DNA of 64,000 bases. It comes from Armatimonadota bacterium (GTDB taxonomy: Bacteria > Armatimonadota > Fimbriimonadia > Fimbriimonadales > Fimbriimonadaceae). The notes under the pieces were generated by a model. That model was not told the origin of the DNA, ran no database searches, and was given only the letters and a program-made list of their open reading frames with translations. This document shows, one piece after another, positions 1 to 64,000 of the stretch. How positions within the stretch are numbered: position 1 is the first letter of the stretch; each line of letters begins with the position of its first letter. The translations under genes were made by a program, and so were the position numbers. Location of the stretch: positions 281,805 to 345,804 of the forward strand of contig JBAXHT010000001.1 in assembly GCA_037138755.1 (NCBI GenBank), read 5' to 3'.

Positions 1-1421
1 TGGCTGAGTTCGTAGCGCAGCTTAATCGGTTCGCCGAGCATGATCCAATTCCTCCCGTCTCGAGAAAAAGAGAACGAGCAAAGATCGGCTTGGTTTCGGA
101 AGTCGCATGCCATTCTCAGATACGCAACCTTTTCGGACAGTGGCACGGTCGCAACAAGTTTCGGTTTGCCCGAGGTCCCAGAGACGACGACGACCTCGCG
201 AATGTCTCCGTTACGCCTGATCCCGATGTATCCATACTTGCCCATAAGCGCGACTATGCCGGCAGCGTCGCCGTCTTTGAGATTGGATGAATCCAATCGG
301 ACTGTGCCAGTGCACGTCGGTCCAAACGTTCGTTGAGTCAACGTGTTCCGGGCCTGGGTGACTATTGGATCAACCCGGCAAGTTCGAATACGCAGCCACC
401 CCGGCCTTTCGCTTACCGACCAATTGCTGGGGTCCGGATTGTGGTTCCACTGCCATTCAATTGCCAACTTCTTGCTTCGAAACTCGTCGGAACGAACGAT
501 GCCTTTGAGGTCAGCCTGGCCGGGTAATAGGTCGGCGGAATGCGGAATCAGTTCGCCCGATCCAATGACGGGCCAGCCATCTTCCCAATGCATTGGCAGC
601 ATGTACGGAATGCGACCAACTGCCCCACGATCACCGAACATATTTGTATACCAGCGGCCATCGGGTGTGTCGACGATGCCGCCTTGAGCGATGCCTTGAT
701 CGGCAAGAAAGACTCGCCCTTCGTATGGACCTAGCAAGGAATCGGAACGATGGACGACCTGGGTCCGCATTCCACCTCTGGGCCAGACGATGTTGAATAG
801 GTAGTATTTGCTGTTGACTTTGAAGAGCTGCGATCCTTCGCCCATCAGGCCGGTTTTTGCACCAGTCGGCGCCGCAGCGTCTTCGATAATGACCTGGTCG
901 ATCCCACCCGGTTTGAGGCCACTCAGGTCGTCCTTCAACTCCTGAATCCTGATCTTCCCGACCCCGTGAATCAGGTACGCCTTGCCTTCGTCGAACACAA
1001 GCGAGTGATCGTGGATCGCGGGTGAGAATTCGATCTTCTTCCATGGTCCCTTGTCAGGCGTTTTGGTCGAGAAGATGTAGGTCTTTCCGGTGGTGTTGCT
1101 GAAGGTGGAGCAATAGAACGTTCCATTGTGAAACCTCAGTGAGCTGGCCCAGGTCCCCTTCCCGTACTCGTTCTTTCCGTCTAAGAGGTCCTGCCGAGGG
1201 CTACTTCCGAGGTCATCGTAGCAGTAGCTCACGATCCGCCAATTCACCAGATCGCTCGACTTCATGATCGGCACACCGGGATTCATGTGCATCGTCGTGC
1301 TGCTCATGTAGTAGTCCCTCCCCGCCCGAACCACCGAGATATCCGGCACGTCCGCCCAAATTGTCGGGGTGGGAACAACGGGATTCTGGCTCATGGTCGC
1401 GTAGGCGAGAAGGGTAAGCAT
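1..1421 (-). CDS. Glycoside hydrolase family 43 protein (C-terminus cut by window edge)
   Basis: A long open frame reads leftward from an ATG at 1421 and is still open at base 1, so the C-terminus is missing. Five-bladed propeller features of GH43 are visible: an N-terminal 'WADVPD' (Asp24/Asp27, candidate general base), 'HDHSLVF' (Asp138, candidate pKa modulator) and 'GEGSQLF' (Glu195, candidate acid). The later half resembles the GH43 beta-sandwich C2 domain ('WQWNHNPD', 'ERPGWLRIRT'). Family knowledge suggests hydrolysis of xylan- or arabinan-type glycosides. The N-terminus is hydrophobic but short, so the export signal is weak or the true start lies slightly upstream (an in-frame TTG is present). 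Substrate cannot be told from sequence. Confidence 0.85.
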   Translation of the reverse strand, partial: MLTLLAYATMSQNPVVPTPTIWADVPDISVVRAGRDYYMSSTTMHMNPGVPIMKSSDLVNWRIVSYCYDDLGSSPRQDLLDGKNEYGKGTWASSLRFHNGTFYCSTFSNTTGKTYIFSTKTPDKGPWKKIEFSPAIHDHSLVFDEGKAYLIHGVGKIRIQELKDDLSGLKPGGIDQVIIEDAAAPTGAKTGLMGEGSQLFKVNSKYYLFNIVWPRGGMRTQVVHRSDSLLGPYEGRVFLADQGIAQGGIVDTPDGRWYTNMFGDRGAVGRIPYMLPMHWEDGWPVIGSGELIPHSADLLPGQADLKGIVRSDEFRSKKLAIEWQWNHNPDPSNWSVSERPGWLRIRTCRVDPIVTQARNTLTQRTFGPTCTGTVRLDSSNLKDGDAAGIVALMGKYGYIGIRRNGDIREVVVVSGTSGKPKLVATVPLSEKVAYLRMACDFRNQADLCSFSFSRDGRNWIMLGEPIKLRYELS

Positions 1422-1515
1422 TCTCAAGTGCGAGTTTACATAGAAACGTATCTCATTCGCCCTTGAGATAGTGCTTCTCCAACAATCCCTCAATCCGGGC
1501 CGTTAGCCAGCACAT

Positions 1516-2565
1516 TCAAAGGTTTATGGCAGGAGTTAACTGCACATTGGATCCGTTCGGCAAACGAACCTGCAAGAAAAGCACAAGACCTATCGCGGAG
1601 GATTTATAGCTCGATTTTTGAAGAATGTTGTCAATCCGCTTGGGTTCGACTCCATTAACTTCAAGATTGAACTTTAGGCTTTCGCGAAATCTGTTGATTT
1701 CACTCTCCGTCGGGGCGGTTCGTTGCTCGAGGGGAAACCGAAATTTGTCTAGCTTATAAAGTATTTGATCCAACTCTTTCGACTTCTCCCTGAGTTCCGT
1801 TCGTATGAGCTCTTTTGCTTCCGCCACTGTTTCCGACAGAATGCGCGAAGTGAGATTCATATCATTTATGCCAACATTTAAAGAGTTCAGTTGTAGTTGG
1901 TAGCCTCGGTACCTACTGAAACTTCCGCCCAGCAATAGGCTGTCGGGCTGCGCTACTTGAGCGCAGGGTGTCGAGGCTGAGCTTGACTTTTGGCCAGGGC
2001 TGTCTCGATTGAATTGCTTACTCACTTTTTCGAGGCGAGACTCCAGGAACTCCTTTCTGTCGGACTCACTCAAAGAAGCGAGATCGGGAGATGCGATGAT
2101 TGTGAAGTCACCAAATTCTTTGCTCGTGAGAGTTACAAACTTTCGCGGCAGAACCTCCAGATGTCCGTTCTGGATCATGCTGACTCCGTCAATATCCACA
2201 TCCATTTCTCTCGCAATAATCTCTTGAAGATAGGTCTGAGCATTGGGTGCTAACATGGCTACCCGAACCGGGGCGCTCATGTCACTTTGCACGATCTGGG
2301 AAAGTAGATCGTAAGTCACGATAAGTTCCTGAAGCTCGGGTATCGACCTTCGAACCACATAGAGCACGTTGCCAACTCTTCGTGCATATGCTTGTTCGCC
2401 CAGCTTGTGAAGGGTAGGTTTATCTGGGTAGCTCCTGATGAGTTTCGATTCCTCAGGCGAAAACCGAAACCGCTCATTTTGTGCTGTTGCCGCAACTATT
2501 TCAGGTTTTTGAACTGAAAGACTGGCTGTTGAAACAATCAGCTGAGCGATCAAAGTCCCCAACAT
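1516..2565 (-). CDS. Secreted protein of unknown function
   Basis: 349 aa with a hydrophobic N-terminus that looks like a signal peptide (about residues 1-18), so probably exported. The body is hydrophilic, with several charged helical stretches (for example around residues 240-275, rich in E/K/L). No domain is recognised. It starts 2 nt after the stop of the upstream 137-aa gene, so the two are very likely co-transcribed and translationally coupled. No function is assigned. Confidence 0.7.
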   Translation of the reverse strand: MLGTLIAQLIVSTASLSVQKPEIVAATAQNERFRFSPEESKLIRSYPDKPTLHKLGEQAYARRVGNVLYVVRRSIPELQELIVTYDLLSQIVQSDMSAPVRVAMLAPNAQTYLQEIIAREMDVDIDGVSMIQNGHLEVLPRKFVTLTSKEFGDFTIIASPDLASLSESDRKEFLESRLEKVSKQFNRDSPGQKSSSASTPCAQVAQPDSLLLGGSFSRYRGYQLQLNSLNVGINDMNLTSRILSETVAEAKELIRTELREKSKELDQILYKLDKFRFPLEQRTAPTESEINRFRESLKFNLEVNGVEPKRIDNILQKSSYKSSAIGLVLFLQVRLPNGSNVQLTPAINL

Positions 2566-2567
2566 GA

Positions 2568-2981
2568 TTACTTCTCAAAACTCCAGAAAATGATCTCCAA
2601 GTCCCTACGATGGACGGAGAAATCCGAGTTACGAAACCAAGACTCATATCCGGACCAGGATTCGTGGGAATACCATTGTTGTCTAGGTCCGACAAAAGTT
2701 TCTACTTCGTATGTTGCATCGAACGGACACTGCACGCCAGAAAGCGGCCAGATGTTCGTCCACCAAGGGTTAAAGGGCTCAGACCAAGAACATGGCTCAT
2801 TTGAGCCGGTGATCGTGTAGTGATTTACCTTCTTGATTGTCTGCCCACTCGGGACCGTGAGAAATGCTTCGTGGTAATTGTATGTCTCGTATGGACGACT
2901 TTGGATCAGCCGGTAAGGGTCTTCGGAGACGGGTGAAACCACTGAGCAGATGAACAGGGGGGGAACAACGAATCCCAGCAT
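2568..2981 (-). CDS. Small secreted protein of unknown function
   Basis: 137 aa, first gene of a two-gene unit with the downstream 349-aa secreted protein. The N-terminus (MLGFVVPPLFICSVVSPVS) is a plausible signal peptide; the Cys does not sit in a good lipobox. The mature part is rich in Trp, Tyr, Ser and Pro and has two Cys, as in small extracytoplasmic beta proteins. No family is recognised. Confidence 0.6.
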   Translation of the reverse strand: MLGFVVPPLFICSVVSPVSEDPYRLIQSRPYETYNYHEAFLTVPSGQTIKKVNHYTITGSNEPCSWSEPFNPWWTNIWPLSGVQCPFDATYEVETFVGPRQQWYSHESWSGYESWFRNSDFSVHRRDLEIIFWSFEK

Positions 2982-3112
2982 AACAAGAAGACTGTATCTT
3001 AAAAGAAGTTCATCAATTGTTAAAGTACTGTAATTAACATCAATGCGCTTTATCGAGAAGGAGACGTCCGTGAAGGGTTAGGTCGTCGCCAAAAGTCACT
3101 CAGCCCAAATAG

Positions 3113-3147
3113 CATCGCTCCGAAGTTCGGTAGACCTTGGAGCGATG
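3113..3147. terminator. Hairpin downstream of tsf
   Basis: Perfect 9-bp inverted repeat, CATCGCTCC / GGAGCGATG, starting about 20 nt beyond the tsf stop codon. On the + strand it is followed by TTTT; on the tsf strand the tail is only weakly T-rich (CTATTTGG). Position favours a tsf terminator, but the tail is poor. Confidence 0.5.
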
Positions 3148-3166
3148 TTTTCGAGACGGAATCGGA

Positions 3167-3970
3167 TTACTGACCGACGCCGACGAGTTTGAACGACTTG
3201 ACCGTCGTTCCCTTGGCTTCTTGGGCCAAGAACTGGGCGACAGTCATGCCAGCGTCCTTGTAGAAAGGCTGCTCCAGAAGAACGGCTTCCTTGATGAACT
3301 CCTTGTTGACTCGGCCCTTCGCCATGTTCTCGGCGATGTTGGCGGGCTTGCCTTCGTTGAGGGCTCGCTGGTACTGAGTTTGGTACTCGGAATCCAGGAG
3401 CTCCTGCGAAAGGTCGTCCTTCGAGACCACCTGAGGCTTGATCGCGGCAATGTGCACGGCGAGCTGGCGAATCGCTTCGCTGCCTGCGTTGTCACCGGTC
3501 GAAACCACATAGGCTCCGATGGTGCCGTCGTGGTGTCGGTAGTAGGCGATCGGAGCGTCGGACGATACCTTTTCGGCCAACTTGACTTCGCAGTTCTCGC
3601 GGAACATGGCGATCACGTCCACGCCGAACTCCTTCATAGCTTCTTCGCTCAAGGTTCCTTCGGCAAGAGCCTTGGCGGCCAGTTCGGCAACCTTGGCTTG
3701 GAAGTTCTCGTTGTTCGAAACGAAGTCGGTTTCGGATTCGATCACGGCTACGCCGAGAGACTTTCCGTCTTCCGATGCCGCGAATGCGACTGCGCCAGCG
3801 TTGGTCGCCCGTCCGGCCTTCTTTCCAGCCGAAGCCTTGCCCTTCTCTCGAAGGACCTGCTTCGCCTTGTCCATATCTCCGCCCGCTTCATCCAGAGCGG
3901 CTTTGCACTCCATCATCGGAGCGTCAGTCTCTTCGCGGAGCTTCTTAACGTCTTGTGCTGTATATGCCAT
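3167..3970 (-). CDS. tsf: Translation elongation factor Ts
   Basis: 267 aa. EF-Ts is the guanine-nucleotide exchange factor for EF-Tu. The N-terminal UBA-like domain is clear ('KKLREETDAPMMECKAALDE', residues about 9-30), followed by the EF-Tu contact motif 'TDFVSNNENF' near residues 80-90 and a full-length core. Length is close to the usual 280-300 aa. It lies 6 nt downstream of rpsB in the same direction, the classical rpsB-tsf operon. Nothing odd is seen. Confidence 0.98.
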   Translation of the reverse strand: MAYTAQDVKKLREETDAPMMECKAALDEAGGDMDKAKQVLREKGKASAGKKAGRATNAGAVAFAASEDGKSLGVAVIESETDFVSNNENFQAKVAELAAKALAEGTLSEEAMKEFGVDVIAMFRENCEVKLAEKVSSDAPIAYYRHHDGTIGAYVVSTGDNAGSEAIRQLAVHIAAIKPQVVSKDDLSQELLDSEYQTQYQRALNEGKPANIAENMAKGRVNKEFIKEAVLLEQPFYKDAGMTVAQFLAQEAKGTTVKSFKLVGVGQ

Positions 3971-3976
3971 TGTTCT

Positions 3977-4792
3977 TTATACGCCTTCCTTGTCTGCACC
4001 GAACGCCTTCAGGAGCTCATCGTCCACCTGGATCGGAGCTTCACCCATTTCGGCCAGCTCTTCGTCGGTGACGTCTTCGGAGAGGAATCCTTCGGTGACG
4101 GCATCGCTAAGAGGTCGAGCCTCGAGAATCGCTTCGCTCATCTTCTGGGTCACGAGTCGGATCGCGCGGATCGCGTCGTCGTTGCCCGGGATGATGACGT
4201 CGGCCATCTCTGGGTCGCAGTTGGTGTCAACAATAGCTACCACAGGAATGTTAAGCTTTCGTGCTTCGGCGACTGCAATTGCTTCCTTGTTGAGGTCGAC
4301 AACGAACATAACAGCCGGCATTCCGGTCATGTTGCGGATTCCGCCAAGGAATCGCTGGAGTTCGTCGCGCTCGGTTCGTCGCTGAAGGGCTTCCTTCTTC
4401 GGAAGTCGCTCGAAGTAGCCGTCGGCTTCCATTCGGTCGAGCTCCTTGAGTCGCTGGATTCGGAGGGAGATCGTCTTCCAGTTGGTCAGGGTTCCGCCGA
4501 GCCATCGCTCGGAGACGAAGTACTGTCCGCTTCGCTCTGCAGCTTCCTTAACCGCCGCTTGTGCTTGCTTCTTGGTACCTACGAAGAGGACGGTTCCGCC
4601 GTCTTCGACGATCTTCTTCACGAAGTTGAGGGCGTCCTCAAACATCTTGATGGTTTGGTGAAGATCTAGGATGTAAATGCCGTTTCGGGCACCGTAGATG
4701 TATCGCTTCATCTTGGGGTTCCAGCGGCGGGTTTGGTGCCCAAAATGCACGCCGGATTCCAAGAGCTCTTTCATGCTCAGTTCAACTGCCAT
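3977..4792 (-). CDS. rpsB: 30S ribosomal protein S2
   Basis: 271 aa. Typical S2 features: '[19 protein letters not shown]' at residues 10-28, 'FVGTKKQAQ' near residue 70, '[10 protein letters not shown]' near residue 95 and '[23 protein letters not shown]' (seen as shorter pieces) around residues 189-212. First gene of the rpsB-tsf operon. The C-terminus has an acidic extension beyond the core, common among bacteria. The upstream 5' region is long and may carry autoregulatory structure. Confidence 0.98.
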
Positions 4793-4922
4793 ATTTGTTT
4801 CCAGGTTTCATCCTCCGAAGCCGCCTCCCGATGCGTCGGGCCCCTGTTGCGTTGTGTCGATCCCGTTCAATACGAGAACCTGGCGCAAGGCGAACTTCGT
4901 GTGAAATTCGAGTCGTAGTATA
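4793..4922 (-). promoter_or_regulatory. Candidate promoter and leader of rpsB-tsf
   Basis: On the minus strand a TATACT hexamer (4917-4922) is followed by about 124 nt of leader before the rpsB ATG. The leader contains a GC-rich hairpin (CCCGAC / ATCGGG region near 4837-4850) and GGAGGATG close to the gene. No convincing -35 is seen. S2 leaders are often autoregulated in bacteria; that this one is so is inference. Confidence 0.35.
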
Positions 4923-5364
4923 CCTGGCGGGTTTGAAAGAGGGTTTTGAAGAGCGGCTTTGACGGTTGCGCCCTTTGGAATGGGTTGGGCGCGAGTAGGG
5001 TTTGATTGGCAGTTTAGGTTCAACAGGTGGTGGATTTTTGTGGGGCGGGAGAGATATTGCCACATTGGGGTCGTGTGCTGCGTACATCACTTATTAGGCG
5101 AAGAAGTTGGGGGGTGTGTCAACCACTTGGTTTGGAGTTTGGACGTCATGTAATGTGGTCTAAGTTTTTGCCTGCGGGGTCGCGGATCCTGAGGCACCAA
5201 ATAGCTCATCATATCCGATAGCTCACGTTCTATCCTGCGGAACCGAGGATCCCGAGATATCAAAGAGCCGTCGCAACCTAGTTTGGGGCGGGTGTGCCCA
5301 TCACGTGATCATTGGGAAGAGCGACTTTGCCGACTAAAACTTCCGATGAATTGCCTTGATTCAC
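4923..5364. other. Intergenic region with an imperfect 37-nt direct repeat
   Basis: No convincing gene. Two related 37-nt blocks lie at 5171-5207 and 5234-5270 (63-nt offset); both begin CCTGCGG and contain GGATCC followed by GAG. Roughly 27 of 37 positions agree by eye. Function is unknown. Confidence 0.4.
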
Positions 5365-5772
5365 CTAGGAACTCGGATTCACGTTACTCGGAACGGCGGT
5401 TTCTCCAACAACTTCGGACGAACACCCGGAGATCGCGACGGCAGCGATTCCGGCAGTTACGAGTCGGGGTAGCCAACCGTCCTTTGAGAGGACGCCTTTC
5501 GCGGGGTGCACGGTGAGGCGCAGGCAAACCCGCTGCATTGAACTCGTTGCTCGGTCAAGCTCCGAGGAGGTCATGCTCTCGCTGTTTCGTACCTGATGCT
5601 CGCACTTCTCACAGAATCGACTCCGCTCATCACCGGGCATCTGAGACCAGTTTTCTGAACAAGGAGTAGCGATGTGAATCGGAGTAAGTGAGCTGAATCG
5701 ACTGATATCCATGAAGAATGGTGACACCACAGGGGGAGATCGTTCAATTGATTGAAGAATTTCATTCTCCAC
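5365..5772 (-). CDS. Small protein with Cys-rich ENW domain and one membrane segment
   Basis: 135 aa, start GTG at 5772. It contains the pattern 'TPCSENWSQMPGDERSRFC' followed by 'EKCEHQVRNSESMT', a Cys-containing segment common in small proteins of Planctomycetes and Armatimonadota, where several Cys may bind metal. A hydrophobic helix follows at about residues 103-116 ('LVTAGIAAVAISGC'), so the protein is probably membrane anchored with a short exported tail. Biochemical role unknown. A TAAGAT box 5 nt before the GTG suggests a leaderless transcript. Confidence 0.75.
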   Translation of the reverse strand: MENEILQSIERSPPVVSPFFMDISRFSSLTPIHIATPCSENWSQMPGDERSRFCEKCEHQVRNSESMTSSELDRATSSMQRVCLRLTVHPAKGVLSKDGWLPRLVTAGIAAVAISGCSSEVVGETAVPSNVNPSS

Positions 5773-5777
5773 TGATT

Positions 5778-5783
5778 ATCTTA
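5778..5783 (-). promoter_or_regulatory. -10 box (TAAGAT) 5 nt before a GTG start
   Basis: Minus-strand TAAGAT, five bases, then GTG at 5772. Belongs to a set of similarly placed boxes in this window; implies transcription starting at or next to the start codon. Confidence 0.4.
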
Positions 5784-5826
5784 GGAGCAAAATGGAAGCG
5801 AAGTGCTGATCGACGCCGTACTATCG

Positions 5827-6792
5827 ATGACAATCCGCCCGCTCCTGCTGGCCCACGTTATGCCGTGGTTCGAGAAGGACGGCTGGCATTGGAAGATGAA
5901 CGAGCCGTTGCCAGAAGGGCGTGTGGCATCACACTACTCACCCTTGATTGGCGCCTACGATTCGGCGGATCGCAAGGTCGTTGACTTCCAGGTTCAGCTC
6001 ATGAAGCTGTCTGGCTTTGATGGGGTCATTGCCGACTGGTACGGAACGCACCGTTGGTACGACTATCCGATGATTCACAGGCGCACGGAGTTGTTGCTTG
6101 AGGTCGCCGAGCAGGCGGGGTTGAAGGTTTGCGTGATGTACGAGGACCAGACCGTTAAGAACGCAATTAAAGGGAATCTTGCTGATCCAAAAATGTCCTT
6201 GAGCTACGCCACGGCGGATGGAGTGTGGCTCAAGCCATGGGTGGCCAAGAAATCTTGGCTGAAGCTTAAGGGGAAGCCAGTGGTTTTCGTATTTGGTCCG
6301 CAGTTCTTCGAGAAGCCCGACTGGGATGCTTTTCTGGAGGCAGCAGGTCTGCCGGTTTTGCTTAGCGAGCACAAGCAAGTGCCGTCAGCTGGTGGGGCTT
6401 TTGATTGGCCAATGCCTTCTTTAGGGATGAAGTTCACCGAGGATTATCCGGCACGTGCACAGAACTGGGGCATCAAAGTAGCATCCGCCTTTCCAAGGTT
6501 CAAGGACTTTTACGAGCAAGGCGGCGGCGGAAAGACTCATGGCGAGCTACCCGACGACGGAGGCAAGACCTACACCGAGACCCTTTCCAATGGCATCGAG
6601 TCAGGGGCGGATGCGGTTCAGGTCGTCACTTGGAACGACTGGGGCGAAGGAACGCAAATCGAACCATCTCGGGAGTATGGATTGCGCGATCTGTTGGCGA
6701 CTCAAGCCGCTCGCCGAAAACTTGACCCGAGCTTTTCGTACACCAAAGGTGATCTCCTGAAGGCCATGAAAGACTTCGCTCCGAAGAAATGA
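5827..6792 (+). CDS. GH99/GH71-like glycoside hydrolase
   Basis: About 321 aa from ATG 5827; the frame extends upstream to 5803 but homologous openings normally begin near 'RPLLLAHVMPWF'. Motifs of the GH99/GH71-like TIM barrel are present: 'HVMPWF' at the N-terminus, 'GVIADWYG' (about residues 64-71), 'LKVCVMYEDQ', and a C-terminal 'TWNDWGEGTQIEP'. Members act on alpha-mannosides or 1,3-glucans; the substrate here is not predictable. No signal peptide is evident with this start. It stands alone between a divergent small gene and convergent hisC. Confidence 0.8.
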   Translation: MTIRPLLLAHVMPWFEKDGWHWKMNEPLPEGRVASHYSPLIGAYDSADRKVVDFQVQLMKLSGFDGVIADWYGTHRWYDYPMIHRRTELLLEVAEQAGLKVCVMYEDQTVKNAIKGNLADPKMSLSYATADGVWLKPWVAKKSWLKLKGKPVVFVFGPQFFEKPDWDAFLEAAGLPVLLSEHKQVPSAGGAFDWPMPSLGMKFTEDYPARAQNWGIKVASAFPRFKDFYEQGGGGKTHGELPDDGGKTYTETLSNGIESGADAVQVVTWNDWGEGTQIEPSREYGLRDLLATQAARRKLDPSFSYTKGDLLKAMKDFAPKK

Positions 6793-6810
6793 TCGCACGC
6801 TTCTAGAGTT

Positions 6811-7878
6811 TCAGCTTTCCCAGAGTTGGTCGAGAAGCGCAAGTTGCTCGGGAGTGCCGATCGTGATTCGGATACAGCGATCCAGCGGCGGTTGCGACGG
6901 CTTCCGGATGAAGACTCCGGCTTCGAGGAGTTGGTTCAGGTGTGCCTCAGCATTTTCCTTGCTGCCGCAATCAAACGTGACGAAGTTTGTGAAGCTTTTC
7001 AGCGGGGTCAGTCCACGTCGCACTCCCATTTCGTACAAGGCTTCACGAGATCGAGCGTTCTTCTCGCGGACAAGGATGACGTGCCCAAAGTGCTGGAGCG
7101 CCATGAGGCCGGCGGCCTGGGCGACTGAGTTGACTCCGAAGTGGAGACGGATTTTGTCGAGTTCAGCGACATGTTCAGGGTGAGCGATCGCATATCCGAG
7201 TCGGAGCCCGGCGAGGCCGTACATCTTGCTGAACGTCCGGAGCCGGATGACCTTCTTGGCCGAGGTATCCAAATCGATAGGCGTCTCGTTAACAAGAAAC
7301 TCGACATAAGCCTCGTCGAGGAGCAGGTAACAGGTCTCGGGGAGAGCATCGATGAACTGCTTGACGGCGGCTTGGTCATGGAACCAGCCTGAAGGGTTGT
7401 CAGGATTCGCGAGATAGACCAACTTCGCCGAAGCTGCGGCACACACCAAACCCTCAAGGTCGGGTTTGTCATCGCGATAAGAGATTCGCTGCAGTGTGGC
7501 TCCGCTCCCAAGGACGGCAAAGTCGAAGGTCGGATAGCTTCCTAACGTTGTGACAACAGTATCGCCAGGATCGAGAAAGAGGCGACAGAAGAGGGACAGC
7601 AATTCGTCAATCCCGCTCCCAAGGACGATTGATTCGAGGAGAACCCCGTGCTTTTTCGCAAGAGCTCCGCGAAGCTCGAGCGCTCTCGGGTCTGCATAGT
7701 TTTGAAGTGATTCGAGGGCGGCCTTCGCACCTTTTGTTGCGAAGCTAGAACTGCCAAAGGGACTCTCGTTCGCACCGAGTCGAAGCAGAAAGGGCTTGCC
7801 AAATTTTTCTTCGAGCTCCTCGGGCGCAACAAATGGCACCATCGCCGGGATTGAATCAACGATCTTCGAGTACGGCAC
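6811..7878 (-). CDS. hisC: Histidinol-phosphate aminotransferase
   Basis: 355 aa from GTG 7878. PLP-dependent fold-type I aminotransferase that converts histidinol phosphate and 2-oxoglutarate in histidine synthesis. Seen: 'RLGANESPFG' (substrate loop), 'GSGIDEL', 'YLANPDNPSG', 'LLLDEAYVEF' and the Schiff-base lysine in 'RTFSKMYGLAGLRLGYA' (about Lys218). The frame is open back to 7989, but that part would run through a strong terminator at 7902-7929 belonging to the upstream gene, so the shorter start is preferred. A TATTCT box lies 9 nt before the GTG. Confidence 0.9.
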   Translation of the reverse strand: MPYSKIVDSIPAMVPFVAPEELEEKFGKPFLLRLGANESPFGSSSFATKGAKAALESLQNYADPRALELRGALAKKHGVLLESIVLGSGIDELLSLFCRLFLDPGDTVVTTLGSYPTFDFAVLGSGATLQRISYRDDKPDLEGLVCAAASAKLVYLANPDNPSGWFHDQAAVKQFIDALPETCYLLLDEAYVEFLVNETPIDLDTSAKKVIRLRTFSKMYGLAGLRLGYAIAHPEHVAELDKIRLHFGVNSVAQAAGLMALQHFGHVILVREKNARSREALYEMGVRRGLTPLKSFTNFVTFDCGSKENAEAHLNQLLEAGVFIRKPSQPPLDRCIRITIGTPEQLALLDQLWES

Positions 7879-7897
7879 GACAACCGGAGAATACAGC

Positions 7898-7929
7898 AAA
7901 ACACCCCCCGTCCGAAGACTTAGGGGGTG
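7898..7929 (-). terminator. Rho-independent terminator after the DM13 gene
   Basis: On the minus strand: stem CACCCCC / GGGGGTG extended inward by GTC-TTCG-GAC with a stable UUCG loop, followed by TTTT (plus-strand AAAA at 7898-7901). It starts 20 nt past the stop at 7949 and also argues against the longest hisC start. Confidence 0.85.
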
Positions 7930-7948
7930 CTCGTTGGTTTGGTAAGGC

Positions 7949-8389
7949 TTACTTGATGTCGATCGGCTTGGCGAACTTTGCTTCTCCAAGGTTGACTTCG
8001 GCGAAGGAGCACCAGATCTGGACGCTCTTCACGCTCTTGATGTACTTCGGAAGAGTGACTTCGAGGTTGGTCTTGTCTCCGGCAATAGTCAGTCTTTTGA
8101 GAAGGAAAGCATTGCCGTCCTTGTCGATCACCTGGAAGTGAGGCGAAGGGGTCTTCGGGATCATGAAGTCTTTGCTGAGACGGAGGACGTTCTTACCCAT
8201 TTCCTTGCTGAGCGATACAGTTCCGCCGTTGACTTCGATACCTGCGAACTTGCCAGAGGTCATCGCCATCATCATCTTTTCCATCTTCATGTGGTCCTGA
8301 TTGTGGTTGGCGAATGCGGTGGTTGGGAGAGCAGTGAGCGAAGTAGCGGCAACTGCGACGGCGAGGTTGATGAGAGTGAGTGTTTTCAT
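7949..8389 (-). CDS. Exported DM13-like domain protein
   Basis: 146 aa from ATG 8389, preceded by AAGGAAAA at ideal spacing. N-terminal signal peptide (about residues 1-25, ending 'AFA'), then a Met/His-rich stretch (DHMKMEKMMMAM) that could bind copper, then one DM13-type domain: 'GKFAGIEVNGGTVSL', 'LRLSKDF', 'LEVTLPKYI' and 'SVQIWCSFAEVNLGEAKF' with the single conserved Cys. DM13 domains are thought to act in redox or electron transfer at the cell surface. The next gene upstream has two related domains, so the pair probably works together. Confidence 0.8.
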   Translation of the reverse strand: MKTLTLINLAVAVAATSLTALPTTAFANHNQDHMKMEKMMMAMTSGKFAGIEVNGGTVSLSKEMGKNVLRLSKDFMIPKTPSPHFQVIDKDGNAFLLKRLTIAGDKTNLEVTLPKYIKSVKSVQIWCSFAEVNLGEAKFAKPIDIK

Positions 8390-8421
8390 GTTTGTGTTTT
8401 CCTTTGTTGTTGTTTGACTAG

Positions 8422-9318
8422 TTAAACTGCTTCCGATGCTTTGGGCTTGCGTTCTTGATCTGAACGAAGTTCGGCAAATCCGACGCTGTGGTTGGCTTTG
8501 GAGTCCCAAATCGTGACGCTTCGGTAGAGCCAGATGTCGAGGTCCTTGCTGACAGGGAACTGAGCCGTTCCGGTAGCAGGTAGAGCGCCTAGGTCGACCT
8601 TTGTTGCGGCCATGATCTTAGCGTCGCTGCTCATTGATTCGAGCTTGAGCAAGACGACTCGAAGGTTTTCGCCCTTCACCTTGACGCCCTTGAGCTTCAG
8701 GAAGCGCTTGCCGGAGGACTCGACAAGCGCTGCCGAGCCCTTGGCTCCTTTAAAGTTGCCGCTGGTGACGGTGATGTCGGCGAAGAATCCGACGTTAGAC
8801 AAGAGTCCCGAGAGGTTTGGCTTGTCGGTGTTGACCTTGTAGCTGGCCCTTGGAGCTAACGAGGCTCCACCAAAGTCAACTCCGAATCGCTTGCACCAGA
8901 TGGCGACGGCTCCGTACTCTTCAGTCTTGGTTCCAGCGGGAAGCGTGTAATTCTGATTCCCTTGGTTCCCTTTGAGGACGCCGAGGTCGAGGAATCCCGA
9001 CTTGCCAACACTAGCCTGGTCTGGGTTGGTTCCCTTGACGAGGTAGACGTGAACATCCGGTCCGTTTGAAGTTTCGAAGTCCTTGAGGCTGAGGATGAGC
9101 TTGCCATCGACCTCAGAGATTAGGGCTGAGCCTTTAGTCTCGTGAGCATAAGACTCAAATGAGCCTTGGCTAATCAGTTTAGTGTTAGCCGATGAAGCTG
9201 TTGGGACTACCTCATTTACTTTCTCGTTGATGAAGAGTTTTTCGGGTCGAAAAGCGAACCATCCTCCGAGGAGAAGCGGGACGCTTGCGGCGATTGCAAT
9301 ACGTTTGATGTTGAGCAC
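8422..9318 (-). CDS. Membrane-anchored protein with two DM13 domains
   Basis: 298 aa, start GTG at 9318. A hydrophobic N-terminal helix (about residues 6-22) anchors or exports it. The first DM13 domain is textbook: 'GSFESYAHETKGSALI', 'LSLKDFETSNGPDVHVYL', 'GNQNYTLPAGT' and 'VAIWCKRFGVDFGGASL' with the conserved Trp-Cys. A second, more diverged repeat follows (about residues 180-290) and ends 'VTIWDSKANHSVGFAEL', where Cys is replaced by Asp. Thus only the first copy keeps the redox-type Cys. Co-directional with the downstream single-DM13 gene (32-nt gap). Confidence 0.85.
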   Translation of the reverse strand: MLNIKRIAIAASVPLLLGGWFAFRPEKLFINEKVNEVVPTASSANTKLISQGSFESYAHETKGSALISEVDGKLILSLKDFETSNGPDVHVYLVKGTNPDQASVGKSGFLDLGVLKGNQGNQNYTLPAGTKTEEYGAVAIWCKRFGVDFGGASLAPRASYKVNTDKPNLSGLLSNVGFFADITVTSGNFKGAKGSAALVESSGKRFLKLKGVKVKGENLRVVLLKLESMSSDAKIMAATKVDLGALPATGTAQFPVSKDLDIWLYRSVTIWDSKANHSVGFAELRSDQERKPKASEAV

Positions 9319-9391
9319 GATTGGCTAATGGAAAGCCCCTCTACTTCGTTCCAAAATCGTGAAATTTTTGTTTCTTGAACCTAATCAGCGC

Positions 9392-9880
9392 TCAGCTCTT
9401 GTTCCAAATCGGCGCTGATTTTTCAACATCGCCGGTCAGCTTCTCAATTCGATTCTTCATGAGTGCTGGAGTGATGGCGCGGTTGTCGAGAGCAAACGCC
9501 ATCATCAGAGTGTCCTTTGCTGTCAGGTATGCCTGAGTTGGCTGAATGCGACCATTCAAGCGCAGCAATTCTTTCGTATCCTGCTTCTCATTCAGCGCTC
9601 CCAGGCTGACCGTGAGCCACACAAATTGCTTGCTGGGAGAAATCTCTGCGCCAACTGGTACGTTGAAGCCGGGGGTCTTGATCGTGAACTCGAACTTCTC
9701 CTTACCGGCTTCGGCATTGATCTGCTTGAGGTCATGTCCAAGATTTGTGAGCATCACCTTGAGGTCTTCGGCCGAGAGTCGTGACGCCTCATCTCCCTGC
9801 GCTCCTGCAAAGCCGGAAGTGAAGAATCCGGTTCCGAGCAGGGCTGCCAGAGCGAAAGGGAATAGAGCGAGTCGTTTCAT
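9392..9880 (-). CDS. Exported YbjN-like protein of unknown function
   Basis: 162 aa with a signal peptide (about residues 1-27, ending 'FAGA'). The mature region alternates helix and strand in the manner of the YbjN / type III chaperone-like fold ('LKVMLTNLGHD', 'FVWLTVSLG', 'LLRLNGRIQPTQAYL'), but this is only pattern resemblance. Its ATG overlaps the stop of the ABC exporter gene by 4 nt, so translation is coupled and a role near that transporter in the envelope is likely. No catalytic residues are evident. Confidence 0.7.
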   Translation of the reverse strand: MKRLALFPFALAALLGTGFFTSGFAGAQGDEASRLSAEDLKVMLTNLGHDLKQINAEAGKEKFEFTIKTPGFNVPVGAEISPSKQFVWLTVSLGALNEKQDTKELLRLNGRIQPTQAYLTAKDTLMMAFALDNRAITPALMKNRIEKLTGDVEKSAPIWNKS

Positions 9881-11745
9881 GCCGTTACAGACGATTCCGA
9901 CGAGAAGGAGGTTTCGGCTGACCGCATCTCATTCTCGTGGTTGAACTGTTCTGTATAGAGTTTCTCGTACAAGCCTTTCTTGGAGAGCAGTTCCGAGTGC
10001 TTGCCTTTTTCGACAATTCTTCCGTCTTCAATGACCAAGATCTGGTCTGCACTGAGAATGGTGCTCAGTCGGTGGGCGATAGCGAAAGTAGTTCGCCCCT
10101 TCATGAGTGTGTTCAGTGAAGTTTGGATCAGCCGCTCGGAAGTTGTGTCCAAGGCGCTGGTCGCCTCGTCAAGGATGAGGATTGGAGGGTTCTTGAGGAT
10201 CGCCCGCGCGATAGCGAGTCGTTGCTTCTCGCCTCCGCTGAGTTTGTAGCCGCGTTCACCCACGATCGTGTCGTATTTTTCATCGAGCGAGTCAATGTGG
10301 TCGTGAATCGCGGCTAGTTTGCACGCGTCGATGAGTTCCTGGTCAGTAGCGTCCGGCTTGGCAATCCGCAAGTTCTCTTTGACCGAAGTGTGGACCAAGT
10401 AGGTTTCTTGAGTGACCATCCCCACGGCCGCCTTTAGGTCTTCCAGGGCGATATCACGTACATCAATGCCGTCGATTTTGACCGCGCCAGCGTCCACATC
10501 GTACAAGCGCGGGATCATGTACGTCACAGTCGTTTTGCCGGCGCCAGAGGGACCGACCAAGGCGATGAGTTGACCAGCTTCGGCCTCAAAGCTAATGTTT
10601 TCGAGGGTCCAGTCGCTACTCTCCTGGTCGTACTTGAAGCCGACGTCTTCAAACGATACTTTGCCTGCGATGGAGGCCTTGGGCAGGACGGTCGCGCCTG
10701 GCTTCTCTTGGATATCGTGCTTCATATCCAGATATTCAAAGATTCGATCAAATAATGCAAAGGAACCGATCAGCTCGGCCTGCAGGCTCATCAATCCGGT
10801 CAGCGGGAAGAACATCCGAGTTTGGAGCCCCGAGAAGGCGACCAACATGCCGACTGAAATGTTCTGGTCGCCCCGTGTGAGCAGCCACCCCGCGAGCCAG
10901 AAGATCAGAGCCGGGATGATCTGAGTGATGATCCTGAACATGCCGAAGAAGGCGTACTGGAGAACAGAAGCCTTGACCTGCCAGCCCGCAAGAGCTTGGT
11001 TTTCGACATCAAACTTTTCTGCTAGGACATCAGCGCGGCCGATCGTTTTGCCTAGTAGGGCACCGCTGACTGAAAGGTTTTCTTGCATCATCGAATTCAA
11101 ATCGCTGGTCTTCTCCTGAACTCCTTTGCGGATGTCGCGAGACATTTCGCCAACGAGTTTTCCGAAGAAGCCAATGACCGGGATCAAAGAAATCGCAAGC
11201 AGGGTGAGTCGCCAGTCGAGCCAGAACATCGTGATGAGCGATGAGACAACGATAGCGATGTTGCTGAGGGCGTCGACAAACGTGTTGGAAACCACGTTCT
11301 GAACCCCTCCAACGTCGGAAATTAGTCGCGTCTGGATATCACCCGTCCGTGCGGACGTGAAGAATCTGAGCGACATTCCTTGGAGGTGCGTGAACAAGTC
11401 ATTTCGAAGCTGCCGCATGATCTTCTGACCGATGATCACGCTCTGGTAGCCGTAAAGCATGGTCACTCCTGCTGCGAGCAGTGTGATGATGATGGTCAGG
11501 ATCGAGTAGGTCGTGATGATCCCGAGGTTCTTCTTCTGCAATCCTTCGTCGATAATGATCTTCACGAAGAACGGAGAGACGAGACCCAGTAGCGTTCCGA
11601 CTGCGACCGTGAAAAGCATCACGGCAGTCTCTTTCTTGTGCGGATTGTAGAGTCCGAAAACCCGCTTCATCGTCACTTTGTCGAGCTTTTTCTGCTCGGC
11701 TTTCGCCTCTGCCTTTGTCTCGGCCTTTGTCTCGGGGGAACTCAC
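9877..11745 (-). CDS. ABC exporter, fused membrane and ATPase domains (MsbA-like)
   Basis: 622 aa, start GTG 11745. A charged Ala/Lys/Glu N-terminal tail precedes six membrane helices (about residues 35-330). The ATPase half has Walker A 'GPSGAGKTT', signature 'LSGGEKQR', Walker B 'ILILDEATSALD' and the switch 'IAHRLST'. This is a half-transporter that would dimerise; family members export lipids, peptides or drugs, and the cargo here is unknown. Coupled by a 4-nt overlap to the exported YbjN-like gene. Confidence 0.92.
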   Translation of the reverse strand: MSSPETKAETKAEAKAEQKKLDKVTMKRVFGLYNPHKKETAVMLFTVAVGTLLGLVSPFFVKIIIDEGLQKKNLGIITTYSILTIIITLLAAGVTMLYGYQSVIIGQKIMRQLRNDLFTHLQGMSLRFFTSARTGDIQTRLISDVGGVQNVVSNTFVDALSNIAIVVSSLITMFWLDWRLTLLAISLIPVIGFFGKLVGEMSRDIRKGVQEKTSDLNSMMQENLSVSGALLGKTIGRADVLAEKFDVENQALAGWQVKASVLQYAFFGMFRIITQIIPALIFWLAGWLLTRGDQNISVGMLVAFSGLQTRMFFPLTGLMSLQAELIGSFALFDRIFEYLDMKHDIQEKPGATVLPKASIAGKVSFEDVGFKYDQESSDWTLENISFEAEAGQLIALVGPSGAGKTTVTYMIPRLYDVDAGAVKIDGIDVRDIALEDLKAAVGMVTQETYLVHTSVKENLRIAKPDATDQELIDACKLAAIHDHIDSLDEKYDTIVGERGYKLSGGEKQRLAIARAILKNPPILILDEATSALDTTSERLIQTSLNTLMKGRTTFAIAHRLSTILSADQILVIEDGRIVEKGKHSELLSKKGLYEKLYTEQFNHENEMRSAETSFSSESSVTA

Positions 11746-11780
11746 CCTAATCTTTTACTCCGCTGAGACGTTCGATTGCT

Positions 11781-11786
11781 CATAAT
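11781..11786 (+). promoter_or_regulatory. -10 box (CATAAT) 6 nt before an ATG
   Basis: CATAAT, six bases, then ATG 11793. No ribosome binding site fits between. Part of the recurrent leaderless-type arrangement. Confidence 0.4.
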
Positions 11787-11792
11787 CACCCC

Positions 11793-12764
11793 ATGAAGTT
11801 CTGGGTGTGGACGAGTATTGACCGAGAGGCGACGGACGAGGCGCTGGTCGCCAAGTATTCGCAGTTGCGTGCCAACGGGATCACGGGGGTGTTTTTAGCG
11901 GAAGGGATCGATGATCGCGAGTTTGAGATCATTCGTTCTTCAGGACTTGAGTTGCACTGTTGGATGATCACCACTAACTGCCGAGAACCCGAGGTTCGGG
12001 AAGAGCACCCGGAATGGTACATGGTGTCGCGGTCCGGAAAGTCTTCACTGACGGACCCACCTTATGTGCACTACTACCGGTGGCTGTCCCCGATTTTGCT
12101 AGAAGTGCGCGACCATATCACGGCCCGCGCCCGCCATTTGGCCGAGCACCCGTTGGTTCAGGGCGTTCATCTCGATTATGTGCGCTACCCCGATGTGATC
12201 CTGCCCGTCGCGCTTTGGAAGGAGTACGGTTTGGATCAGTCGGAGGAGATGGCGGACTTTGACTTTGACTACTCGGACCGAGTTCGCGAGATCGTCCGAG
12301 GCGATATCGGTCTAGACCCGCTACAGATCGCTGATCCTGCCCACGATCAGGCGTGGCTACACTACCGATACAAGTCCGTAACCCGACTCGTTGATCAAGT
12401 CACCCAAGCCGTGCATGGGCAACGGAAAGAGATTACCGCTGCAGTGTTTCCGACCCCTTCAATCGCTCGGAAGATTTGCCGTCAGGATTGGGACAAGTGG
12501 TCACTTGACTTGTTTTGCCCGATGATCTATCACAGTTTTTACAATGAACCATTGGAGTGGATCGGGCAGTGCATGCTGGAGAACATCGCGGCCACATCCG
12601 TACCCATTTGTGCCGGATTGTACATGCCAGCGTTTGATAGTCCCGAAGATTTCGCCCAAGGATTACAAATCGTCCGAGATCGCGGTGGTGCGGGAGTCTC
12701 GCTATTCGGCGATGTAGACAACGATTATTGGCAAGTTTTCCGGCAGTTCGTCAGCTCCGTCTGA
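11793..12764 (+). CDS. GHL10-like / family 10-type glycosyl hydrolase
   Basis: 323 aa without signal peptide. The TIM-barrel pattern of the GHL10/DUF187-type hydrolases is visible: 'GITGVFLAEGI' near residue 30, 'WMITTNCREPEVREEHPEW' (about 57-75), 'VQGVHLDYVRYPD' (about 117-129, the family hallmark) and 'LDLFCPMIYHSF' (about 230-241). Enzymatic activity and substrate are not established for most of this group. Its 3' end overlaps the convergent AraC gene by 14 nt. Confidence 0.75.
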   Translation: MKFWVWTSIDREATDEALVAKYSQLRANGITGVFLAEGIDDREFEIIRSSGLELHCWMITTNCREPEVREEHPEWYMVSRSGKSSLTDPPYVHYYRWLSPILLEVRDHITARARHLAEHPLVQGVHLDYVRYPDVILPVALWKEYGLDQSEEMADFDFDYSDRVREIVRGDIGLDPLQIADPAHDQAWLHYRYKSVTRLVDQVTQAVHGQRKEITAAVFPTPSIARKICRQDWDKWSLDLFCPMIYHSFYNEPLEWIGQCMLENIAATSVPICAGLYMPAFDSPEDFAQGLQIVRDRGGAGVSLFGDVDNDYWQVFRQFVSSV

Positions 12765-13596
12765 ACGCCTGAGGTGTGATACCGGCAATCTGACGGAAGC
12801 GCTTGCTGAAGTGGAACTCATCACTGAAGCCGAGGGCGTCGGCGATTTCCTTGTTCGATGTTTGGGGTGAGTAACGGATGAGCTGCTTTGCAGCCTCGAT
12901 TTTTCTTCCGTTGCGATAACGAAGTGGCGACACGCCTGCGTACGAGAGGAATCGTTTGCGAAACGCTTCGTAGCTCACCCCCATTTCCTTAGCGACGGCG
13001 TTAAGGTCCACCTCTGTCCGGAGGTCGTAGCAAAGCAGGCTCTGGGCTCTTCCGAGCCAGGTGTTCTGCTCCGATGGACGCATGCCTTCGCCGAGCGCAA
13101 TCTCGGAGATGAAGGTCATGAGCGCGACCAAAGCCTGAAGTTGTTGCTTTTGATCCTTCATAGCAACGAACCTCTCGATCCACAACAAGAGCCAAGAAGC
13201 TTTGTCGTCAATGGTGGAATCGAGGTGTCGGATCGGATTTTCGGGCGATAATATCCCAGTTCGGAACCAAGCATCAAACAGTGGACCGTCGAAGGCTACG
13301 TAAACTTCATCCCAAATCTGGCCCTTCTGGGGTCCGTACCAGTGCGGATTCCCAGGAAATACAAGAATGGCGTCCCCCTGTTTAACAGTGTGCTTCTTTC
13401 GGGAGCCATCTTTGTACACGCCTTCGCCTCGTGTGACTAATACCAGTGCGGCTCCATCGTAACTTCGGAGTCGGCCCGTCGAGTTGACGCCGTGGCCAAA
13501 CAGCCACAACCCGCCCAGAAGCAGCGACCCAACGTGGGTCTGAACTGGGGAGGTGACCAGGCGGTGATGACGTTCCATACTTCCCATTTCAGACAT
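12751..13596 (-). CDS. AraC-family transcriptional regulator
   Basis: 281 aa. The N-terminal half is a cupin-type sensor ('GDAILVFPGNPHWYGPQ', about residues 83-99); the C-terminal half has two helix-turn-helix units ('LNAVAKEMGVSYEAFRKRF' and 'NKEIADALGFSDEFHFSKRF'), typical of sugar-responsive AraC proteins. It is divergent from a PhyH dioxygenase gene; a 9-bp palindrome in the short gap contains this gene's TATAAT. The likely scheme is autoregulation plus control of the dioxygenase. ATGs at codons 4 and 7 are alternative starts that would leave more leader. Confidence 0.9.
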   Translation of the reverse strand: MSEMGSMERHHRLVTSPVQTHVGSLLLGGLWLFGHGVNSTGRLRSYDGAALVLVTRGEGVYKDGSRKKHTVKQGDAILVFPGNPHWYGPQKGQIWDEVYVAFDGPLFDAWFRTGILSPENPIRHLDSTIDDKASWLLLWIERFVAMKDQKQQLQALVALMTFISEIALGEGMRPSEQNTWLGRAQSLLCYDLRTEVDLNAVAKEMGVSYEAFRKRFLSYAGVSPLRYRNGRKIEAAKQLIRYSPQTSNKEIADALGFSDEFHFSKRFRQIAGITPQAFRRS

Positions 13597-13600
13597 GATT

Positions 13601-13623
13601 CATACCATTATAGCAATGGTATG
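13601..13623. promoter_or_regulatory. Palindromic operator between araC-type and PhyH genes
   Basis: Perfect inverted repeat CATACCATT - ATAGC - AATGGTATG. On the minus strand it includes TATAAT (13607-13612), the probable -10 of the AraC gene. It lies 21 nt upstream of the PhyH start, so one bound dimer could act on both genes. Confidence 0.7.
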
Positions 13624-13644
13624 TCTCCAATTCGGTCTGAGACA

Positions 13645-14469
13645 ATGAAACCTATGAACAACAAACTCCTTCCCTCACTCGACAGCGAGTATGTCCTCGC
13701 CGAGGAAACCATCCTTAGCTACCAACAGAACGGCTGGACGCTAGTCCGCGGGCTGGCAAGCCAGGAGGAAGTCGCAGCGTATCGGGATCCAATCACAGAG
13801 CTAACGACCGAACATGCCAAGAACTACAAGCCAATGGTTGAACGTGATACCTACGGTAAAGCTTTCATCCAGCACATGAATCTTTGGTTGGTGGATGAAG
13901 ACGTTCGCAAATTTACGCTGGCAAAACGGTTCGCCGGAGTTGCAGCCAAATTGATGGGTGTCGAGAGAGTGCGAATCTACCACGATCAGGCCCTATATAA
14001 AGAGCCGCAGGGCGGACTGACTCCATGGCACCAGGACCAGCAGTATTGGCCGCTCGATGGCGTCAAGTGCGTCACCCTCTGGATGCCTCTAGTAGATGCC
14101 ACTCAAGAGATGGGAACCCTAAATTTCGCCAGCGGCTCGCAGTCCCTCGGTTACCTCGGCCCTCTCAACATCTCGGATGACAGCGATGTCGAACTAGAGA
14201 ACAGGATTAAGGACGGGGGATTCGAGGTCGTCTCCGCCGGCGACATGAAAGCAGGCGATGCGACCTTCCACAACGGCTGGTGCATCCATGGCGCACCAGG
14301 AAACGCCTCCAAAACAACGACCCGCGAAGTCATGACGATCATCTACTTCGAAGATGGAGCCGTCATCAGCCACCCCGACTCTCCCCAGCGAGAGAACGAC
14401 CTCGCAACCTGGTTCCCTGGACTCAGAGCAGGAGATTTAGCGGCAAGCGAGATCAATCCTTTGGTTTGA
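13645..14469 (+). CDS. Phytanoyl-CoA dioxygenase (PhyH) family protein
   Basis: 274 aa from ATG 13645; the frame extends to 13492 but would run back through the palindrome and into the divergent gene. Fe(II)/2-oxoglutarate oxygenase of the PhyH group: metal ligands H-x-D in 'TPWHQDQQYW' (about residues 129-131) and a distal His in 'CIHGAPGNAS' (about 214), followed by 'TTREVMTIIYF', where an Arg could hold 2-oxoglutarate. The substrate is not predictable; the AraC neighbour suggests a small-molecule inducer. Its end overlaps the convergent YCII gene by 17 nt. Confidence 0.88.
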   Translation: MKPMNNKLLPSLDSEYVLAEETILSYQQNGWTLVRGLASQEEVAAYRDPITELTTEHAKNYKPMVERDTYGKAFIQHMNLWLVDEDVRKFTLAKRFAGVAAKLMGVERVRIYHDQALYKEPQGGLTPWHQDQQYWPLDGVKCVTLWMPLVDATQEMGTLNFASGSQSLGYLGPLNISDDSDVELENRIKDGGFEVVSAGDMKAGDATFHNGWCIHGAPGNASKTTTREVMTIIYFEDGAVISHPDSPQRENDLATWFPGLRAGDLAASEINPLV

Positions 14470-15076
14470 GAATATCTTTGGCCATCCAAAGAGGAATGAT
14501 CTCCTTTGGTGCCAGTGTTTCTTCCATGGCCACCACGAGTTTATCGTGATCGGCCTTTCTTGAAATCCAGACTTCGCCCGAGAACTGATACTTTTCCGCC
14601 GCTGAAAACTCCGTTCGACCGCCGACTGCAAAGTTTCGTAGCGCATACCGGGTAGCGCGCAGAAGAGGTTGAGTTGTGATGAGCAACTCGTACTCATCCA
14701 TTGCCTTCTTGTCGTAATCGGCGTTGAAGCGCACCCGGCCGGGCTCCCAGGCTACTGCTGTCACCGTCATAATCCCCGCTTTGACATAGGCATCGGTCTT
14801 GAAAAATGATTCCACTTCCGCCCGTTCCTTGGCGTAGGCAATCGTTATCCCCCTTCGTAACTGAGTGGGGTCCGACAGCGGACCGGCGGCTAGGAGGTGC
14901 CCTGCTGCTCCTTGAGTTTGCAAATTTTTGATATGGTCAGCCTGCATTTTCTCCAGCTCCTTCGGGTCGCTGGGCCGTTTTCCATCTCCCTTCAAAAAGA
15001 ACATGAACCAGAGCCTAGGCTCAGTAGCTTGTGGTGATTGGGCAATTATAAAGCTCGCAATGAAGCCGGCTAGCAT
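14453..15076 (-). CDS. Exported YCII-domain protein
   Basis: 207 aa with a short signal peptide (about residues 1-13). A YCII-like dimeric alpha-beta barrel follows: 'LWFMFFLKGDGKRPSDP', 'HIKNLQTQGAAGHLLAAGPLSD' (given in part) and 'ESFFKTDAYVKAGIMTVTAVAWEP'. The remaining 90 residues are a second, unrecognised region. YCII proteins are mostly of unknown function, some related to chloro-organic metabolism. A TACAAT box lies exactly 6 nt before the ATG. Confidence 0.75.
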   Translation of the reverse strand: MLAGFIASFIIAQSPQATEPRLWFMFFLKGDGKRPSDPKELEKMQADHIKNLQTQGAAGHLLAAGPLSDPTQLRRGITIAYAKERAEVESFFKTDAYVKAGIMTVTAVAWEPGRVRFNADYDKKAMDEYELLITTQPLLRATRYALRNFAVGGRTEFSAAEKYQFSGEVWISRKADHDKLVVAMEETLAPKEIIPLWMAKDILKPKD

Positions 15077-15082
15077 GTTGCC

Positions 15083-15088
15083 ATTGTA
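15083..15088 (-). promoter_or_regulatory. -10 box (TACAAT) 6 nt before an ATG
   Basis: Minus-strand TACAAT, GGCAAC, ATG at 15076. One of the clearest leaderless-type starts in the window; no -35 is evident. Confidence 0.5.
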
Positions 15089-15128
15089 GACCAGATTTCC
15101 ATCTGATGGGTATACTCTTTGACCTTAC

Positions 15129-15203
15129 GCCTCAGTAGCTCAGCGGTAGAGCACTTCATTGGTAATGAAGAGGTCACGGGTTCGATTCCCGTCTGAGGCT
15201 CCA
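15129..15203 (+). tRNA. tRNA-Thr (anticodon GGT)
   Basis: Full cloverleaf: acceptor GCCTCAG / CTGAGGC, D arm GCTC / GAGC, anticodon stem CTTCA / TGAAG with loop TTGGTAA, T arm ACGGG-TTCGATT-CCCGT. The terminal CCA is encoded. It is 7 nt from the next tRNA, so they probably share a transcript. Confidence 0.97.
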
Positions 15204-15210
15204 GTTTTCT

Positions 15211-15287
15211 CGGGATGTGGCTCAGCTTGGTAGAGCGCCGTGTTCGGAACGCGGAGGTCGCAGGTTCAAATCCTGTCATCCCGACCA
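15211..15287 (+). tRNA. tRNA-Pro (anticodon CGG)
   Basis: Acceptor CGGGATG / CATCCCG, with the C1-G72 pair usual for proline tRNA. Anticodon stem CCGTG / CGCGG with loop TTCGGAA, T arm GCAGG-TTCAAAT-CCTGT, encoded CCA. Confidence 0.97.
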
Positions 15288-15372
15288 AAAACACATGGGC
15301 CGTCTTCGCCCATTCCAATTTTCTGAAAAAGAAGTTGTCGAACAAGTGAGCGAACAACTAAGCTTGCGATTG

Positions 15373-16587
15373 ATGTTCACCGCCGCCATTCTCTCGCTTG
15401 CGTTCCAACCTAGCAAGGTCGCCATCGTTCCCAAGGGAAAAGGGTATCAGCTGACCGTTAACGGCAAGCCCTTTTTCGTGAAAGGCGCCGGTGCCCCCGT
15501 CGAACGATTCGCCGGTCTGAGCCAATACGGTGCTAACTCTGTTCGGACTTGGGGAGTGGACGAAAAGACGGGTCCCTTGCTCGACGAAGCCCAAAAACAA
15601 GGTCTCAAAGTCTGCGTTGGCTTCTGGATGCGAAAGGAAGACGGCTTCTCCTATCGAAAGCCCGAGGACCTCAAAGCACAGATGGAGGACTTCCGGAAAT
15701 GGGTGAAAACCTACAAGAACCACCCCGCGTTGTTGATGTGGGCTGTTGGAAACGAAGTCGAACTTGGCGGAGAGTGGCCCGAGTGCTTCATCCAATCCGA
15801 GGAACTGGCGAAGGTGGTTAAGTCAGAAGATACAAACCACCCCGTCATCTCAGTCGTTGCTGACATGTGGCCCGAGAAGCAGGCAATGATCGAGAAGTAT
15901 TGGAAGTCCCTGGATGCGATCGGAGTTAACTCCTATCAGGGCCTCCCGACTCTGAGCAAGCGAATGGAGTTTTGGAAGAAACCCTATTTCATCACCGAGT
16001 GGCAGTTCTCTCTGCCCGATAAAGACGAAAAGAATCCCTGGGCGGGCTTTGTCGAGCCCTCAAGCGACGCAAAGAATGCTTCCGTAATCAAGAACTACAA
16101 AGAAGTGATTCTCAAACAGCCAGGTCGAGTTCTGGGTAGCTACTTCTTCTATTGGTCGAAGAGCAAAACCGGAATCGCGTCGCTCCACGCCCCGTTCCTT
16201 TCGAATGAAAAGTGGCAACCCATGGTTCGGACCATGGCGCAGTTTTGGGGCGGAAAGGTCCCCATGAATCGACCGCCTAGCGTGAGAATCGTTGAACCCA
16301 AGGAAGTCTTCAAGGTCAAACCTGGACAAGAGTTTGACCTCGACGTTGTTGCTTCCGACCCGGACAACGAAGCCCTCGTTACCCAGTTCGAGATCATCCC
16401 GAATGACCCCAAGAAGCGGTTCGTCGGCGACTTCGAAAAGGATCTTGGAATTGTTGGACGGGGAGATCTCAAAGGCAAAACGAGAATCAAAGCACCGACC
16501 GAGCCCGGGCTCTACCGGGTGGCTGTCTATACGTATGACCCCCGTTCGGCAGCTTCGGTGGATTCGCGAAGCTTCTTAGTAGAGTAG
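15373..16587 (+). CDS. GH2/GH5-like TIM-barrel glycoside hydrolase
   Basis: 404 aa from ATG 15373. The frame runs back into tRNA-Pro, so the longer starts are unlikely, and this one gives a short signal peptide ending near 'SLAFQ'. 'YQLTVNGKPFFVKGAG' opens the barrel, as in GH2 catalytic domains. Acid/base Glu128 lies in 'WAVGNEVELGG' and nucleophile Glu209 in 'YFITEWQF'. A C-terminal Ig/cadherin-like beta domain (about residues 298-404, 'PPSVRIVEPKEVF', 'VVASDPDNEALV') follows. Substrate unknown. Confidence 0.8.
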   Translation: MFTAAILSLAFQPSKVAIVPKGKGYQLTVNGKPFFVKGAGAPVERFAGLSQYGANSVRTWGVDEKTGPLLDEAQKQGLKVCVGFWMRKEDGFSYRKPEDLKAQMEDFRKWVKTYKNHPALLMWAVGNEVELGGEWPECFIQSEELAKVVKSEDTNHPVISVVADMWPEKQAMIEKYWKSLDAIGVNSYQGLPTLSKRMEFWKKPYFITEWQFSLPDKDEKNPWAGFVEPSSDAKNASVIKNYKEVILKQPGRVLGSYFFYWSKSKTGIASLHAPFLSNEKWQPMVRTMAQFWGGKVPMNRPPSVRIVEPKEVFKVKPGQEFDLDVVASDPDNEALVTQFEIIPNDPKKRFVGDFEKDLGIVGRGDLKGKTRIKAPTEPGLYRVAVYTYDPRSAASVDSRSFLVE

Positions 16588-16619
16588 GCCGATCAGAGTT
16601 TCAGTACACTAAGCGAACA

Positions 16620-18113
16620 GTGGCAAACATTCCCGGCATTCTCGTAGGCAAAACTTCGGATAAAAAACAGGATGACGCAGTCATCCTGCCCAAATTCTGT
16701 AACCGCCACGGACTGATCGCCGGTGCCACAGGAACCGGAAAGACAGTTACGCTACAGTCCATCGCCGAGGGTCTCGCTGAGATCGGAGTGCCCGTGTTCA
16801 TGGCGGACGTTAAGGGCGATCTCGCTGGCCTCTCGCAGACCGGCGGCGGAAACGCCAAGATTGAAGCGAGAGCGGAACAGCTAGGACTTGCTCCGCTGAA
16901 CTATCGCGCTTCGACCGTCGCCTTTTGGGACGTTTTCGGGGAAAAGGGAACCCAAATCCGGGCCACCATTAGCGAGATGGGGCCATTGCTGATCAGCCGA
17001 ATGCTCGGTCTGAACGATACACAAGAAGGCATCCTCAACATCGCCTTCAAAATCGCCGACGACGGCGGACTCCTCCTTCTGGACATGAAGGATCTAAAAT
17101 CGATGCTGACCTGGATGGCTGAGAATGCCGAGTCGATTCGAGGCGAGTACGGCAACGTGACGAGCACATCGATTGGAGCGATTCAGCGCGAACTACTGGT
17201 CTTGGAAGAGCAAGGAGGAGACATCTTCTTCGGCGAGCCGGCGCTGAATGTGACGGACTTGCTCCAGCGAGCCCCGGACGGACGTGGGATCATCAACATT
17301 CTCGCGGCCGACAAGCTGATGCTTTCGCCAAAGCTCTACGCCTCGTTCTTGCTCTGGCTACTAAGCGAGCTTTTTGAGAACCTGCCCGAAGCAGGAGACC
17401 TCGACCAGCCGAAACTGGTTTTCTTCTTCGATGAGGCCCACTTGCTGTTCACCGACGCTCCCGAGGCACTACTCACCAAAGTCGAGCAGGTGGTCCGGTT
17501 GATCCGCTCGAAGGGCGTCGGAATCTTCTTCGTCACCCAACACCCGCTGGATATTCCCGATTCGGTTCTCAGTCAGCTTAGCAACCGCTTCCAACACGCC
17601 CTGCGTGCCTTTACGCCGCGCGACCAAAAGGCCGTCAAGACTGCGGCGGAGACATTCCGCCAGAACCCGGATTTCGATACCAGCGAGGTCATTACCGAGC
17701 TCGGAATTGGCGAAGCCCTGGTCAGCACGCTCGCTTCAGATGGCACTCCGACGGTTGTGGAACGAGTCTTTATCAAACCCCCACTCAGCCGCCTTGGAGC
17801 CGTAACCGACGCGGAAAGGGAAGACGTGATTAACGCGTCCTCACTACATCGCCGCTATTCGCAAAGCGTCGACCGAGACAGCGCCTACGAAGAACTCATG
17901 CGACGGGCACACGAGGCGCAAGAAGAAGCCCAGCACCAGATTCCCGAACTCAAAGAGGCTCCCGCCCGACGGACGGACTCGATTTTTGAGTCGGTGGTGA
18001 AATCAACAATGCGAGCCGCCGGAAGTCAACTCGGTCGCCAGATCGTCCGGGGAGTCCTCGGGAGCATCATGGGCGGGATCTTGGGCGGGGGATCCAGAAG
18101 GAGACGGTATTGA
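16620..18113 (+). CDS. HerA-like ATPase, DUF853 (YjgR) family
   Basis: 497 aa, start GTG. Walker A 'GATGTGKTVT' at about residues 35-44, followed by 'PVFMADVKGDLAGLSQ', typical of DUF853; Walker B 'KLVFFFDEAHLLF' near 262-274, and 'FFVTQHPLDIPDSVLSQLSNR' (given in part) as in YjgR. The C-terminus ends in a Gly/Arg-rich tail. It is a cytoplasmic FtsK/HerA-type ATPase of unknown physiological role. The next gene (DinB-like) overlaps its stop by 4 nt. Confidence 0.92.
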   Translation: MANIPGILVGKTSDKKQDDAVILPKFCNRHGLIAGATGTGKTVTLQSIAEGLAEIGVPVFMADVKGDLAGLSQTGGGNAKIEARAEQLGLAPLNYRASTVAFWDVFGEKGTQIRATISEMGPLLISRMLGLNDTQEGILNIAFKIADDGGLLLLDMKDLKSMLTWMAENAESIRGEYGNVTSTSIGAIQRELLVLEEQGGDIFFGEPALNVTDLLQRAPDGRGIINILAADKLMLSPKLYASFLLWLLSELFENLPEAGDLDQPKLVFFFDEAHLLFTDAPEALLTKVEQVVRLIRSKGVGIFFVTQHPLDIPDSVLSQLSNRFQHALRAFTPRDQKAVKTAAETFRQNPDFDTSEVITELGIGEALVSTLASDGTPTVVERVFIKPPLSRLGAVTDAEREDVINASSLHRRYSQSVDRDSAYEELMRRAHEAQEEAQHQIPELKEAPARRTDSIFESVVKSTMRAAGSQLGRQIVRGVLGSIMGGILGGGSRRRRY

Positions 18114-18628
18114 AACAGTTTGACGTCGCGCCAATCGGGTCAAACGTTGCGATAGGAACGCTTCTGGCGACATGGGAAGACGGCACCAGAGAGTGGCTGG
18201 AAAACCTCGAAGAGCCGTCGGAGGAAGCCATGGTCTGGCAACCCTTCCCAAATGCTCCGAGTATCGGCGGCATCATGTTACACATGGCGTGTTGCGATCT
18301 CTACTGGATCAAGAACTTCGTTCGAGCCGAGGAACTTGATGCGGATCACCCAGCTGTCGCCTATGATGCTCAGCTAGATCAGGACAACGTCAAATGGCCC
18401 GCCCCTCCTCGCCAGCCGTTTGCTTGGTATGTCGAAGCCCTGCAGAGCACTCGTCGCCAGGTCGTCGAACTGATATTGCAAGAGCCGAACGCCGAGCGAG
18501 TTTTTCAACGCCGAAATAGCACAGCGACGTTCCGATGGATTGTAGCCCATTTGGTGGAGCACGATAGCTACCACGGCGGGCAGTGCGTCCTGCTCCACTC
18601 GATGTGGCAGAACCGCTCGGCAGCTTAG
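18110..18628 (+). CDS. DinB-family metal-binding protein
   Basis: 172 aa with a TTG start overlapping the preceding TGA. Four-helix DinB/YfiT-like fold: a first His in 'GGIMLHMACCDLYW' (about residue 57) and the paired 'HLVEHDSYHGGQ' (about 147-158) form the usual three-His site. DinB-like proteins often act as thiol-dependent transferases; none is specified here. Its end overlaps the convergent sigma-factor gene by 4 nt. Confidence 0.85.
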   Translation: MKQFDVAPIGSNVAIGTLLATWEDGTREWLENLEEPSEEAMVWQPFPNAPSIGGIMLHMACCDLYWIKNFVRAEELDADHPAVAYDAQLDQDNVKWPAPPRQPFAWYVEALQSTRRQVVELILQEPNAERVFQRRNSTATFRWIVAHLVEHDSYHGGQCVLLHSMWQNRSAA

Positions 18629-19806
18629 TCTTGCGACCGGGTCAGTTTCATGTCGCCAATCGACCAAAAGCGCGTCCCCGTTCGGCGATTATAGTAACGG
18701 AAGTTGCCATCCTGCCATTCGATTCTTGTTTCACCAGAAACCTCGTCCCGAAATTTTTGACCCGGAAGATAGATGTCCTCGGTTCGCTTAGGCATCGTAA
18801 CGGCAAAGCTTGCCTCGCTGAACCGCGCGGGGTAGATCGTACCGTCTAACCAAACCTCGTCTTTGCCTAGGACAGGGTAGATCGCCAGAGAGTCGACCGG
18901 TCGGTCGCCTTCCTGCTTCCGCAATTCAAGACGATCCGGGTTCTTCATCCTCCGGATCACGACGAGGGCGTCACTGGCGTGCTTTTCTACCACCGAGTCC
19001 GAGACGGTTGAGATTCCTCGGTATCTGCCTTCCAGCTTTTCCGCCCATTGGTCCAATCGTGTCGTATCGACGGCGGGAGGGCGATGGAGTAACCAGAATC
19101 CTATCGCGAGCGTTCCAACCAGGGCACTGCTCCCGCCGATGATCGGCACGGCCGCGCTGCCGAGGCCCTGGAGAATCACAGAACCTCCAGAATAGGTCGA
19201 AGCCAACTGATGCGTTCGAAGCGACACGTTTCCGGTTAAGGGAGAGGGGGGTACCACCGCATCCGAGTTGCCGGCCGAAGCCAACCCCAGGAGCACGGCC
19301 AACAACCCTGGTCCCCCCTTTCTCTTGGCCCGATCCAGCGCACGTCCGATGCGCATTTGAGCCGCTGCTGTTGTTAAATTGAGGGTCTGCCCGACCTCTT
19401 CGACGGTTAGGCCGTGGAAGTACCGCAGGATGAGTATTCGCCGATCATCGGCGCCGAGTTTGTCCAGCAGGTCGCCCAGTTCGGAGCGATCACTATTCGG
19501 CTTGGGTTCGGTCTGATTCATCTCGGCTCCTTTACGTCGCTTCTTTTCGCGGTGGTGTCGTAGCGCGAGGAACCGTACCGTACGCCACATCCAAACGGCG
19601 AAGGCCTTCTGATCCCGGATTCGGCGTCCTCTTTTGTGCAAGATGAGATACGCGGCTTGGACAATGTCTTCTGCTTCTTCGGCAGATCGAACATGGACCA
19701 TCGCCATCCGTAGTGCGGCAGCGTAGGTTGCAGAATGCAGTTGATCAAACGCTTCTCGATCTCCATCCCGCAGGGCTCGGCGTAGCAGAACATCCACATC
19801 TTGCAT
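18625..19806 (-). CDS. ECF sigma factor with C-terminal transmembrane tail
   Basis: 393 aa, twice the length of an ordinary ECF sigma factor. Sigma region 2 spans about residues 8-80 ('AFDQLHSATYAAALRMAM', 'SAEEAEDIVQAAYLILHK') and region 4 about 108-165 ('LGADDRRILILRYFHGLTVEEVGQ'-like, 'TTAAAQMRIGRALDRAK'). A hydrophobic helix (about 222-242) is followed by about 150 exported residues with LolA/RseB-like character ('YRGISTVSDSVV', 'EVWLDGTIYPARF'). The tail may sense envelope signals in place of a separate anti-sigma. Third gene after a single-pass protein and a pseudopilin. Confidence 0.85.
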   Translation of the reverse strand: MQDVDVLLRRALRDGDREAFDQLHSATYAAALRMAMVHVRSAEEAEDIVQAAYLILHKRGRRIRDQKAFAVWMWRTVRFLALRHHREKKRRKGAEMNQTEPKPNSDRSELGDLLDKLGADDRRILILRYFHGLTVEEVGQTLNLTTAAAQMRIGRALDRAKRKGGPGLLAVLLGLASAGNSDAVVPPSPLTGNVSLRTHQLASTYSGGSVILQGLGSAAVPIIGGSSALVGTLAIGFWLLHRPPAVDTTRLDQWAEKLEGRYRGISTVSDSVVEKHASDALVVIRRMKNPDRLELRKQEGDRPVDSLAIYPVLGKDEVWLDGTIYPARFSEASFAVTMPKRTEDIYLPGQKFRDEVSGETRIEWQDGNFRYYNRRTGTRFWSIGDMKLTRSQD

Positions 19807-19813
19807 TTCTTGT

Positions 19814-20503
19814 TCACTGGCCGTCGATGCTCAGACAGGACTTCGTTCCGTTGTGAAGGAGCTCAACCCGATTCTTTTGAGCAGGAATCGTTTTCACATG
19901 GCTATCGACATAGATAACGTTGGAAAGTCCCGCATGGCGCGACGTGAAATGATCGAATTCCGGATGGAAGAAGCCGTCATTGGTGCCGCTCGTGTAATTC
20001 GTGTCCTGATTCGGCGCGGTTCCTTCCTCGCCGAGCATCATCACTGCAGAAGTGTTCTGAACCCAACTCATCGGGCGCCCCCTTTCTAGACCTCTCGCAA
20101 AAGGTGGCTCGGCAAGGCAGCCATTCAAGGCATAACTCTGTTTGGACGTCGTCCCATCCGTGTCACTGGGGCAGACGAATACACCGGCTGACTTGACATA
20201 CGGGAACACGGAGCCTTTCTCCGGCTTGAAGTCGCCTGCGCTGTAGGTGCGGAAATAATCGATGTACGTCCATCCGCCTTCTTTCTGTTCGCCGCCTAGG
20301 CCTTCGGTCATATTTGGAAACCAGTCATCGTTATCCGATGCGTACAGGAGGAAACCCTTTCCGATCTGATTGAGGTTGCTGATGCAGGACGCCTTCTTGG
20401 CGGCATCCTTCGCTCTAGCAAAGACCGGGAAAAGGATTGCGGCAAGGACGGCTATGATCGCAATGACGACGAGGAGCTCGATCAGAGTGAATGCCCGTCT
20501 CAT
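19814..20503 (-). CDS. Type II secretion pseudopilin-like protein (DUF1559 type)
   Basis: 229 aa. The class III leader '[19 protein letters not shown]' with cleavage before Phe and the +5 Glu is unmistakable; '[21 protein letters not shown]' and the C-terminal '[12 protein letters not shown]' match the H-x9-DG-type exported proteins common in Planctomycetes and Armatimonadota. Probably processed by prepilin peptidase and displayed on the surface. Its start overlaps the upstream gene by 4 nt; the sigma gene follows 7 nt downstream. Confidence 0.92.
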
Positions 20504-21087
20504 GCTTGCACCTTCGTCATTCGGAACACCACGTTTGGCTTTACGCTCTTCTTGTCCTTTCCGGTTGCAACGCTGATCTCAAGGTTGGTTCCCACGTTTT
20601 TGAATTCGACGACCTCGCAGTACTGAGGATTGCTTCCGACTAGCTTCAAAATCTGGGTTTTGCTAGCCGCAAACCCAGCCAGATCGTCGAATTCGATGGG
20701 AGATTCATCGAGGGTAAAAGTCCCCTTCGGGGTGAGCCTCAAGAACTTCGTGATGGTGATGTTTGCGTTCTGGTTTTCTGCGCTCATCGCCTTCCGAGTT
20801 GCCTCATCGGCGATGAAGTCAGCGACGAGCCGGTACTCTCGCGCCTTACCATCAAACTTGATGGTTCCTTGCAGAACCGGCTGCTTGCCGTCCGGAAGAA
20901 ACATCTGGGCGGTACCCGTCCACTGACCGCTCATGCGGTTGAGTGCTTGCTCAAAGGTCGAAGTGTTCGATTCCCGGTTGAACAGAAAAAATGCTCCGGC
21001 GCCGACGGCACTGATCACTCCGGCTATAGTTGCGAATCTCATTGGATTTGTCATGGCTTTCGTGGCTCCTTTTTGCCACTGATGCAT
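20500..21087 (-). CDS. Single-pass membrane protein of unknown function
   Basis: 195 aa. CGGAG lies 6 nt before ATG 21087; an internal ATG (codon 12) also has an upstream GGAG. One membrane helix at about residues 18-37 ('[19 protein letters not shown]') anchors an exported beta-rich domain with '[14 protein letters not shown]' and '[14 protein letters not shown]'. No family recognised. It leads the operon with the pseudopilin and the membrane-tailed sigma factor, and its exported domain resembles the style of the sigma factor's tail. Confidence 0.7.
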
Positions 21088-21715
21088 AACAATCTCCGCT
21101 CAGCCTAAGAACCTAACAAGAATTTTTGGTGCTCAATTTTTTTTCGAAGATGAACGGTAGCTTGCGATGCTCCTGAACCCTCCACCGGTTGAGCTGGACC
21201 CCCATTCCATAGGATTTCCGACGAGAATCAAGTTAGGAGGTTGACAAACCCCCGACTTCGTTGCCTAGTAGGTGAAGATCGAATATCGAGTGCGCGATGC
21301 AAGTCGCGCTTTCGCTTTCGCGGCCCAAGACCTGTCAAGGGAAACTGCCCGTCACCGCCCAACTCATGACCGATACAACACATTTTTCATCCAAACGTTC
21401 CCATCAAACTCTCACTACGCAACCGGGAAAAATCCCCCACCGAAAGACACGACTTTCCGGGCTCGAAAAAGCACTTCAGGTTCAAAAGGACACGAAAAAC
21501 CCGCCACCCAGAGACCACATTTCGCATCCAAACCTCACCGACAAGTCACACCGTCACCGCTAAGGAAAAATTCACCACCGAAATGACACACGATTTCGAC
21601 CCAAAAGCCACGTTTGAACCTGGAAATGACACATCTTTTCGGGCGCGCACTCCCAAAGATGTGTCACAAGATCGCTGAAGTCCGAACCACTACAAACAGA
21701 AATGAACCAGCGACG
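21088..21715. other. Non-coding region with degenerate 138-bp repeat
   Basis: No believable gene; the short open frames are strongly compositionally biased. Related blocks recur: 21377-21397 with 21515-21534 (CAT..TTCATCCAAAC type) and 21425-21450 with 21564-21591 (GGAAAAAT..CCACCGAAA type), offset by 138-139 bp, plus a third related block near 21478 and 21614. It looks like an old tandem duplication. Confidence 0.5.
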
Positions 21716-22051
21716 CTACATGAAGAAGACCAGAAACTCCCCGTCCGGACCCCAGCGGTCGGCGACGTCTTGCAGGCACTCGAGAAGAGTGTGCCAGTCC
21801 TCGTTCCGAGGGGCGTTGTGGATGACGAAGGCGAACTTGTTCCAACCATCCAGAGAGAGCCAAGAAAGATCAGAGAGGCAGTCGATGAGCGCGTCCCAAT
21901 TGTGGCCGAAGTGGGACGGGAATGACCAAGTCACCGCGATGCCTTTCAGAATCTGCTCCTTGGTTTCTGCCGAGGACGCGTCCCACTCGCGGACTTCGTG
22001 GGTCCTTTTGAGCCCATCAACTCCGATCTTCGGGAGTTTCCGCCGCCTCAT
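21716..22051 (-). CDS. Barstar-family ribonuclease inhibitor
   Basis: 111 aa from ATG 22051, which overlaps the ribonuclease stop as ATGA. 'FGHNWDALIDCLSDL' is the barstar hallmark (the helix that plugs the barnase active site) and is followed by 'GWNKFAFVIHNA'. It should bind and neutralise the ribonuclease encoded immediately upstream. The C-terminus ends in 'EFLVFFM', as in other barstars. The pair is a classic secreted RNase with cytoplasmic inhibitor. Confidence 0.92.
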   Translation of the reverse strand: MRRRKLPKIGVDGLKRTHEVREWDASSAETKEQILKGIAVTWSFPSHFGHNWDALIDCLSDLSWLSLDGWNKFAFVIHNAPRNEDWHTLLECLQDVADRWGPDGEFLVFFM

Positions 22052-22539
22052 CTCGACACCTTCGTAAAGCTGTCGTAGTGGTCGCCCGTGTACCAAACCG
22101 AGCCGTCCTTGCCGATCACCACCCGCTGGGGCCCAGGGAATTTGGGGCTGCGGATTGTATGAACAAACTCGCGGTAGTACTCGCGGTCACTCTGCCGAGG
22201 CAGCCGCCGCTCGCGATTCCCGAAGAACCCGCCATCATTCCGATGGTTCAACTTCTCGCCTTTGCGTATCCGGTCAATGGTCGGGTTGATGTCCATCTCG
22301 CCGCGATACACTTCGCGCCCGAAGTCAACGACGCGGACATCCTTGAGGATGTCAAGCTTGGTTGAAACCGCCCCGATGTGGGGTTGGCCAAAGCCGCTCT
22401 GCAGTCTGGCTCCCCCTACCCCTTTGGAATGGGCAGGGGGTTGGGGGGTTGCGGTTCTCCGCGACAGTCCTTTCGCATAAACCAGCCCGACCGCAAGAGC
22501 AAAACAACCCACCGCCAACGCAACCCGAGAAGCACCCAT
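22048..22539 (-). CDS. Secreted barnase/RNase Sa-type ribonuclease
   Basis: 163 aa. Signal peptide about residues 1-22. The C-terminal catalytic domain (about 65-163) carries the expected triad: Glu124 in 'EYYREFVHT', Arg139 in 'GPQRVVIG' and His154 in 'TGDHYDSF', with spacing very close to barnase. It would cleave RNA, preferentially after guanosine in this family. A linker (about residues 30-50) is encoded by a GC-rich inverted repeat that may be an insertion. CATAAT lies 5 nt before the ATG, suggesting a leaderless mRNA. Confidence 0.92.
   Translation of the reverse strand: MGASRVALAVGCFALAVGLVYAKGLSRRTATPQPPAHSKGVGGARLQSGFGQPHIGAVSTKLDILKDVRVVDFGREVYRGEMDINPTIDRIRKGEKLNHRNDGGFFGNRERRLPRQSDREYYREFVHTIRSPKFPGPQRVVIGKDGSVWYTGDHYDSFTKVSR
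22412..22445. repeat. GC-rich inverted repeat inside the ribonuclease linker
   Basis: CCCCCTACCC (22412-22421) and GGGCAGGGGG (22431-22440) form a 10-position stem with one mismatch, followed by a further GGGG run. Such C-rich/G-rich palindromes are often dispersed repeats; other copies cannot be checked here. Confidence 0.5.
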
Positions 22540-22544
22540 GCTAA

Positions 22545-22550
22545 ATTATG
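22545..22550 (-). promoter_or_regulatory. -10 box (CATAAT) 5 nt before the RNase ATG
   Basis: Minus-strand CATAAT, TTAGC, then ATG at 22539. Fits the leaderless pattern. Confidence 0.4.
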
Positions 22551-22563
22551 CCGCCTCCACTCA

Positions 22564-23139
22564 TTACCTCTTGGTCTCAGAAGGAATCTTTTCGGCGGCG
22601 CAGAACGCAGTGATCGTCGCTTGCGTGTCTTCGGGTATTGCAGACGTGGGGATGATGATGGGCGGGTTCGCCGGAAACTCGAACTCGGTGAAGTTATCCG
22701 CGCTTTTGAACCGCAGAAGGCGGTCCCAGCGGTCAACGAACTCACGGCCGGAGGCAAAGCCGAAAGTGATCCACTGCCCCTCGGCAGTGAGGTGGACGAC
22801 GGGAGAGTCGAAGCCAGCGGCGCGGATTCCATTCAGTTTCTTTCTAAGACCAAGCAGTATGACAAGCATCACTAGTCCGATCATTACGGCAAAAACGACA
22901 ATTTGGAGGATGGTTTTTCCTAGGAAGTCGGCCACGTGTTTGTAAGGTTCGAAGATGAAGTCACTAAGGATCTGAGCAATCAGGATTCCTATCATCACCG
23001 GTCCGAACATTTTAAATTGGCGATTCAGCTCGAAGGCAGTGAACTTCGACAAGTCCGCATGTTCAGCCGAGAGTGTCGAATCAATTGTCGGCGGCTCCGA
23101 GCGGAGCGAAAATCCGATGGAGGTGTCAACTCGGCTCAT
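22564..23139 (-). CDS. Two-helix membrane protein with YcxB-like C-terminal domain
   Basis: 191 aa. Two adjacent membrane helices (about residues 46-62 and 75-97) are followed by a cytoplasmic beta domain reading 'VDRWDRLLRFKSADNFTEFEF' (shown in part) and 'PTSAIPEDTQATITAFCA', which resembles the YcxB-like domain. Function unknown. The start abuts the stop of the upstream membrane gene (1-nt overlap), so the pair is coupled. Confidence 0.7.
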   Translation of the reverse strand: MSRVDTSIGFSLRSEPPTIDSTLSAEHADLSKFTAFELNRQFKMFGPVMIGILIAQILSDFIFEPYKHVADFLGKTILQIVVFAVMIGLVMLVILLGLRKKLNGIRAAGFDSPVVHLTAEGQWITFGFASGREFVDRWDRLLRFKSADNFTEFEFPANPPIIIPTSAIPEDTQATITAFCAAEKIPSETKR

Positions 23140-23636
23140 TATTCTCTCCTCGTAATCGGGCTGGATTCAACCTTTGAAGAGGGATCGAAGCCATCGGTGG
23201 AATTGCTGGTCTTGAATCGGTGCTCAGGCAGCAGCGCAACAAAAAGTGCCACACCTGCAGAACCTAAGCACATAAAGATGTTCAATCCTTGCTCGTAGTC
23301 GATAACATCCTGATATGGCACCCGAGGCAAGAGCCTCTGGATTGTTGCTAGTGCCAAAAAAGCACACGGCGAGCCGGTGTAGAAGTTGGAACGAAGTCCT
23401 CTCCTGAAATGAAAAGCTTCAAAGGCAAACGAGCCGCAGCTGACAATAAATGTCACCGCGGCGACCAATTTAAGGAACGCAAGCGGTGTGGGTAACGCCC
23501 AAACCTTGAAGACTCCTTCGACACCTAGTCCGAGTCCCAGGAAACTGATGCCCCAAAGCAACCATTGAACTTTTTGTCGCTTCGCCACTGCCCCAGTATA
23601 AACCCAATCTGCGCGAAATGTACTACCGGACGACAC
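23139..23636 (-). CDS. Integral membrane protein of unknown function
   Basis: 165 aa, about four hydrophobic helices (residues about 25-45, 50-75, 90-108, 118-135). No motif or family is recognised. Its start overlaps the 3' end of the acyl-CoA dehydrogenase-like gene by 14 nt and it is coupled to the YcxB-like gene downstream, so glyS, the dehydrogenase and these two may be one transcript. Confidence 0.65.
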   Translation of the reverse strand: MSSGSTFRADWVYTGAVAKRQKVQWLLWGISFLGLGLGVEGVFKVWALPTPLAFLKLVAAVTFIVSCGSFAFEAFHFRRGLRSNFYTGSPCAFLALATIQRLLPRVPYQDVIDYEQGLNIFMCLGSAGVALFVALLPEHRFKTSNSTDGFDPSSKVESSPITRRE

Positions 23637-24669
23637 GTCTTAATGTCGCTTCCATAATCGGCCCGGTCTGGGCGCTGACGCTGAACACAATCGCCTCGCG
23701 CAGGACGCGCTGGGCGGGGTGGGTGTGGTAGTTGGCGGCTCCGCTGCTGGCGACGACTCCGGCGTGGGCACAGCGCGTCATGAGGTCGATCGCCCAAGCT
23801 CGCTTTTCGAGCCGGAGTGGAGCAGTGTCTTCCGAAAAGTCCTTTTGGTGGGCAACCAACTCCGCGCGGCACTCCTCGATTTCTGCGTAAAGCTTTGTGG
23901 CGGTTTCTTGGAGGAAGTCGAAGCTCTTTTTGTTCGCGACGTCTTGAACAATATCTGCCCCGGCAAGGGCGCAACCAACCGCAAAATGCCCCTGAACAAC
24001 GATGTTAAAAGCGTCGTTCTTCCGCATCCAATCCTTGTCGTTGATGAAGGCGACCTTGGAGGTCGGCAGGAAGTACTGATCGAGTCGAGCGGTCACGGTC
24101 TGGCAAGTCTCCATCGCAGCCAGGCGCATTGGCTCGCTCATCGTTTGCCCTTCGGCGTTCCGGAACGGCATGAAGCCGAAAACGGCACGGCCTTCGGGCA
24201 GTACCGAGCCGATGAGATACTCGTCGAAGAATCCAAACCCAGTGATCCAGGGGACCTCGCCGTTCAAAAGGAATCCACCATCGGTTTCTACGGCTTTACA
24301 AATCGGCTCACCCGTTCGCCTGAGCTGCGAGAAGCCAATTCCGACGGTCTTTGGTCCATCCATCAACGGCAAGTACTCGGCCCGGATCTCCTCCGACGCC
24401 TGCTTCGCGATCATGTTGACCGCGCTTTGGTGCTGGGTTTGGAGGAAGGCAAACGAGCCACTCGCGCGGGCAACCTCTTCTTGGTAAGTTCGGAATTCGG
24501 CCTCGCTGATCGCCGGCCCACCGTACTCAGCGGGACGCTTAAGCGCCATGAGCCCCTGCCGCTTCATCTCATCAAAGGCTACGCCCATCGCTTCGATCGA
24601 GGTGTCAATCGCATGCGCGTTCGGCGCGACATGGTCGTGAAGAAACGCAGTGGCGGCGTCGAGGCTCAC
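23623..24669 (-). CDS. Acyl-CoA dehydrogenase-family protein
   Basis: 348 aa, start GTG overlapping the glyS stop by 1 nt. The N-terminal helical domain ('MKRQGLMALKRPAEYGGPAISEAEF'-like) and middle beta domain ('GFLLNGEVPWITGFGFFDEYLIG', shown in part) follow FAD-dependent acyl-CoA dehydrogenases; the C-terminal four-helix domain is present ('MTRCAHAGVVASSGAANY', 'AQRVLREAIVFSV'). It is at the short end of the family. The catalytic Glu is not identifiable, so it may be a monooxygenase-type or non-canonical member. Confidence 0.82.
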   Translation of the reverse strand: MSLDAATAFLHDHVAPNAHAIDTSIEAMGVAFDEMKRQGLMALKRPAEYGGPAISEAEFRTYQEEVARASGSFAFLQTQHQSAVNMIAKQASEEIRAEYLPLMDGPKTVGIGFSQLRRTGEPICKAVETDGGFLLNGEVPWITGFGFFDEYLIGSVLPEGRAVFGFMPFRNAEGQTMSEPMRLAAMETCQTVTARLDQYFLPTSKVAFINDKDWMRKNDAFNIVVQGHFAVGCALAGADIVQDVANKKSFDFLQETATKLYAEIEECRAELVAHQKDFSEDTAPLRLEKRAWAIDLMTRCAHAGVVASSGAANYHTHPAQRVLREAIVFSVSAQTGPIMEATLRRVVR

Positions 24670-26738
24670 TAACCCTCCAGCTTGGTAAAGTCTCCGGCAA
24701 GCAGCAGAGTCTGTGATGTGAGTTCTGCGAGTGCGAGGCGGTGAAAACGCTCAGTTGGATCTTCGGACATCACCATCGTATTATCGAAGAAGGTGTTGAT
24801 CAGCGGCAACAATTCTCGGACTATTGCCACCAACCCAGCTACGTCAAAACTGGCTAGCACTGTGTTTAAATGAGTAGTCTTGCCTGTCAGGGCTTCATGG
24901 AGCTGCGTGCCTTCAGCAGAGTTCAATCCCTCTTTCGCAATTTCGTCTATGGCCCCAATCTTTTCTCCCTTCTTTTTTGCCGCAGCAATCAAATTAAGGG
25001 GGCGAGTCGAGGTTTGAACTTCCTCGGGAGAGAATTTTGACAACACCTGTGTTCTAAACCAGGCCATTCGAGGATGGTCTGCAGCTCCAAAAAGTTCGGT
25101 TCCAGTTGCCGCGCTGATAATGTCAGCCCTAACCGTCTCGCCCCACAGTACGGGGTATCGACTGTCAAAGATTTCCCTAAGCGAGTGGTAGGCAAAGCTA
25201 TCGTCAAGTGTGAATCCTTGGTTTTCGTAGCACAACTGAGCAGCGTCCAGCTGCAAACCAGGAGCACTCTTCAGGTCTGTCCAATCTCTCGTATCGTTGA
25301 TGATTGTTGTAACCGCGCGTCTCAGCCCGAAAGGGTCGCTTGATCCGGTAGGAACGATTTTCAAACCTAGGTAGCCAGCGAGCTTATCAAGTTGATCTGC
25401 CAGTCTGAGCCGAACTGCGGTTCGTTCAGCTGCATTGGTAGGGTTCGGAACAGTGGGGCGGTACTGCTGCGCCATCGCATACGAAACTTCCGGCGGGAGC
25501 CCGGCCGCAGCAGCGTAAGACGCACCAATGACTCCTTGCAAAGAACTGAGTTCTGATACGAGTCCAGTGGCAAGATCGGCCTTCGCGTACAACCCGGCTA
25601 AACGGGCGTACTCTTGTTCAGCTTCGTCAGCACCCGAGTGAAGCGCAATAGCTTCTGCCAAACTCGCCAGCCGATCCGCGCGCTGGCGAACAGAACCCAG
25701 CTGAGCCTGGAAAACCACGCCCTCCGTCTTCGCCAAAAAGTCGTCAAGCGTCAGCTTCTGATCTTGCTCATAGAAGAAGCGAGCATCGTTAAATCGCGCT
25801 CCAAGCACCCACTCACATCCCTTCCGAACCGTCTCATCATCGCCGGAGTTCCGGATGAAGATGAACTGGTTACTCAGCTTGCCGGTGTTAGAGTTGCGAA
25901 TCGGGAACATGCGCTCGTGCTTCGCCATTGCGGTCACGAGAACCGGCTCTGGAAGCTCCAAGTACGACTCGGGGAACGAACCCAAGATCGCCGTTGGCCA
26001 TTCGGTGAGGAACGTGTTTTCGTCCAACAAGTCTTCCGTAATCTCTGGAACCCCATTAGAGATCGATTTTGCCTGGGCCAGGATCGACGCCTTTCGGGCT
26101 TTCGAATCGACTTCCACAAAGCGATTCTTCAGTTCAGAAACCAATGCTCCGAAGCTCTTCGCCTCGAAAGGATCGGGGGCGTAGAACCGGTGTCCATATG
26201 AAATCAGTGCCGCAGGAACTCCTTCGACGTTAAAGTCCAGAGCCCGACCATCGTAAGCCGCCAGAATCCAGCGAATCGGACGGGCAAACCGAGCCCGAGA
26301 TGCGCCCCATCGCATCGACTTTTCAAAGTTCAAACCAAGGATGATCCTAGGCAGAATTGATTCCAATAGCTCTGAGGTAGGCAAACCCCCAACGTGCTTG
26401 GTGACCCAAACATATTGCTCGTCTCGGCGCAAATCAGAAGGCTCAATCCCCTGCGATTTGCAGAACCCAAGTAGTGCCTTCGTCGGCTCGCCCGCCGCGT
26501 CAAAAGCCGCCTGAAGCGAAGGCCCGCGCTGCTCCTTGACCGAATCCTCTTGCCGATCTTTGAGATTAGGAAAGTGAACTATCAGCCGACGCGGCGTTCC
26601 GCAAGCGGTTGCTCCGCCGCCACAAACCCCAAGCTCCGTCAGCTCCTTGCAAAGCGCATCGCGCAAGTCGCCATAAGCCTTTTCAACAAAAGACGCGGGG
26701 AGTTCTTCACAACCGACTTCGAGCAAAAACTCAGGCAT
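24669..26738 (-). CDS. glyS: Glycyl-tRNA synthetase beta subunit
   Basis: 689 aa, the expected length. Opening 'PEFLLEVGCEELPASFV' and 'GTPRRLIVHF' are diagnostic; further motifs include 'FEKSMRWGASRARFARPIRW', 'FLTEWPTAILGSF' and the C-terminal anticodon-binding helix region 'NTFFDNTMVMSED'. Together with the alpha subunit (glyQ, not in this window) it charges tRNA-Gly in the alpha2-beta2 enzyme. Upstream neighbour is a convergently unrelated secreted protein; downstream coupling to the dehydrogenase gene is by a 1-nt overlap. Confidence 0.97.
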   Translation of the reverse strand: MPEFLLEVGCEELPASFVEKAYGDLRDALCKELTELGVCGGGATACGTPRRLIVHFPNLKDRQEDSVKEQRGPSLQAAFDAAGEPTKALLGFCKSQGIEPSDLRRDEQYVWVTKHVGGLPTSELLESILPRIILGLNFEKSMRWGASRARFARPIRWILAAYDGRALDFNVEGVPAALISYGHRFYAPDPFEAKSFGALVSELKNRFVEVDSKARKASILAQAKSISNGVPEITEDLLDENTFLTEWPTAILGSFPESYLELPEPVLVTAMAKHERMFPIRNSNTGKLSNQFIFIRNSGDDETVRKGCEWVLGARFNDARFFYEQDQKLTLDDFLAKTEGVVFQAQLGSVRQRADRLASLAEAIALHSGADEAEQEYARLAGLYAKADLATGLVSELSSLQGVIGASYAAAAGLPPEVSYAMAQQYRPTVPNPTNAAERTAVRLRLADQLDKLAGYLGLKIVPTGSSDPFGLRRAVTTIINDTRDWTDLKSAPGLQLDAAQLCYENQGFTLDDSFAYHSLREIFDSRYPVLWGETVRADIISAATGTELFGAADHPRMAWFRTQVLSKFSPEEVQTSTRPLNLIAAAKKKGEKIGAIDEIAKEGLNSAEGTQLHEALTGKTTHLNTVLASFDVAGLVAIVRELLPLINTFFDNTMVMSEDPTERFHRLALAELTSQTLLLAGDFTKLEG

Positions 26739-26791
26739 GGCGAACCTAGAGGATACCCCTCTGAGAGCTTTCAGCCTTCAAGATTCAGCCT

Positions 26792-28972
26792 TCAGCGGGC
26801 GGGTTTGATCCTGAACTTCAGTGCCGCATAGCCGTCAATTTGGAAGTGGTGGATGGTCACTTTGTGAGTGCCTGCCGAGAGCTTGATTGTCTTGCTGTAG
26901 GTGGTTGGCCCTTGGTAGTGCCATTCATCACATACGACAATATCTTCATCCACCGTACAAACGATGCCGTCGTCACCCGTCACTTCGAGAGCGTAGGTTC
27001 CTTCCGGAACCGTGAACTTGCCGGTAGCGATTGTGCCGAAATGTGTCTTCGGGACACCTTTTTCAAAGCCTCCATAACCAGTGTAGTCAAGCTTGGCTGG
27101 CGTGGCATCCCAGCCCGGGCGAAGAACTGAGGCCTCATCATACGCTCTCGCTTCGGTGCGTGGATCACTGCCAGGACCCCAAGGGAAAAAATGGACGCTC
27201 CACTCCTCCTTGACCTCAAAAGTCTCATGAGTCAGAGTGATCGGAGTTCCTGCCGGAGCCACGATCCCTCGGTGATCGACAGTCTTGCCACCGGTGTAAA
27301 CAATCTTGAGTTGCCTCTGGGGGTCCGACTTTTCTGCATCCGGGCGAATCCAAATGGAGCCAGGAACTTGTCCTCCAATGCTGTTCTTTATCTCGAACCC
27401 ATCGCAAACCTTGACCTTGAACGTTCCCTTCGGACCCAGAACGGACAACTTCTGCCAACCATTTTCTACAACTTTCGTCGGAACGATCACCGGCGCTCGG
27501 TAGTCCACCGGACCCCATTGGTCGATTCGCAGATCCGCCTTACTACCTCCGACAGTGAACGGCATCATTCCACCCTTCAGCGGCTCCGGAGAAAGTTCCT
27601 CCCACACATCCTCGTCGTCCCGAGGATCCCATTTTCCTACGGTGCGGGAAGCCAATGGCTTTTCGCACTCGTTTCCTACAAGCGAAAACCTCTCTGGAAG
27701 TCCGCCGTTAGGAAGGTCGGTATGCAGACAGTTCTTCGCAAACCTCACGTCCTTGCAGGATGGGTCGATAGCAAACAGCGTGTTGAAGGAGTTGTTGCCT
27801 TCGAAGAGTACGTTCTCGGAACGGGTCACTGACAGCCGAAGGTCGCCGATCGCATTGTCCTTGATCTGCCACCCAATGCTCCGGGTATTGCGAGCCTTTG
27901 GGTAGCCCCAATTGGGGTCTTGCTTCTCGTTCGCCCAGATTCGGAGGGCGTTGTTGTTCCCGAGGAACTGGTTGGACTCAACGGTGATGTTCTGGCCGTG
28001 TTCGTGAGCGATTCCATCGACGTTGCCCGAGATATGGTTTCCGGCGATCAGGGTGTCGTAGCTGTAGCCGGTCCAGAAGCCGTGCCAGCAGTTATCAACC
28101 CGGTTATTGACGAACTTGTTTCGACTGAAAGTCGCCTCGATCCCATTGGTCGGAGCGTCGCTAAAGTCATTCCCGTACAGCAAGTTTTCGTTGCAACCAC
28201 CCTTTCCTGTGTCCATCGTGGTTTGACCCGCCCACAGAAAGAATCCATCCCCGCCAAAGCGCGCAGAGTTGAAGGCAAAAACGTTTTTGTTGCTCTGCTC
28301 AAAAACCAGGATCGCTGCCGAATCCTGGCCCCGGTTGTAAACCCCGTGCGAATACCCCCGAACGCAATAATCCAGGTTGTTATGCATGATTCGGTTGTTG
28401 GACGACCGGTACATGCCAATGCCGATTGCGCTCATGTAGTTGATGTTTGAGTTCCAAACCACCCCTTTCTCCGAGCGGTTCATCATCAACCCACACTGTC
28501 CGCCATAAGCCTTGAGGCCCTTGACTTCGAACCCTGTCACACCATCCAGATAGACTCCAGCACCGTATCGAAACCACTCGCGCTTCTCGTTGCTGTGAAA
28601 GCTCATCCAGTCGTTTAGGTCTTCCTTTTCAGGCGTGGAAAGCAGTCTCTGCTTCCAATTCCAACTCACGTCACAGTTGATCAGGTTAAGATTCTTGCAA
28701 TTCTCGGCAAGAATCCCGACCTTGTAGCCAGCAACAGTCAGGTTCTTGATTGTGATGTTAGAGCCCGTGATTCGAACTCCAATACCCTTGCGCTGATCAG
28801 GATCGACAGTTTTCGGAGTCCCGCGTAGCACGACGCCTTTGAAGTCGAGGGTGATGTTGTTGCCTGAAACCGAATAGGCTGGAGACCGAAGAGCGACGTC
28901 GGACGACTTGATGTAGTCCCCTGGGCTAGTCGGAATGGTTTGAGCTAGGGCGAAAACGAGCGAAGAAATCAT
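26792..28972 (-). CDS. Secreted right-handed beta-helix protein with PA14 domain
   Basis: 726 aa with a very short signal-like N-terminus. Residues about 40-440 are parallel beta-helix repeats of the pectate-lyase/NosD type (many 'N-N-I-x-x-N' rungs such as 'NITIKNLTVAGYKVGI' and 'NKFVNNRVDNCWHGF'). A linker with a beta domain follows, and the last about 130 residues are a PA14 sugar-binding domain ('GKFTVPEGTYALEVTGDDG', 'GTHKVTIHHFQIDGYAAL'). This suggests extracellular polysaccharide binding or cleavage. ATG overlaps the stop of the DinB-like gene by 4 nt. Confidence 0.87.
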   Translation of the reverse strand: MISSLVFALAQTIPTSPGDYIKSSDVALRSPAYSVSGNNITLDFKGVVLRGTPKTVDPDQRKGIGVRITGSNITIKNLTVAGYKVGILAENCKNLNLINCDVSWNWKQRLLSTPEKEDLNDWMSFHSNEKREWFRYGAGVYLDGVTGFEVKGLKAYGGQCGLMMNRSEKGVVWNSNINYMSAIGIGMYRSSNNRIMHNNLDYCVRGYSHGVYNRGQDSAAILVFEQSNKNVFAFNSARFGGDGFFLWAGQTTMDTGKGGCNENLLYGNDFSDAPTNGIEATFSRNKFVNNRVDNCWHGFWTGYSYDTLIAGNHISGNVDGIAHEHGQNITVESNQFLGNNNALRIWANEKQDPNWGYPKARNTRSIGWQIKDNAIGDLRLSVTRSENVLFEGNNSFNTLFAIDPSCKDVRFAKNCLHTDLPNGGLPERFSLVGNECEKPLASRTVGKWDPRDDEDVWEELSPEPLKGGMMPFTVGGSKADLRIDQWGPVDYRAPVIVPTKVVENGWQKLSVLGPKGTFKVKVCDGFEIKNSIGGQVPGSIWIRPDAEKSDPQRQLKIVYTGGKTVDHRGIVAPAGTPITLTHETFEVKEEWSVHFFPWGPGSDPRTEARAYDEASVLRPGWDATPAKLDYTGYGGFEKGVPKTHFGTIATGKFTVPEGTYALEVTGDDGIVCTVDEDIVVCDEWHYQGPTTYSKTIKLSAGTHKVTIHHFQIDGYAALKFRIKPAR

Positions 28973-29463
28973 GGTAAGCGTGCGTCGTGATAGTCTTGGT
29001 GGCGATTCATGAGTTCACAGACATGAACAGGGGAAAGTCGTCCTTCCAAAAGATTGCCCCCGCAACACTCGTCGTCGTTCACGTGTTGCAAGTAAGCGCG
29101 CAGTGAGGCTCGTCTTTCGCGCCACTGGTTCGCAGCGGTTTCTAGGTTGACCTGTCCCGAAGGGGCAAACATTTTTGGCATGAAGGCGGTCTGATCTGCC
29201 GGCTTTTCCATTGCCTTCATGATGAAATTGTAGAAGAAGGTGACTTTGGGGCGCTTCCCTGCCATTTTCGCACCCACCTCTTTGTTAATCATCTTTAGAT
29301 AGATCCCCTCTGTGATCATCATGTGCTCCAGTGCGCTCTCAGGAGGCATGCTTTTTCCCACCGGGGAAGTTAACAACTCAGGAGACAATGAACTTATCCG
29401 GGAGATCATTGCCTCCATTCTCGCATCAAGCGCATCAAACTTTGCGGCAAGCTGTGGACTCAC
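28969..29463 (-). CDS. DinB-like protein (DUF1569-type)
   Basis: 164 aa from GTG 29463; a TTG two codons upstream is in frame, but TAGACT lies exactly 6 nt before the GTG. Four-helix bundle with a His in 'SALEHMMITEGIYLKM' and the terminal pair in 'LMNRHQDYHDARLP', which gives the three-His DinB site. Enzymatic role unknown. Coupled to the downstream beta-helix gene and divergent from a methyltransferase gene. Confidence 0.78.
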   Translation of the reverse strand: MSPQLAAKFDALDARMEAMISRISSLSPELLTSPVGKSMPPESALEHMMITEGIYLKMINKEVGAKMAGKRPKVTFFYNFIMKAMEKPADQTAFMPKMFAPSGQVNLETAANQWRERRASLRAYLQHVNDDECCGGNLLEGRLSPVHVCELMNRHQDYHDARLP

Positions 29464-29469
29464 AGCCAA

Positions 29470-29475
29470 AGTCTA
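29470..29475 (-). promoter_or_regulatory. -10 box (TAGACT) 6 nt before a GTG
   Basis: Minus-strand TAGACT, TTGGCT, GTG. The divergent methyltransferase gene has a mirror arrangement 10 nt away. Confidence 0.4.
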
Positions 29476-29484
29476 CACCTGCGG

Positions 29485-29490
29485 TACCCT
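29485..29490 (+). promoter_or_regulatory. -10 box (TACCCT) 6 nt before a GTG
   Basis: TACCCT, GAAGGG, GTG 29497. GAAGGG could alternatively be read as a Shine-Dalgarno-like stretch, but it is too close to the start for good initiation. Confidence 0.35.
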
Positions 29491-29496
29491 GAAGGG

Positions 29497-30234
29497 GTGA
29501 GCGGAACTTCTCGGTGGCGTGAATTCTTCGACGCCCAAGCAGCGACATATGATGAAAACCCATTCGCTCAGCACACCATCGCCGAAGTCGATTTCCTTCT
29601 GAGTCTCTACCCTGTGCAACCCGGAGCCACGATTCTCGACATCGGATGCGGAACAGGGCGCCACTCAATTGAACTGGCTAAACGGGGCTACAAAGTTACG
29701 GGAGTCGACTTCTCCCCAAACATGATTGAGCAAGCAACAGCCAAAGCACCAAACCTAGAGGTCGAGTTCATCGAGGCTGACGCCAGGGACCTCACCCTCG
29801 ATAAAGTCTACGATCTCGCCATCTGCCTCTGCGAAGGTGGTCTCGGACTCATCGAACGCTCGGAGAACCCCTACGAACACGATCTCGCGATCTTCCGATC
29901 TGTGCATAACCACCTTCAACAAAACGCCCCTTTTGTCCTGAGTTGTCTCAATGGCTATTCGGCAATCCGTCAAATGAAAGATGAATTCACGGCGGACGGT
30001 CGGTTCAACCCTGCCACCATGGTCAGCAATTACACTGACGAATGGGCACTTCCGAGCGGCGTTCAGCAGTTAACCATTCATGAGCGACTTTTCATCGCTC
30101 CAGAGGTAACCCGAATGCTTGAACAGAGCGGATTTCAGGTTGACGCCGTTTACGGCGGAACGGCTGGCTATTGGGCCCGACGGCCCCTCAGCCTCGACGA
30201 AGTAGAGGCAATGTTCTGTTGTCGAAAGAAGTGA
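29497..30234 (+). CDS. Class I SAM-dependent methyltransferase
   Basis: 245 aa, GTG start. Methyltransferase motif I 'ILDIGCGTGRHSIELA' (about residues 47-62) and motif II 'VTGVDFSPNMIEQA' are clear, followed by 'VEFIEADARDL'. The substrate-binding C-terminal half is unspecific ('SNYTDEWALPSGVQQLTIHE'). Cytosolic. The next gene starts inside its stop codon (GTGA), so it is co-translated with a polytopic membrane protein; a lipid or glycan substrate is possible but is inference. Confidence 0.9.
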   Translation: MSGTSRWREFFDAQAATYDENPFAQHTIAEVDFLLSLYPVQPGATILDIGCGTGRHSIELAKRGYKVTGVDFSPNMIEQATAKAPNLEVEFIEADARDLTLDKVYDLAICLCEGGLGLIERSENPYEHDLAIFRSVHNHLQQNAPFVLSCLNGYSAIRQMKDEFTADGRFNPATMVSNYTDEWALPSGVQQLTIHERLFIAPEVTRMLEQSGFQVDAVYGGTAGYWARRPLSLDEVEAMFCCRKK

Positions 30235-31709
30235 CCCAAGGCACCTTCCGGTGGTTCTTTCCCTGGTTCCTTCTTGCTTGGTTAGTCACTTCTGCCCCCC
30301 TATTCCTATACCATTCGGTGCCGGGCGTGGACACTCCAAACCACCTCGCCCGGCTCCAAGTCCTGGCTACCCTTCACGAAAGACCCTTGCTCCAGGACTT
30401 CTACCGAATAAACTTTGTAGTTCTGCCGAACCTGGCGATAGACCTTCTAATCACGCCGGTCCTGATGCTCACCAAGATCAACGCCTTGATCTTGATGAAG
30501 ATCTTCATCGCGAATATGATCGGTCTCATGGGCTTCGGATTCGCATGGGTCAACCGCGAGATGACCGGAAAGTGGTCCGCCTACGGCCTCTTCGGCTTGT
30601 GCTTCGCCTACTCCTACATCCTCGCTTTCGGCTTCATCAACTATCTGTTCGGCATCGCGTTGGGTCTGATCTGCTTCGCGCTGTGTCTGCGGCTAGACCC
30701 CAAACCGTTCGTGCAGAACGTCTTTCTCGCCATCGCGGCTCCACTGTTGGCAATCAACCACCTCATGGCTTTTGGGCTTTTCGCTCTGAGCTTCGTTGGG
30801 CACCGATTCTTCAAGCCCGACCACCGCTTCCAAGGTTGGCCAGGGCTCGGAGTTGGGACACTTGCGGTTCTGATTCTGATCAAGCTCTCGCCGGTTGCAG
30901 AGTTATCTCGCGTTTACTGGAGACCCTTCGGTGAGCATCTCTATCGTCTCGGTTCACCTCTCGTCTTTGGGATCGAATGGCGAGATGCTCTCTTTCAGGG
31001 CGTCTTATTCGCGCTGATCGGCTACGGAATCTATAAAGAGAGCTTTAAAGTCCCTGTCGAGGCGAAAGTGACCGGAATTCTATTCTTGGTCATCTCGCTA
31101 TTTGCCCCTCACCAAGCATTTACCAGTGCATTCATATTCGCTCGAATTCCGGTCTGGCTCATCATGATCTACTTCGCCTCGGTCGAGCTTCCTCTTCGGC
31201 GATTGAGTGTAGTTCTTACAATTTTGACTCTAAGATCGCTGGATATCGGCTCACGGTTTCTAGGCATGAACGCCGAAATCGATCAACTCAAAGCTGACCT
31301 TCGTCAGATTCCCGAAGGCTCGCTCGTTTATCACTCGATTGCCCAAGGTGCCTGGCCGTTGGTGCCGAAGGGGTGGAATCCCTCTCTTCTCCACGCCGAT
31401 TGCCTACTTCTTCTGGAAAAGGACGTGTACATTTCAAACTTATTCACGATCAAAGCGCAGCAACCGCTGCTGGATCAGCCCGGAATCGGTCGGCCCTGGC
31501 GAGATCACTACTTCCGAGTACCGTTTGATTCTGGGGTTCAAAGAGAGATCACTCTCTTAAGGGAAAGACTCAAGTCTCTGCCGAACGTAAATCTCCGAGT
31601 TCGCCCGGCCTACCTGCTTGTCCTCAAGAACGAATCCCAAGTTCCACCTGGGGTCCCGGAGTCACCGATCGTCGACCGGCCCCGCTACGCTCTTTACCGG
31701 CTTCAATAG
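30231..31709 (+). CDS. Polytopic membrane protein (glycosyltransferase-like)
   Basis: 492 aa from GTG 30231, overlapping the methyltransferase TGA. About ten to twelve membrane helices, with an early exported loop 'YHSVPGVDTPNHLARLQVL' carrying an Asp, followed by a C-terminal exported domain (about residues 365-492). This layout resembles GT-C type glycosyltransferases, where an Asp in the first loop is catalytic, but no family motif is secure. It is the last gene before tRNA-Leu. Confidence 0.7.
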   Translation: MTQGTFRWFFPWFLLAWLVTSAPLFLYHSVPGVDTPNHLARLQVLATLHERPLLQDFYRINFVVLPNLAIDLLITPVLMLTKINALILMKIFIANMIGLMGFGFAWVNREMTGKWSAYGLFGLCFAYSYILAFGFINYLFGIALGLICFALCLRLDPKPFVQNVFLAIAAPLLAINHLMAFGLFALSFVGHRFFKPDHRFQGWPGLGVGTLAVLILIKLSPVAELSRVYWRPFGEHLYRLGSPLVFGIEWRDALFQGVLFALIGYGIYKESFKVPVEAKVTGILFLVISLFAPHQAFTSAFIFARIPVWLIMIYFASVELPLRRLSVVLTILTLRSLDIGSRFLGMNAEIDQLKADLRQIPEGSLVYHSIAQGAWPLVPKGWNPSLLHADCLLLLEKDVYISNLFTIKAQQPLLDQPGIGRPWRDHYFRVPFDSGVQREITLLRERLKSLPNVNLRVRPAYLLVLKNESQVPPGVPESPIVDRPRYALYRLQ

Positions 31710-31740
31710 CATGTGGTATTCTCTTTCCTCACTCTCGTGT

Positions 31741-31826
31741 GCGCGGGTGGTGAAATTGGTAGACACGCTACCTTGAGGTGGTAGTGCTCACAAGGCGTGA
31801 AGGTTCGAGTCCTTTCCCGCGCACCA
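31741..31826 (+). tRNA. tRNA-Leu (anticodon GAG)
   Basis: Acceptor GCGCGGG / CCCGCGC, anticodon stem CTACC / GGTAG with loop TTGAGGT, a long variable arm (TGCTCACAAGGCGTG) as in class II tRNAs, T arm GGTTCGAGTCC region and encoded CCA. A tyrosine integrase gene points at its 3' end, which suggests it is the attachment site of the element downstream. Confidence 0.97.
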
Positions 31827-31969
31827 AAGCTAATTTAGGTTCAAATTTCACAGATTGCTTCAGTTGGTTTTCCCGAAAAGCGCCTTCAAAAATTAGGTGA
31901 CTCTCAAATCGACTCTCAATTCGGACCCTGTGCATTCAGAGCAGTTTCCTTGCGCATACGGGAGCTTCG
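31827..31969. other. Candidate attachment-flank region next to tRNA-Leu
   Basis: No gene. Two tandem 12-mers differing at one base lie at 31899-31910 and 31911-31922 (GACTCTCAAATC / GACTCTCAATTC). The 14-mer at 31834-31847 recurs inverted at 37056-37069. Both could be integrase arm sites; the second attachment site was not found. Confidence 0.35.
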
Positions 31970-31999
31970 AAAAAAAATGCTCTCCGAGAGCGGGAGAGC
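31970..31999 (-). terminator. Terminator of the integrase gene
   Basis: Minus strand: GCTCTCC - CGCTCTC - GGAGAGC, then A and eight T. It begins about 10 nt past the integrase stop. Confidence 0.85.
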
Positions 32000-32009
32000 T
32001 TCGAGATGC

Positions 32010-33185
32010 CTATGCGAAAACCCGGTCTAGGGATTCCCGCAAGATGCTCTGTGCGGCAGTCAGTGGACGGGTGTAGTTCGCTTCGGTAACACCAGCTGAG
32101 GCGTGACCGATATGATCTTTGAGAGTCGTGGGAGACACCTCAAACATGAGCTTTTCGATGATGTTTATGTGAGTCAGCCTACAGTCATGTGGAGACATGT
32201 CATCAGGCAGACCACAATCGACTACGATTGATTTCCAAACTTCGTATACCTGCTTCTTCATGCGAGGCTCGTTGAGCGTCGCCTTTGGCCACAAGAAGGC
32301 TTCTGGGGGCATCTCACTGACATGTTCGAGGAGAATCGACTTCAAACGTTGGCACATGACCACATTTCTCGTTTTCTTACCCTTTGGTAGGCCGAGGCTT
32401 TGCTTTCCACCGAAAGCCACAAGAACGGCTTTGTCAACAACAATCAAATTGTCATCAAAACGAAGCTTTGATACCTGCATCGCCATCATCTCCCCAAGCC
32501 TCAATCCCCCTAGAAGAAGGATTCCTAGCAGAGCACGGCGCGATGGGTCTAGCGCTTGACAAGAAGTGGCCGCTCTAACCTGGTTCGGTGCGAGCGCAAC
32601 AGCTTCTCTTGGTGCCGGTTGAGGGACTGACAGACGAAAGGGGTTGGCGGTGGTCATTGGAATTTTCCCGTATGGGACAATCGCTTGGTTAAAGGCTCGT
32701 ACTAGATCGGCCCGCACCGAGATCACCAGCGTTTCTTTCGCCCCGTTTGCCCGGAGTTCCTTGTAAAATGCTCGCACCTTCATCGGATCGATTTTCGAAA
32801 GCGGAATGCTCCCAAAGTGCTTCGCTGTGTACTTCCTGAACCTACGTTTCCTTTGTTCGATTGTCACTGAAGCCAATGATTCTGGCCAATCATTCTCTGC
32901 TAGCCAAGAAAACCATTCTTCCAGGGTCAATTCGCGAGATTGCCGAGCGATCTCAATCTTTGTCCCCCTTTGAAGGGATCTAAGGAAGTCTTTACCTTCG
33001 GCTTTCGTCTTAAACACCCTAGAAAGGCGTTGCTTTTGTCCGGTAGCGGTTTCAATCGTGTATTGAACCCGCCACCGTCCTTGTTGTCTGCCTGTCAAGA
33101 TTTCACGGCAAGAACCGTCGTTGTTATCAGCTCGTTTAGCCATGAACCCAACATCCCAACATGTCGCTCTTACATCAAATTGCAT
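32010..33185 (-). CDS. Tyrosine recombinase (integrase)
   Basis: 391 aa. An N-terminal arm-binding region and SAM-like core-binding domain ('TLEEWFSWLAENDWPESL', about residues 85-102) precede the catalytic domain. Catalytic residues are seen in 'LLLGGLRLGEMM' (Arg), 'SPHDCRLTH' (His-x-x-Arg), 'DHIGHAS' (His) and 'EANYTRP' (nucleophile Tyr near residue 373). It should catalyse site-specific integration at the adjacent tRNA-Leu. It starts 5 nt after the excisionase-like gene; an internal ATG at codon 15 is possible. Confidence 0.93.
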   Translation of the reverse strand: MQFDVRATCWDVGFMAKRADNNDGSCREILTGRQQGRWRVQYTIETATGQKQRLSRVFKTKAEGKDFLRSLQRGTKIEIARQSRELTLEEWFSWLAENDWPESLASVTIEQRKRRFRKYTAKHFGSIPLSKIDPMKVRAFYKELRANGAKETLVISVRADLVRAFNQAIVPYGKIPMTTANPFRLSVPQPAPREAVALAPNQVRAATSCQALDPSRRALLGILLLGGLRLGEMMAMQVSKLRFDDNLIVVDKAVLVAFGGKQSLGLPKGKKTRNVVMCQRLKSILLEHVSEMPPEAFLWPKATLNEPRMKKQVYEVWKSIVVDCGLPDDMSPHDCRLTHINIIEKLMFEVSPTTLKDHIGHASAGVTEANYTRPLTAAQSILRESLDRVFA

Positions 33186-33190
33186 CGCAG

Positions 33191-33403
33191 CTATGCAATA
33201 ACTTCTAATTGGCCGTGACTTGTGGCTAGCATCACGAACGAGTTTAGTTGTTCAGTTGTGATTCGTCGGCTACGACCTATTTTCACGAACTTGATGTCAC
33301 CCTGATTCATCAACCGATAGATTTGGGCACGAGACAGGGATAACAACTTGGCTGCCTCCGCCACCGTGTATGCAAGTCTGGGCGAAGGAGTTGTTTCTTT
33401 CAT
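33191..33403 (-). CDS. Excisionase-like helix-turn-helix protein
   Basis: 70 aa. Winged-helix HTH_17 motif: 'YTVAEAAKLLSLSRAQIYRL' followed by 'IKFVKIGRSRRITTEQL'. Proteins of this size next to a tyrosine integrase usually steer the recombinase toward excision. It overlaps the upstream 128-aa gene by 4 nt and is followed directly by int, giving a compact recombination module. Confidence 0.88.
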   Translation of the reverse strand: MKETTPSPRLAYTVAEAAKLLSLSRAQIYRLMNQGDIKFVKIGRSRRITTEQLNSFVMLATSHGQLEVIA

Positions 33404-33786
33404 CTGGAACCACCTCCCTCCGAGCCTTTGAGCCGTATCGATCTCACCGTCCTTTCGATGTGCTGGTACGGCACATTTGTGGTGTGCCAGTGGTGCCCGA
33501 TCACATTACTCGTCGAGTTGATTTTTGTCTTCTCCTTCAAGTCTTCGAACTCAATCGCTCTCGCTCCGTACCTTGCCGCAATGAGGAGGGCTGCAAGTTC
33601 TGGGTTGGACTGGGCAATGACTGCCAGCGCTGGACCGAGTGCGGCTTCATCGTTCCGGGCCAAAATTTGAGTCTGTGCAGGCGCAATAGTTTGCGACTGA
33701 GCTGGAGGTGGTGGCGGACTAATTCGGTCCGAGATCGTCTGGAGTTGTTCTCTCAGACTTGTTGGGAGACTGTGTAGGTCGTTCAT
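33400..33786 (-). CDS. Element protein of unknown function
   Basis: 128 aa preceded by AAAGGAT at good spacing. A Pro/Gln-rich stretch (about residues 24-40) is followed by an Ala/Leu-rich helix (about 45-75) and a basic C-terminus. No domain recognised. Coupled to the excisionase-like gene, so probably part of the element's core. Confidence 0.65.
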   Translation of the reverse strand: MNDLHSLPTSLREQLQTISDRISPPPPPAQSQTIAPAQTQILARNDEAALGPALAVIAQSNPELAALLIAARYGARAIEFEDLKEKTKINSTSNVIGHHWHTTNVPYQHIERTVRSIRLKGSEGGGSR

Positions 33787-33810
33787 GGTTTTATCCTTTT
33801 GTGTTCGAGG

Positions 33811-34482
33811 TCAACTCCAACCGCCTACGGAAGTGGCTCCAAGTTCTTGAAACGTGGTCGTCAAGAACTCGAAGTCAGCACCTGTGGGATGTAGCTGACG
33901 AAGGTGACGAGCCCGGCCGGGGCCGGTGGTGACGGTCACAAGTCTGAAGTTCTCGAATGGATAGCACTCGGAGCAGTTGCTTCTCGTAGCGAGCATTTGG
34001 TAGCCGAGGAGCTTGGCTTTGTACTTCTCCGCCGAGACGTGGCCAAGGTCAACCTCGACGAACATCGGTAGCGAGGAGGTTAGGGCGAGTCCATCGGGAC
34101 GGATTTCGTGCTTCCCAAGCTTGCGCCAAAGTTGCTGTTCAAATCGCCATTCGGATGCACCTTTGCTGATCAGCGCAAGACGGACATTGGTGACGCTAAG
34201 CGCATGCTGGATGAAACGTGGTGATGAAGTTCTGCTTTCGATCAGCGAGCCAACTTTGTAACCCGCGACTTCAGGAGCAATCCTCCCCGCCATGTAAAGG
34301 CTCTGTCCGTAAAACGGAGTTTCAAGACGGCGAAGGAGTCCAGATTGAACCAGTCCGCGAAGTCTCGTATTAGCCCGTGTTACTGAGCCGAAGTAGCCGA
34401 GCTGGATAATCTGGTCTCTGGAAAGAAGGTGACTAAGACCAACATCCTTAACGAGTTTCGTGTCGCGGGAAGTGAGCCTCAC
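33811..34482 (-). CDS. Replication-relaxation family protein
   Basis: 223 aa. A winged-helix N-terminus ('LSRDQIIQLGYFGSVTRANTRL', in part) and a core with 'HALSVTNVRLAL', 'EIRPDGLALT' and 'FVEVDLGHVSAEKYKAKL' match the Replic_Relax family, which contains a nuclease-like Asp-Glu arrangement (D in 'RPDG', E in 'VEVD'). Such proteins occur in mobilisable elements beside a VirD4-like ATPase, as here (4-nt overlap). Likely role: DNA processing in replication or transfer. Confidence 0.82.
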   Translation of the reverse strand: MRLTSRDTKLVKDVGLSHLLSRDQIIQLGYFGSVTRANTRLRGLVQSGLLRRLETPFYGQSLYMAGRIAPEVAGYKVGSLIESRTSSPRFIQHALSVTNVRLALISKGASEWRFEQQLWRKLGKHEIRPDGLALTSSLPMFVEVDLGHVSAEKYKAKLLGYQMLATRSNCSECYPFENFRLVTVTTGPGRARHLRQLHPTGADFEFLTTTFQELGATSVGGWS

Positions 34483-35864
34483 AGCCAGTCCCCCAGATCG
34501 CCGTCTTTCTTCGGCTTCTTTTGTTTTGGATCGTCTGAGTCTGGTTTGGGCGTTTCTTCCTCTTGGGGCGTATGCTCCTCAAACTCGGGAATTCGCTCGC
34601 TCAGATCGCTGAGAAAAAGATCTGCTTCCGGGCTCCGAACACCAACATCTTTGAAAAGTGGTTCGTTGATCTGAACGATGAAAGGCTTCTCCGAGCGGCG
34701 CGAAAGAATTGCCTCACCGACTGGAAGTGTGGCGATATCGAATGCTTTCGCGTCTCCCGTAAGGTCTTTGCTAAGAACCGCCCCATCCTCGCGCCCCGAG
34801 CGAAACACAACCTTGACACCGACGTTGTTGAGGATCATGGAGCGGACTCTCGTGTTAAGCTGAGCGAGTGTCTGGTGAGCCAAAACTAGAGACAGACCGA
34901 ATCTGCGGCCTTCAGCCAAAATATCTTCAAAGATGTCAGTCCCGAAATGTTCAAACTCGTCGATGTAGAGACGCACCGGATTTCGCTTGCTTTCAGGGAT
35001 GCCGATTCGAGAGAAGATTTCCCGGCAGACGCTACTGAGCAGGAGGGACCCCATCATCTTTCCGGCTCCATGAAGCTCGTCAACTGCCAGCGAAACCAGA
35101 GTGATGCTGCCGGGAGTGTTCAGATGCTTGCCAAGGTCTAGCGGAGCCTGATGACCGAGAGTTCTGCGCAGAGATTCGGTCGCGAACAGAAGGCTCACTT
35201 TGTTGAGAACTGGTGTCGCTAGGGAGTTTTGCTTGTCGTCCGAGAGCTGTCCGTATCTGACCCAGAAATCTCTTACCGACTCAGTCGAGCAACGAGAAGC
35301 TAGGGAATTTCTGAACCCACGGTCGTAGAAAATGCGCTCTAGCTTCGTGAGTGGCTCAGCAGATTCAGCCAGGAGCATCACTGCGTTGCGTAGAGTCTCC
35401 GCTAGTTGCACCCCCCACGACTCGGATTCTTCGGCGATAACCTCTAAAACGCCGAGTGCCCTGAAGTACGCTTCACCGGCGCCGAACAACGGGTTAAAGC
35501 CCAGCGGCTTTTGCTTTTCCCTAAGGTCGAACAGTGCAACTTCATGTGGGTGAACATACTCACATGCAAGTTCAAGAGCCGCATTGACAAGATCTCCCCT
35601 CATATCGATAATGACAAATGACTGCCTCAGAAGGATGTCTTGCGCGATGAGATGGTGGAGGAAATTGGTCTTTCCGCTTCCTGTGGCTCCTATGACGAGC
35701 GCGTGGGTTTTGAGTTGTTGCGGTGGAAGCTGAATCAGGTCATCAATCCATACGTCCGACAACTTGGACCTTTCTTTGCGAACCCCAATCCAGTGGTTTG
35801 GAATGCGCTTCGGCTGTTCGCCGGTTTCCTCTGCTGTCCTCGTTCGACTCATATAGAGGATCAT
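34479..35864 (-). CDS. VirD4/TraD-like DNA-transfer ATPase
   Basis: 461 aa. Walker A 'VIGATGSGKTNFLHHLI' near residue 60, Walker B 'RLYIDEFEHFGTDIF' near 300, and 'LVLAHQTLAQL' as in HerA/VirD4 motors. No membrane anchor is present, unlike classical coupling proteins. It shares a 4-nt overlap with the replication-relaxation gene, which suggests element mobilisation. The first ATG leaves just 6 nt to the divergent regulator; an internal start at 35852 would be easier to reconcile with a promoter. Confidence 0.85.
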   Translation of the reverse strand: MILYMSRTRTAEETGEQPKRIPNHWIGVRKERSKLSDVWIDDLIQLPPQQLKTHALVIGATGSGKTNFLHHLIAQDILLRQSFVIIDMRGDLVNAALELACEYVHPHEVALFDLREKQKPLGFNPLFGAGEAYFRALGVLEVIAEESESWGVQLAETLRNAVMLLAESAEPLTKLERIFYDRGFRNSLASRCSTESVRDFWVRYGQLSDDKQNSLATPVLNKVSLLFATESLRRTLGHQAPLDLGKHLNTPGSITLVSLAVDELHGAGKMMGSLLLSSVCREIFSRIGIPESKRNPVRLYIDEFEHFGTDIFEDILAEGRRFGLSLVLAHQTLAQLNTRVRSMILNNVGVKVVFRSGREDGAVLSKDLTGDAKAFDIATLPVGEAILSRRSEKPFIVQINEPLFKDVGVRSPEADLFLSDLSERIPEFEEHTPQEEETPKPDSDDPKQKKPKKDGDLGDWL

Positions 35865-35870
35865 TTACTA

Positions 35871-37010
35871 ATGGCAAAAACTCACGTGACGGGCGAGCTA
35901 GATTATTTAGTCCGGACTAAACTTCCTGAAAATCCAAACTCCTTCGAGTACGTGCTCAGAGAAGCGTTCTTGCTGGAACATCAGTGCACCAAAGGTGCAG
36001 AGATTGCCAAAGTTCTTGGGATTACGCCGGGGCGTTTCTCACAAATCCTCTCCTCACCGTCCACGCTGAAACCGGAGACAATACAGCATCTGCTTGTGCG
36101 CCTTTCAGGTCGCCAGACTCGCAAACGGCTTATTGCCGCTTGGACAGCGGAGTGCTTTGGCGAATCGATGGGGAACTCATTGTTTACCGGCAAGACGGTC
36201 TCATCAAAGACGTTGAGGCGCGTGGATAGGCAGATCAGGGAGTCAAGGCTTGTCACGGCCGCACTGACGGCTCAAGAAGCCGCCGTGAAATCGACCGATT
36301 GGGATTTACGTCAGCAGTTCTTAGACAGGGCGTTCTACGCAAGGCGTCATCTTAACGAGCCGGGACGCGCCATGAGTATTGCAAGGATCATCGCGGCTGA
36401 TGCCAAGGAGCAAGGCTCTAAAGCCAGACTGGCGACGGCGCATTTTTACAAGGCAAAGACCCTGATGATGAATCCGCTCTGCAAGCCAGAGTCCTTCCAC
36501 CGATGTATCGGTGAAGCGGTTCGATTGCTGTCCATGTACAAGAATGAGGCCGATCGTTTGCTGAAGTGCGCGCTCATCGAGGCGGATTCAGTGCGGAGAT
36601 TAGAACTCAATGCCACTCTCACGTTCATGGAGAGGGGCCTTGATCCTATCGACAAAGAATTCCTCGAAACGGAACGTGCCTCCGCCCAAGGTAGGGCGAA
36701 ATCGGCAAAGACGTATCAGTCAAAGTTCAACAACCTCTTCACTGCCGCACGAATCTCAGTTTTGCTTGGAGAGACTTTTCAAGCAGCTGAATTGCTGGAA
36801 TCGGCATTTGGTTCGGGAGAGTTCAAGAATCTCCACGCCCAGGAGCAGTGCGGAGTGATCCACTCCATGATTTTGGAGCAGACAGAAAGTCCAGCAGAGG
36901 TCTCGGAACATCTTGTCAAAGCCATTCTCCTTTGCGAAAAGTCGTGCGACTACTATCACAAAGCGATGCTTGAGACCCGGCTTGCCGAAGTCGAGTCGGC
37001 ACGGTTTTAG
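35871..37010 (+). CDS. HTH protein with helical-repeat body
   Basis: 379 aa from ATG 35871; the frame is open upstream but there is antisense to the ATPase. The N-terminus has a helix-turn-helix ('KGAEIAKVLGITPGRFSQIL', about residues 37-56). The rest is alpha-helical and TPR-like ('RRHLNEPGRAMSIARIIAAD', 'AARISVLLGETFQAAELLESAF' in part). This layout resembles signal-binding phage or element regulators with TPR sensors. Divergent from the transfer genes, so it may control them. Confidence 0.68.
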   Translation: MAKTHVTGELDYLVRTKLPENPNSFEYVLREAFLLEHQCTKGAEIAKVLGITPGRFSQILSSPSTLKPETIQHLLVRLSGRQTRKRLIAAWTAECFGESMGNSLFTGKTVSSKTLRRVDRQIRESRLVTAALTAQEAAVKSTDWDLRQQFLDRAFYARRHLNEPGRAMSIARIIAADAKEQGSKARLATAHFYKAKTLMMNPLCKPESFHRCIGEAVRLLSMYKNEADRLLKCALIEADSVRRLELNATLTFMERGLDPIDKEFLETERASAQGRAKSAKTYQSKFNNLFTAARISVLLGETFQAAELLESAFGSGEFKNLHAQEQCGVIHSMILEQTESPAEVSEHLVKAILLCEKSCDYYHKAMLETRLAEVESARF

Positions 37011-37255
37011 GGCGGCCAGAAGGTAGGTCAGGACCCCGACCAACCCTGATCTACCAATTTGAACCTAAAGTCCCGCATTTCTAACCTAACCCTCCTCTTT
37101 CTAAGAGTCGCATTCCTTCTTCGATTCATCCTCCTCGCTCCCGTTCCCGCTCCTCGTCTTCATCTCAGAACTCATGCGCCACTTAGCAAGACTCGGCGGG
37201 CACCGGGGCGAAGACCAGTTCAATGTTTAAGAGAACAAAGTCATTTAAGAATCTT
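37011..37255. other. Gap with pyrimidine-rich DNA
   Basis: No credible gene. The + strand is C/T-rich. An inverted copy (37056-37069) of a 14-mer found beside tRNA-Leu (31834-31847) lies here. Confidence 0.3.
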
Positions 37256-37561
37256 TTAAGATTTGAACTGACGACGAACACGCGTGGATTTGCTTTCCAC
37301 TGCAAGTGAATCCTCGTCTGCGTTCAAGAACTCGGTGAGCATTTCGGAAGAATCCAGTTCAAGAATCTTGCAGACGGCAACGAATTCCAAAACTCTCATT
37401 TGCCGTTCCCCTCTTTCGATTTTCGAGACGAAACTCTGCGGCATTCCAAGTTTCTGAGCGAGTTCATCTTGCGAGAATCCGGCGGCGATTCGTTTTTTGC
37501 ACATAAACGATCCGAGTTTTGCGTTCTCAGCGACCGAGATTCCGGGGAACTTTGCACACAC
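37256..37561 (-). CDS. XRE-family transcriptional regulator
   Basis: 101 aa from GTG 37561; the frame can be extended to a TTG at 37588, but that codon lies inside a palindrome likely to be the operator. HTH: 'CKKRIAAGFSQDELAQKL', 'MPQSFVSKIERGERQM', then 'LEFVAVCKILELDSSEMLTE'. Typical Cro/CI-type repressor. Divergent from a lipoprotein gene, with a palindrome between the two. Confidence 0.85.
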   Translation of the reverse strand: MCAKFPGISVAENAKLGSFMCKKRIAAGFSQDELAQKLGMPQSFVSKIERGERQMRVLEFVAVCKILELDSSEMLTEFLNADEDSLAVESKSTRVRRQFKS

Positions 37562-37570
37562 GTGCGTACA

Positions 37571-37634
37571 TTGGGAATGACAAATCAACCCATATTGGGT
37601 TTATAATAAGAAAAAACCGATTACAGGTTTTTTT
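37571..37634 (+). promoter_or_regulatory. Promoter with palindromic operator and T-rich hairpin
   Basis: TATAAT at 37602-37607, with a weak -35 (TGACAA) 18 nt upstream. The spacer holds the palindrome AACCCA-TAT-TGGGTT (37587-37601), a natural site for the divergent XRE repressor. Just downstream, AAAAAACC-GATTACA-GGTTTTTTT (37611-37634) forms a hairpin with a T tail, which could be an attenuator or terminator. Confidence 0.55.
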
Positions 37635-37643
37635 GTGACTCTC

Positions 37644-38585
37644 ATGGTGACTTCCTCTATTTCTCGAATTGTCTGCTTTTTCCTTCTCAGCGCATCGCTT
37701 CTCGCCTGCGGTGGAGCGGGAGGAGTTGGCGCAAACGGTCCATCGGTTTCGCTCTCAGCGTCCAAACTCTCCATCGCTTATGGTCAGCCAGTGACGATTA
37801 GTTGGAGTTCTAAAAAGATTTCGTCAATCGAATCTTCCAACTTCAGAGTAGGCTCGGCCAGTGTCGATGGCTCCATCACCGACACGCCCGGCTCGACCAC
37901 GACCTACTCCATCACCGGATACGGGGAAGATGGGAACAGATACACGGGTTCGGTAACTGTTAGCGTTGCCAAAGGCTCCAAATCGATTCTCGTCGTAGGC
38001 GATGTCGCGCAATCCGGGGTCAACCAGATCATCGAGCAAATCCAGGCCGTTTCAAGTGCTACAGTCCAGGTCTTAGCAACCGTCCCTGCGACAATCTCAT
38101 CCGACGTAGTCGTTTTGCTCTCAGATTCAAATGTGACTTCTTCGGATGTGAACAAGATCAAGAGTCAACTGAGCCGAGGAGGTGGAGTCGTCCTCGTTGG
38201 CAACTCAAGTAGGCTTCTCGCTACCGGAAGTGCTTCAAATACAGACGTCAGTCCCATCGGCAGTTTTTGCGCTGGCGTAACGGAATGCGTTGGTGATGAC
38301 CTGAATTCGTCATCCCTTCTGATCAGTCCTGTGAGTTTCCCATACGGCGCTACTGTCTTGGACAGAGAAGTGAGAGGCTACAGCATGAGTCCCATCAGTG
38401 CAACGGCGACACCGCTGACTCAAGTTAGCCCCTGGCAGTCAGGTGGCTACTCAGGCTTCCTGTATTCGCCTTCTACAGGCGGGAGGGTCGCATACGCTGG
38501 CAGTGCTCCCGCAGATAATTCTGAATCAAGCGCGGCGATGAGAGCCATTTTCCTTTCCGAAGTGCGATGGGCATCAGGCGAGTAA
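37644..38585 (+). CDS. Lipoprotein of unknown function
   Basis: 313 aa from ATG 37644 (an in-frame start lies three codons earlier). Lipobox 'ASLLACGG' at about residues 17-24, so lipidated and exported. An Ig-like beta domain follows ('GQPVTISWSSKKIS', 'TTTYSITGYGEDG'), then a flavodoxin-like alpha-beta region ('KSILVVGDVAQSGVNQI', 'DVVVLLSDS', 'GGGVVLVGNSSRLLA'), as in ThuA/glutamine amidotransferase-like folds. Cargo gene of the element, followed after 1 nt by a serine hydrolase gene. Confidence 0.7.
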   Translation: MVTSSISRIVCFFLLSASLLACGGAGGVGANGPSVSLSASKLSIAYGQPVTISWSSKKISSIESSNFRVGSASVDGSITDTPGSTTTYSITGYGEDGNRYTGSVTVSVAKGSKSILVVGDVAQSGVNQIIEQIQAVSSATVQVLATVPATISSDVVVLLSDSNVTSSDVNKIKSQLSRGGGVVLVGNSSRLLATGSASNTDVSPIGSFCAGVTECVGDDLNSSSLLISPVSFPYGATVLDREVRGYSMSPISATATPLTQVSPWQSGGYSGFLYSPSTGGRVAYAGSAPADNSESSAAMRAIFLSEVRWASGE

Positions 38586-38586
38586 C

Positions 38587-39735
38587 ATGAGGCCAGTGAA
38601 CAACTTCGGATTTGCACTGTCCACTCTGTTTCTCGCAATCTGCTCGGCGCAGGCACAGTCCGGCGGTCTGACGACCAGCCCAGATCCGTTCGTGGCCAAT
38701 TTTATCCGCCAGCGCGGAATCAAGGGCGCATCCCTAACTGTTTGGAACCGCCAGGGAACGATCATCTACTCGAAGGGCTTCGGCACGACGGGAACTGGTC
38801 CATTCACGCCAGACACCGTTTGTAGGGTAGCCAGTATCTCGAAAATTTTCACCTCGGTTGGGATCATGCAAGCGGTCAAGGAAGGCAAGATCAATCTGGA
38901 TGCTCCGATCAATACCTACCTGAAGTATCCAAAGCTCGGAGATCCACGGCTGGCAAAAGTGACCACCCGCCTGATGCTACAGCATCTCTCTGGGATGGAA
39001 AGCAAGTCAACTCCGATTGTCTCGCCAAGTCAGGTTAGCGACAAGCTCCCACTCACTCCACAAGCTATTACCGATTGGGCAATGACCAAGAAGCAGCTTG
39101 ACCGGGAGCCGAATACTGCTTACGGCTACTCCAACACGGCGTACACGGTACTTGGTGTGATCCTAGAGAAGGCAACCGGAGTTGATTACGAGACCTACGT
39201 TAAGCGGCTGATCTCGCCCATGGGAGTTTCCAAATCCAGAATCGGAAACACTCTCAAGAGTGGGACGGATGAGACAACGTACTACGATCTCGGGAACCGA
39301 ACGAACCACTCCAGTTTTCAGTTCGGCAGCTCCGTTCCCTCCGGCTCAATGCCGTTCCCGTATGGAGGAGCCTTTGTGCTTGAATCCATGCCCGGTGGGG
39401 GTGGTTGGGCTTCTACGAGCAACGACCTTGCAAAGCTAATGATTGGGACGTTCGGCTCCTACCGGTTCTTTGATCAGAATCTTCAAGCTCAAATGATCGC
39501 AAGACCCCCTGCAATTAGCGACAGCTACTATACAGGTTTGGGTTGGAATCGTTCTTTAGCTGGAACGTTCCGGACCGGAAGTCTTGAGTGTAGTAGCGCG
39601 TGTATGATTTGGCTCAAGAACGGCTATGGCTACGCCTATGTCCAAAACACCTGCACTCAGAACGACAAACAGGAGTTCGGCGCTGGAAAGTTTCTCGATG
39701 ACTTCACGGTGTGGATGGGTCAGAACACTAGGTAG
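38587..39735 (+). CDS. Exported serine hydrolase (class C beta-lactamase / PBP fold)
   Basis: 382 aa with a signal peptide (about residues 1-24, ending 'AQA'). Catalytic Ser-x-x-Lys in 'RVASISKIF' (about residues 82-90), Tyr-Ser-Asn in 'AYGYSNTAY' (about 180), and a late Gly-rich segment ('SMPGGGGWASTSNDLAKLM'). The group includes esterases, D-peptidases and beta-lactamases; the exact activity is unknown and no resistance role should be assumed. Translationally adjacent to the lipoprotein gene. Confidence 0.87.
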   Translation: MRPVNNFGFALSTLFLAICSAQAQSGGLTTSPDPFVANFIRQRGIKGASLTVWNRQGTIIYSKGFGTTGTGPFTPDTVCRVASISKIFTSVGIMQAVKEGKINLDAPINTYLKYPKLGDPRLAKVTTRLMLQHLSGMESKSTPIVSPSQVSDKLPLTPQAITDWAMTKKQLDREPNTAYGYSNTAYTVLGVILEKATGVDYETYVKRLISPMGVSKSRIGNTLKSGTDETTYYDLGNRTNHSSFQFGSSVPSGSMPFPYGGAFVLESMPGGGGWASTSNDLAKLMIGTFGSYRFFDQNLQAQMIARPPAISDSYYTGLGWNRSLAGTFRTGSLECSSACMIWLKNGYGYAYVQNTCTQNDKQEFGAGKFLDDFTVWMGQNTR

Positions 39736-39802
39736 GTTTGAGACAATAGTTCCCGCCCTCCCGCCCTGTCTTTGTGAAGTTTTTGTTTGCGACCTTCGGT
39801 AG

Positions 39803-39834
39803 CGAAAACCCCGGGATGATGCCCGGGGTTACTT
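39803..39834. terminator. Bidirectional terminator hairpin
   Basis: AACCCCGGG - ATGATG - CCCGGGGTT (39807-39830), a 9-bp perfect stem between convergent genes. On the minus strand it is followed by TTTT, so it best serves the replication gene ending at 39837. Confidence 0.8.
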
Positions 39835-39836
39835 TG

Positions 39837-40232
39837 TTAGGAAGCCGAGTTGTGGATATCTGAGCCGCCTGCCGTTGTTCTTTTATTCTTTTCTTTGTAT
39901 TGTTGCAGTTCGCTTTTCGAAAAGGTTTTGACGGCTTTTGGTGGTGAGATTTGCCTGAATGCAACGAAGGTGTGGATAAGTCCCTTTTGCTTCAGAGCCG
40001 TAATCGCCTTGCTGAGCGCTTCGGTTTGGCGGCCAGTTCGCTCATTCAGGGATTGGTAGGATAGTGTCACCCAACGGCCCTCCTTGTTCCATCCGGTCGT
40101 CTGTCTCAGCAGGATGAGGAGCATTCTCAGTTCGGTGTCCTTGAGTTTCGGTAAGAGCTGGTCTATCAGTACGTTGGGGATCTTTGTCCATGCTGAGTTG
40201 GTTGGTGGCAAAAGCAGCTTTATTCTTGGCAT
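39837..40232 (-). CDS. Phage O-like replication protein (winged helix)
   Basis: 131 aa from ATG 40232. 'KIPNVLIDQLLPKLKDTELRM' (in part), 'LRQTTGWNKEGRWVTLSYQSL' (in part) and 'ALKQKGLI' match the N-terminal DNA-binding domain of lambda O-type replication proteins. DnaA-box-like 9-mers lie inside the gene (39851-39859 TGTGGATAT and 39971-39979 TGTGGATAA). The 5' part overlaps, in another frame, the end of the preceding gene. Last gene of a leftward unit starting at the XRE gene. Confidence 0.72.
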   Translation of the reverse strand: MPRIKLLLPPTNSAWTKIPNVLIDQLLPKLKDTELRMLLILLRQTTGWNKEGRWVTLSYQSLNERTGRQTEALSKAITALKQKGLIHTFVAFRQISPPKAVKTFSKSELQQYKEKNKRTTAGGSDIHNSAS

Positions 40233-40446
40233 AGTAATACTCTTTAGGGGGTGAATAGTCGTGGCGGATTGCATCTACGATGAATGCTTCTGGACGCTTG
40301 GCCTTGCGGAAAGGCATGAAGCTGAGTTGTCGCTTGATGCGCTCATGCGGAAAGCTAAGGAGTTCAACAACGCCAGCGTGGCTGACGCCAAGCTTCATAA
40401 GTTCAACCGCAATCTGAACTGCAGGGTCTTCTTTAGAGTGAGTCAT
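40042..40446 (-). CDS. Replication-associated small protein
   Basis: 134 aa. The first about 75 residues look like a conserved module: 'AVELMKLGVSHAGVVELL', 'HERIKRQLSFMPFRKAKRPEA' (in part) and 'DAIRHDYSPPKEYY'. That module is usually the C-terminal end of helix-turn-helix replication proteins, here encoded upstream of the O-like domain as a separate gene. The last about 60 residues are low-complexity and overlap the next gene by 191 nt in a different frame, so the stop might have arisen by frameshift. Confidence 0.55.
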   Translation of the reverse strand: MTHSKEDPAVQIAVELMKLGVSHAGVVELLSFPHERIKRQLSFMPFRKAKRPEAFIVDAIRHDYSPPKEYYYAKNKAAFATNQLSMDKDPQRTDRPALTETQGHRTENAPHPAETDDRMEQGGPLGDTILPIPE

Positions 40447-40948
40447 TTCGAATTGAAGTTAGGAATGAGATGATGCGAAGTGAGGCCGCTTTGAGTCCAG
40501 TGAAGTAGGCATAGTCCACTTCACCACTTGGTCGAATTCCCAAGCTGTACTTTGCAAGTAGCCGGGCCAGTCTCTGACCGTCTACGACCTTGATCCGAGC
40601 TCTGGAATACTTCGGAAGTTCTTCACCAGCTGAATCACAAAGGCCGAACGGTGAGACGATAATGCCAAGGTCCGCTTTAGATCGATCCACTTCACCAACT
40701 AGTTCGCTTAAGTGCCGGATGCGAACGGTGTCGCGGACCACCTTGATGATGACTGTCTCTAGTCCGAATCCGGTCCCCTTGCGGCAGACGAGGTCGTAAC
40801 CTCCATACCGAGATTTCTGCTTTGACTTGCGACGGTGCATGATTTCAATATCTCCAAACCCTTCCCGGCTGAGGGTCATTTGGAGCAGCATCTCAATCTC
40901 ATGTAGTGAGCAAGTCTGGAGCATTTGAACAAGAGCATCTAGCTTCAT
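40433..40948 (-). CDS. Mrr-like restriction endonuclease-fold protein
   Basis: 171 aa. A short helical N-terminus, then the PD-(D/E)xK core of Mrr_cat nucleases: 'REGFGDIEIMHRRKSKQK', 'RYGGYDLVCRKG' (Asp) and 'LETVIIKVVRDTVRIRHLSEL' (shown in part; Glu-x-Ile-Lys-like), followed by 'KADLGIIVSPFG'. Possibly a DNA-cleaving defence or mobility nuclease; activity not proven. Sits between an XRE regulator (4-nt overlap) and a small replication protein. Confidence 0.72.
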   Translation of the reverse strand: MKLDALVQMLQTCSLHEIEMLLQMTLSREGFGDIEIMHRRKSKQKSRYGGYDLVCRKGTGFGLETVIIKVVRDTVRIRHLSELVGEVDRSKADLGIIVSPFGLCDSAGEELPKYSRARIKVVDGQRLARLLAKYSLGIRPSGEVDYAYFTGLKAASLRIISFLTSIRNDSL

Positions 40949-41373
40949 CTCGCTCCTTTCTTCGATTCGTATCCCCTCGGATACCGGGAGGTAACCCAGG
41001 TTCCGGCAGGCAAACCTTTGAACTCATCTTTGACGTTTCCAAACTCGTCAATCGCCCGCTCTGGCAGGCATCCGGTACAACCGACCAAGTCACAGACAAA
41101 CCGAGTAGCGAACCTACCGGCTTCTGCTACAAGCTCACGGGGGTCTATTCGCCTGCCAAGCTGCTGCTCAAGAGCAGTGGTTATCTTGGCGACGAGCCGG
41201 AAGGATGGATTCATTTTCCCGTTAATCAGCCGGGAGACTGAGGACGCGCTAACCCGGGCGTCCTTTGCGAGTCTAGTGACGCCGTTAAAGGCGTACCGAT
41301 CTAGATGAGCCATCACGTCGGAAATCCGGTTGATGGTCGGTCCGAAGACCTGTTTAGGGGTTTCTTTTACCAT
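40945..41373 (-). CDS. XRE-like regulator with Cys motif
   Basis: 142 aa from ATG 41373; upstream in-frame ATGs would overlap the operator palindrome. HTH: 'VTRLAKDARVSASSVSRLI' then 'NPSFRLVAKITTALEQQLG'. The C-terminal part contains 'CDLVGCTGC', a possible metal site, and ends basic. It probably represses its own unit, which includes the Mrr-like and replication genes. Confidence 0.8.
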   Translation of the reverse strand: MVKETPKQVFGPTINRISDVMAHLDRYAFNGVTRLAKDARVSASSVSRLINGKMNPSFRLVAKITTALEQQLGRRIDPRELVAEAGRFATRFVCDLVGCTGCLPERAIDEFGNVKDEFKGLPAGTWVTSRYPRGYESKKGAR

Positions 41374-41448
41374 GCACTCATTAAAAAATGAGAGGCATGA
41401 AACCATCATGAAATGTTGCAAACACGCAACCGTTGCACGGATGCAACA
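41371..41448. promoter_or_regulatory. Operator region upstream of the XRE-like gene
   Basis: A long interrupted palindrome CATGC-CTCATT-AAAA-AATGAG-GCATG spans 41371-41399. Next to it are four GTTGC/GCAAC half-sites (41415-41420, 41426-41430, 41432-41437, 41442-41447), the outer ones forming TGTTGCA / TGCAACA. Confidence 0.5.
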
Positions 41449-41475
41449 AAAAACGGAGCTGTCCTTGCGGCTCCG
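41448..41475 (-). terminator. Terminator-like hairpin upstream of the XRE-like gene
   Basis: Minus strand CGGAGC - 10-nt loop - GCTCCG followed by six T (plus-strand A run 41448-41453). It could stop transcripts coming leftward from the recombinase region, or act in the leader of the XRE-like gene. Confidence 0.55.
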
Positions 41476-41476
41476 C

Positions 41477-41482
41477 TAGCAT
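41477..41482 (+). promoter_or_regulatory. -10 box (TAGCAT) 6 nt before an ATG
   Basis: TAGCAT, GGCGAC, then ATG 41489. Same spacing as chromosomal genes of the window. Confidence 0.35.
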
Positions 41483-41488
41483 GGCGAC

Positions 41489-41692
41489 ATGTGGCTTCCA
41501 ACTCCTACCGCTGAACATGCCGAATCCTTTAGGGCTTTAGTCAAGTCCGAATTTGGGTTAGAGTTGAGTTCAGACGAGGCGCTGGACGCTGCCACCCGCC
41601 TATTACATATCCATTTCATCCTCACCTATGCGTATCGCCCTTTACGCCCGAAAGTCCACGGAGCAAGAAGACAGGCAGATTCAAAGCCTTGA
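41489..41692 (+). CDS. Small protein preceding the serine recombinase
   Basis: 67 aa. The first about 45 residues ('FRALVKSEFGLELSSDEALD') form an amphipathic helical unit often found directly upstream of large serine recombinases; the tail becomes basic and overlaps the recombinase gene by 65 nt in another frame. Role unknown; possibly an accessory or translational-coupling factor. Confidence 0.6.
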   Translation: MWLPTPTAEHAESFRALVKSEFGLELSSDEALDAATRLLHIHFILTYAYRPLRPKVHGARRQADSKP

Positions 41693-43331
41693 CGACCAGC
41701 TTCGAGAACTAGGCAAACTCGCCGAGCGAGAGAATCTGCAGATCGTGGAGACATTCGTTGAGTCCAGGTCGGCCAAAACTCCAGGCGGACGCCCTGAATT
41801 TGAAAGGCTTGTGCAAGGAATCGAAGAGGAGCGATTTGAAGGAGTCCTTTGTTGGTCAATGGACAGACTTTCAAGGAATCCCGTTGATGGGGGCCGAATC
41901 GCGTACGTGCTACAAACGGGCAAGCTCTCGTTGATCCGAACTGTCGAGAGAACGTACCGACCAGAGGACAACGCACTTTTGTTATCTATCGAGAACGGAA
42001 TGGCGACTGCTTACCTGCAAGACCTGAGTAGAAACGTTAAAAGAGGGATTCGAGGAAGAGTTGAGCGAGGCTGGTGCACGAGCAAGGCTCCAATTGGATA
42101 CAAGAACAATCCCGAAACGAGAGAGGTTGACAACGATCCTGCCCGGTTCGACATCGTTCTCGGGGGTTGGAAGATGCTTCTGACGGGTGAGTGCTCTGTT
42201 TCAGCGGTGCATAGACACTTCATAGCGAAACGGCTAACGGTCCCATCGCGACGTGGCTCCGTAAAGCTGATCTCTCGCGCTGGGGTTCATTCTCTATTTA
42301 AGAATCCCTTTTACAGTGGACGTTTGCTTGTCCGAGGAGCCGTCTATCAAGGGAAACACTCCGCGATGGTTTCGGAAGAAGAGTTCAACCGGGTTCGTGA
42401 GATTGTTTCACGAAAGTCAAAGCCGATTAAACCGATTGCTGGCTCATTTGCCTTCAAGGACGTGTTTAGATGCGAGCAGTGTGGGTGTGCATGTGTCGGC
42501 GAGCGCAGAACCAAAACCTATCCCCGAACTGGCCGAACCGTTGAATATGTCTACTATCACTGCTCGGGTTCTAAAGGTTGCCCGAAGACTGCGGTGCGAC
42601 AAGATGCCCTTGAGAAGCCATTCCAGGAGTTGGCTGAAGCTTTAGCAATCCCACGCTCATTTGCTTCCTGGTTAGAGGGTGCGACGGTAGAGGCTCTTGA
42701 AAGACGAGCGGCAGGTGACCTTGGCCCCGTCGCGGATGCCGAGTCCGAGATAGCGTCAGAAAGAGCAAGGCTGAAAGCACTTACGGAAATGCGACTCAAC
42801 GGAGAACTGCCCATGAGCGAATACTTAGAGTACCGGTCAGAAATTGAGAAGAGAATTGTGCTGCTAGAGGAATCTAGGTTCAGCTTCACTAGGTCGGCCA
42901 CGAGAGTTCATCAACGAGTGAAGGAACTTCTGAAGTGCGCCGCCGATGCTGGAGAACTCGCGGGCGGCTACGGTGATCCGTTCGCCCTCGGCGCGTTTGC
43001 AAGACGATGCGGATCCCATTTTCTCAATCTGGGCCAACCTGAGATTAGGCTTGATCCAGTTCTACAAAAAATCACCACCTTCGAACCACTCAGAAACGGC
43101 TCTGAGAGGCCAAAAGGTGGTGACTATGTGCCTTCAAATTCAATTTGGTGGAGCTTGGTGGACGATATTCTCAATCTGGCGAGAATTGCAGACATGCAAG
43201 AGTTTGCGTCTTTCGTGCAATTGAAGAAGGAGAGCGTGTTGCGTAAACTTGCCACTTCGCTGCACCGACCTCATGGTGCGTTGACTAAAGTGTCGGGAGG
43301 CTCGCTAGAGAGAAAAGAATTTGGGTTGTGA
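41628..43331 (+). CDS. Large serine recombinase
   Basis: 567 aa. Resolvase domain: 'MRIALYARKSTEQEDRQIQS' with nucleophile Ser (about residue 10), 'GRPEFERLVQGIEE', 'VLCWSMDRLSRNP'. The recombinase domain follows ('RGWCTSKAPIGYKNNP'), then a zinc ribbon ('FRCEQCGCACVGERR', 'YYHCSGSKGCPK') and a coiled coil (about residues 360-430), as in phage and transposon integrases. It could move a nested element or an inversion; its sites are not identified. A second recombinase besides the tyrosine integrase. Confidence 0.93.
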   Translation: MRIALYARKSTEQEDRQIQSLDDQLRELGKLAERENLQIVETFVESRSAKTPGGRPEFERLVQGIEEERFEGVLCWSMDRLSRNPVDGGRIAYVLQTGKLSLIRTVERTYRPEDNALLLSIENGMATAYLQDLSRNVKRGIRGRVERGWCTSKAPIGYKNNPETREVDNDPARFDIVLGGWKMLLTGECSVSAVHRHFIAKRLTVPSRRGSVKLISRAGVHSLFKNPFYSGRLLVRGAVYQGKHSAMVSEEEFNRVREIVSRKSKPIKPIAGSFAFKDVFRCEQCGCACVGERRTKTYPRTGRTVEYVYYHCSGSKGCPKTAVRQDALEKPFQELAEALAIPRSFASWLEGATVEALERRAAGDLGPVADAESEIASERARLKALTEMRLNGELPMSEYLEYRSEIEKRIVLLEESRFSFTRSATRVHQRVKELLKCAADAGELAGGYGDPFALGAFARRCGSHFLNLGQPEIRLDPVLQKITTFEPLRNGSERPKGGDYVPSNSIWWSLVDDILNLARIADMQEFASFVQLKKESVLRKLATSLHRPHGALTKVSGGSLERKEFGL

Positions 43332-43471
43332 ATCGTCCGCCGATTGACAACATCTTTTTAAATAAGCTCTGGAAGTCAAAGCTGTGTACCGTTTATGCAG
43401 AGCGGGTCCAAAACAGAGGTCAGGCGACACGAAACATTGTCACCAATCCGCTTCCAGCCGGAACTACGCGA

Positions 43472-44341
43472 TCACATTATTGCGGCTAGCTGAAACACAC
43501 TCTCGAAAGAAACTTCCTCCAACTGAGTTCTGGACGCATAATAATCTCGCCAATCATCGCAAGACTGCTTTCCGAGCAAAGTCATAAAGGCCATTCCTTG
43601 AATTTCACCCTCACTGAATCTGAAACCGAGAGAATTTTGAGGTTCACACGGGTCGCTGATAAGTACACGCTGTAGAACGAGCCCTGGTTCAGCTACTACA
43701 GTTACAAGTACTCCAGAATTGTTAGCTTCGATCAATTGTCGGATCAATTCAGACTCCTCACCCTGAATTCGGGTTTCCAAGAAGTCCCAAAAGAAGCTCC
43801 ACCACCTCACACAACTGGACCTGTCCTTGAACATGAGCTTTATACTCAGGGAACCAGTCTGCAAATCGTTAGACCTGGGGAGTAAGCCGATTCGGGTGGC
43901 AACTTGCTCGAGAATCATCAAACCTCGAGGATCATGAAATATGCCCTTCGGAAGAACTGCGACAATCTGGTTAGAGTTAAGAACTGCTCGCTTTAGGGCG
44001 ACAAAGTCTCGGTCTGTACACGCCAGGCTCAACTCATGCACCTTGGAATCAATCGCAAGAATGGTCTCACATGCATCTATCAGCTCGGCTCGAATCGCTG
44101 GATACTCGGTTAAGAGGCGAGCCTCTATATAACGTAAAATTGCTCTAGCTACTTCGGGGCTGCACTTCCTTTTTCCACTCAGTATCTCGCTCATCGCGGA
44201 GACCATACTCTTTGGACTTGCATATCCGGTCGGAGCAAACTGGTAAACGTATTCTGATAGCTCTGCAAGCGATGAAACTACCTTCTCGCCTGATGATAGT
44301 CGGAACTTTGAGATTGATGTGTTTTCGGCAGAAACAGTCAT
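43472..44341 (-). CDS. Protein of unknown function with N-terminal helical domain
   Basis: 289 aa. Residues about 25-75 look like a divergent XRE-type helix bundle ('SPKSMVSAMSEILSGKRKCS'), so DNA binding is possible. The remainder is mixed alpha-beta with no recognised motif ('LMILEQVATRIGLLP', 'SSCVRWWSFFWDFLETRI'). Cargo gene on the minus strand, convergent with the serine recombinase gene. AGGGG lies about 8 nt before the ATG. Confidence 0.65.
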   Translation of the reverse strand: MTVSAENTSISKFRLSSGEKVVSSLAELSEYVYQFAPTGYASPKSMVSAMSEILSGKRKCSPEVARAILRYIEARLLTEYPAIRAELIDACETILAIDSKVHELSLACTDRDFVALKRAVLNSNQIVAVLPKGIFHDPRGLMILEQVATRIGLLPRSNDLQTGSLSIKLMFKDRSSCVRWWSFFWDFLETRIQGEESELIRQLIEANNSGVLVTVVAEPGLVLQRVLISDPCEPQNSLGFRFSEGEIQGMAFMTLLGKQSCDDWRDYYASRTQLEEVSFESVFQLAAIM

Positions 44342-44449
44342 GAACGAACCCCTAGTTCTACCATGAATGCTTCAAGGTAGTCAATGAATTTCGAAAGTTT
44401 GTTCCAGTCGTGAATTTTTTTTAGATATTGTTCGACCCGTGAAATTTCC

Positions 44450-44639
44450 TTGTGAAAACTGGCAAAATTGCGATATAATGGAGGGTGAAATAGGAAAAGA
44501 GCCCTTCACGAGGAAGAGCCCTGGAGTTACTGTCCCAATGTTTGAAGCAGGGAACAGGCAGCACTAGGCGGCTTTAACAACATACACCCGTTACCCGCGT
44601 GGTGTCAAGAGGGGTTCGGATCCTTTTCAAAGGAATCTA
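44450..44639 (+). promoter_or_regulatory. Strong promoter with a 150-nt structured leader
   Basis: TTGTGA (44450-44455), 18-nt spacer, TATAAT (44474-44479). The leader has the direct repeat AAGAGCCC and ends in a hairpin in which CCTTT can pair with the ribosome-binding AAAGG just before ATG 44640. The long leader suggests post-transcriptional control. Confidence 0.6.
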
Positions 44640-45044
44640 ATGTTTGCAAATCGCATCCTCATCATCTCGACACTCTCACTCCTCTCACTCCAGGCTAAGG
44701 CTGAAACCATCGTCAGATCCACAGTCATCGTTCCTGCAGCAAGGTTTGATGCTACGCTGAGCTTCAACGCGAACGGTTTCAACACAAACATACGCGTCCA
44801 AGGAAGCCGAAATGGTCTGACGTATACATACAATCCATCGTATCCCACTTCGTGTACAAGCGCCATTAGCTCTGGAGACAAAATTTACTTGTCCTTTACT
44901 ACCCGAAGACTCCCGACCGGACTCAGTTACTTTTTTTGTGGAAGGAGCAATATCGCAGACATTTACAAACAGTCGGATAGGTCGCCTGTCTTCGGCCCAA
45001 ATACGACCTGGGTGCCTGCCACGCTCGACCTGACTAAGCAGTAG
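44640..45044 (+). CDS. Small secreted protein of unknown function
   Basis: 134 aa with a clear signal peptide (about residues 1-21, ending 'LQAKA'). The mature 113 residues are beta-rich with two Cys ('PTSCTSAI', 'YFFCGRSN'), which could form a disulfide. No family recognised. It has its own good promoter and AAAGGA ribosome site. Cargo of the element. Confidence 0.7.
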   Translation: MFANRILIISTLSLLSLQAKAETIVRSTVIVPAARFDATLSFNANGFNTNIRVQGSRNGLTYTYNPSYPTSCTSAISSGDKIYLSFTTRRLPTGLSYFFCGRSNIADIYKQSDRSPVFGPNTTWVPATLDLTKQ

Positions 45045-45097
45045 GCTTCACGATTGCGTGAAAGAAGCGAAAGTCGCGCAGTCGGGCCAGAAAGCTG

Positions 45098-45133
45098 ATG
45101 ATAGACCCCCGGCACTAGTCCGGGGTTTATCAT
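45098..45133. terminator. Terminator hairpin after the secreted-protein gene
   Basis: ATGATAGACCCCCGG and CCGGGGTTTATCAT pair with one or two interruptions around a CACTAGT loop. Located 54 nt after the stop at 45044 and before ardC. Confidence 0.65.
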
Positions 45134-45165
45134 GTTAAGCTCCCCTCTAATGAAGGAGGATTGCC

Positions 45166-46053
45166 TTGGCGCAAAACCTCTATGAACTCGTCACTTCGAA
45201 GATCATTGCCGCGCTTGACCATGGAGTAGTTCCTTGGAAAAAGCCGTGGCATGTCCAAAGTCAAATTCCGGTTAGCCTCACCGCAAACAAACCCTACCGA
45301 GGCGTCAATTCACTCCTATTAGGACTTGCGCCGTACGAGGATCACCGCTGGCTTACTTTCAAACAGATCGGAACGCTTGGGGGCCAGGTGAAGCGCGGAG
45401 AGAAATCAACTCAGGTTGTCTTTTGGAAGTTTCCAGAACCTTCATCTGATGATGAGGAATCCAAGAAGGCGCGAGCGCCGCTATTGCGGTACTACTCGGT
45501 CTTCAACGTTGAACAGACCGAGGGACTCAATGTTCCAGCGTTACTAGACCGAAAGCCGGTGGAAGAGCGAGAGCGGATTGTGAAGGCAGACTTACTCGTG
45601 AAGTCCATGCCGAATCCTCCTCGCATAGAAGAGACCGGAACAGCCGCTTGGTACAAGCCATCTCAAGACCTTGTCCAAGTGCCGAAGATCGAAAACTTCA
45701 GCAGCTCAGATCAGTTCTATCTCACGCTCCTTCATGAACTTGGGCATGCTACTGGTCACAAATCCAGGCTAAACCGCAAGGGAGTGACCGATCAAGTGCA
45801 CTTTGGCTCAGGAGAGTATTCCAAAGAGGAGTTGGTGGCGGAGCTAACAGCCGCGTTCTGCGCCGCTGAAGTCTCGCTCGACAATTCGCTCATCGGAGAT
45901 TCTGCAAGCTACATTGCATCCTGGCTCAAAGTTCTTAGGAACGACCCAAAGGCCATCGTCTTTGCCGCTGCCCAAGCTCAGAAGGCTGCTGACTACATTA
46001 AGGGAGCCCAATACGGTGCTTCCAATCCATCTCAAGCTCTCACACCTTCGTGA
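45166..46053 (+). CDS. ardC: ArdC-like antirestriction protein
   Basis: 295 aa, TTG start preceded by a strong AGGAGG at 6-nt spacing. N-terminal ssDNA-binding domain ('GVVPWKKPWHVQ', 'NKPYRGVNSLLLGLA', 'WLTFKQIGTLGGQVKRGEKS' in the first 90 residues) and C-terminal metallopeptidase domain with 'LLHELGHATGH' and downstream 'EYSKEELVAELTAAF'. ArdC protects incoming DNA against restriction in plasmids and conjugative elements, which supports a transferable element here. Confidence 0.93.
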   Translation: MAQNLYELVTSKIIAALDHGVVPWKKPWHVQSQIPVSLTANKPYRGVNSLLLGLAPYEDHRWLTFKQIGTLGGQVKRGEKSTQVVFWKFPEPSSDDEESKKARAPLLRYYSVFNVEQTEGLNVPALLDRKPVEERERIVKADLLVKSMPNPPRIEETGTAAWYKPSQDLVQVPKIENFSSSDQFYLTLLHELGHATGHKSRLNRKGVTDQVHFGSGEYSKEELVAELTAAFCAAEVSLDNSLIGDSASYIASWLKVLRNDPKAIVFAAAQAQKAADYIKGAQYGASNPSQALTPS

Positions 46054-46061
46054 GAGCCTTT

Positions 46062-46325
46062 TTAATACAAGAAGGCGAACAACGTCACGAGTAGCACCAT
46101 CAAAACCAGTATCCCGACGTGCTTCCAGAGTTCGTCTGTAAGTTGCCTCCGATCCAATCTTTGACCACAAAATGCACAGACTACTCTCATTCCATAGTGG
46201 GATTGGACCATATGAGCAGTTGGACGTTGATAGCGTTTGCGGATCCATTCCCCGGTTTTGACTCGTCTTCTCGCAAGCCTTGAGTCCGAAGGAATGGCCC
46301 GGCCGCAGATGTAGCAGTTTGGCAT
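46062..46325 (-). CDS. Small zinc-ribbon membrane protein
   Basis: 87 aa. Two CxxC pairs ('NCYICGRAI', 'VCAFCGQRL') make a likely zinc ribbon, followed by a basic middle and one C-terminal membrane helix (about residues 70-87, 'VGILVLMVLLVTLFAFLY'). Function unknown. Convergent with ardC (8-nt gap). Confidence 0.7.
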   Translation of the reverse strand: MPNCYICGRAIPSDSRLARRRVKTGEWIRKRYQRPTAHMVQSHYGMRVVCAFCGQRLDRRQLTDELWKHVGILVLMVLLVTLFAFLY

Positions 46326-46419
46326 GTCTCATAAATACATCGAGCAACCTCCAATCGCAACTTGTGGCTAGACTGTGCAACAAAAAGAGACTTCCAGGTG
46401 GAAGTCTTGGGATAGCTGG

Positions 46420-46953
46420 TCAGGATTCCCCGAGAAGCTTGATGACCTGCTCGACGAGCCGGACTCGGGTTGCTGGCGCTGGATCATCTAAACCAGGTGC
46501 AAGCGAAATCGCAAGATCAGTTGTTGGATCGAACTCGTATCGCCACCACCTTGCCAACGTAAACGGTTCGCGATTGAGATGTTCACCAAGATGAAACCTC
46601 AAACCGCCGGCCAGAACCAGGATTCGACTTGCTCCCCATTTGAGAGGCATCGTCGCCATCTCTCGATGAGCCTCGCTATGGATTCCACAGACGAGTGTGA
46701 AGCCATCGAGTACCAACTGTTCAGACTCCCGCCTGATACTTTCGATATCTGGCTCCCTCGAACGGAAGTCTAGCATCGCTCGCTTGATTCCTTGTCCGAG
46801 CAGCTTCTCGTTTCCCGTGATCCAGAGAGGCCCTTGGCCAACTGCGTCTGCGACGGGTTCCAGAACCAGTCGCCTGGGCGGGCTGAGAATTGGAGAAACT
46901 CCATAAGTTGGAATGTGAGGTTCGGTGACGCGGAAGTACTGTGATCTTGCCAT
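46420..46953 (-). CDS. DprA/Smf-like Rossmann protein
   Basis: 177 aa from ATG 46953; the frame is open to 47022. A Rossmann-type fold reminiscent of short DprA proteins: 'GPLWITGNEKLLGQGIKRAML' (in part), 'LVLDGFTLVCGIHSEAHREM' and 'RILVLAGGLRFHLGEHL', where DprA has Ser-Gly-x-Ala-x-Gly-Ile-Asp. The usual N- and C-terminal DprA domains are missing. In mobile elements such proteins bind ssDNA or act in defence; the role here is inference. Confidence 0.6.
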   Translation of the reverse strand: MARSQYFRVTEPHIPTYGVSPILSPPRRLVLEPVADAVGQGPLWITGNEKLLGQGIKRAMLDFRSREPDIESIRRESEQLVLDGFTLVCGIHSEAHREMATMPLKWGASRILVLAGGLRFHLGEHLNREPFTLARWWRYEFDPTTDLAISLAPGLDDPAPATRVRLVEQVIKLLGES

Positions 46954-47073
46954 ACCCCTTAACGATCTTCGCACTTCGGATCGATTCCAACTACGCGACC
47001 GTCCGTGCAACGCACGTTGCACAAACGTCGTTGGGTTTCACTGTGCGTGCTGGTGCCCTTATCCTAGCGAAGT

Positions 47074-47328
47074 ATGAGTCGGTCCGCTTTTGATTTCACC
47101 GTTCACGTCAATCCGAGTTTCTGTACAATCCAAGCAGAAACTGAATCTGCCCTTGCAAATTTGCTAGAAAACTCTCACCCGGAAGAGTTCATCCATGAAG
47201 GAGTACTACCTGTAGAGCATCGCTACATCGAAGAAGTTTGTAAATGCCTCCTTGAATCAGGATTCTCGATCCAGAAGGATGGACTTTGCATGTTGCGAAG
47301 TTCTGAAGGAGATCTGGTGTTGGAGTAG
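47074..47328 (+). CDS. Small hypothetical protein
   Basis: 84 aa, acidic, alpha-beta with three Cys ('VNPSFCTIQAE', 'VCKCLLESGF'). A TATCCT hexamer lies 8 nt before the ATG. A strong terminator follows. No family recognised. Confidence 0.55.
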   Translation: MSRSAFDFTVHVNPSFCTIQAETESALANLLENSHPEEFIHEGVLPVEHRYIEEVCKCLLESGFSIQKDGLCMLRSSEGDLVLE

Positions 47329-47356
47329 AAGCCTCGCAAGTGAAGCAAGGAATCTC

Positions 47357-47386
47357 ATGACCTGCAATTTTGCGGGTCATTTTTTG
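47357..47386 (+). terminator. Rho-independent terminator
   Basis: ATGACCTGCA - ATTT - TGCGGGTCAT (ten pairs, one G-U) followed by TTTTT. Lies 29 nt after the stop at 47328. Confidence 0.9.
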
Positions 47387-47452
47387 TTACGCTGCTGACT
47401 TGTGTCCGGTCTACACCGCTGAGCGCACTTTGCTCATATACTCATATGAATC

Positions 47453-50400
47453 ATGCGACTTTGCGCCGCTATCTGTGTCCACACTGACAACCAATTCCTG
47501 GCAGCTACGCTGAGGTCGCTGAGCGATGTGCCTAAGTTTGTTTTTGTCAGTTCGGTGGACTGGCAAGGCGAGTCTCATGATGTTAGCGAGACGAAACACA
47601 TCGCCAATACGGAAGGAGCCACAGTCATTGAGGGCGATTGGCCGGACGAAACTACTCACCGACGAAGTGCCTACCAGCACCTGCGCGAAGCAGGCTGGGA
47701 CTACTGTCTGACCATTGACTCGGATGAAATCATTGAGCCAAGTTTGCTGGAAAAGCTGATCGCAATCGCTGAGTCGGGTTCGGCGGATAGGGTTCACGTA
47801 GAGTGGGACACATACTGGAAAACTCCTGAGTACGTCATCAGGCCAAGAGAACCCTTTAAGCCGTGTGTGTTAATCAACCTCAGTACGGCGTCGCATGTTC
47901 ACATCAGAGAGTTCACTGGAGGAACGCAGCTCTTGCTCACTGCTGAACACGGCATAATCCACCACTTCAGCTACGCGGGAGGCGACGAGCGGATTTGGAA
48001 GAAAATCACGACCTGGAGCCACCGAGATGAGATTGTGCCGGATTGGTGGAACAGCGTCTGGAAGGCATTCGATCGGAATCCGCTACTTCGAAACTTGCAC
48101 CCTACTCATCCGGGTGCGTACCAATTCGCCGAGCATAAGCAACCGCCGGTCGAAGTTGCGGAGCTACTTGGTCTGGAGACGAAAGAATCTACAGCAATCC
48201 GATCGGCGGGAGACATCGGAGTTGTCATTCCCACGTTCAATGGTCAAAACCAGCTCAATGACTGCTTGAAGTCTCTTGTCAGATCGGAAGTACGTCCGAG
48301 AGAGATAATCGTGGTGGACAACGGTAGTGAGCCACCCATCGAAGTACCAATGGGAGTTCAGTTAATCAGGTCTGAGACAAATCTCGGCTTTGCCAAGGCA
48401 AGCAATCTCGGAGCGGCAGAATGCACCTCTAAATACGTGCTCTTCCTGAACGACGATACGGTCGTCGCAAGCACGGCTCTTGGCCGAATGACGGGCGTGA
48501 TCAGTGAATCGGGAGATATTGCAGCGGTTGGGCCGGTGAGCAACAACTGTGGGCACTTCCAGCGGATCGACGTCACTTACACTTCCCTTGAGAATCTAGA
48601 CATGTTCGCTGAGCAACTCCAAGTCCTGGAGCCGCAGGTTGAGGAGACAGATATGCTCGTGGGGTTCTGCCTTCTCGTTAAGAGAGAAGCATTGGATCAG
48701 GTCGGACCATTCGATGAGTCGTTTGGGATCGGGATGTTTGAGGACAACGACTTGTCGTACCGAATACGAAGAAATGGATATCGGATGCTCATTTGTAGGT
48801 CTGCGTTTGTCTACCACATCGGATCGCAGACGTTTGCCGCTGTCGATCCCACCCATGCCAAGACTCAGCGACTACTCCAACAGAACCAGGCTCAGTTTCT
48901 TGCCAAATGGGGCGATGATGTTTCGTCGGGTTTTGCGTCGCACCTAAGCGGAACCGCTCCTGGGCGCATCGTTTTTAATCAGGAGAAGAACCCCGACAAG
49001 CGGCTCGAAGCCGCCAGAAGAAAAGCGAAGGCTGCGAAGATATCTCTGTGTATGATCGTCAAGAACGAGGAGCGGGTCCTAGCCGATTGCCTCCGCTCGG
49101 CTACCCCGTTCTTTCACGAAGTGCTCGTCCTTGACACCGGCTCCGAGGACAGGACCAAAGAAATTGCATTGAGCTTCGGTGCTTCGGTCTCTGACTTCAG
49201 TTGGTGCAACGACTTCTCCGCCGCAAGAACCACCTCAATGCAAAGTTCCACCGGAGACTGGATCATGTGGCTTGATGCCGACGACACCTTGCCACTTGAA
49301 TCAGGAGAAGTCATCCAAGAAGCTGTCCTGAACGCAACTCCAGATGTACTTGGCTTTGTCGTACCCGTCCAGTTTGTCGAGCAGGACGGCGTGGGCACCT
49401 CAGTAGATCACGTGAAGGTGTTTCGCAACTTGCCAGGACTCGTATGGGAAGGGCGGATTCACGAGCAGATACTTCCCAGCCTTAGGAGAACAGCCGACGA
49501 GCTTGGATTGCCACACCATAGTATCGTTAGGCTCCCGGCAAGAGTTCTTCACACTGGATACGACACCAGCGCCGAGGGACAGGCGAGGAAGCGGGATCGC
49601 GACGACACTTTGCTCAAACTTGACCTTGCAGACCGGCCTGATCATCCGTTCGTTCTGTTCAACCTGGGCATGACCGAGCACTTTCACGGCAATCACGAAC
49701 TGGCAGTTTCGTGGTTGACCCGGTGCATCCAGGTCTCACCAGTCCAGGAGAGCCACGTCCGCAAGGCGTATGCACTGATGATCGGCTCTCTTGTTCGACT
49801 TGGAATGACTGACGAGGCAAAGAGCGCACTTGATGAGGCCCTGCTTCACTTTGATGCAGACCCTGAACTCCATTTCCTCTATGGACAGTTCTTAGCCGCG
49901 CAAGGAGATGATCTCGGAGCAATCGTTCAATACGACAAGGCAATTGGATCGGATGCATCCGGTCACTTTTCCAGTTTCGATCCTTCCATCCAAGGCTACA
50001 AGGCCCTTCATAACAAGGCTCTCTCGCTTCAGCGACTTGGCAGGGAACAAGAGGCAGCGGATGCGTGGAAACGGGCATTCGAGCACTCACAAAAGGGCGA
50101 AATCCTCGAGGCGATTCACAACTGCGGACTTCGCCTGAACAGCATTAGCGAAGTAAGGCTCGCAAATCTCAATGCCGGAGTGGTTCCGAACCGCACGGCG
50201 ATGACACTTGCCGTAAACACTCTCAAAGCCGTCGGCCTAGACCCGTGCGCTTATCTGACTGGCCTTCTCGCGATGGATAGAAGCAACGGCGATGCGCTCA
50301 AGATGCTCGCGGTAGCTCTGATGGAACAAGGACAAGCCGACAGGGCCGTACCATATCTCATGCAACTCGATAAGGACGGGCAACCAGAAGGAGCGTACTT

Positions 50401-50539
50401 CTTAGGGATTTTGGCTCAAGATAGCGGCAACGCGGTCGTCGCCAAGCAGTGGCTCGAACGTGCACTTGCGCTGAATCCAGAGCATCTGCCTACCCAAGAA
50501 AGGCTCCAACAGCTTGGATCGGCGAAGTTGATTAAGTGA
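47453..50539 (+). CDS. Three-domain glycosyltransferase with TPR tail
   Basis: 1028 aa without membrane segments. Residues about 1-230 are a GT-A-like domain ('DYCLTIDSDEIIEP'). About 255-500 is a GT2 domain ('GVVIPTFNGQNQL', 'YVLFLNDDTVV', 'GMFEDNDLSYRIRRNGY'). About 530-760 is a second GT2 of the type fused to TPRs ('ISLCMIVKNEERVLADCL', 'WIMWLDADDTLP', 'VWEGRIHEQI'). TPR-like repeats fill about 785-1028. Such proteins glycosylate surface polymers or proteins. It lies immediately upstream of the NifU-Hint-RHS operon; an 84-nt gap separates them. Confidence 0.88.
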   Translation: MRLCAAICVHTDNQFLAATLRSLSDVPKFVFVSSVDWQGESHDVSETKHIANTEGATVIEGDWPDETTHRRSAYQHLREAGWDYCLTIDSDEIIEPSLLEKLIAIAESGSADRVHVEWDTYWKTPEYVIRPREPFKPCVLINLSTASHVHIREFTGGTQLLLTAEHGIIHHFSYAGGDERIWKKITTWSHRDEIVPDWWNSVWKAFDRNPLLRNLHPTHPGAYQFAEHKQPPVEVAELLGLETKESTAIRSAGDIGVVIPTFNGQNQLNDCLKSLVRSEVRPREIIVVDNGSEPPIEVPMGVQLIRSETNLGFAKASNLGAAECTSKYVLFLNDDTVVASTALGRMTGVISESGDIAAVGPVSNNCGHFQRIDVTYTSLENLDMFAEQLQVLEPQVEETDMLVGFCLLVKREALDQVGPFDESFGIGMFEDNDLSYRIRRNGYRMLICRSAFVYHIGSQTFAAVDPTHAKTQRLLQQNQAQFLAKWGDDVSSGFASHLSGTAPGRIVFNQEKNPDKRLEAARRKAKAAKISLCMIVKNEERVLADCLRSATPFFHEVLVLDTGSEDRTKEIALSFGASVSDFSWCNDFSAARTTSMQSSTGDWIMWLDADDTLPLESGEVIQEAVLNATPDVLGFVVPVQFVEQDGVGTSVDHVKVFRNLPGLVWEGRIHEQILPSLRRTADELGLPHHSIVRLPARVLHTGYDTSAEGQARKRDRDDTLLKLDLADRPDHPFVLFNLGMTEHFHGNHELAVSWLTRCIQVSPVQESHVRKAYALMIGSLVRLGMTDEAKSALDEALLHFDADPELHFLYGQFLAAQGDDLGAIVQYDKAIGSDASGHFSSFDPSIQGYKALHNKALSLQRLGREQEAADAWKRAFEHSQKGEILEAIHNCGLRLNSISEVRLANLNAGVVPNRTAMTLAVNTLKAVGLDPCAYLTGLLAMDRSNGDALKMLAVALMEQGQADRAVPYLMQLDKDGQPEGAYFLGILAQDSGNAVVAKQWLERALALNPEHLPTQERLQQLGSAKLIK

Positions 50540-50623
50540 TTCTTGGAAAATGTGGATAACTTTCTATAAAACTCCAATGGATTCTCGAAGATTTGTCATA
50601 TAGTAACCGGTAGGAGTGCGAGG
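50540..50623 (+). promoter_or_regulatory. Promoter region of the NifU-Hint-RHS operon
   Basis: Two candidate -10 boxes: TATAAA (50564-50570 region, 16 nt after TTGGAA) and TATAGT about 25 nt before ATG 50624. A perfect DnaA-box 9-mer TGTGGATAA is at 50551-50559. AGGAGTGCGAGG precedes the ATG. Confidence 0.4.
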
Positions 50624-51010
50624 ATGTTTTCTCAAACTGCATTGGATCACATTTCGAGTCCGCGAAATGCGGGACGATTCGATTCATTCACGCACTACGG
50701 CTGTGGAGGAGTACCTGGTGATGGACCCTACGTGGAACTCTGGTTTCAATTAGAAGGTTCAAAGGTCATTCGGGCTGGGCAGGAAAGTAACGGTTGCCCA
50801 TCAACAATGGCCTGTGCAAGTTACATTTCTGCAATTTCAGTCAACCGCGAAGTCGAGGCAATTCAAAAGCTAAGTTCATCCGATCTCATTCTCCTCCTGG
50901 GTGGTTTGCCTCCGGGAAAGGAAAGGTCAGCAGAGCTCGCAGTCGAAGCTTTGCAGCACGCGCTAGCCACTCGGTCATCAACAGAAAATCAACAAAAAGA
51001 CGGAGCCTAA
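50624..51010 (+). CDS. NifU/IscU-like iron-sulfur scaffold, one ligand lost
   Basis: 128 aa. 'ALDHISSPRNAGRFD' at the N-terminus, 'GCGGVPGDGPYVEL' (Cys27), 'SNGCPSTMACAS' (Cys58, Cys64) and 'LGGLPPGKERSAELAVEAL' follow the short NifU family. In relatives the last motif reads K-x-x-C; here Ser102 stands in for the third cluster cysteine, so cluster assembly may be impaired. The stop TAA touches the ATG of the Hint gene, so this odd scaffold is translated with a Hint-RHS toxin set. Confidence 0.82.
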   Translation: MFSQTALDHISSPRNAGRFDSFTHYGCGGVPGDGPYVELWFQLEGSKVIRAGQESNGCPSTMACASYISAISVNREVEAIQKLSSSDLILLLGGLPPGKERSAELAVEALQHALATRSSTENQQKDGA

Positions 51011-51610
51011 ATGAACCTTCAATATCCCGTATCGAGCCCTTCAACCTGCGGAGTAGACCCTGGTGGACCCGGAGGCCCTTGCCCTGTACCGACACCATCA
51101 CCTGCCCTAGGTGCTTACTCTTCTCTGCCTACCAGTGATTCGAGTCTCTGCACACCTGCGCCTATCGTGCGTCCCAGTTCGGGTTGCGTGAGTGTTGATT
51201 CAAAAATCCGCCTAAGTGATGGAACAGAAGTCAAAGCCAGTGAGCTGAAAAAGGGAGAGAAATTGCTCGGCATCACAGCCGATGGAAATGAGCGTGAGCA
51301 GGAGGTTGTAAGCGTCGTTCTAACCGAGTCCGTCAGTGTGAATGTAACCCATGCAAAAGGACAGTTCTTATGCTCGGAAACCCACGCAATACTAACTTTA
51401 GACAGCGATCCTCGTCCAGCAGGAACACTTCAACCGGGAGACAGCGTGTTGTTACTGAATATTGGTGAATCTGAAGTCACTGAAGTAACCAGCGTTGGAT
51501 CGCTACCAGTAATAAGCATCACGTGTGAACCGGACCATACGTTTTATGCAAATGGCGTTGCATCACACAACACGAAAGTGATTTGGCCAGTAGGAGAAGC
51601 ATATCTATGA
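51011..51610 (+). CDS. Free-standing Hint (bacterial intein-like) protein
   Basis: 199 aa. A Pro/Ser/Gly/Cys-rich N-terminus (residues 1-58) is followed by a Hint domain from Cys59 to Asn187: block A 'GCVSVDSKIRLSDGTEVKAS', block B-like 'QFLCSETHAILT' (His), block F 'PVISITCEPDHTFYANG' and block G 'VASHN' followed by Thr188. About 129 aa with no homing endonuclease, as in BIL domains. Only 12 residues follow the Asn. N- or C-cleavage, or splicing, is possible. Stop overlaps the RHS start as ATGA. Confidence 0.88.
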   Translation: MNLQYPVSSPSTCGVDPGGPGGPCPVPTPSPALGAYSSLPTSDSSLCTPAPIVRPSSGCVSVDSKIRLSDGTEVKASELKKGEKLLGITADGNEREQEVVSVVLTESVSVNVTHAKGQFLCSETHAILTLDSDPRPAGTLQPGDSVLLLNIGESEVTEVTSVGSLPVISITCEPDHTFYANGVASHNTKVIWPVGEAYL

Positions 51611-54600
51611 TTACAGATCGAAGCGGTGTTGAACGATCTTCCAGTTTGGGTGCTCGGTTCAACGAATATACTCATCACCCCTTCCAGCCTATCCCAGAAG
51701 CTGACGGTTCGCTCATCATAGATCCGGAAATAACGCTGAAGGCGCAGCAATTCAATCTGGCCATTAATCTTTCTTACTCCTCCGAATCGGCAGTAAATCG
51801 GGAGCTTGGAATTGGTAGGTCAGCAACAATTCGGGCCTACATTTACGACTCCAACGATATCGAAACGCCCACAAAGACGGTCATTCGAGGTGATCTTCAA
51901 GGATATGCGCTCGCTCTCGCCAGTACCGTTGGATCCGTCGAAAACTATGTTGGTTCGACTCAGACCGGCTATAAAAACACTCTGTCTTACGATACTTCGA
52001 CCGGCCTATGGACAGAGTATTTCCCCGACGGTCTCAGAATCGAGTACACGCAACACGTGACTTCGGGGCCGACTGATCCAAAGAAGTTCGAGATTTCTCG
52101 CGTGATTCACCAAGGAGGCGCGGTTCAGACTTACACTTACGGATCGAGTAGCGAAGCCGGACTTATCAAAAACATCGAGGTGGTGGGCGGCCGAAAGGTC
52201 ACGCTCGGCTATACAGCGGGCTCTCCTGTTCCTCTTCTAACCACGATTCAAGATTGGGGTGGAAGAACGTGGACACTAGCCTACGATGGCTCTCGATATC
52301 TGACAACGTTTACAGCTCCGAACGGTTGCGTCACGAAGTATTCGTATGCTGCCGGTCCGTCCGGAAAAACTCTGATCTCAGCCATTGAAGACCCGCGTGG
52401 CTATCGAACGAGCTATTCCTATGATTCCTCCGACAGAGTTACGCAAATGGTGGCTGGAACTGCGACATGGACTTACGCTTACGCGGTCAACCAGCAAGTA
52501 TTAACTTCTCCGGCGGGTGCCGTAACTACGTTTAACTTCGGAACTGGCGGAGATATCACTACCATCGTTAAGCCCGAAGGCTACACTGCAACTTATACGT
52601 ACGATACCAACCACAATCAACTGACTGAGACGCTTCCGAGTGGAAGGACGTTTTCTCGTACATTTGATGCTAGTGGCCGCATCACAGTTGACGAGGATGC
52701 ACTTGGCTTCCGAACCACGTATCAATACGACTCCGTCGGTAACCTAACCACCTTAACCAACGCACTTGGACAGGTTACGACGCTAGTTTACGACGCAAGC
52801 CGGAACAACACCGTACGTGTAGATCCGCTTGGGCGAAGAACGACGAATACGTTTGATGCTTTCGGTCAGTTGCTCACAGCGAAAGACCCTAGAGGCTTGG
52901 TGACCACTTACGCTTACGACTCCTTCGGAAACGTTGCGAGTGTCTGCTACTCGGACGGCGGAATTGTCACGTACGCCTACGACTCGCTGAACCGGCGAAC
53001 GAGTCAGATTGATCAGCTTGGAAGGACCACGACTTATACGTATGACAACGCAGACAAGGTCACTTCGGTCAAGAATCCGCTGAACGAAGTGACGACCTAC
53101 GTCTATGACGGTTGCCTCCTCCAAGCGGTCATTGATCCGCTTGGGAACCGAACGACTTACACCTATGGTCGCTTCGACAAGCAAACGTCGGTGACGAACC
53201 CGCTTGGTCAGGTTACGACGGTTAACTATGACAACATGGGTTACCAGATCGAGGTCGTAGATCCTCTTGGTCGGATTTCCACGACCGTTTACACGAGTGC
53301 CAAACAGCGTCTTGCAAATATCGATCCTCTCGGTAACCGAACGACATATTCATACGATAACTCGGGCCGTCCAGAGACGATTAAGGATGCACGGGGCAAT
53401 GTCACGACGAATGTCTACAATGCCAGGGACCTCTACGCCACCGTGGATGCCCTCGGTAACCGCACAACAATGACGTTTGATGCTGTTCGGCGAAGAACCG
53501 AGACGAAGAATGCCAGAGGATTTGTCACCACCGACGTCTACGACGCGGCTGGGCAACTTCAAGCAAGCGTTGATGCGCTCGGCAACCGCACGAGCTACAC
53601 CTACGACCTTGCGGGCAACCCGGAGACGGTCAAGAACCCACGCGGGTTCGTCACGACCTACGTCTACCAGAGCAATACTAACCGTCGTGAGGCAGTCGTG
53701 GATGCCCTGGGCAACCGGACAACATACGCCTACGACATCGCCGGACAGCAAACCGCCGTCCAAGATGCCAAAGGCAACCGAACAACCTACACCTTCGATG
53801 GCGCAGGAAGGGTGCAAACGGTTAAGGATGCGCTCGGATTCGTTTCCACCTACGGCTATGACGCCGCAGGGAAGCAGATCACGACAACGGATCCACTTGG
53901 TAGAGTCAGCACGACGGTCTATGACAATGCGTCTCGCCAAACCGTGGGCATCTCGCCGATGGGCAAGCGAACAACGTTCGCATACGATGCAGCCGGTCAG
54001 CAGACCGCCGTCACCGAGCCAACAGGGGCGATCTCCACGAGCGTTTACGACAACGCAGGAAGGCTAAATGCCACCATCGACGCCCTTGGTAACCGAACCA
54101 CCTACAGCTACGACGCGATCGGAAACCAGACCGAAGTTCTGGACGCGCGGGGCAACCGGGCGACGAGTGTGTTCGATAACCTGAACCGGGTTCAGGCACA
54201 AATTGACCAGCTTGGAAACCGCACGACGTACACCTACGACGAAGTCAGCAACAACACGGTCATCAAGGATGCCCGCAATGGCCTCATTACGATGAGCTAC
54301 TCGGCGCGGGATGAGATGCTTGCCATCACGAACCAGATTGGCAAGATTACGACCTACACTTACCTCAGCACGGGTGCTAGAGAGACGAGGAAGTTCCCAA
54401 CTGGCGATGTGACAACCTACGCCTACGACGCCGTAGACCGTCCGACAACGACGATTTACGCCGACGGAACCCGAATCACTCTGGCTTACGATGCGCTGGG
54501 TCTGCGAACCACAATGGTGGACAGCACCGGAACGACAACGTACGCTTATGACGCGGTAGGAAGGGTCATCGACAAGACCGATCCCGGCTCGGTTCGCCAG

Positions 54601-55341
54601 CAGTACGTGTTCGATGCGGCAGGTCAGCGGACGAAGCTGACTGATCCTGACAACCTGGTCACGACATGGACGTACGACACCGATGGTAATCAAACATCGT
54701 ATGTCCGTCCAACTGGTCAGATCACAACTTCGCTGTATGATGCGGGCGGCAGAGTCACAACGATGCTCTATGCCAGTGGTATTTATCGCAAGTTTGCCTA
54801 TGATCTCTTGAACCGTCCTACGGGCAAGGTTGACATTTACTCGACGAACTCCGCCTTCCAGTGGCTCTCGTTCACATACGATGCAGTTGGTAACCCGAGC
54901 TCGGTTTTAGATCTCTATGGAGCGAACACTGCGTACGGCTATGATGCAAAGAACCGGGTGACGACAGCGATCTACACGACCGGCGGTGTGAACACCACGT
55001 ACACATATGGCTATGATGCGGTGGACAACAAGACCTTTGATAGCTTCACCGTGCCGACAACGTTTGCCTATGACCTTGCCGGTCAGCTGGTGACGAGCGT
55101 TCAGGGCGGGTATGTGACAACGTACACCTTTGACGCTAACGGCAACCAGACCAACCAGACATTGCCGACCCAGAAGACCACGATGTCTTACGACAAAGAG
55201 AATAGGATGAAAACGTTCGCTGAAGATGCGGTGGTTCAGACTTATACTTACGATGGCGATGGGTACAAGCGGTCTGAGAACAAGAGCGGAGTTGTGACAA
55301 CTCTGATCTGGGATGGAACGGATTATCTAGGTGAGATCTAA
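51607..55341 (+). CDS. RHS/YD-repeat protein, long shell part
   Basis: 1244 aa from ATG 51607 (ATGA overlap with the Hint stop). No signal peptide or PAAR domain is visible. Residues about 100-1240 are RHS/YD repeats ('GNRTTYTYD'-type units every about 21 residues), which build the hollow beta shell that encloses a toxin. The frame ends at 'DGTDYLGEI' just before the RHS core, and the core continues in a new frame at the TAATG. Between 52.9 and 54.7 kb the DNA itself is a diverged tandem array with a period near 63 nt. Confidence 0.92.
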   Translation: MITDRSGVERSSSLGARFNEYTHHPFQPIPEADGSLIIDPEITLKAQQFNLAINLSYSSESAVNRELGIGRSATIRAYIYDSNDIETPTKTVIRGDLQGYALALASTVGSVENYVGSTQTGYKNTLSYDTSTGLWTEYFPDGLRIEYTQHVTSGPTDPKKFEISRVIHQGGAVQTYTYGSSSEAGLIKNIEVVGGRKVTLGYTAGSPVPLLTTIQDWGGRTWTLAYDGSRYLTTFTAPNGCVTKYSYAAGPSGKTLISAIEDPRGYRTSYSYDSSDRVTQMVAGTATWTYAYAVNQQVLTSPAGAVTTFNFGTGGDITTIVKPEGYTATYTYDTNHNQLTETLPSGRTFSRTFDASGRITVDEDALGFRTTYQYDSVGNLTTLTNALGQVTTLVYDASRNNTVRVDPLGRRTTNTFDAFGQLLTAKDPRGLVTTYAYDSFGNVASVCYSDGGIVTYAYDSLNRRTSQIDQLGRTTTYTYDNADKVTSVKNPLNEVTTYVYDGCLLQAVIDPLGNRTTYTYGRFDKQTSVTNPLGQVTTVNYDNMGYQIEVVDPLGRISTTVYTSAKQRLANIDPLGNRTTYSYDNSGRPETIKDARGNVTTNVYNARDLYATVDALGNRTTMTFDAVRRRTETKNARGFVTTDVYDAAGQLQASVDALGNRTSYTYDLAGNPETVKNPRGFVTTYVYQSNTNRREAVVDALGNRTTYAYDIAGQQTAVQDAKGNRTTYTFDGAGRVQTVKDALGFVSTYGYDAAGKQITTTDPLGRVSTTVYDNASRQTVGISPMGKRTTFAYDAAGQQTAVTEPTGAISTSVYDNAGRLNATIDALGNRTTYSYDAIGNQTEVLDARGNRATSVFDNLNRVQAQIDQLGNRTTYTYDEVSNNTVIKDARNGLITMSYSARDEMLAITNQIGKITTYTYLSTGARETRKFPTGDVTTYAYDAVDRPTTTIYADGTRITLAYDALGLRTTMVDSTGTTTYAYDAVGRVIDKTDPGSVRQQYVFDAAGQRTKLTDPDNLVTTWTYDTDGNQTSYVRPTGQITTSLYDAGGRVTTMLYASGIYRKFAYDLLNRPTGKVDIYSTNSAFQWLSFTYDAVGNPSSVLDLYGANTAYGYDAKNRVTTAIYTTGGVNTTYTYGYDAVDNKTFDSFTVPTTFAYDLAGQLVTSVQGGYVTTYTFDANGNQTNQTLPTQKTTMSYDKENRMKTFAEDAVVQTYTYDGDGYKRSENKSGVVTTLIWDGTDYLGEI

Positions 55342-55657
55342 TGGCAATGAAGAAGCGTTTCTATACGATGAACGGTGAGATGATGGCCTACGATGAGGGT
55401 GGAGTCACTAAAGACCTCATTACAGATCATCTTGGTTCGATTACCGCTGAGATTAACCAGTCTCAGGTTAGAACGTACGACACTCGCTATTCAGCCTATG
55501 GACGTAACATCTGGTCCACAGGCACGGGTTGTGGGTTTGGCTGGGTAGGAAGCTACGGCTACCGTGAAACCGGTCTGTTCCACATGAGCCACTACGTCAG
55601 AGCAAGGCACTATTCGTACCTGACGGGAGCCTGGAGCACCGTCGATCCGCTATGGCC
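55309..55657 (+). repeat. RHS core cassette, copy 1
   Basis: Matches copy 2 at 56467-56815 (offset 1158). From the ATG at 55341 to 55597 the two look identical base for base; upstream and downstream flanks show scattered differences. Contains the TAATG break. Confidence 0.9.
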
Positions 55658-56213
55658 GGACGAGAGTGCCTACGGGTATGTCGGAGGAAGAGCGACGACT
55701 GACACGGATATTCAAGGTACGGGATGCAACATAACCATAAAGGGGGTCCTTAATAACTTAGCATGCACTGCCAGTTGTGGGTGGAATTTCATCTGCCCCA
55801 ATTATTGCGATGCTCTCGGGAAGTGGCACTTGAGACTAACTATCCAAAGAAAGGGCTGTACTGGGTGCAAATTGTATCAATGGTTTCAAAACAATAGCGG
55901 GAAGTGGCGGAGGGATATCGCGCCTCCGAGGAACAGTTGGCCTGTTTTTACGTACAAGGACGGAGAAGTAGAAAACGAATTTCACGACTATCCATCTGAC
56001 CATTGGAGTCATTATGGTTGCGAAACGCACTCCGTTAAGGTTGACTTCATCACTTGTTTCTGTTGCAAGGAAGGCGCAAAGTGCGTTTCATGGGGATATT
56101 CCAGTAATTTCCCTGATTGCAAATCTGCCAAGTGCACAAAATACGGTCCGGTATTGGTCGCTCCATCTCTTTCAAAACAAATTTGCGATTCGACGGCAGG
56201 GGGCAGGCTTTGA
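55341..56213 (+). CDS. RHS core domain with cysteine-rich C-terminal tip 1
   Basis: 290 aa. Starts in the TAATG of the RHS shell gene. Residues about 1-115 are the conserved core ('DLITDHLGSITAEINQSQ', 'YDTRYSAYGRNIW', 'RETGLFHMSHYVRARHYSY', 'STVDPLWPDESAYGYVGG'). The remaining about 175 residues are a variable tip with about 20 Cys ('CTASCGWNFICPNYCDALG', 'FITCFCCKEGAKC'), not recognised as a known toxin. By position it should be the toxin. Followed by an overlapping two-helix gene, the candidate immunity protein. Confidence 0.82.
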   Translation: MAMKKRFYTMNGEMMAYDEGGVTKDLITDHLGSITAEINQSQVRTYDTRYSAYGRNIWSTGTGCGFGWVGSYGYRETGLFHMSHYVRARHYSYLTGAWSTVDPLWPDESAYGYVGGRATTDTDIQGTGCNITIKGVLNNLACTASCGWNFICPNYCDALGKWHLRLTIQRKGCTGCKLYQWFQNNSGKWRRDIAPPRNSWPVFTYKDGEVENEFHDYPSDHWSHYGCETHSVKVDFITCFCCKEGAKCVSWGYSSNFPDCKSAKCTKYGPVLVAPSLSKQICDSTAGGRL

Positions 56214-56455
56214 CGAAGAAGGTGTGGCGGACGAGTTTGGTTGTGATGGCTACGATCGGAGTTTGCGTCTCCGCTCAATTTGGGGTGTACCTACTGACCC
56301 CGGGTTGGAGATCCTCCTTCTATCCACCCAAGCCAGAACTTCAGGAAGCTGCAAGGCGCAAAGATCTGATATCTGGTTTTGTTGGACTATCAATTGGAGC
56401 CACACTGACCCTCGCCAGTCTTGCTCGTCTTCGGCGCGACCGTCAAAACACTTGA
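56210..56455 (+). CDS. Two-helix membrane protein, candidate immunity 1
   Basis: 81 aa, TTG start within the tip-1 stop (TTGA overlap). Two membrane helices (about residues 7-28, 'TSLVVMATIGVCVSAQFGVYL'-like, and about 53-70, 'GFVGLSIGATLTLASLA') with a short exported loop. Its overlap with a predicted RHS tip is the usual place for a cognate immunity protein; a membrane inhibitor would suit a toxin acting at or across the membrane. Inference from context only. Confidence 0.6.
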   Translation: MTKKVWRTSLVVMATIGVCVSAQFGVYLLTPGWRSSFYPPKPELQEAARRKDLISGFVGLSIGATLTLASLARLRRDRQNT

Positions 56456-56466
56456 AGACACCAAAT

Positions 56467-56815
56467 TGGGATGGAACAGATTATCTCGGTGAGATCTAAT
56501 GGCAATGAAGAAGCGTTTCTATACGATGAACGGTGAGATGATGGCCTACGATGAGGGTGGAGTCACTAAAGACCTCATTACAGATCATCTTGGTTCGATT
56601 ACCGCTGAGATTAACCAGTCTCAGGTTAGAACGTACGACACTCGCTATTCAGCCTATGGACGTAACATCTGGTCCACAGGCACGGGTTGTGGGTTTGGCT
56701 GGGTAGGAAGCTACGGCTACCGTGAAACCGGTCTGTTCCACATGAGCCACTACGTACGGGCAAGGCACTATTCGTATGTAACGGGAGGCTGGAGCACAGT
56801 CGATCCGCTATGGCC
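56467..56815 (+). repeat. RHS core cassette, copy 2
   Basis: Second copy of 55309-55657, including the last bases of the shell frame, the stop, the TAATG and the core. Its shell gene is missing, so it is a displaced, orphan cassette. Confidence 0.9.
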
Positions 56816-57479
56816 CCGGGAGGCGAGTTATGGATATGTCTTGGGAAGGGCGGCGAGGATGGTAGATCCAAGTGGACGGGGATGTGAGTCTGCCTCGCCA
56901 GCGGAGCGAGACAGGGTAAACGGGGTGATACCAAACTGGGAGGAGATGATTCGTAAGACGGTCGAAGCGGATCCCTGCTGCCAAGCACTGATTGGTGGTG
57001 ATATCCCAATTCATGGAGGTAACCCGGACTTGGTGGAGAAAATGAAGGAGAGAGTGCGCTGGCTCAACTCTATTTTTTGGTGCATAGGCTGTTTGGAAAC
57101 AGACTATAAACGTAGCCAGTGCTACGGGCCCCACAAGGATACTAACTCTACCGCTGTCGGACCAATGGGCATTGTGGAAGACACTTGGGGTGATTACGGG
57201 AATGGGAACGTCAATAATCCGAAGGACAATCTGCGGGCAGCTGTTCGACAATTCTGCAGAGGAATGTGTTTGGCGACTAAATGGTGCAAATGTGACATAC
57301 CGAAAAACGGAGGGAACCAAGGCCGCATCGTACCTTTAGGTAGGCCAAGTACACGGCTATGGCCCCCGCCCAAATGGTGGCCATACATGCCCGGAGGCAC
57401 TGACCCAATTGGGAAGCGAGAAAAATTTGTAACTTGTATGGAGAATAAGAACCATGGTGTTTCTGAATTTCCTCGTTAA
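56499..57479 (+). CDS. Orphan RHS core with lysozyme-like tip 2
   Basis: 326 aa. The first about 85 residues are identical to tip gene 1. The variable tip (about 125-326) resembles a transglycosylase/lysozyme fold: a Glu in 'GCLETDYKRSQCYGP', then 'STAVGPMGIVEDTWGDYG' and 'NNPKDNLRAAVRQFC', where SLT domains have A-x-G-x-M-Q and N-x-x-A. It would attack peptidoglycan if active; similarity is by eye. Also Cys-rich. No shell is attached, so it is silent unless recombined onto the shell gene or reached by reinitiation. Confidence 0.78.
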   Translation: MAMKKRFYTMNGEMMAYDEGGVTKDLITDHLGSITAEINQSQVRTYDTRYSAYGRNIWSTGTGCGFGWVGSYGYRETGLFHMSHYVRARHYSYVTGGWSTVDPLWPREASYGYVLGRAARMVDPSGRGCESASPAERDRVNGVIPNWEEMIRKTVEADPCCQALIGGDIPIHGGNPDLVEKMKERVRWLNSIFWCIGCLETDYKRSQCYGPHKDTNSTAVGPMGIVEDTWGDYGNGNVNNPKDNLRAAVRQFCRGMCLATKWCKCDIPKNGGNQGRIVPLGRPSTRLWPPPKWWPYMPGGTDPIGKREKFVTCMENKNHGVSEFPR

Positions 57480-57954
57480 CCCTTACGACGGAGGTTCTGC
57501 AGAAAAGCAGCAGCCATCGATGTTACTGGGGGGTGCCAGGTACAGCGTTGAAATACGGAATGCTAAATCAGAGGGTGTCCAAGAACTATGGATCGCTAGA
57601 AAGAAGGGCGGGGCAGTTCGCCGAAAAAGGATAAGTTCAACACAGGGACACTTTACTCGTCCCCTCCTGCTAAGTGGTGGAAAGTACGTTGTGCTATTTT
57701 TTATGGATAATCGTATGTTGGAAGGTTCAGTAATCGACCCGCGGCTCGGCGTTAGCCCCGTCCGTACCGGACTTAGTCATGATGATTCTTGGCTAAGCTT
57801 TACCCGTCATACTGCTATATTCGAAGATACCAGGTTGTCTCGAACTTCCTTTGAGAACGTAAAGTACATTAAGTTTGATGCGAAGCATCTTACTTGGTAT
57901 CCTGTGCCCAAGCCTCGCAGCGTTGCCAACCGAGCTGGCACGAGTTATAGATAA
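57454..57954 (+). CDS. Candidate immunity protein 2
   Basis: 166 aa, starting 26 nt before the end of the tip-2 gene. Mostly beta, basic, without signal peptide or membrane helix ('RYSVEIRNAKSEGVQEL', 'GGKYVVLFFMDNRML'). No family recognised. Assigned by overlap with the toxin-like tip; an inhibitor of a peptidoglycan enzyme would be expected to be exported, which is not evident, so the pairing is uncertain. Confidence 0.55.
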   Translation: MVFLNFLVNPYDGGSAEKQQPSMLLGGARYSVEIRNAKSEGVQELWIARKKGGAVRRKRISSTQGHFTRPLLLSGGKYVVLFFMDNRMLEGSVIDPRLGVSPVRTGLSHDDSWLSFTRHTAIFEDTRLSRTSFENVKYIKFDAKHLTWYPVPKPRSVANRAGTSYR

Positions 57955-57956
57955 TA

Positions 57957-59513
57957 GTGATGACGAGCTACATCGATACCGCAGGTCGCATTACGACAAT
58001 TCAACGTGACTCGGCTGGACGGATCACCACGACCACGTACATCGAGAAAACGAAGCGAGTCGTTCAGTACGACAGCCTCAATCGTCCGACGAGCCAGATT
58101 GACTACTACTCAAACAACACGGAAATTCAGAAGCTCACTTACACTTACGATACGGTTGGCAACCCAAGTGGAATCCTAGATGGAAGTGGTGTCTACACGG
58201 CCTACGGTTATGATGCCAAGAACCGGGTGACGACGGCGATCTATACGAATGCAGGAGTGAACACCACTTACTCGTACGGCTACGACGCAGTTGACAACAA
58301 GACGTTCGACAGTTTCATCACTCCGACGACATTCGCCTACGATCTCGCGGGTCAGCTCGTGACGACCTACACTTACGATGCCAACGGCAACCAAACGAAT
58401 CAGGCACTTCCGACGCAGAAGACGACGATGTCATATGATAAGGAGAACCGGATGGCAACATTCGCTGAGGATGCGACGTTGAACACCTACACCTACGATT
58501 CCGACGGCTTCAAGAAAGTCGAGAACGTGGGCGGGTCGCTTTCGACCATCATCTGGGATGGAATGGACTATCTGCAGGTTCGGGGTCAAAGCACCATCAA
58601 GACGTTCCACACCGTGGAGTCTCAGATGATGAGCTACATCGAGAGCACGCTCCGCTACGACTTCCTCACCGACAACCTAGGCTCCATCACCGCCATCATG
58701 GACGGCAGCCAGATCCGAATCTTCGACACCCGTTACTCGGCTTATGGACGCAACAACTGGTCTACCGGAACAAGCTGCGGCTTTGGCTGGGTTGGAAGCT
58801 ACGGCTACCGTGAAACCGGTCTGTTCCACATGAGCCACTATGTTAGAGCAAGGCACTACTCATATCTAACTGGTAACTGGTCAACAGTTGATCCGCTGTG
58901 GCCGGATGAGAGTGCGTACGGGTATGTAGGGGGAGGATCTCCTAAATTTGTCGATCCGACGGGACTGGCAATAGTTCCCATACTTTGCATCGGAGCATGT
59001 GTTGGTGCGGGTGGTTGCGGGCTTGGTCTTTACATTGCATGCAAAGACTGGTCTCCGGGCTACGATTCGTTCGCAGACTGCGCATTGGACTTCGTTAAGG
59101 ATCTGCCGGTTCATTCACAAGTCGGTTGCTTGGTATCGGCTGCAGGTTGTCTAGCCTGCATCGTCAAGTACGGCAAGGAAGCATGCAAAAAAATATTCGA
59201 TGGGACTTGCACTGAAGCAGAGTGGGCAACTTGGGAAAAGGCTATTCACGCCTCATGCGATTTGCCGAATAGTTGCGACCCAAGAAACAAAAAATTCCCC
59301 TTGCCACCCTATGACAAAAAGAAGATGTGTGATTTCATCATGCCCCGTTTGGAAAATGGAACTGCGTGCTTGGCGGCAAGGGTAGGAAGACAAATTGCCT
59401 GCTTCAAGTCGGATCGGAACCCATCGGGACATCACAAGGCGATCATTGATCAAGGGATAAGGACAGGAGGCTGTCTTACGATGGCGATAAAGTGGGGTTG
59501 CTTAAAGAAATGA
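57957..59513 (+). CDS. RHS fragment with intact shell-core junction and tip 3
   Basis: 518 aa. It begins abruptly in YD repeats (about residues 1-195) and runs through the core without the stop found in the other two copies ('DGMDYLQVRGQSTIK', 'DFLTDNLGSITAIMDGSQ'). The variable tip (about 335-518) has a hydrophobic Cys/Gly-rich start ('VPILCIGACVGAGGCGLGLY') and a C-terminus with 'ARVGRQIACFKS' and 'GHHKAIIDQGI', which recalls Cys-rich toxin tips with a conserved His. The N-terminal shell is missing. Starts 2 nt after the immunity-2 stop. Confidence 0.78.
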   Translation: MMTSYIDTAGRITTIQRDSAGRITTTTYIEKTKRVVQYDSLNRPTSQIDYYSNNTEIQKLTYTYDTVGNPSGILDGSGVYTAYGYDAKNRVTTAIYTNAGVNTTYSYGYDAVDNKTFDSFITPTTFAYDLAGQLVTTYTYDANGNQTNQALPTQKTTMSYDKENRMATFAEDATLNTYTYDSDGFKKVENVGGSLSTIIWDGMDYLQVRGQSTIKTFHTVESQMMSYIESTLRYDFLTDNLGSITAIMDGSQIRIFDTRYSAYGRNNWSTGTSCGFGWVGSYGYRETGLFHMSHYVRARHYSYLTGNWSTVDPLWPDESAYGYVGGGSPKFVDPTGLAIVPILCIGACVGAGGCGLGLYIACKDWSPGYDSFADCALDFVKDLPVHSQVGCLVSAAGCLACIVKYGKEACKKIFDGTCTEAEWATWEKAIHASCDLPNSCDPRNKKFPLPPYDKKKMCDFIMPRLENGTACLAARVGRQIACFKSDRNPSGHHKAIIDQGIRTGGCLTMAIKWGCLKK

Positions 59514-60025
59514 CCGAATCGCTTGAATCTGCTCGACAAGAACTTGTGGGGATAATCATACAAGCATTTGGGGTGGAGCAATGGGGTGCGATCCGGAACG
59601 AGAAGGCGTGTAATTCTTCAACTCCACCATTTGCGAACAAGGTTGACAGAGGCAGGACACATTTCAGTGAGAATGATCCGAGAGTGGCCGAAGCCTTTGA
59701 CGATATGGATCCTGCCGCTAAACTTTTTTGGTTGCCTGACTATTTGCTAAACTCGCTCGCAGAACCGTTCTATCAAAGACATTTAGTGGATTTCTTATTG
59801 CTGGAACTTGGAGAGCCTTCAGCACGCGTTTTCGGGCTTGACGACCTTCAACAAATCCGCGCTATCGAGAAATATTGTGATTACCTGATCTCGACAATTC
59901 TAGACTTACCTTCAGAGCTACGGCCGTTCACCGAAGTCTCCATTGCTACGCTATCGAGCTTGAAAAGCAAGTGTCTTCTGCATTTTAGACGAGCCGGGGC
60001 TAATGGCACTACAACCGATGAATGA
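59510..60025 (+). CDS. Candidate immunity protein 3
   Basis: 171 aa from ATG 59510, overlapping the tip-3 stop as ATGA. Soluble and largely alpha-helical ('LESARQELVGIIIQAFGV', 'QIRAIEKYCDYLISTIL'). No family recognised; assigned to tip 3 by overlap. Followed by decayed RHS sequence. Confidence 0.6.
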   Translation: MTESLESARQELVGIIIQAFGVEQWGAIRNEKACNSSTPPFANKVDRGRTHFSENDPRVAEAFDDMDPAAKLFWLPDYLLNSLAEPFYQRHLVDFLLLELGEPSARVFGLDDLQQIRAIEKYCDYLISTILDLPSELRPFTEVSIATLSSLKSKCLLHFRRAGANGTTTDE

Positions 60026-60084
60026 AACTTCATAGCAAGCTGTGCCAATGAGAAGCCAAGTTTGAATTTGCAGCAGTTTGCTCA

Positions 60085-60164
60085 GTCGTATGACAAGGAG
60101 ATTACGATGAAAACCATTGCTGATGATGCAAACATTCAGACCTACAGCTGTGATGTCGACGGCG
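60085..60164 (+). pseudogene. Decayed RHS fragment
   Basis: Short remnant similar to the end of the shell part ('acgacaaagagaat...' region at 55189-55262), with many substitutions and no useful frame. Confidence 0.6.
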
Positions 60165-60314
60165 AGCTATTTACGTTGGTGGGGAAGGCAAAGGAAAAAG
60201 GTGTGGCACAGATAACCGCGCCTTAAACACATCTATGTCCTCTGACGAATAGGCTACAAGTGAACCGGCTTCGAACTTCCTGAGCACTGGATTGACTATG
60301 CGAATCCTTACCTT

Positions 60315-60655
60315 TTGCAGAATCCGTCGTATGATAAAGAGAACCGGATGGTGGTTTTCCATGAGGGCGCGGCTTTGAATACCTACACCTACGATTCAGA
60401 CGGCTTCAAGAAAGTCGAGAACGTGAGCGGAATCCTTTCGACCATCATCTGGGATGGAACGGACTATCTGCAGGTTCGGGGGCAAAGCACCATCAAGACG
60501 TTCCACACCGTGGAGTCTCAGATGATGAGCTACATCGAAAGCACGCTCCGCTACGACTTCCTCACCGACAACCTCGGCTCCATTACCGCCATCATGGACG
60601 GCAGCCAGATCCGGGTCTGGGATACCAGGTATTCGGCGTATGGACGCAAGAACTG
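60315..60655 (+). pseudogene. RHS core fragment, truncated before the tip
   Basis: The translated frame 'SYDKENRMVVFHEG' to 'YSAYGRKN' parallels the tip-3 copy (58430-58745) closely and then breaks off just before the PEP-CTERM gene's 3' end (60667). No toxin tip remains. The frame stays open to 60695 only by running into unrelated DNA. Confidence 0.8.
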
Positions 60656-60666
60656 TTTTTTTCAGC

Positions 60667-61764
60667 CTAACCAGACCGACGTCTCAGCATCGTAACAACT
60701 ATCCCGACGGTGAGCACTATGACTGTCCCGGGCTCTGGAACGGGCGAAGTTGACACCCACATCAGTGCTTCTGTCGAGCCGTCAGTGTGCCGACCATATC
60801 CCACCACATAGGTTGCATTTGAGTCTGTCCAGACCATTCGGGCCCCCGACGATTGAAACTGGCCTACCGGCAGAAATGCGGTCAAGTTGACGAAGGAGTT
60901 GGAGTTCCCCTGCCAAAGTGCCGCCCGAGCCCCGGAACCGTAGTCTGCTTCTCCGACCTGCACTCCACCGGCAGTGTAGTATGCAACCGAAGAGATTGAA
61001 CCAGCCGGAGCCAACGAAACAAAGGAACTAGCCGAGCCTTGCCAAATTCCAGCATGGTTGCTCGAACCAAATTCGGCCTTGCCAACCTGAACAACGGAAT
61101 CTGTATCGTAGAGAACTGAACTGCTTGCCGAACTGGGTGTTAAGTCCAGAACGGCCGAATTGTTCAGCCAAAGTGCTGCTCTTTCACCGCCGGAAAATGA
61201 CGTTTTGAAATACCCAACAGTGGCCCCTCCTCGCACTCCAAATGCCTCGGCAACAACAGCGCTAACAGGAGTCAGATCTACATAACTCGAAGCAGATCCC
61301 AACCACTTGGCCGCTCGAAACTGTCCACTAAGTTCGGTTGTGCCAACTTGGGTTACGGAATCAGTTGCCCAAACCCTTGACGCTGAGATGCTGGGATCAG
61401 CCGGGTGGAGGCTCTGCCAAGATGCGGAGCTTCCTGTCCACAGCCCAGCTCTGCTCGTTCCGCCAAAACTCGCGGATCCCGCAAACTGATTGCCACTTTG
61501 AGCCGAAATGCTGGAAGAGGTAGCACCCACTGGATTCAAGTTTACGTAACTCGACGAACCGTTCCAAACAGAGGCAAAGCTCCCTGAAGTGGTTATCGAC
61601 GTACCGCCTTGGCCAGCCATACTCACCCCGCGTGCAAACGAACCGAGTGCCCCGGTAGGGTGCAGTGAGACGATACTCCACTGCGCGTTAACCATGCAGG
61701 GTAGCAATAGACAGGAGATGAAAGCCGTGCAAGTTGAGAACACTTTTTGATTCGCTAGTACCAT
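60667..61764 (-). CDS. PEP-CTERM secreted protein
   Basis: 365 aa. Signal peptide (about residues 1-27). The body is six to seven repeats of about 50 residues with the theme 'W-x-G-S-S-S-x-V-x-L-x-P' ('VWNGSSSYVNLNPVGA', 'IWQGSASSFVSLAPAGS'), a beta-propeller-like pattern. The C-terminus 'SPVPEPGTVIVLTVGIVVTMLRRR' (in part) is a PEP-CTERM sorting signal, processed by exosortase. Surrounded by RHS remnants. TAAAAT is 6 nt before the ATG. Confidence 0.87.
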   Translation of the reverse strand: MVLANQKVFSTCTAFISCLLLPCMVNAQWSIVSLHPTGALGSFARGVSMAGQGGTSITTSGSFASVWNGSSSYVNLNPVGATSSSISAQSGNQFAGSASFGGTSRAGLWTGSSASWQSLHPADPSISASRVWATDSVTQVGTTELSGQFRAAKWLGSASSYVDLTPVSAVVAEAFGVRGGATVGYFKTSFSGGERAALWLNNSAVLDLTPSSASSSVLYDTDSVVQVGKAEFGSSNHAGIWQGSASSFVSLAPAGSISSVAYYTAGGVQVGEADYGSGARAALWQGNSNSFVNLTAFLPVGQFQSSGARMVWTDSNATYVVGYGRHTDGSTEALMWVSTSPVPEPGTVIVLTVGIVVTMLRRRSG

Positions 61765-61770
61765 AGCTTA

Positions 61771-61776
61771 ATTTTA
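61771..61776 (-). promoter_or_regulatory. -10 box (TAAAAT) 6 nt before an ATG
   Basis: Minus-strand TAAAAT, TAAGCT, ATG at 61764. Confidence 0.45.
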
Positions 61777-62466
61777 TCTGCTAGTTTCATACAAATGCTT
61801 CCCAGTTGGGTAACCCAAATTAGACATTGATGGTTTGAGTTCGCAGGTGGGGCACGCTGGTCGAGATGCGTGCTTAAGTTCTGGAGCGCGGCCAAGTATT
61901 GCGGAGCGATTCTTGAACTGCGGAGGTGCCACCGAAGCTCTTCCGATGCCTGGTGTCCTCTACCCCGCATACCAAAACCCCCGACTCGATCCCACGATTT
62001 TGTTTAACCTCGGAATTCTGACTAACAACCTCAAGGTGAGGAAGGGATCACCTTCTGAACGATAGTTAGGGCAGTCTGAAAACGTTCCACACCGTGGAGT
62101 CTCAGATGATGAGCTACATCGAAAGCACGCTCCGCTACGACTTCCTGACCGATAACCTAGGCTCCATCACTGCCATCATCGACGTAAGCCAGATTAGAGC
62201 GTGGGACACCTGCCACTCGGCTTGACTTCTCGCCATTTTCTTTCCGGCTGTTAACTGCAGAATCGGCTCTTTTGTTGTCTTGTTGGTGTGCCAGACCTTT
62301 TCCCCCTACGACTTTCCTTACTACAGTTGCAAGCTTGCAGATTCGGAAAGGCGCTTAAAGTGATCTTCCGAAGAAAACATCACCGCCGGTTGGACGTAAA
62401 AACTTCTTCGACGGAATAAAACTGAGACCCTATTGCTGAAAGTTTATAAAAATTTACAAAAAGTGC
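61777..62466. other. Gap with one more RHS remnant
   Basis: No gene. Apart from the RHS remnant at 62079-62224 nothing is recognised. The part after 62225 is AT-richer. Confidence 0.4.
62079..62224 (+). pseudogene. RHS core remnant
   Basis: About 145 nt closely matching 58598-58745 and 60490-60635 (the segment encoding 'VESQMMSYIESTLRYDFLTD'), ending in a stop (CTTGA) at 62224. It begins and ends abruptly. Confidence 0.85.
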
Positions 62467-62496
62467 TTGACAATTTTCTGATCGCGGGTTTAGAAT
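62467..62496 (+). promoter_or_regulatory. Promoter (TTGACA / TAGAAT) with start codon at the transcription start
   Basis: Consensus -35 TTGACA (62467-62472), 18-nt spacer, TAGAAT (62491-62496), then 5 nt and ATG 62502. The transcript should begin at or next to the ATG. The best leaderless example here since both boxes are present. Confidence 0.7.
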
Positions 62497-62501
62497 TCCG
62501 C

Positions 62502-63449
62502 ATGAGAAGAAGTTTAGTCACGTGTCTCGCTCTTTCGGCGGGGGTGCTACCGTCGCTCGTCATCGCTCAGCAAGACGAGAGTACATCCCCTCTTGCGCTG
62601 AGACTGAGGACCTCAGTTCTCGGAGAAGTTGTCTCAACTGTTCCCAGTTGCACCTCTTTATCATCGGGAGAAGTTGGCTTACATACCGCTCTTCTGGATT
62701 TGTTCCGACTCGGCAGAGATAACTTTTCTAGAAGCGTAGTCGTTCGTTTTGACAAAAGCATTCCACCGGCCGCGTTCAAAAATCAAAGGGCTTCTCGTGA
62801 TAAGCCGACGTACGGAGGACCCAAAGCAAACTTGTTCAACATGCTCCCTGATCGAACAGTTGACCTATTCGTTGTGTATAGAGGAACCGAGGAAGTGAAA
62901 ATTGATACTGACTCAAAGTTCCAAAAGGTTGGAGATGTGTTAGACGTCTCAACGGTGGAAATTAAGGGCGAGACCAACCTAGAAGGCGTTAAGGTAGCTC
63001 ACTATCAGTGCGCCCAAGGATTGTATTACGGGGTGACGACAATCACAGTCGGCGGAAAATCTCAGTCATTCACCGTCAACGAGGCCGAGGCAATCGACGA
63101 GTTCTCCGGCTTGAAGTTGATCGCAATCTACCAAGCGGATTCCCCCGGTCGGCTGGGTTTGCGAAGTCCTATTGCAGGCATTAGTCGCTCGAGGAATCCC
63201 GCGGCTGCGTTTCTAACCTTTGACGCCATCGCGATAATCGATCCAGCGGCAAACAACCCTTCTCTGGGCGCAGGAATCACTTATAACTTCTCTTTTGGTG
63301 CAAGGCAGGATGAGAATTTGGAAGGTAGGTACGGATTCCCTCTTTTCTTCTCAGTTACTGTGGGGATCAACGGTCTTGGCTCTAGCGGTCAAGTCGGAAG
63401 TGGACGTCCCTTCATCGCCCCGGGAATCACGTTAAGATTCCGAACCTAA
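62502..63449 (+). CDS. Secreted protein of unknown function
   Basis: 315 aa from ATG 62502; the frame is open to 62433, but the promoter lies in that part. Signal peptide (about residues 1-22, ending 'VIAQ'). Beta-rich with regions 'GLYYGVTTITVGGKSQSF', 'GAGITYNFSFGARQ' and a final 'PGITLRF', which could suggest an outer-membrane beta structure. No family recognised. Seven nt before the amidase gene, likely same transcript. Confidence 0.7.
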   Translation: MRRSLVTCLALSAGVLPSLVIAQQDESTSPLALRLRTSVLGEVVSTVPSCTSLSSGEVGLHTALLDLFRLGRDNFSRSVVVRFDKSIPPAAFKNQRASRDKPTYGGPKANLFNMLPDRTVDLFVVYRGTEEVKIDTDSKFQKVGDVLDVSTVEIKGETNLEGVKVAHYQCAQGLYYGVTTITVGGKSQSFTVNEAEAIDEFSGLKLIAIYQADSPGRLGLRSPIAGISRSRNPAAAFLTFDAIAIIDPAANNPSLGAGITYNFSFGARQDENLEGRYGFPLFFSVTVGINGLGSSGQVGSGRPFIAPGITLRFRT

Positions 63450-63455
63450 AAACTC

Positions 63456-64000
63456 ATGGCAAAAAAACTATGCATTGACCCTGGACATGGTCTTGGAAAC
63501 AAGGCCCCGACCGTATTCGACCCTGGAGCAATTTCTGAAGGCGTTTCTGAAGCAGACGTCGTCCTCGCCTATGCGCTAGCGATAAAGTTTGTTGCGCTTC
63601 AGCGAGGAATTCACGTCTTTCTGACTCGCGATGAGCAAAGTGATGTAACTCCTGTTGGATCGAGAGCCGGTGCTGCGCGGCAGGCAGGTTGCGACCTTTT
63701 CATCAGCTTGCATCTGAACTCTGCCTCTCCCTCGGCAAGCGGTACAGAAACCTACTACCGAGACGCGGCCGACAAAAAGCTTGCCGAAGTAGTTCAAACT
63801 GCCGTGCTCACGGCACTGCAGTTTAAAGACCGTAGAGTGAAAAATGAGAAGCAGTCGCAACATCCGAGATTGGCGGTACTGGATTTTTCCGGACCCGCGT
63901 GCTTAGTGGAACTAGGTTTTGTGTCGAACGCAAACAACAGGCAGAAACTCCTTCTTCGTTCGTCCAGACTTGCAGTAGCTCACGCGATTCTTGATGCTGT
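63456..64000 (+). CDS. N-acetylmuramoyl-L-alanine amidase (cut by window end)
   Basis: At least 181 aa from ATG 63456; runs off the window. Amidase_3 motifs: 'CIDPGHGLG' (zinc His), 'SEADVVLAYA' (zinc Glu), 'LFISLHLNSA' (zinc His) and 'CLVELGFVSN' (catalytic Glu). It cleaves the bond between MurNAc and the stem peptide. No signal peptide; it may be released with lysis or a phage-like structure, or be cytoplasmic. Whether it belongs to the element is unknown. Confidence 0.92.
   Translation, partial: MAKKLCIDPGHGLGNKAPTVFDPGAISEGVSEADVVLAYALAIKFVALQRGIHVFLTRDEQSDVTPVGSRAGAARQAGCDLFISLHLNSASPSASGTETYYRDAADKKLAEVVQTAVLTALQFKDRRVKNEKQSQHPRLAVLDFSGPACLVELGFVSNANNRQKLLLRSSRLAVAHAILDA

Follow-up and report, generated by a model that had tools for sequence, protein, structure and literature searches.

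TraX is the relaxase of the conjugative plasmid pAD1. PMC12857230, which describes the MOBC relaxase family, gives TraX as its prototype; the relaxase reported here is assigned to this same restriction-endonuclease-like family. The small plasmid CloDF13 has a coupling-protein gene, mobB, followed by an overlapping MOBC gene, mobC, and MobB's own membrane domain is essential for mobilisation (PMC7431656). Class 8 of the streptococcal integrative mobilisable elements (IMEs) has a serine integrase, a MobC/PF13814 relaxase and a VirD4 coupling protein, according to Coluzzi et al. (2017, PMC5357655). SGI1-type islands are about 40 kb and depend on a helper (PMC5704250); their mobilisation module is MpsA/MpsB.

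The locus described here lies in an Armatimonadota genome from the same GTDB family as the named Fimbriimonadaceae genomes. Like class 8 IMEs, it combines a PF13814 relaxase, a VirD4-type ATPase, an excisionase and an integrase in a compact block, with no type IV secretion system (T4SS). Unlike them, it and its relatives have an Armatimonadota host, sizes of 25–51 kb, a tyrosine integrase at a tRNA gene in most delimited elements, an additional backbone of RepO, Mrr, regulator, serine recombinase and ArdC genes, and an ATPase that lacks a membrane domain. The last feature also separates it from CloDF13, whose gene order and overlap it shares, with sequence similarity to MobB/MobC at the profile level only. 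It resembles the SGI1-type islands in size and in its inferred need for a helper, and differs from them in mobilisation module. We think it probable that this is a 40.0-kb IME in tRNA-Leu(GAG) that excises, is nicked by its MOBC protein and exits through a helper's channel. Its boundaries, end repeats, empty site and common backbone, and its MOBC and TrwB-like ATPase genes in mobB–mobC order, are established at the level of sequence. The features of the window (the whole 64,000-nucleotide stretch analysed) are given below; fractions refer to 12 delimited elements with a MOBC gene, the window element included.

31741..31826 (+): tRNA-Leu (GAG), the integration target, intact on the attL side (ARAGORN, Rfam)
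31771..31828 (+): 58-bp attL core, starting in the anticodon loop and stopping 2 bp beyond the tRNA 3' end (exact repeat)
31899..31921 (+): two tandem GACTCTCAAWT repeats (motif search)
32010..33185 (-): tyrosine integrase (Pfam PF00589; R, HxxR, GH and Y motifs, which we take to be those of tyrosine integrases; 11/12)
33191..33403 (-): excisionase-like HTH_17 protein (Pfam, PHROG excisionase families; 11/12)
33400..33786 (-): 128-aa protein, no family assigned (8/12)
33811..34482 (-): predicted MOBC-type relaxase, Replic_Relax (PF13814, alignment, structure model)
34479..35864 (-): TrwB/VirD4-like ATPase without membrane domain (Pfam, structure model, hydropathy)
35640..37010 (+): 456-aa divergent ORF, no family assigned, its real start probably close to the ATPase start (5/12)
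37256..37588 (-): XRE-type regulator (Pfam)
37635..39735 (+): cargo, a lipoprotein-like protein and a beta-lactamase-family (PF00144) serine hydrolase (Pfam)
39837..40274 (-): phage RepO-like replication protein, backbone (slightly below the Pfam cut-off; PHROG; 11/12)
40042..40446 (-): 134-aa ORF overlapping repO, backbone (11/12)
40433..40948 (-): Mrr_cat protein, backbone (Pfam; 11/12)
40945..41421 (-): XRE/Cro-type regulator, backbone (Pfam; 11/12)
41489..41692 (+): 67-aa ORF preceding the serine recombinase gene (6/12)
41628..43331 (+): large serine recombinase, backbone (Pfam; 11/12)
45166..46053 (+): ArdC anti-restriction protein with HELGH motif, backbone (Pfam; 11/12)
46062..46325 (-): 87-aa zinc-ribbon-like protein, CxxC..CxxC by eye (9/12)
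46420..47022 (-): 200-aa protein, earlier labelled DprA-like (9/12)
47453..64000 (.): cargo, including glycosyltransferase-TPR, NifU_N, Hint-like, RHS/YD-repeat and PEP-CTERM proteins (Pfam, NCBIfam)

The sequence-only reading had recognised much of this gene content, and our searches bear it out for the tRNA-Leu, the integrase reading towards the tRNA 3' end, the adjoining excisionase-like gene, and the ArdC and Mrr-like proteins. The label 'DprA-like' had no match in Pfam, PADLOC or NCBIfam. Among the backbone proteins only the 87-aa one has a strongly hydrophobic stretch, its tail-anchor-like C-terminus (2.52 over 19 residues). For the serine recombinase the nearest NCBIfam models are CcrC and XisF, both far under cut-off, and no convincing inverted repeats were found to border the replication/serine-recombinase block, which is inverted (best E 0.30). 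The lipoprotein-like and PF00144 cargo genes each occur in one of 16 delimited segments, the former also in three undelimited loci (L039, L043 and L044). Past the window end the element encodes a metallophosphatase, a 1545-aa HEAT protein and a 294-aa protein before attR ends at 71814.

An extent of 15.2 kb with a right end at 46953 had been proposed, with a second tRNA 3' end expected downstream of the window. There is no boundary at 46953; the second tRNA 3' end is present at C1:353558-353618, outside the window, so the element measures 40.0 kb. The attR copy, identical over 58 bp, lies at window-equivalent 71757-71814 (7757-7814 of the downstream stretch, L007), 7.8 kb past the window end, which spaces the direct repeats by 39,986 bp (E = 1.4e-23, search of the whole genome). 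Inside the right end are three further GACTCTCAAWT repeats (L007:7653-7685); the two copies in the window and three in L007 are all at the element ends, while shuffled sequence gave at most one copy per shuffle, and we read these repeats as putative integrase arm-type sites. Chance is an unlikely origin for the 58-bp repeat together with this end-restricted motif. Two stacked elements were considered and rejected: there are just two att copies within 80 kb, and therefore a single element.

An empty-site comparison had also been proposed, and a genome of the same genus (G016) provides it: its tRNA site is unoccupied, only 64 bp separating the two conserved flanks on either side of the tRNA end. 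In our genome, an extra 3.4 kb lies between attR and the flank common with G016. Another same-genus genome, G003, has four segments in tandem at this tRNA, bounded by five att copies, and G002 has a 38.7-kb element there with flanking repeats. Such repeats were present in nine of 11 further stretches tested, that of G002 included, and were not found within the stretches examined of G003:C41 and G050. Altogether 16 segments were delimited; four of them, from tandem arrays, lack the backbone and were left out of the fractions given above. The other 12 have most of one backbone in common, comprising integrase, excisionase, MOBC, ATPase, RepO-like, Mrr-like, regulator, serine recombinase and ArdC genes.

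Across the 101 genomes searched, 27 carry a MOBC-type relaxase, a single genome having as many as six. Of the 49 rows from the ATPase search, one was the window itself and two were second pieces of loci already in the list; nine weak or short matches were set aside, and the remaining 37 loci were fetched. MOBC and ATPase co-occur in 36 of the 37. It had been argued that finding this gene block elsewhere, away from any integrase, would speak against an integrative element. Within the sequence fetched, a tyrosine integrase, a tRNA gene or both accompany 24 of the 36 relaxase–ATPase loci; 12 have neither. One of these 12, L042, is part of a delimited element whose integrase lies further away, and some, such as L047 and L055, end at contig breaks.

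The element had been described as having no visible relaxase, with the suggestion that its replication-relaxation protein might take that role. The former statement fails, since PMC5357655 lists PF13814 as the domain of MobC relaxases; the latter agrees, for the Pfam family as a whole, with that listing. The protein scores 55.7 bits against PF13814 (curated cut-off 25.3), compared with 78.7 bits for MobC of the CloDF13-type plasmid (L171), and the relaxase profile matches that MobC with E 2.5e-6. Against the NCBIfam MobC model NF041423 it reaches 23.2 bits (E 3.6e-5) with a cut-off of 200, and therefore falls outside that subfamily. Residues E115, D130, E143 and D145 are invariant across 35 aligned relaxase sequences. 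The aligned MobC keeps P129, D130 and E143 and has E at the D145 position (PD and ExD/E), but not E115, G147 or K157, which are (nearly) invariant in the element relaxases; the lysine-like position differs. The structure model has a winged helix and a nuclease-like domain (pLDDT 93). Its 1093 Foldseek matches are weak, a single one reaching E <= 0.001, with TM-scores of about 0.3–0.4; they include nucleases, among them the nickase Nt.BspD6I (weak E-values), which we take to have the PD-(D/E)XK fold. The VIA-align rows cover the winged helix alone (residues 1–79) and are therefore uninformative on the nuclease half. No plasmid or phage record was matched by tblastn at E 0.01, and a PDB sequence search with the profile gave chance matches only. 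On this sequence evidence the protein is a distant MOBC member, a relaxase of the non-HUH kind and a predicted nickase.

The ATPase gene precedes the MOBC gene and overlaps it by 4 bp. Its product carries a TrwB-type nucleotide-binding domain with Walker A and B motifs, is modelled to fold like TrwB minus the membrane domain (best structural match TrwBdeltaN70, E 9.3e-15) and matches MobB of the CloDF13-type plasmid at profile level (E 2.8e-7). The earlier description of a VirD4-like ATPase lacking a membrane anchor thus stands: no transmembrane-like stretch was found, the maximum 19-residue hydropathy being 1.22, against 2.43 for the control MobB. Over the first 150 residues, 31 of 35 family members stay below 1.6, the 19-residue threshold applied to this family. 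An overlooked N-terminus is excluded because in-frame stops sit directly upstream of the start. One PHROG terminase family was matched, confined to the P-loop, and viral contigs contained one distant relative.

Neither an HUH-type relaxase nor, as had been noted earlier, any T4SS gene was found among the element's Pfam-scanned ORFs, a set that comprises all but several ORFs that are small or in the RHS region and the one truncated at the window end. The host genome (97% complete) has no match to PF19044, PF03135 or PF03743, and T4SS markers exceed the family cut-off in only one of the 101 genomes, host included, which leaves no likely helper in view. In 14 control genomes PF19044 was matched in seven, PF03743 in two and PF03135 in one; with recovery this low for the latter two, a divergent T4SS might escape the search. 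A search for oriT, as repeats of at least 13 nt in 31741-47460, gave chance-like pairs only. An integrative and conjugative element was rejected, T4SS genes being missing from the scanned ORFs and the host genome, as was a prophage or phage satellite: no capsid, terminase or packaging genes were found among Pfam-scanned ORFs or in 10 proteins compared with PHROGs.

What the sequence offers for an IME is an integrase of its own with defined att sites, a MOBC-type relaxase and scanned ORFs free of T4SS genes, and the integrative, tRNA-targeted, mobilisable type first proposed holds. In the life cycle we favour, integrase and excisionase would form a circle; the ATPase–MOBC pair would open and nick a putative oriT without a covalent tyrosine link; and single-stranded DNA would exit by way of a helper's secretion channel, the helper being either co-resident or newly arriving and perhaps providing the membrane part with its own coupling protein. 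On entry, ArdC would shield the DNA from restriction. Replication or rearrangement of the circle may be the task of the RepO-like/Mrr-like/regulator operon and the serine recombinase, and the integrase would complete the cycle at a tRNA gene. Counting against this reading are the lack of a detected oriT, the membrane-less ATPase, the scarcity of T4SS markers, the relaxase's distant place among MOBC proteins and its weak fold matches, and the 12 loci with neither integrase nor tRNA gene.

In a less probable reading, the MOBC-like protein and ATPase, as nicking initiator and translocase, replicate and partition the excised circle, and the element spreads without conjugation, for example by natural transformation with chromosomal or circular DNA. 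T4SS markers are nearly absent while ComEC is found in 30 of 31 genomes, host included; a membrane anchor is missing from the ATPase; and the relaxase has three PHROG matches, of which two are to replication-initiation families. Yet the gene pair, its order and its overlap resemble those of CloDF13 mobB–mobC, ArdC in 11 of 12 elements suggests entry as restriction-exposed foreign DNA, and the separate RepO-like gene already covers a replication function. Somewhat less likely still, the soluble TrwB-like motor and MOBC nickase could form a two-part transfer engine that docks to the envelope via the 87-aa zinc-ribbon protein, as a small membrane protein, or to a channel outside the T4SS profiles, a route that would explain 27 relaxase-bearing genomes in a clade nearly without T4SS. 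We consider improbable a HerA–nuclease-type defence module on a plain genomic island: PADLOC does rank mad8 and then HerA models for the ATPase, and HerA structures come just under TrwB, but TrwB is first by structure, the nuclease is a PF13814 protein with no PADLOC match at E 0.01, and the pair is fixed in 12 delimited elements (integrase and excisionase in 11) rather than being variable cargo. A decayed, immobile island is very improbable, for although cargo varies among copies and four tandem-array segments lack the backbone, integrase, relaxase, ATPase and ArdC all have their catalytic motifs, the att cores are identical and a relative has the empty site.

Judged from their genes, these elements look like a family of MOBC-bearing, conjugation-suited islands in Armatimonadota, related to known IME and MOBC types. 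Among the literature matches listed, no publication deals by title or abstract with such elements in this phylum. The host is a little-studied bacterium, and the analysis delineates a family of mobilisable islands in its phylum. It also raises the question of what lets elements spread that encode a relaxase and a coupling ATPase lacking a membrane domain, in a lineage where T4SS genes are hardly seen. Should they move by conjugation, the coupling protein's membrane anchor would be dispensable or supplied in trans; if they do not, MOBC proteins would do something other than conjugation.

The sequence-only reading had placed the end of the tRNA-Leu island at 46953, where there is no boundary: the 58-bp 3′ part of the tRNA recurs as an exact second copy outside the window, 39,986 bp from the first. 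Features are listed in window-equivalent coordinates.

31741-31826, tRNA-Leu(GAG), predicted by ARAGORN
31771-31828, 58-bp tRNA 3′ part (attL)
51583-60695, RHS/YD-repeat stretch
71757-71814, exact second copy of the 58 bp (attR)

Two tandem copies of the motif GACTCTCAAWT lie at 31899-31921, and three more, also in tandem, at L007:7653-7685 (host DNA directly past the window end); the motif is absent elsewhere in the window and L007, and shuffled sequences never reached these counts. We read these tandems as putative integrase arm sites at both element ends. In a genome of the same genus (G016), 64 bp separate the left flank, which runs to the tRNA end, from the right flank, which starts at 75194; this locus is, judged by its sequence, an empty site, and a search of G016 gave no match for the element's ATPase. 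The 3.4 kb between attR and 75194 in the host (ankyrin and other genes) is missing from G016, so this locus has been through more than one insertion or rearrangement; in G001, another relative, the interval holds 1.9 kb of different DNA. A repeat of approximately 100 bp just outside attR (L007 about 9073-9175) has many copies in the host genome and G016, and one in G001.

The window covers positions 281805-345804 of host contig C1 (G000). The host genome (3.27 Mb, 97% complete) carries a tyrosine integrase adjoining the tRNA-Leu gene and reading towards it on the minus strand, followed on that strand by an HTH_17 excisionase-like gene, a 128-aa ORF, a PF13814 Replic_Relax protein (the relaxase) and a TrwB/VirD4-like ATPase. 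Farther from the tRNA lie genes for a RepO-like protein, a Mrr_cat protein, a Cro-type regulator, a large serine recombinase and ArdC. The RHS/YD-repeat stretch is a cassette-like array within the element, in which a first gene with a YD/RHS family match precedes several incomplete repeats of its 3′ portion that differ in their C-termini. A 1545-aa HEAT-repeat protein (L007:1873-6510), common to the element in the relative G002 (67% DNA identity over 4.6 kb), had no PADLOC match; it is possible that its gene is defence cargo exchanged between islands.

Related elements share most of this backbone. At the same tRNA, G003 has five att copies bounding four tandem segments of 51, 15, 34 and 21 kb, and tRNA-3′-end-like repeats (45-62 bp, 87-100% identity) flank the block on both sides in 9 of 11 further stretches, including a 38.7-kb element at the same tRNA-Leu in G002. 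No flanking repeat was found within the stretches examined for contig 41 of G003 and for G050. ARAGORN placed a tRNA at the repeat in all repeat-flanked stretches except G029 and G026a, where none lay in the fetched stretches. The host itself carries a second element, of 44.7 kb, at tRNA-Val. Relaxase and ATPase are present in 12 of the 16 delimited segments; within these 12, integrase, excisionase, RepO-like, 134-aa ORF, Mrr-like, Cro-type regulator, serine recombinase and ArdC genes are each found in 11, the ‘DprA-like’ and zinc-ribbon membrane proteins each in nine and the 128-aa ORF in eight. The remaining four segments, of which G003 and G048 have two each, are bounded by matching repeats without any of the element genes searched. 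Tandem arrays at L153-L158 (G003:C56) and L127-L128 (G048:C19) contain 9-21-kb segments bounded by the same att ends, in which integrase, relaxase and ATPase were not found; such backbone-free segments could possibly be cis-mobilisable passengers. A block of approximately 7 kb, from the RepO-like to the serine recombinase gene, runs in the opposite direction in one element compared with two of its close relatives (L061, L127 and L128 of G048:C19 versus L057 and L054), perhaps by the serine recombinase; convincing inverted repeats flanking the block were not found.

The relaxase profile matched 27 and the ATPase profile 30 of 101 genomes (the host and 100 relatives), and the relaxase gene lies beside the ATPase gene in 36 of 37 fetched ATPase loci. 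A tyrosine integrase lies in the fetched stretch of 20 of these 36, and a tRNA gene in that of 19; 24 show at least one of the two and 12 show neither. At L065 and L070 a serine recombinase occupies the integrase's usual place at a tRNA. Record titles assign 30 of the 37 loci to Armatimonadota, which we take to be the phylum of names such as Fimbriimonadaceae, Chthonomonadaceae and Abditibacteriaceae, six to other bacteria (25-32% identity) and one to an archaeon. This last (L085/L051, G030:C13, titled Methanoregulaceae archaeon) is probably mislabelled, since the genome G030 falls within the same family as the host.

Across 35 aligned relaxase family members, E115, D130, E143, D145 and G147 never vary and K157 almost never does. 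The AlphaFold2 model (pLDDT 93) matched MarR-type winged helices and nucleases including the nickase Nt.BspD6I, which we take to share the PD-(D/E)XK fold; the matches to nucleases are weak, with E 3.5e-5 at best, roughly 1e-3 to 1e-2 for the others, and TM-scores near 0.3-0.4. Profile comparison with MobC of a CloDF13-type plasmid gave E 2.5e-6 (probability 89%); the PD and ExD/ExE positions line up, and E115, G147 and K157 are not kept in MobC. The window protein falls below the cut-off of the NCBIfam MobC subfamily. Coluzzi et al. 2017 (PMC5357655) list PF13814 as the domain of MobC relaxases. MOBC relaxases are described as relatives of the PD-(D/E)XK restriction-endonuclease superfamily, and for the prototype TraX a covalent intermediate was reportedly not observed (PMC12857230).

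The ATPase model (pLDDT 91) has TrwBdeltaN70 as its best structural match (E 9.3e-15), closely followed by HerA translocases, and profile comparison with MobB gave E 2.8e-7. With a hydropathy of 1.6 as the threshold for transmembrane-like stretches, the window ATPase has none; of 35 family ATPases, the window's included, 31 have none within their first 150 residues. For the window ATPase, a missed start is excluded because stop codons lie directly upstream. The ATPase gene precedes the MOBC gene, overlapping it by 4 bp; this resembles the order mobB-mobC of the CloDF13-type comparator, whose overlap is 1 bp. The membrane domain of CloDF13 MobB is essential for mobilisation (PMC7431656). Its absence here is consistent with a coupling protein provided by a helper or with anchoring by a separate protein; a candidate anchor is the zinc-ribbon protein, whose nine members all contain a stretch with hydropathy 1.9-2.8, against at most 1.62 in the other backbone proteins of the window.

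Helper systems proved scarce in the 101 genomes. VirB4/TraC (PF19044) exceeded its cut-off in one, with one more below, VirB10/TrbI (PF03743) in one, with three more below, and PF03135 in none. Among 14 control genomes PF19044 registered in seven, and the reach of PF03135 and PF03743 was limited, at one and two. The sole genome over both the PF19044 and PF03743 cut-offs, G036 (contamination given as 4%), also carries the relaxase-ATPase pair. Its VirB4/TraC-type and TrbI-type matches (L172, L173; G036:C10, C7) are the only T4SS matches over family cut-offs in the set, and by eye the L172 region looks F-like. MOBP relaxases were present in 2 of the 101 genomes, and ComEC was matched in 30 of 31 genomes.

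On sequence grounds, the island is a site-specifically inserted element with conserved ends, a backbone, a relaxase family member and an ATPase of coupling-protein fold. Integrase and excisionase would excise it, the MOBC protein would nick it with the ATPase assisting (in CloDF13, MobB serves two roles; PMC7431656), export would run through the channel of a helper, and ArdC would act on arrival.

Streptococcal integrative elements combining PF13814 and VirD4 form class 8, with two elements (PMC5357655), and 71 such elements are described in S. suis (PMC12479173). Among the literature matches listed, such elements in Armatimonadota are not described in any title or abstract. Novel here are the phylum of the host, the location at tRNA genes with a tyrosine integrase, the more extensive backbone, an ATPase that lacks a membrane domain, and the near lack of T4SS from the searched genomes.
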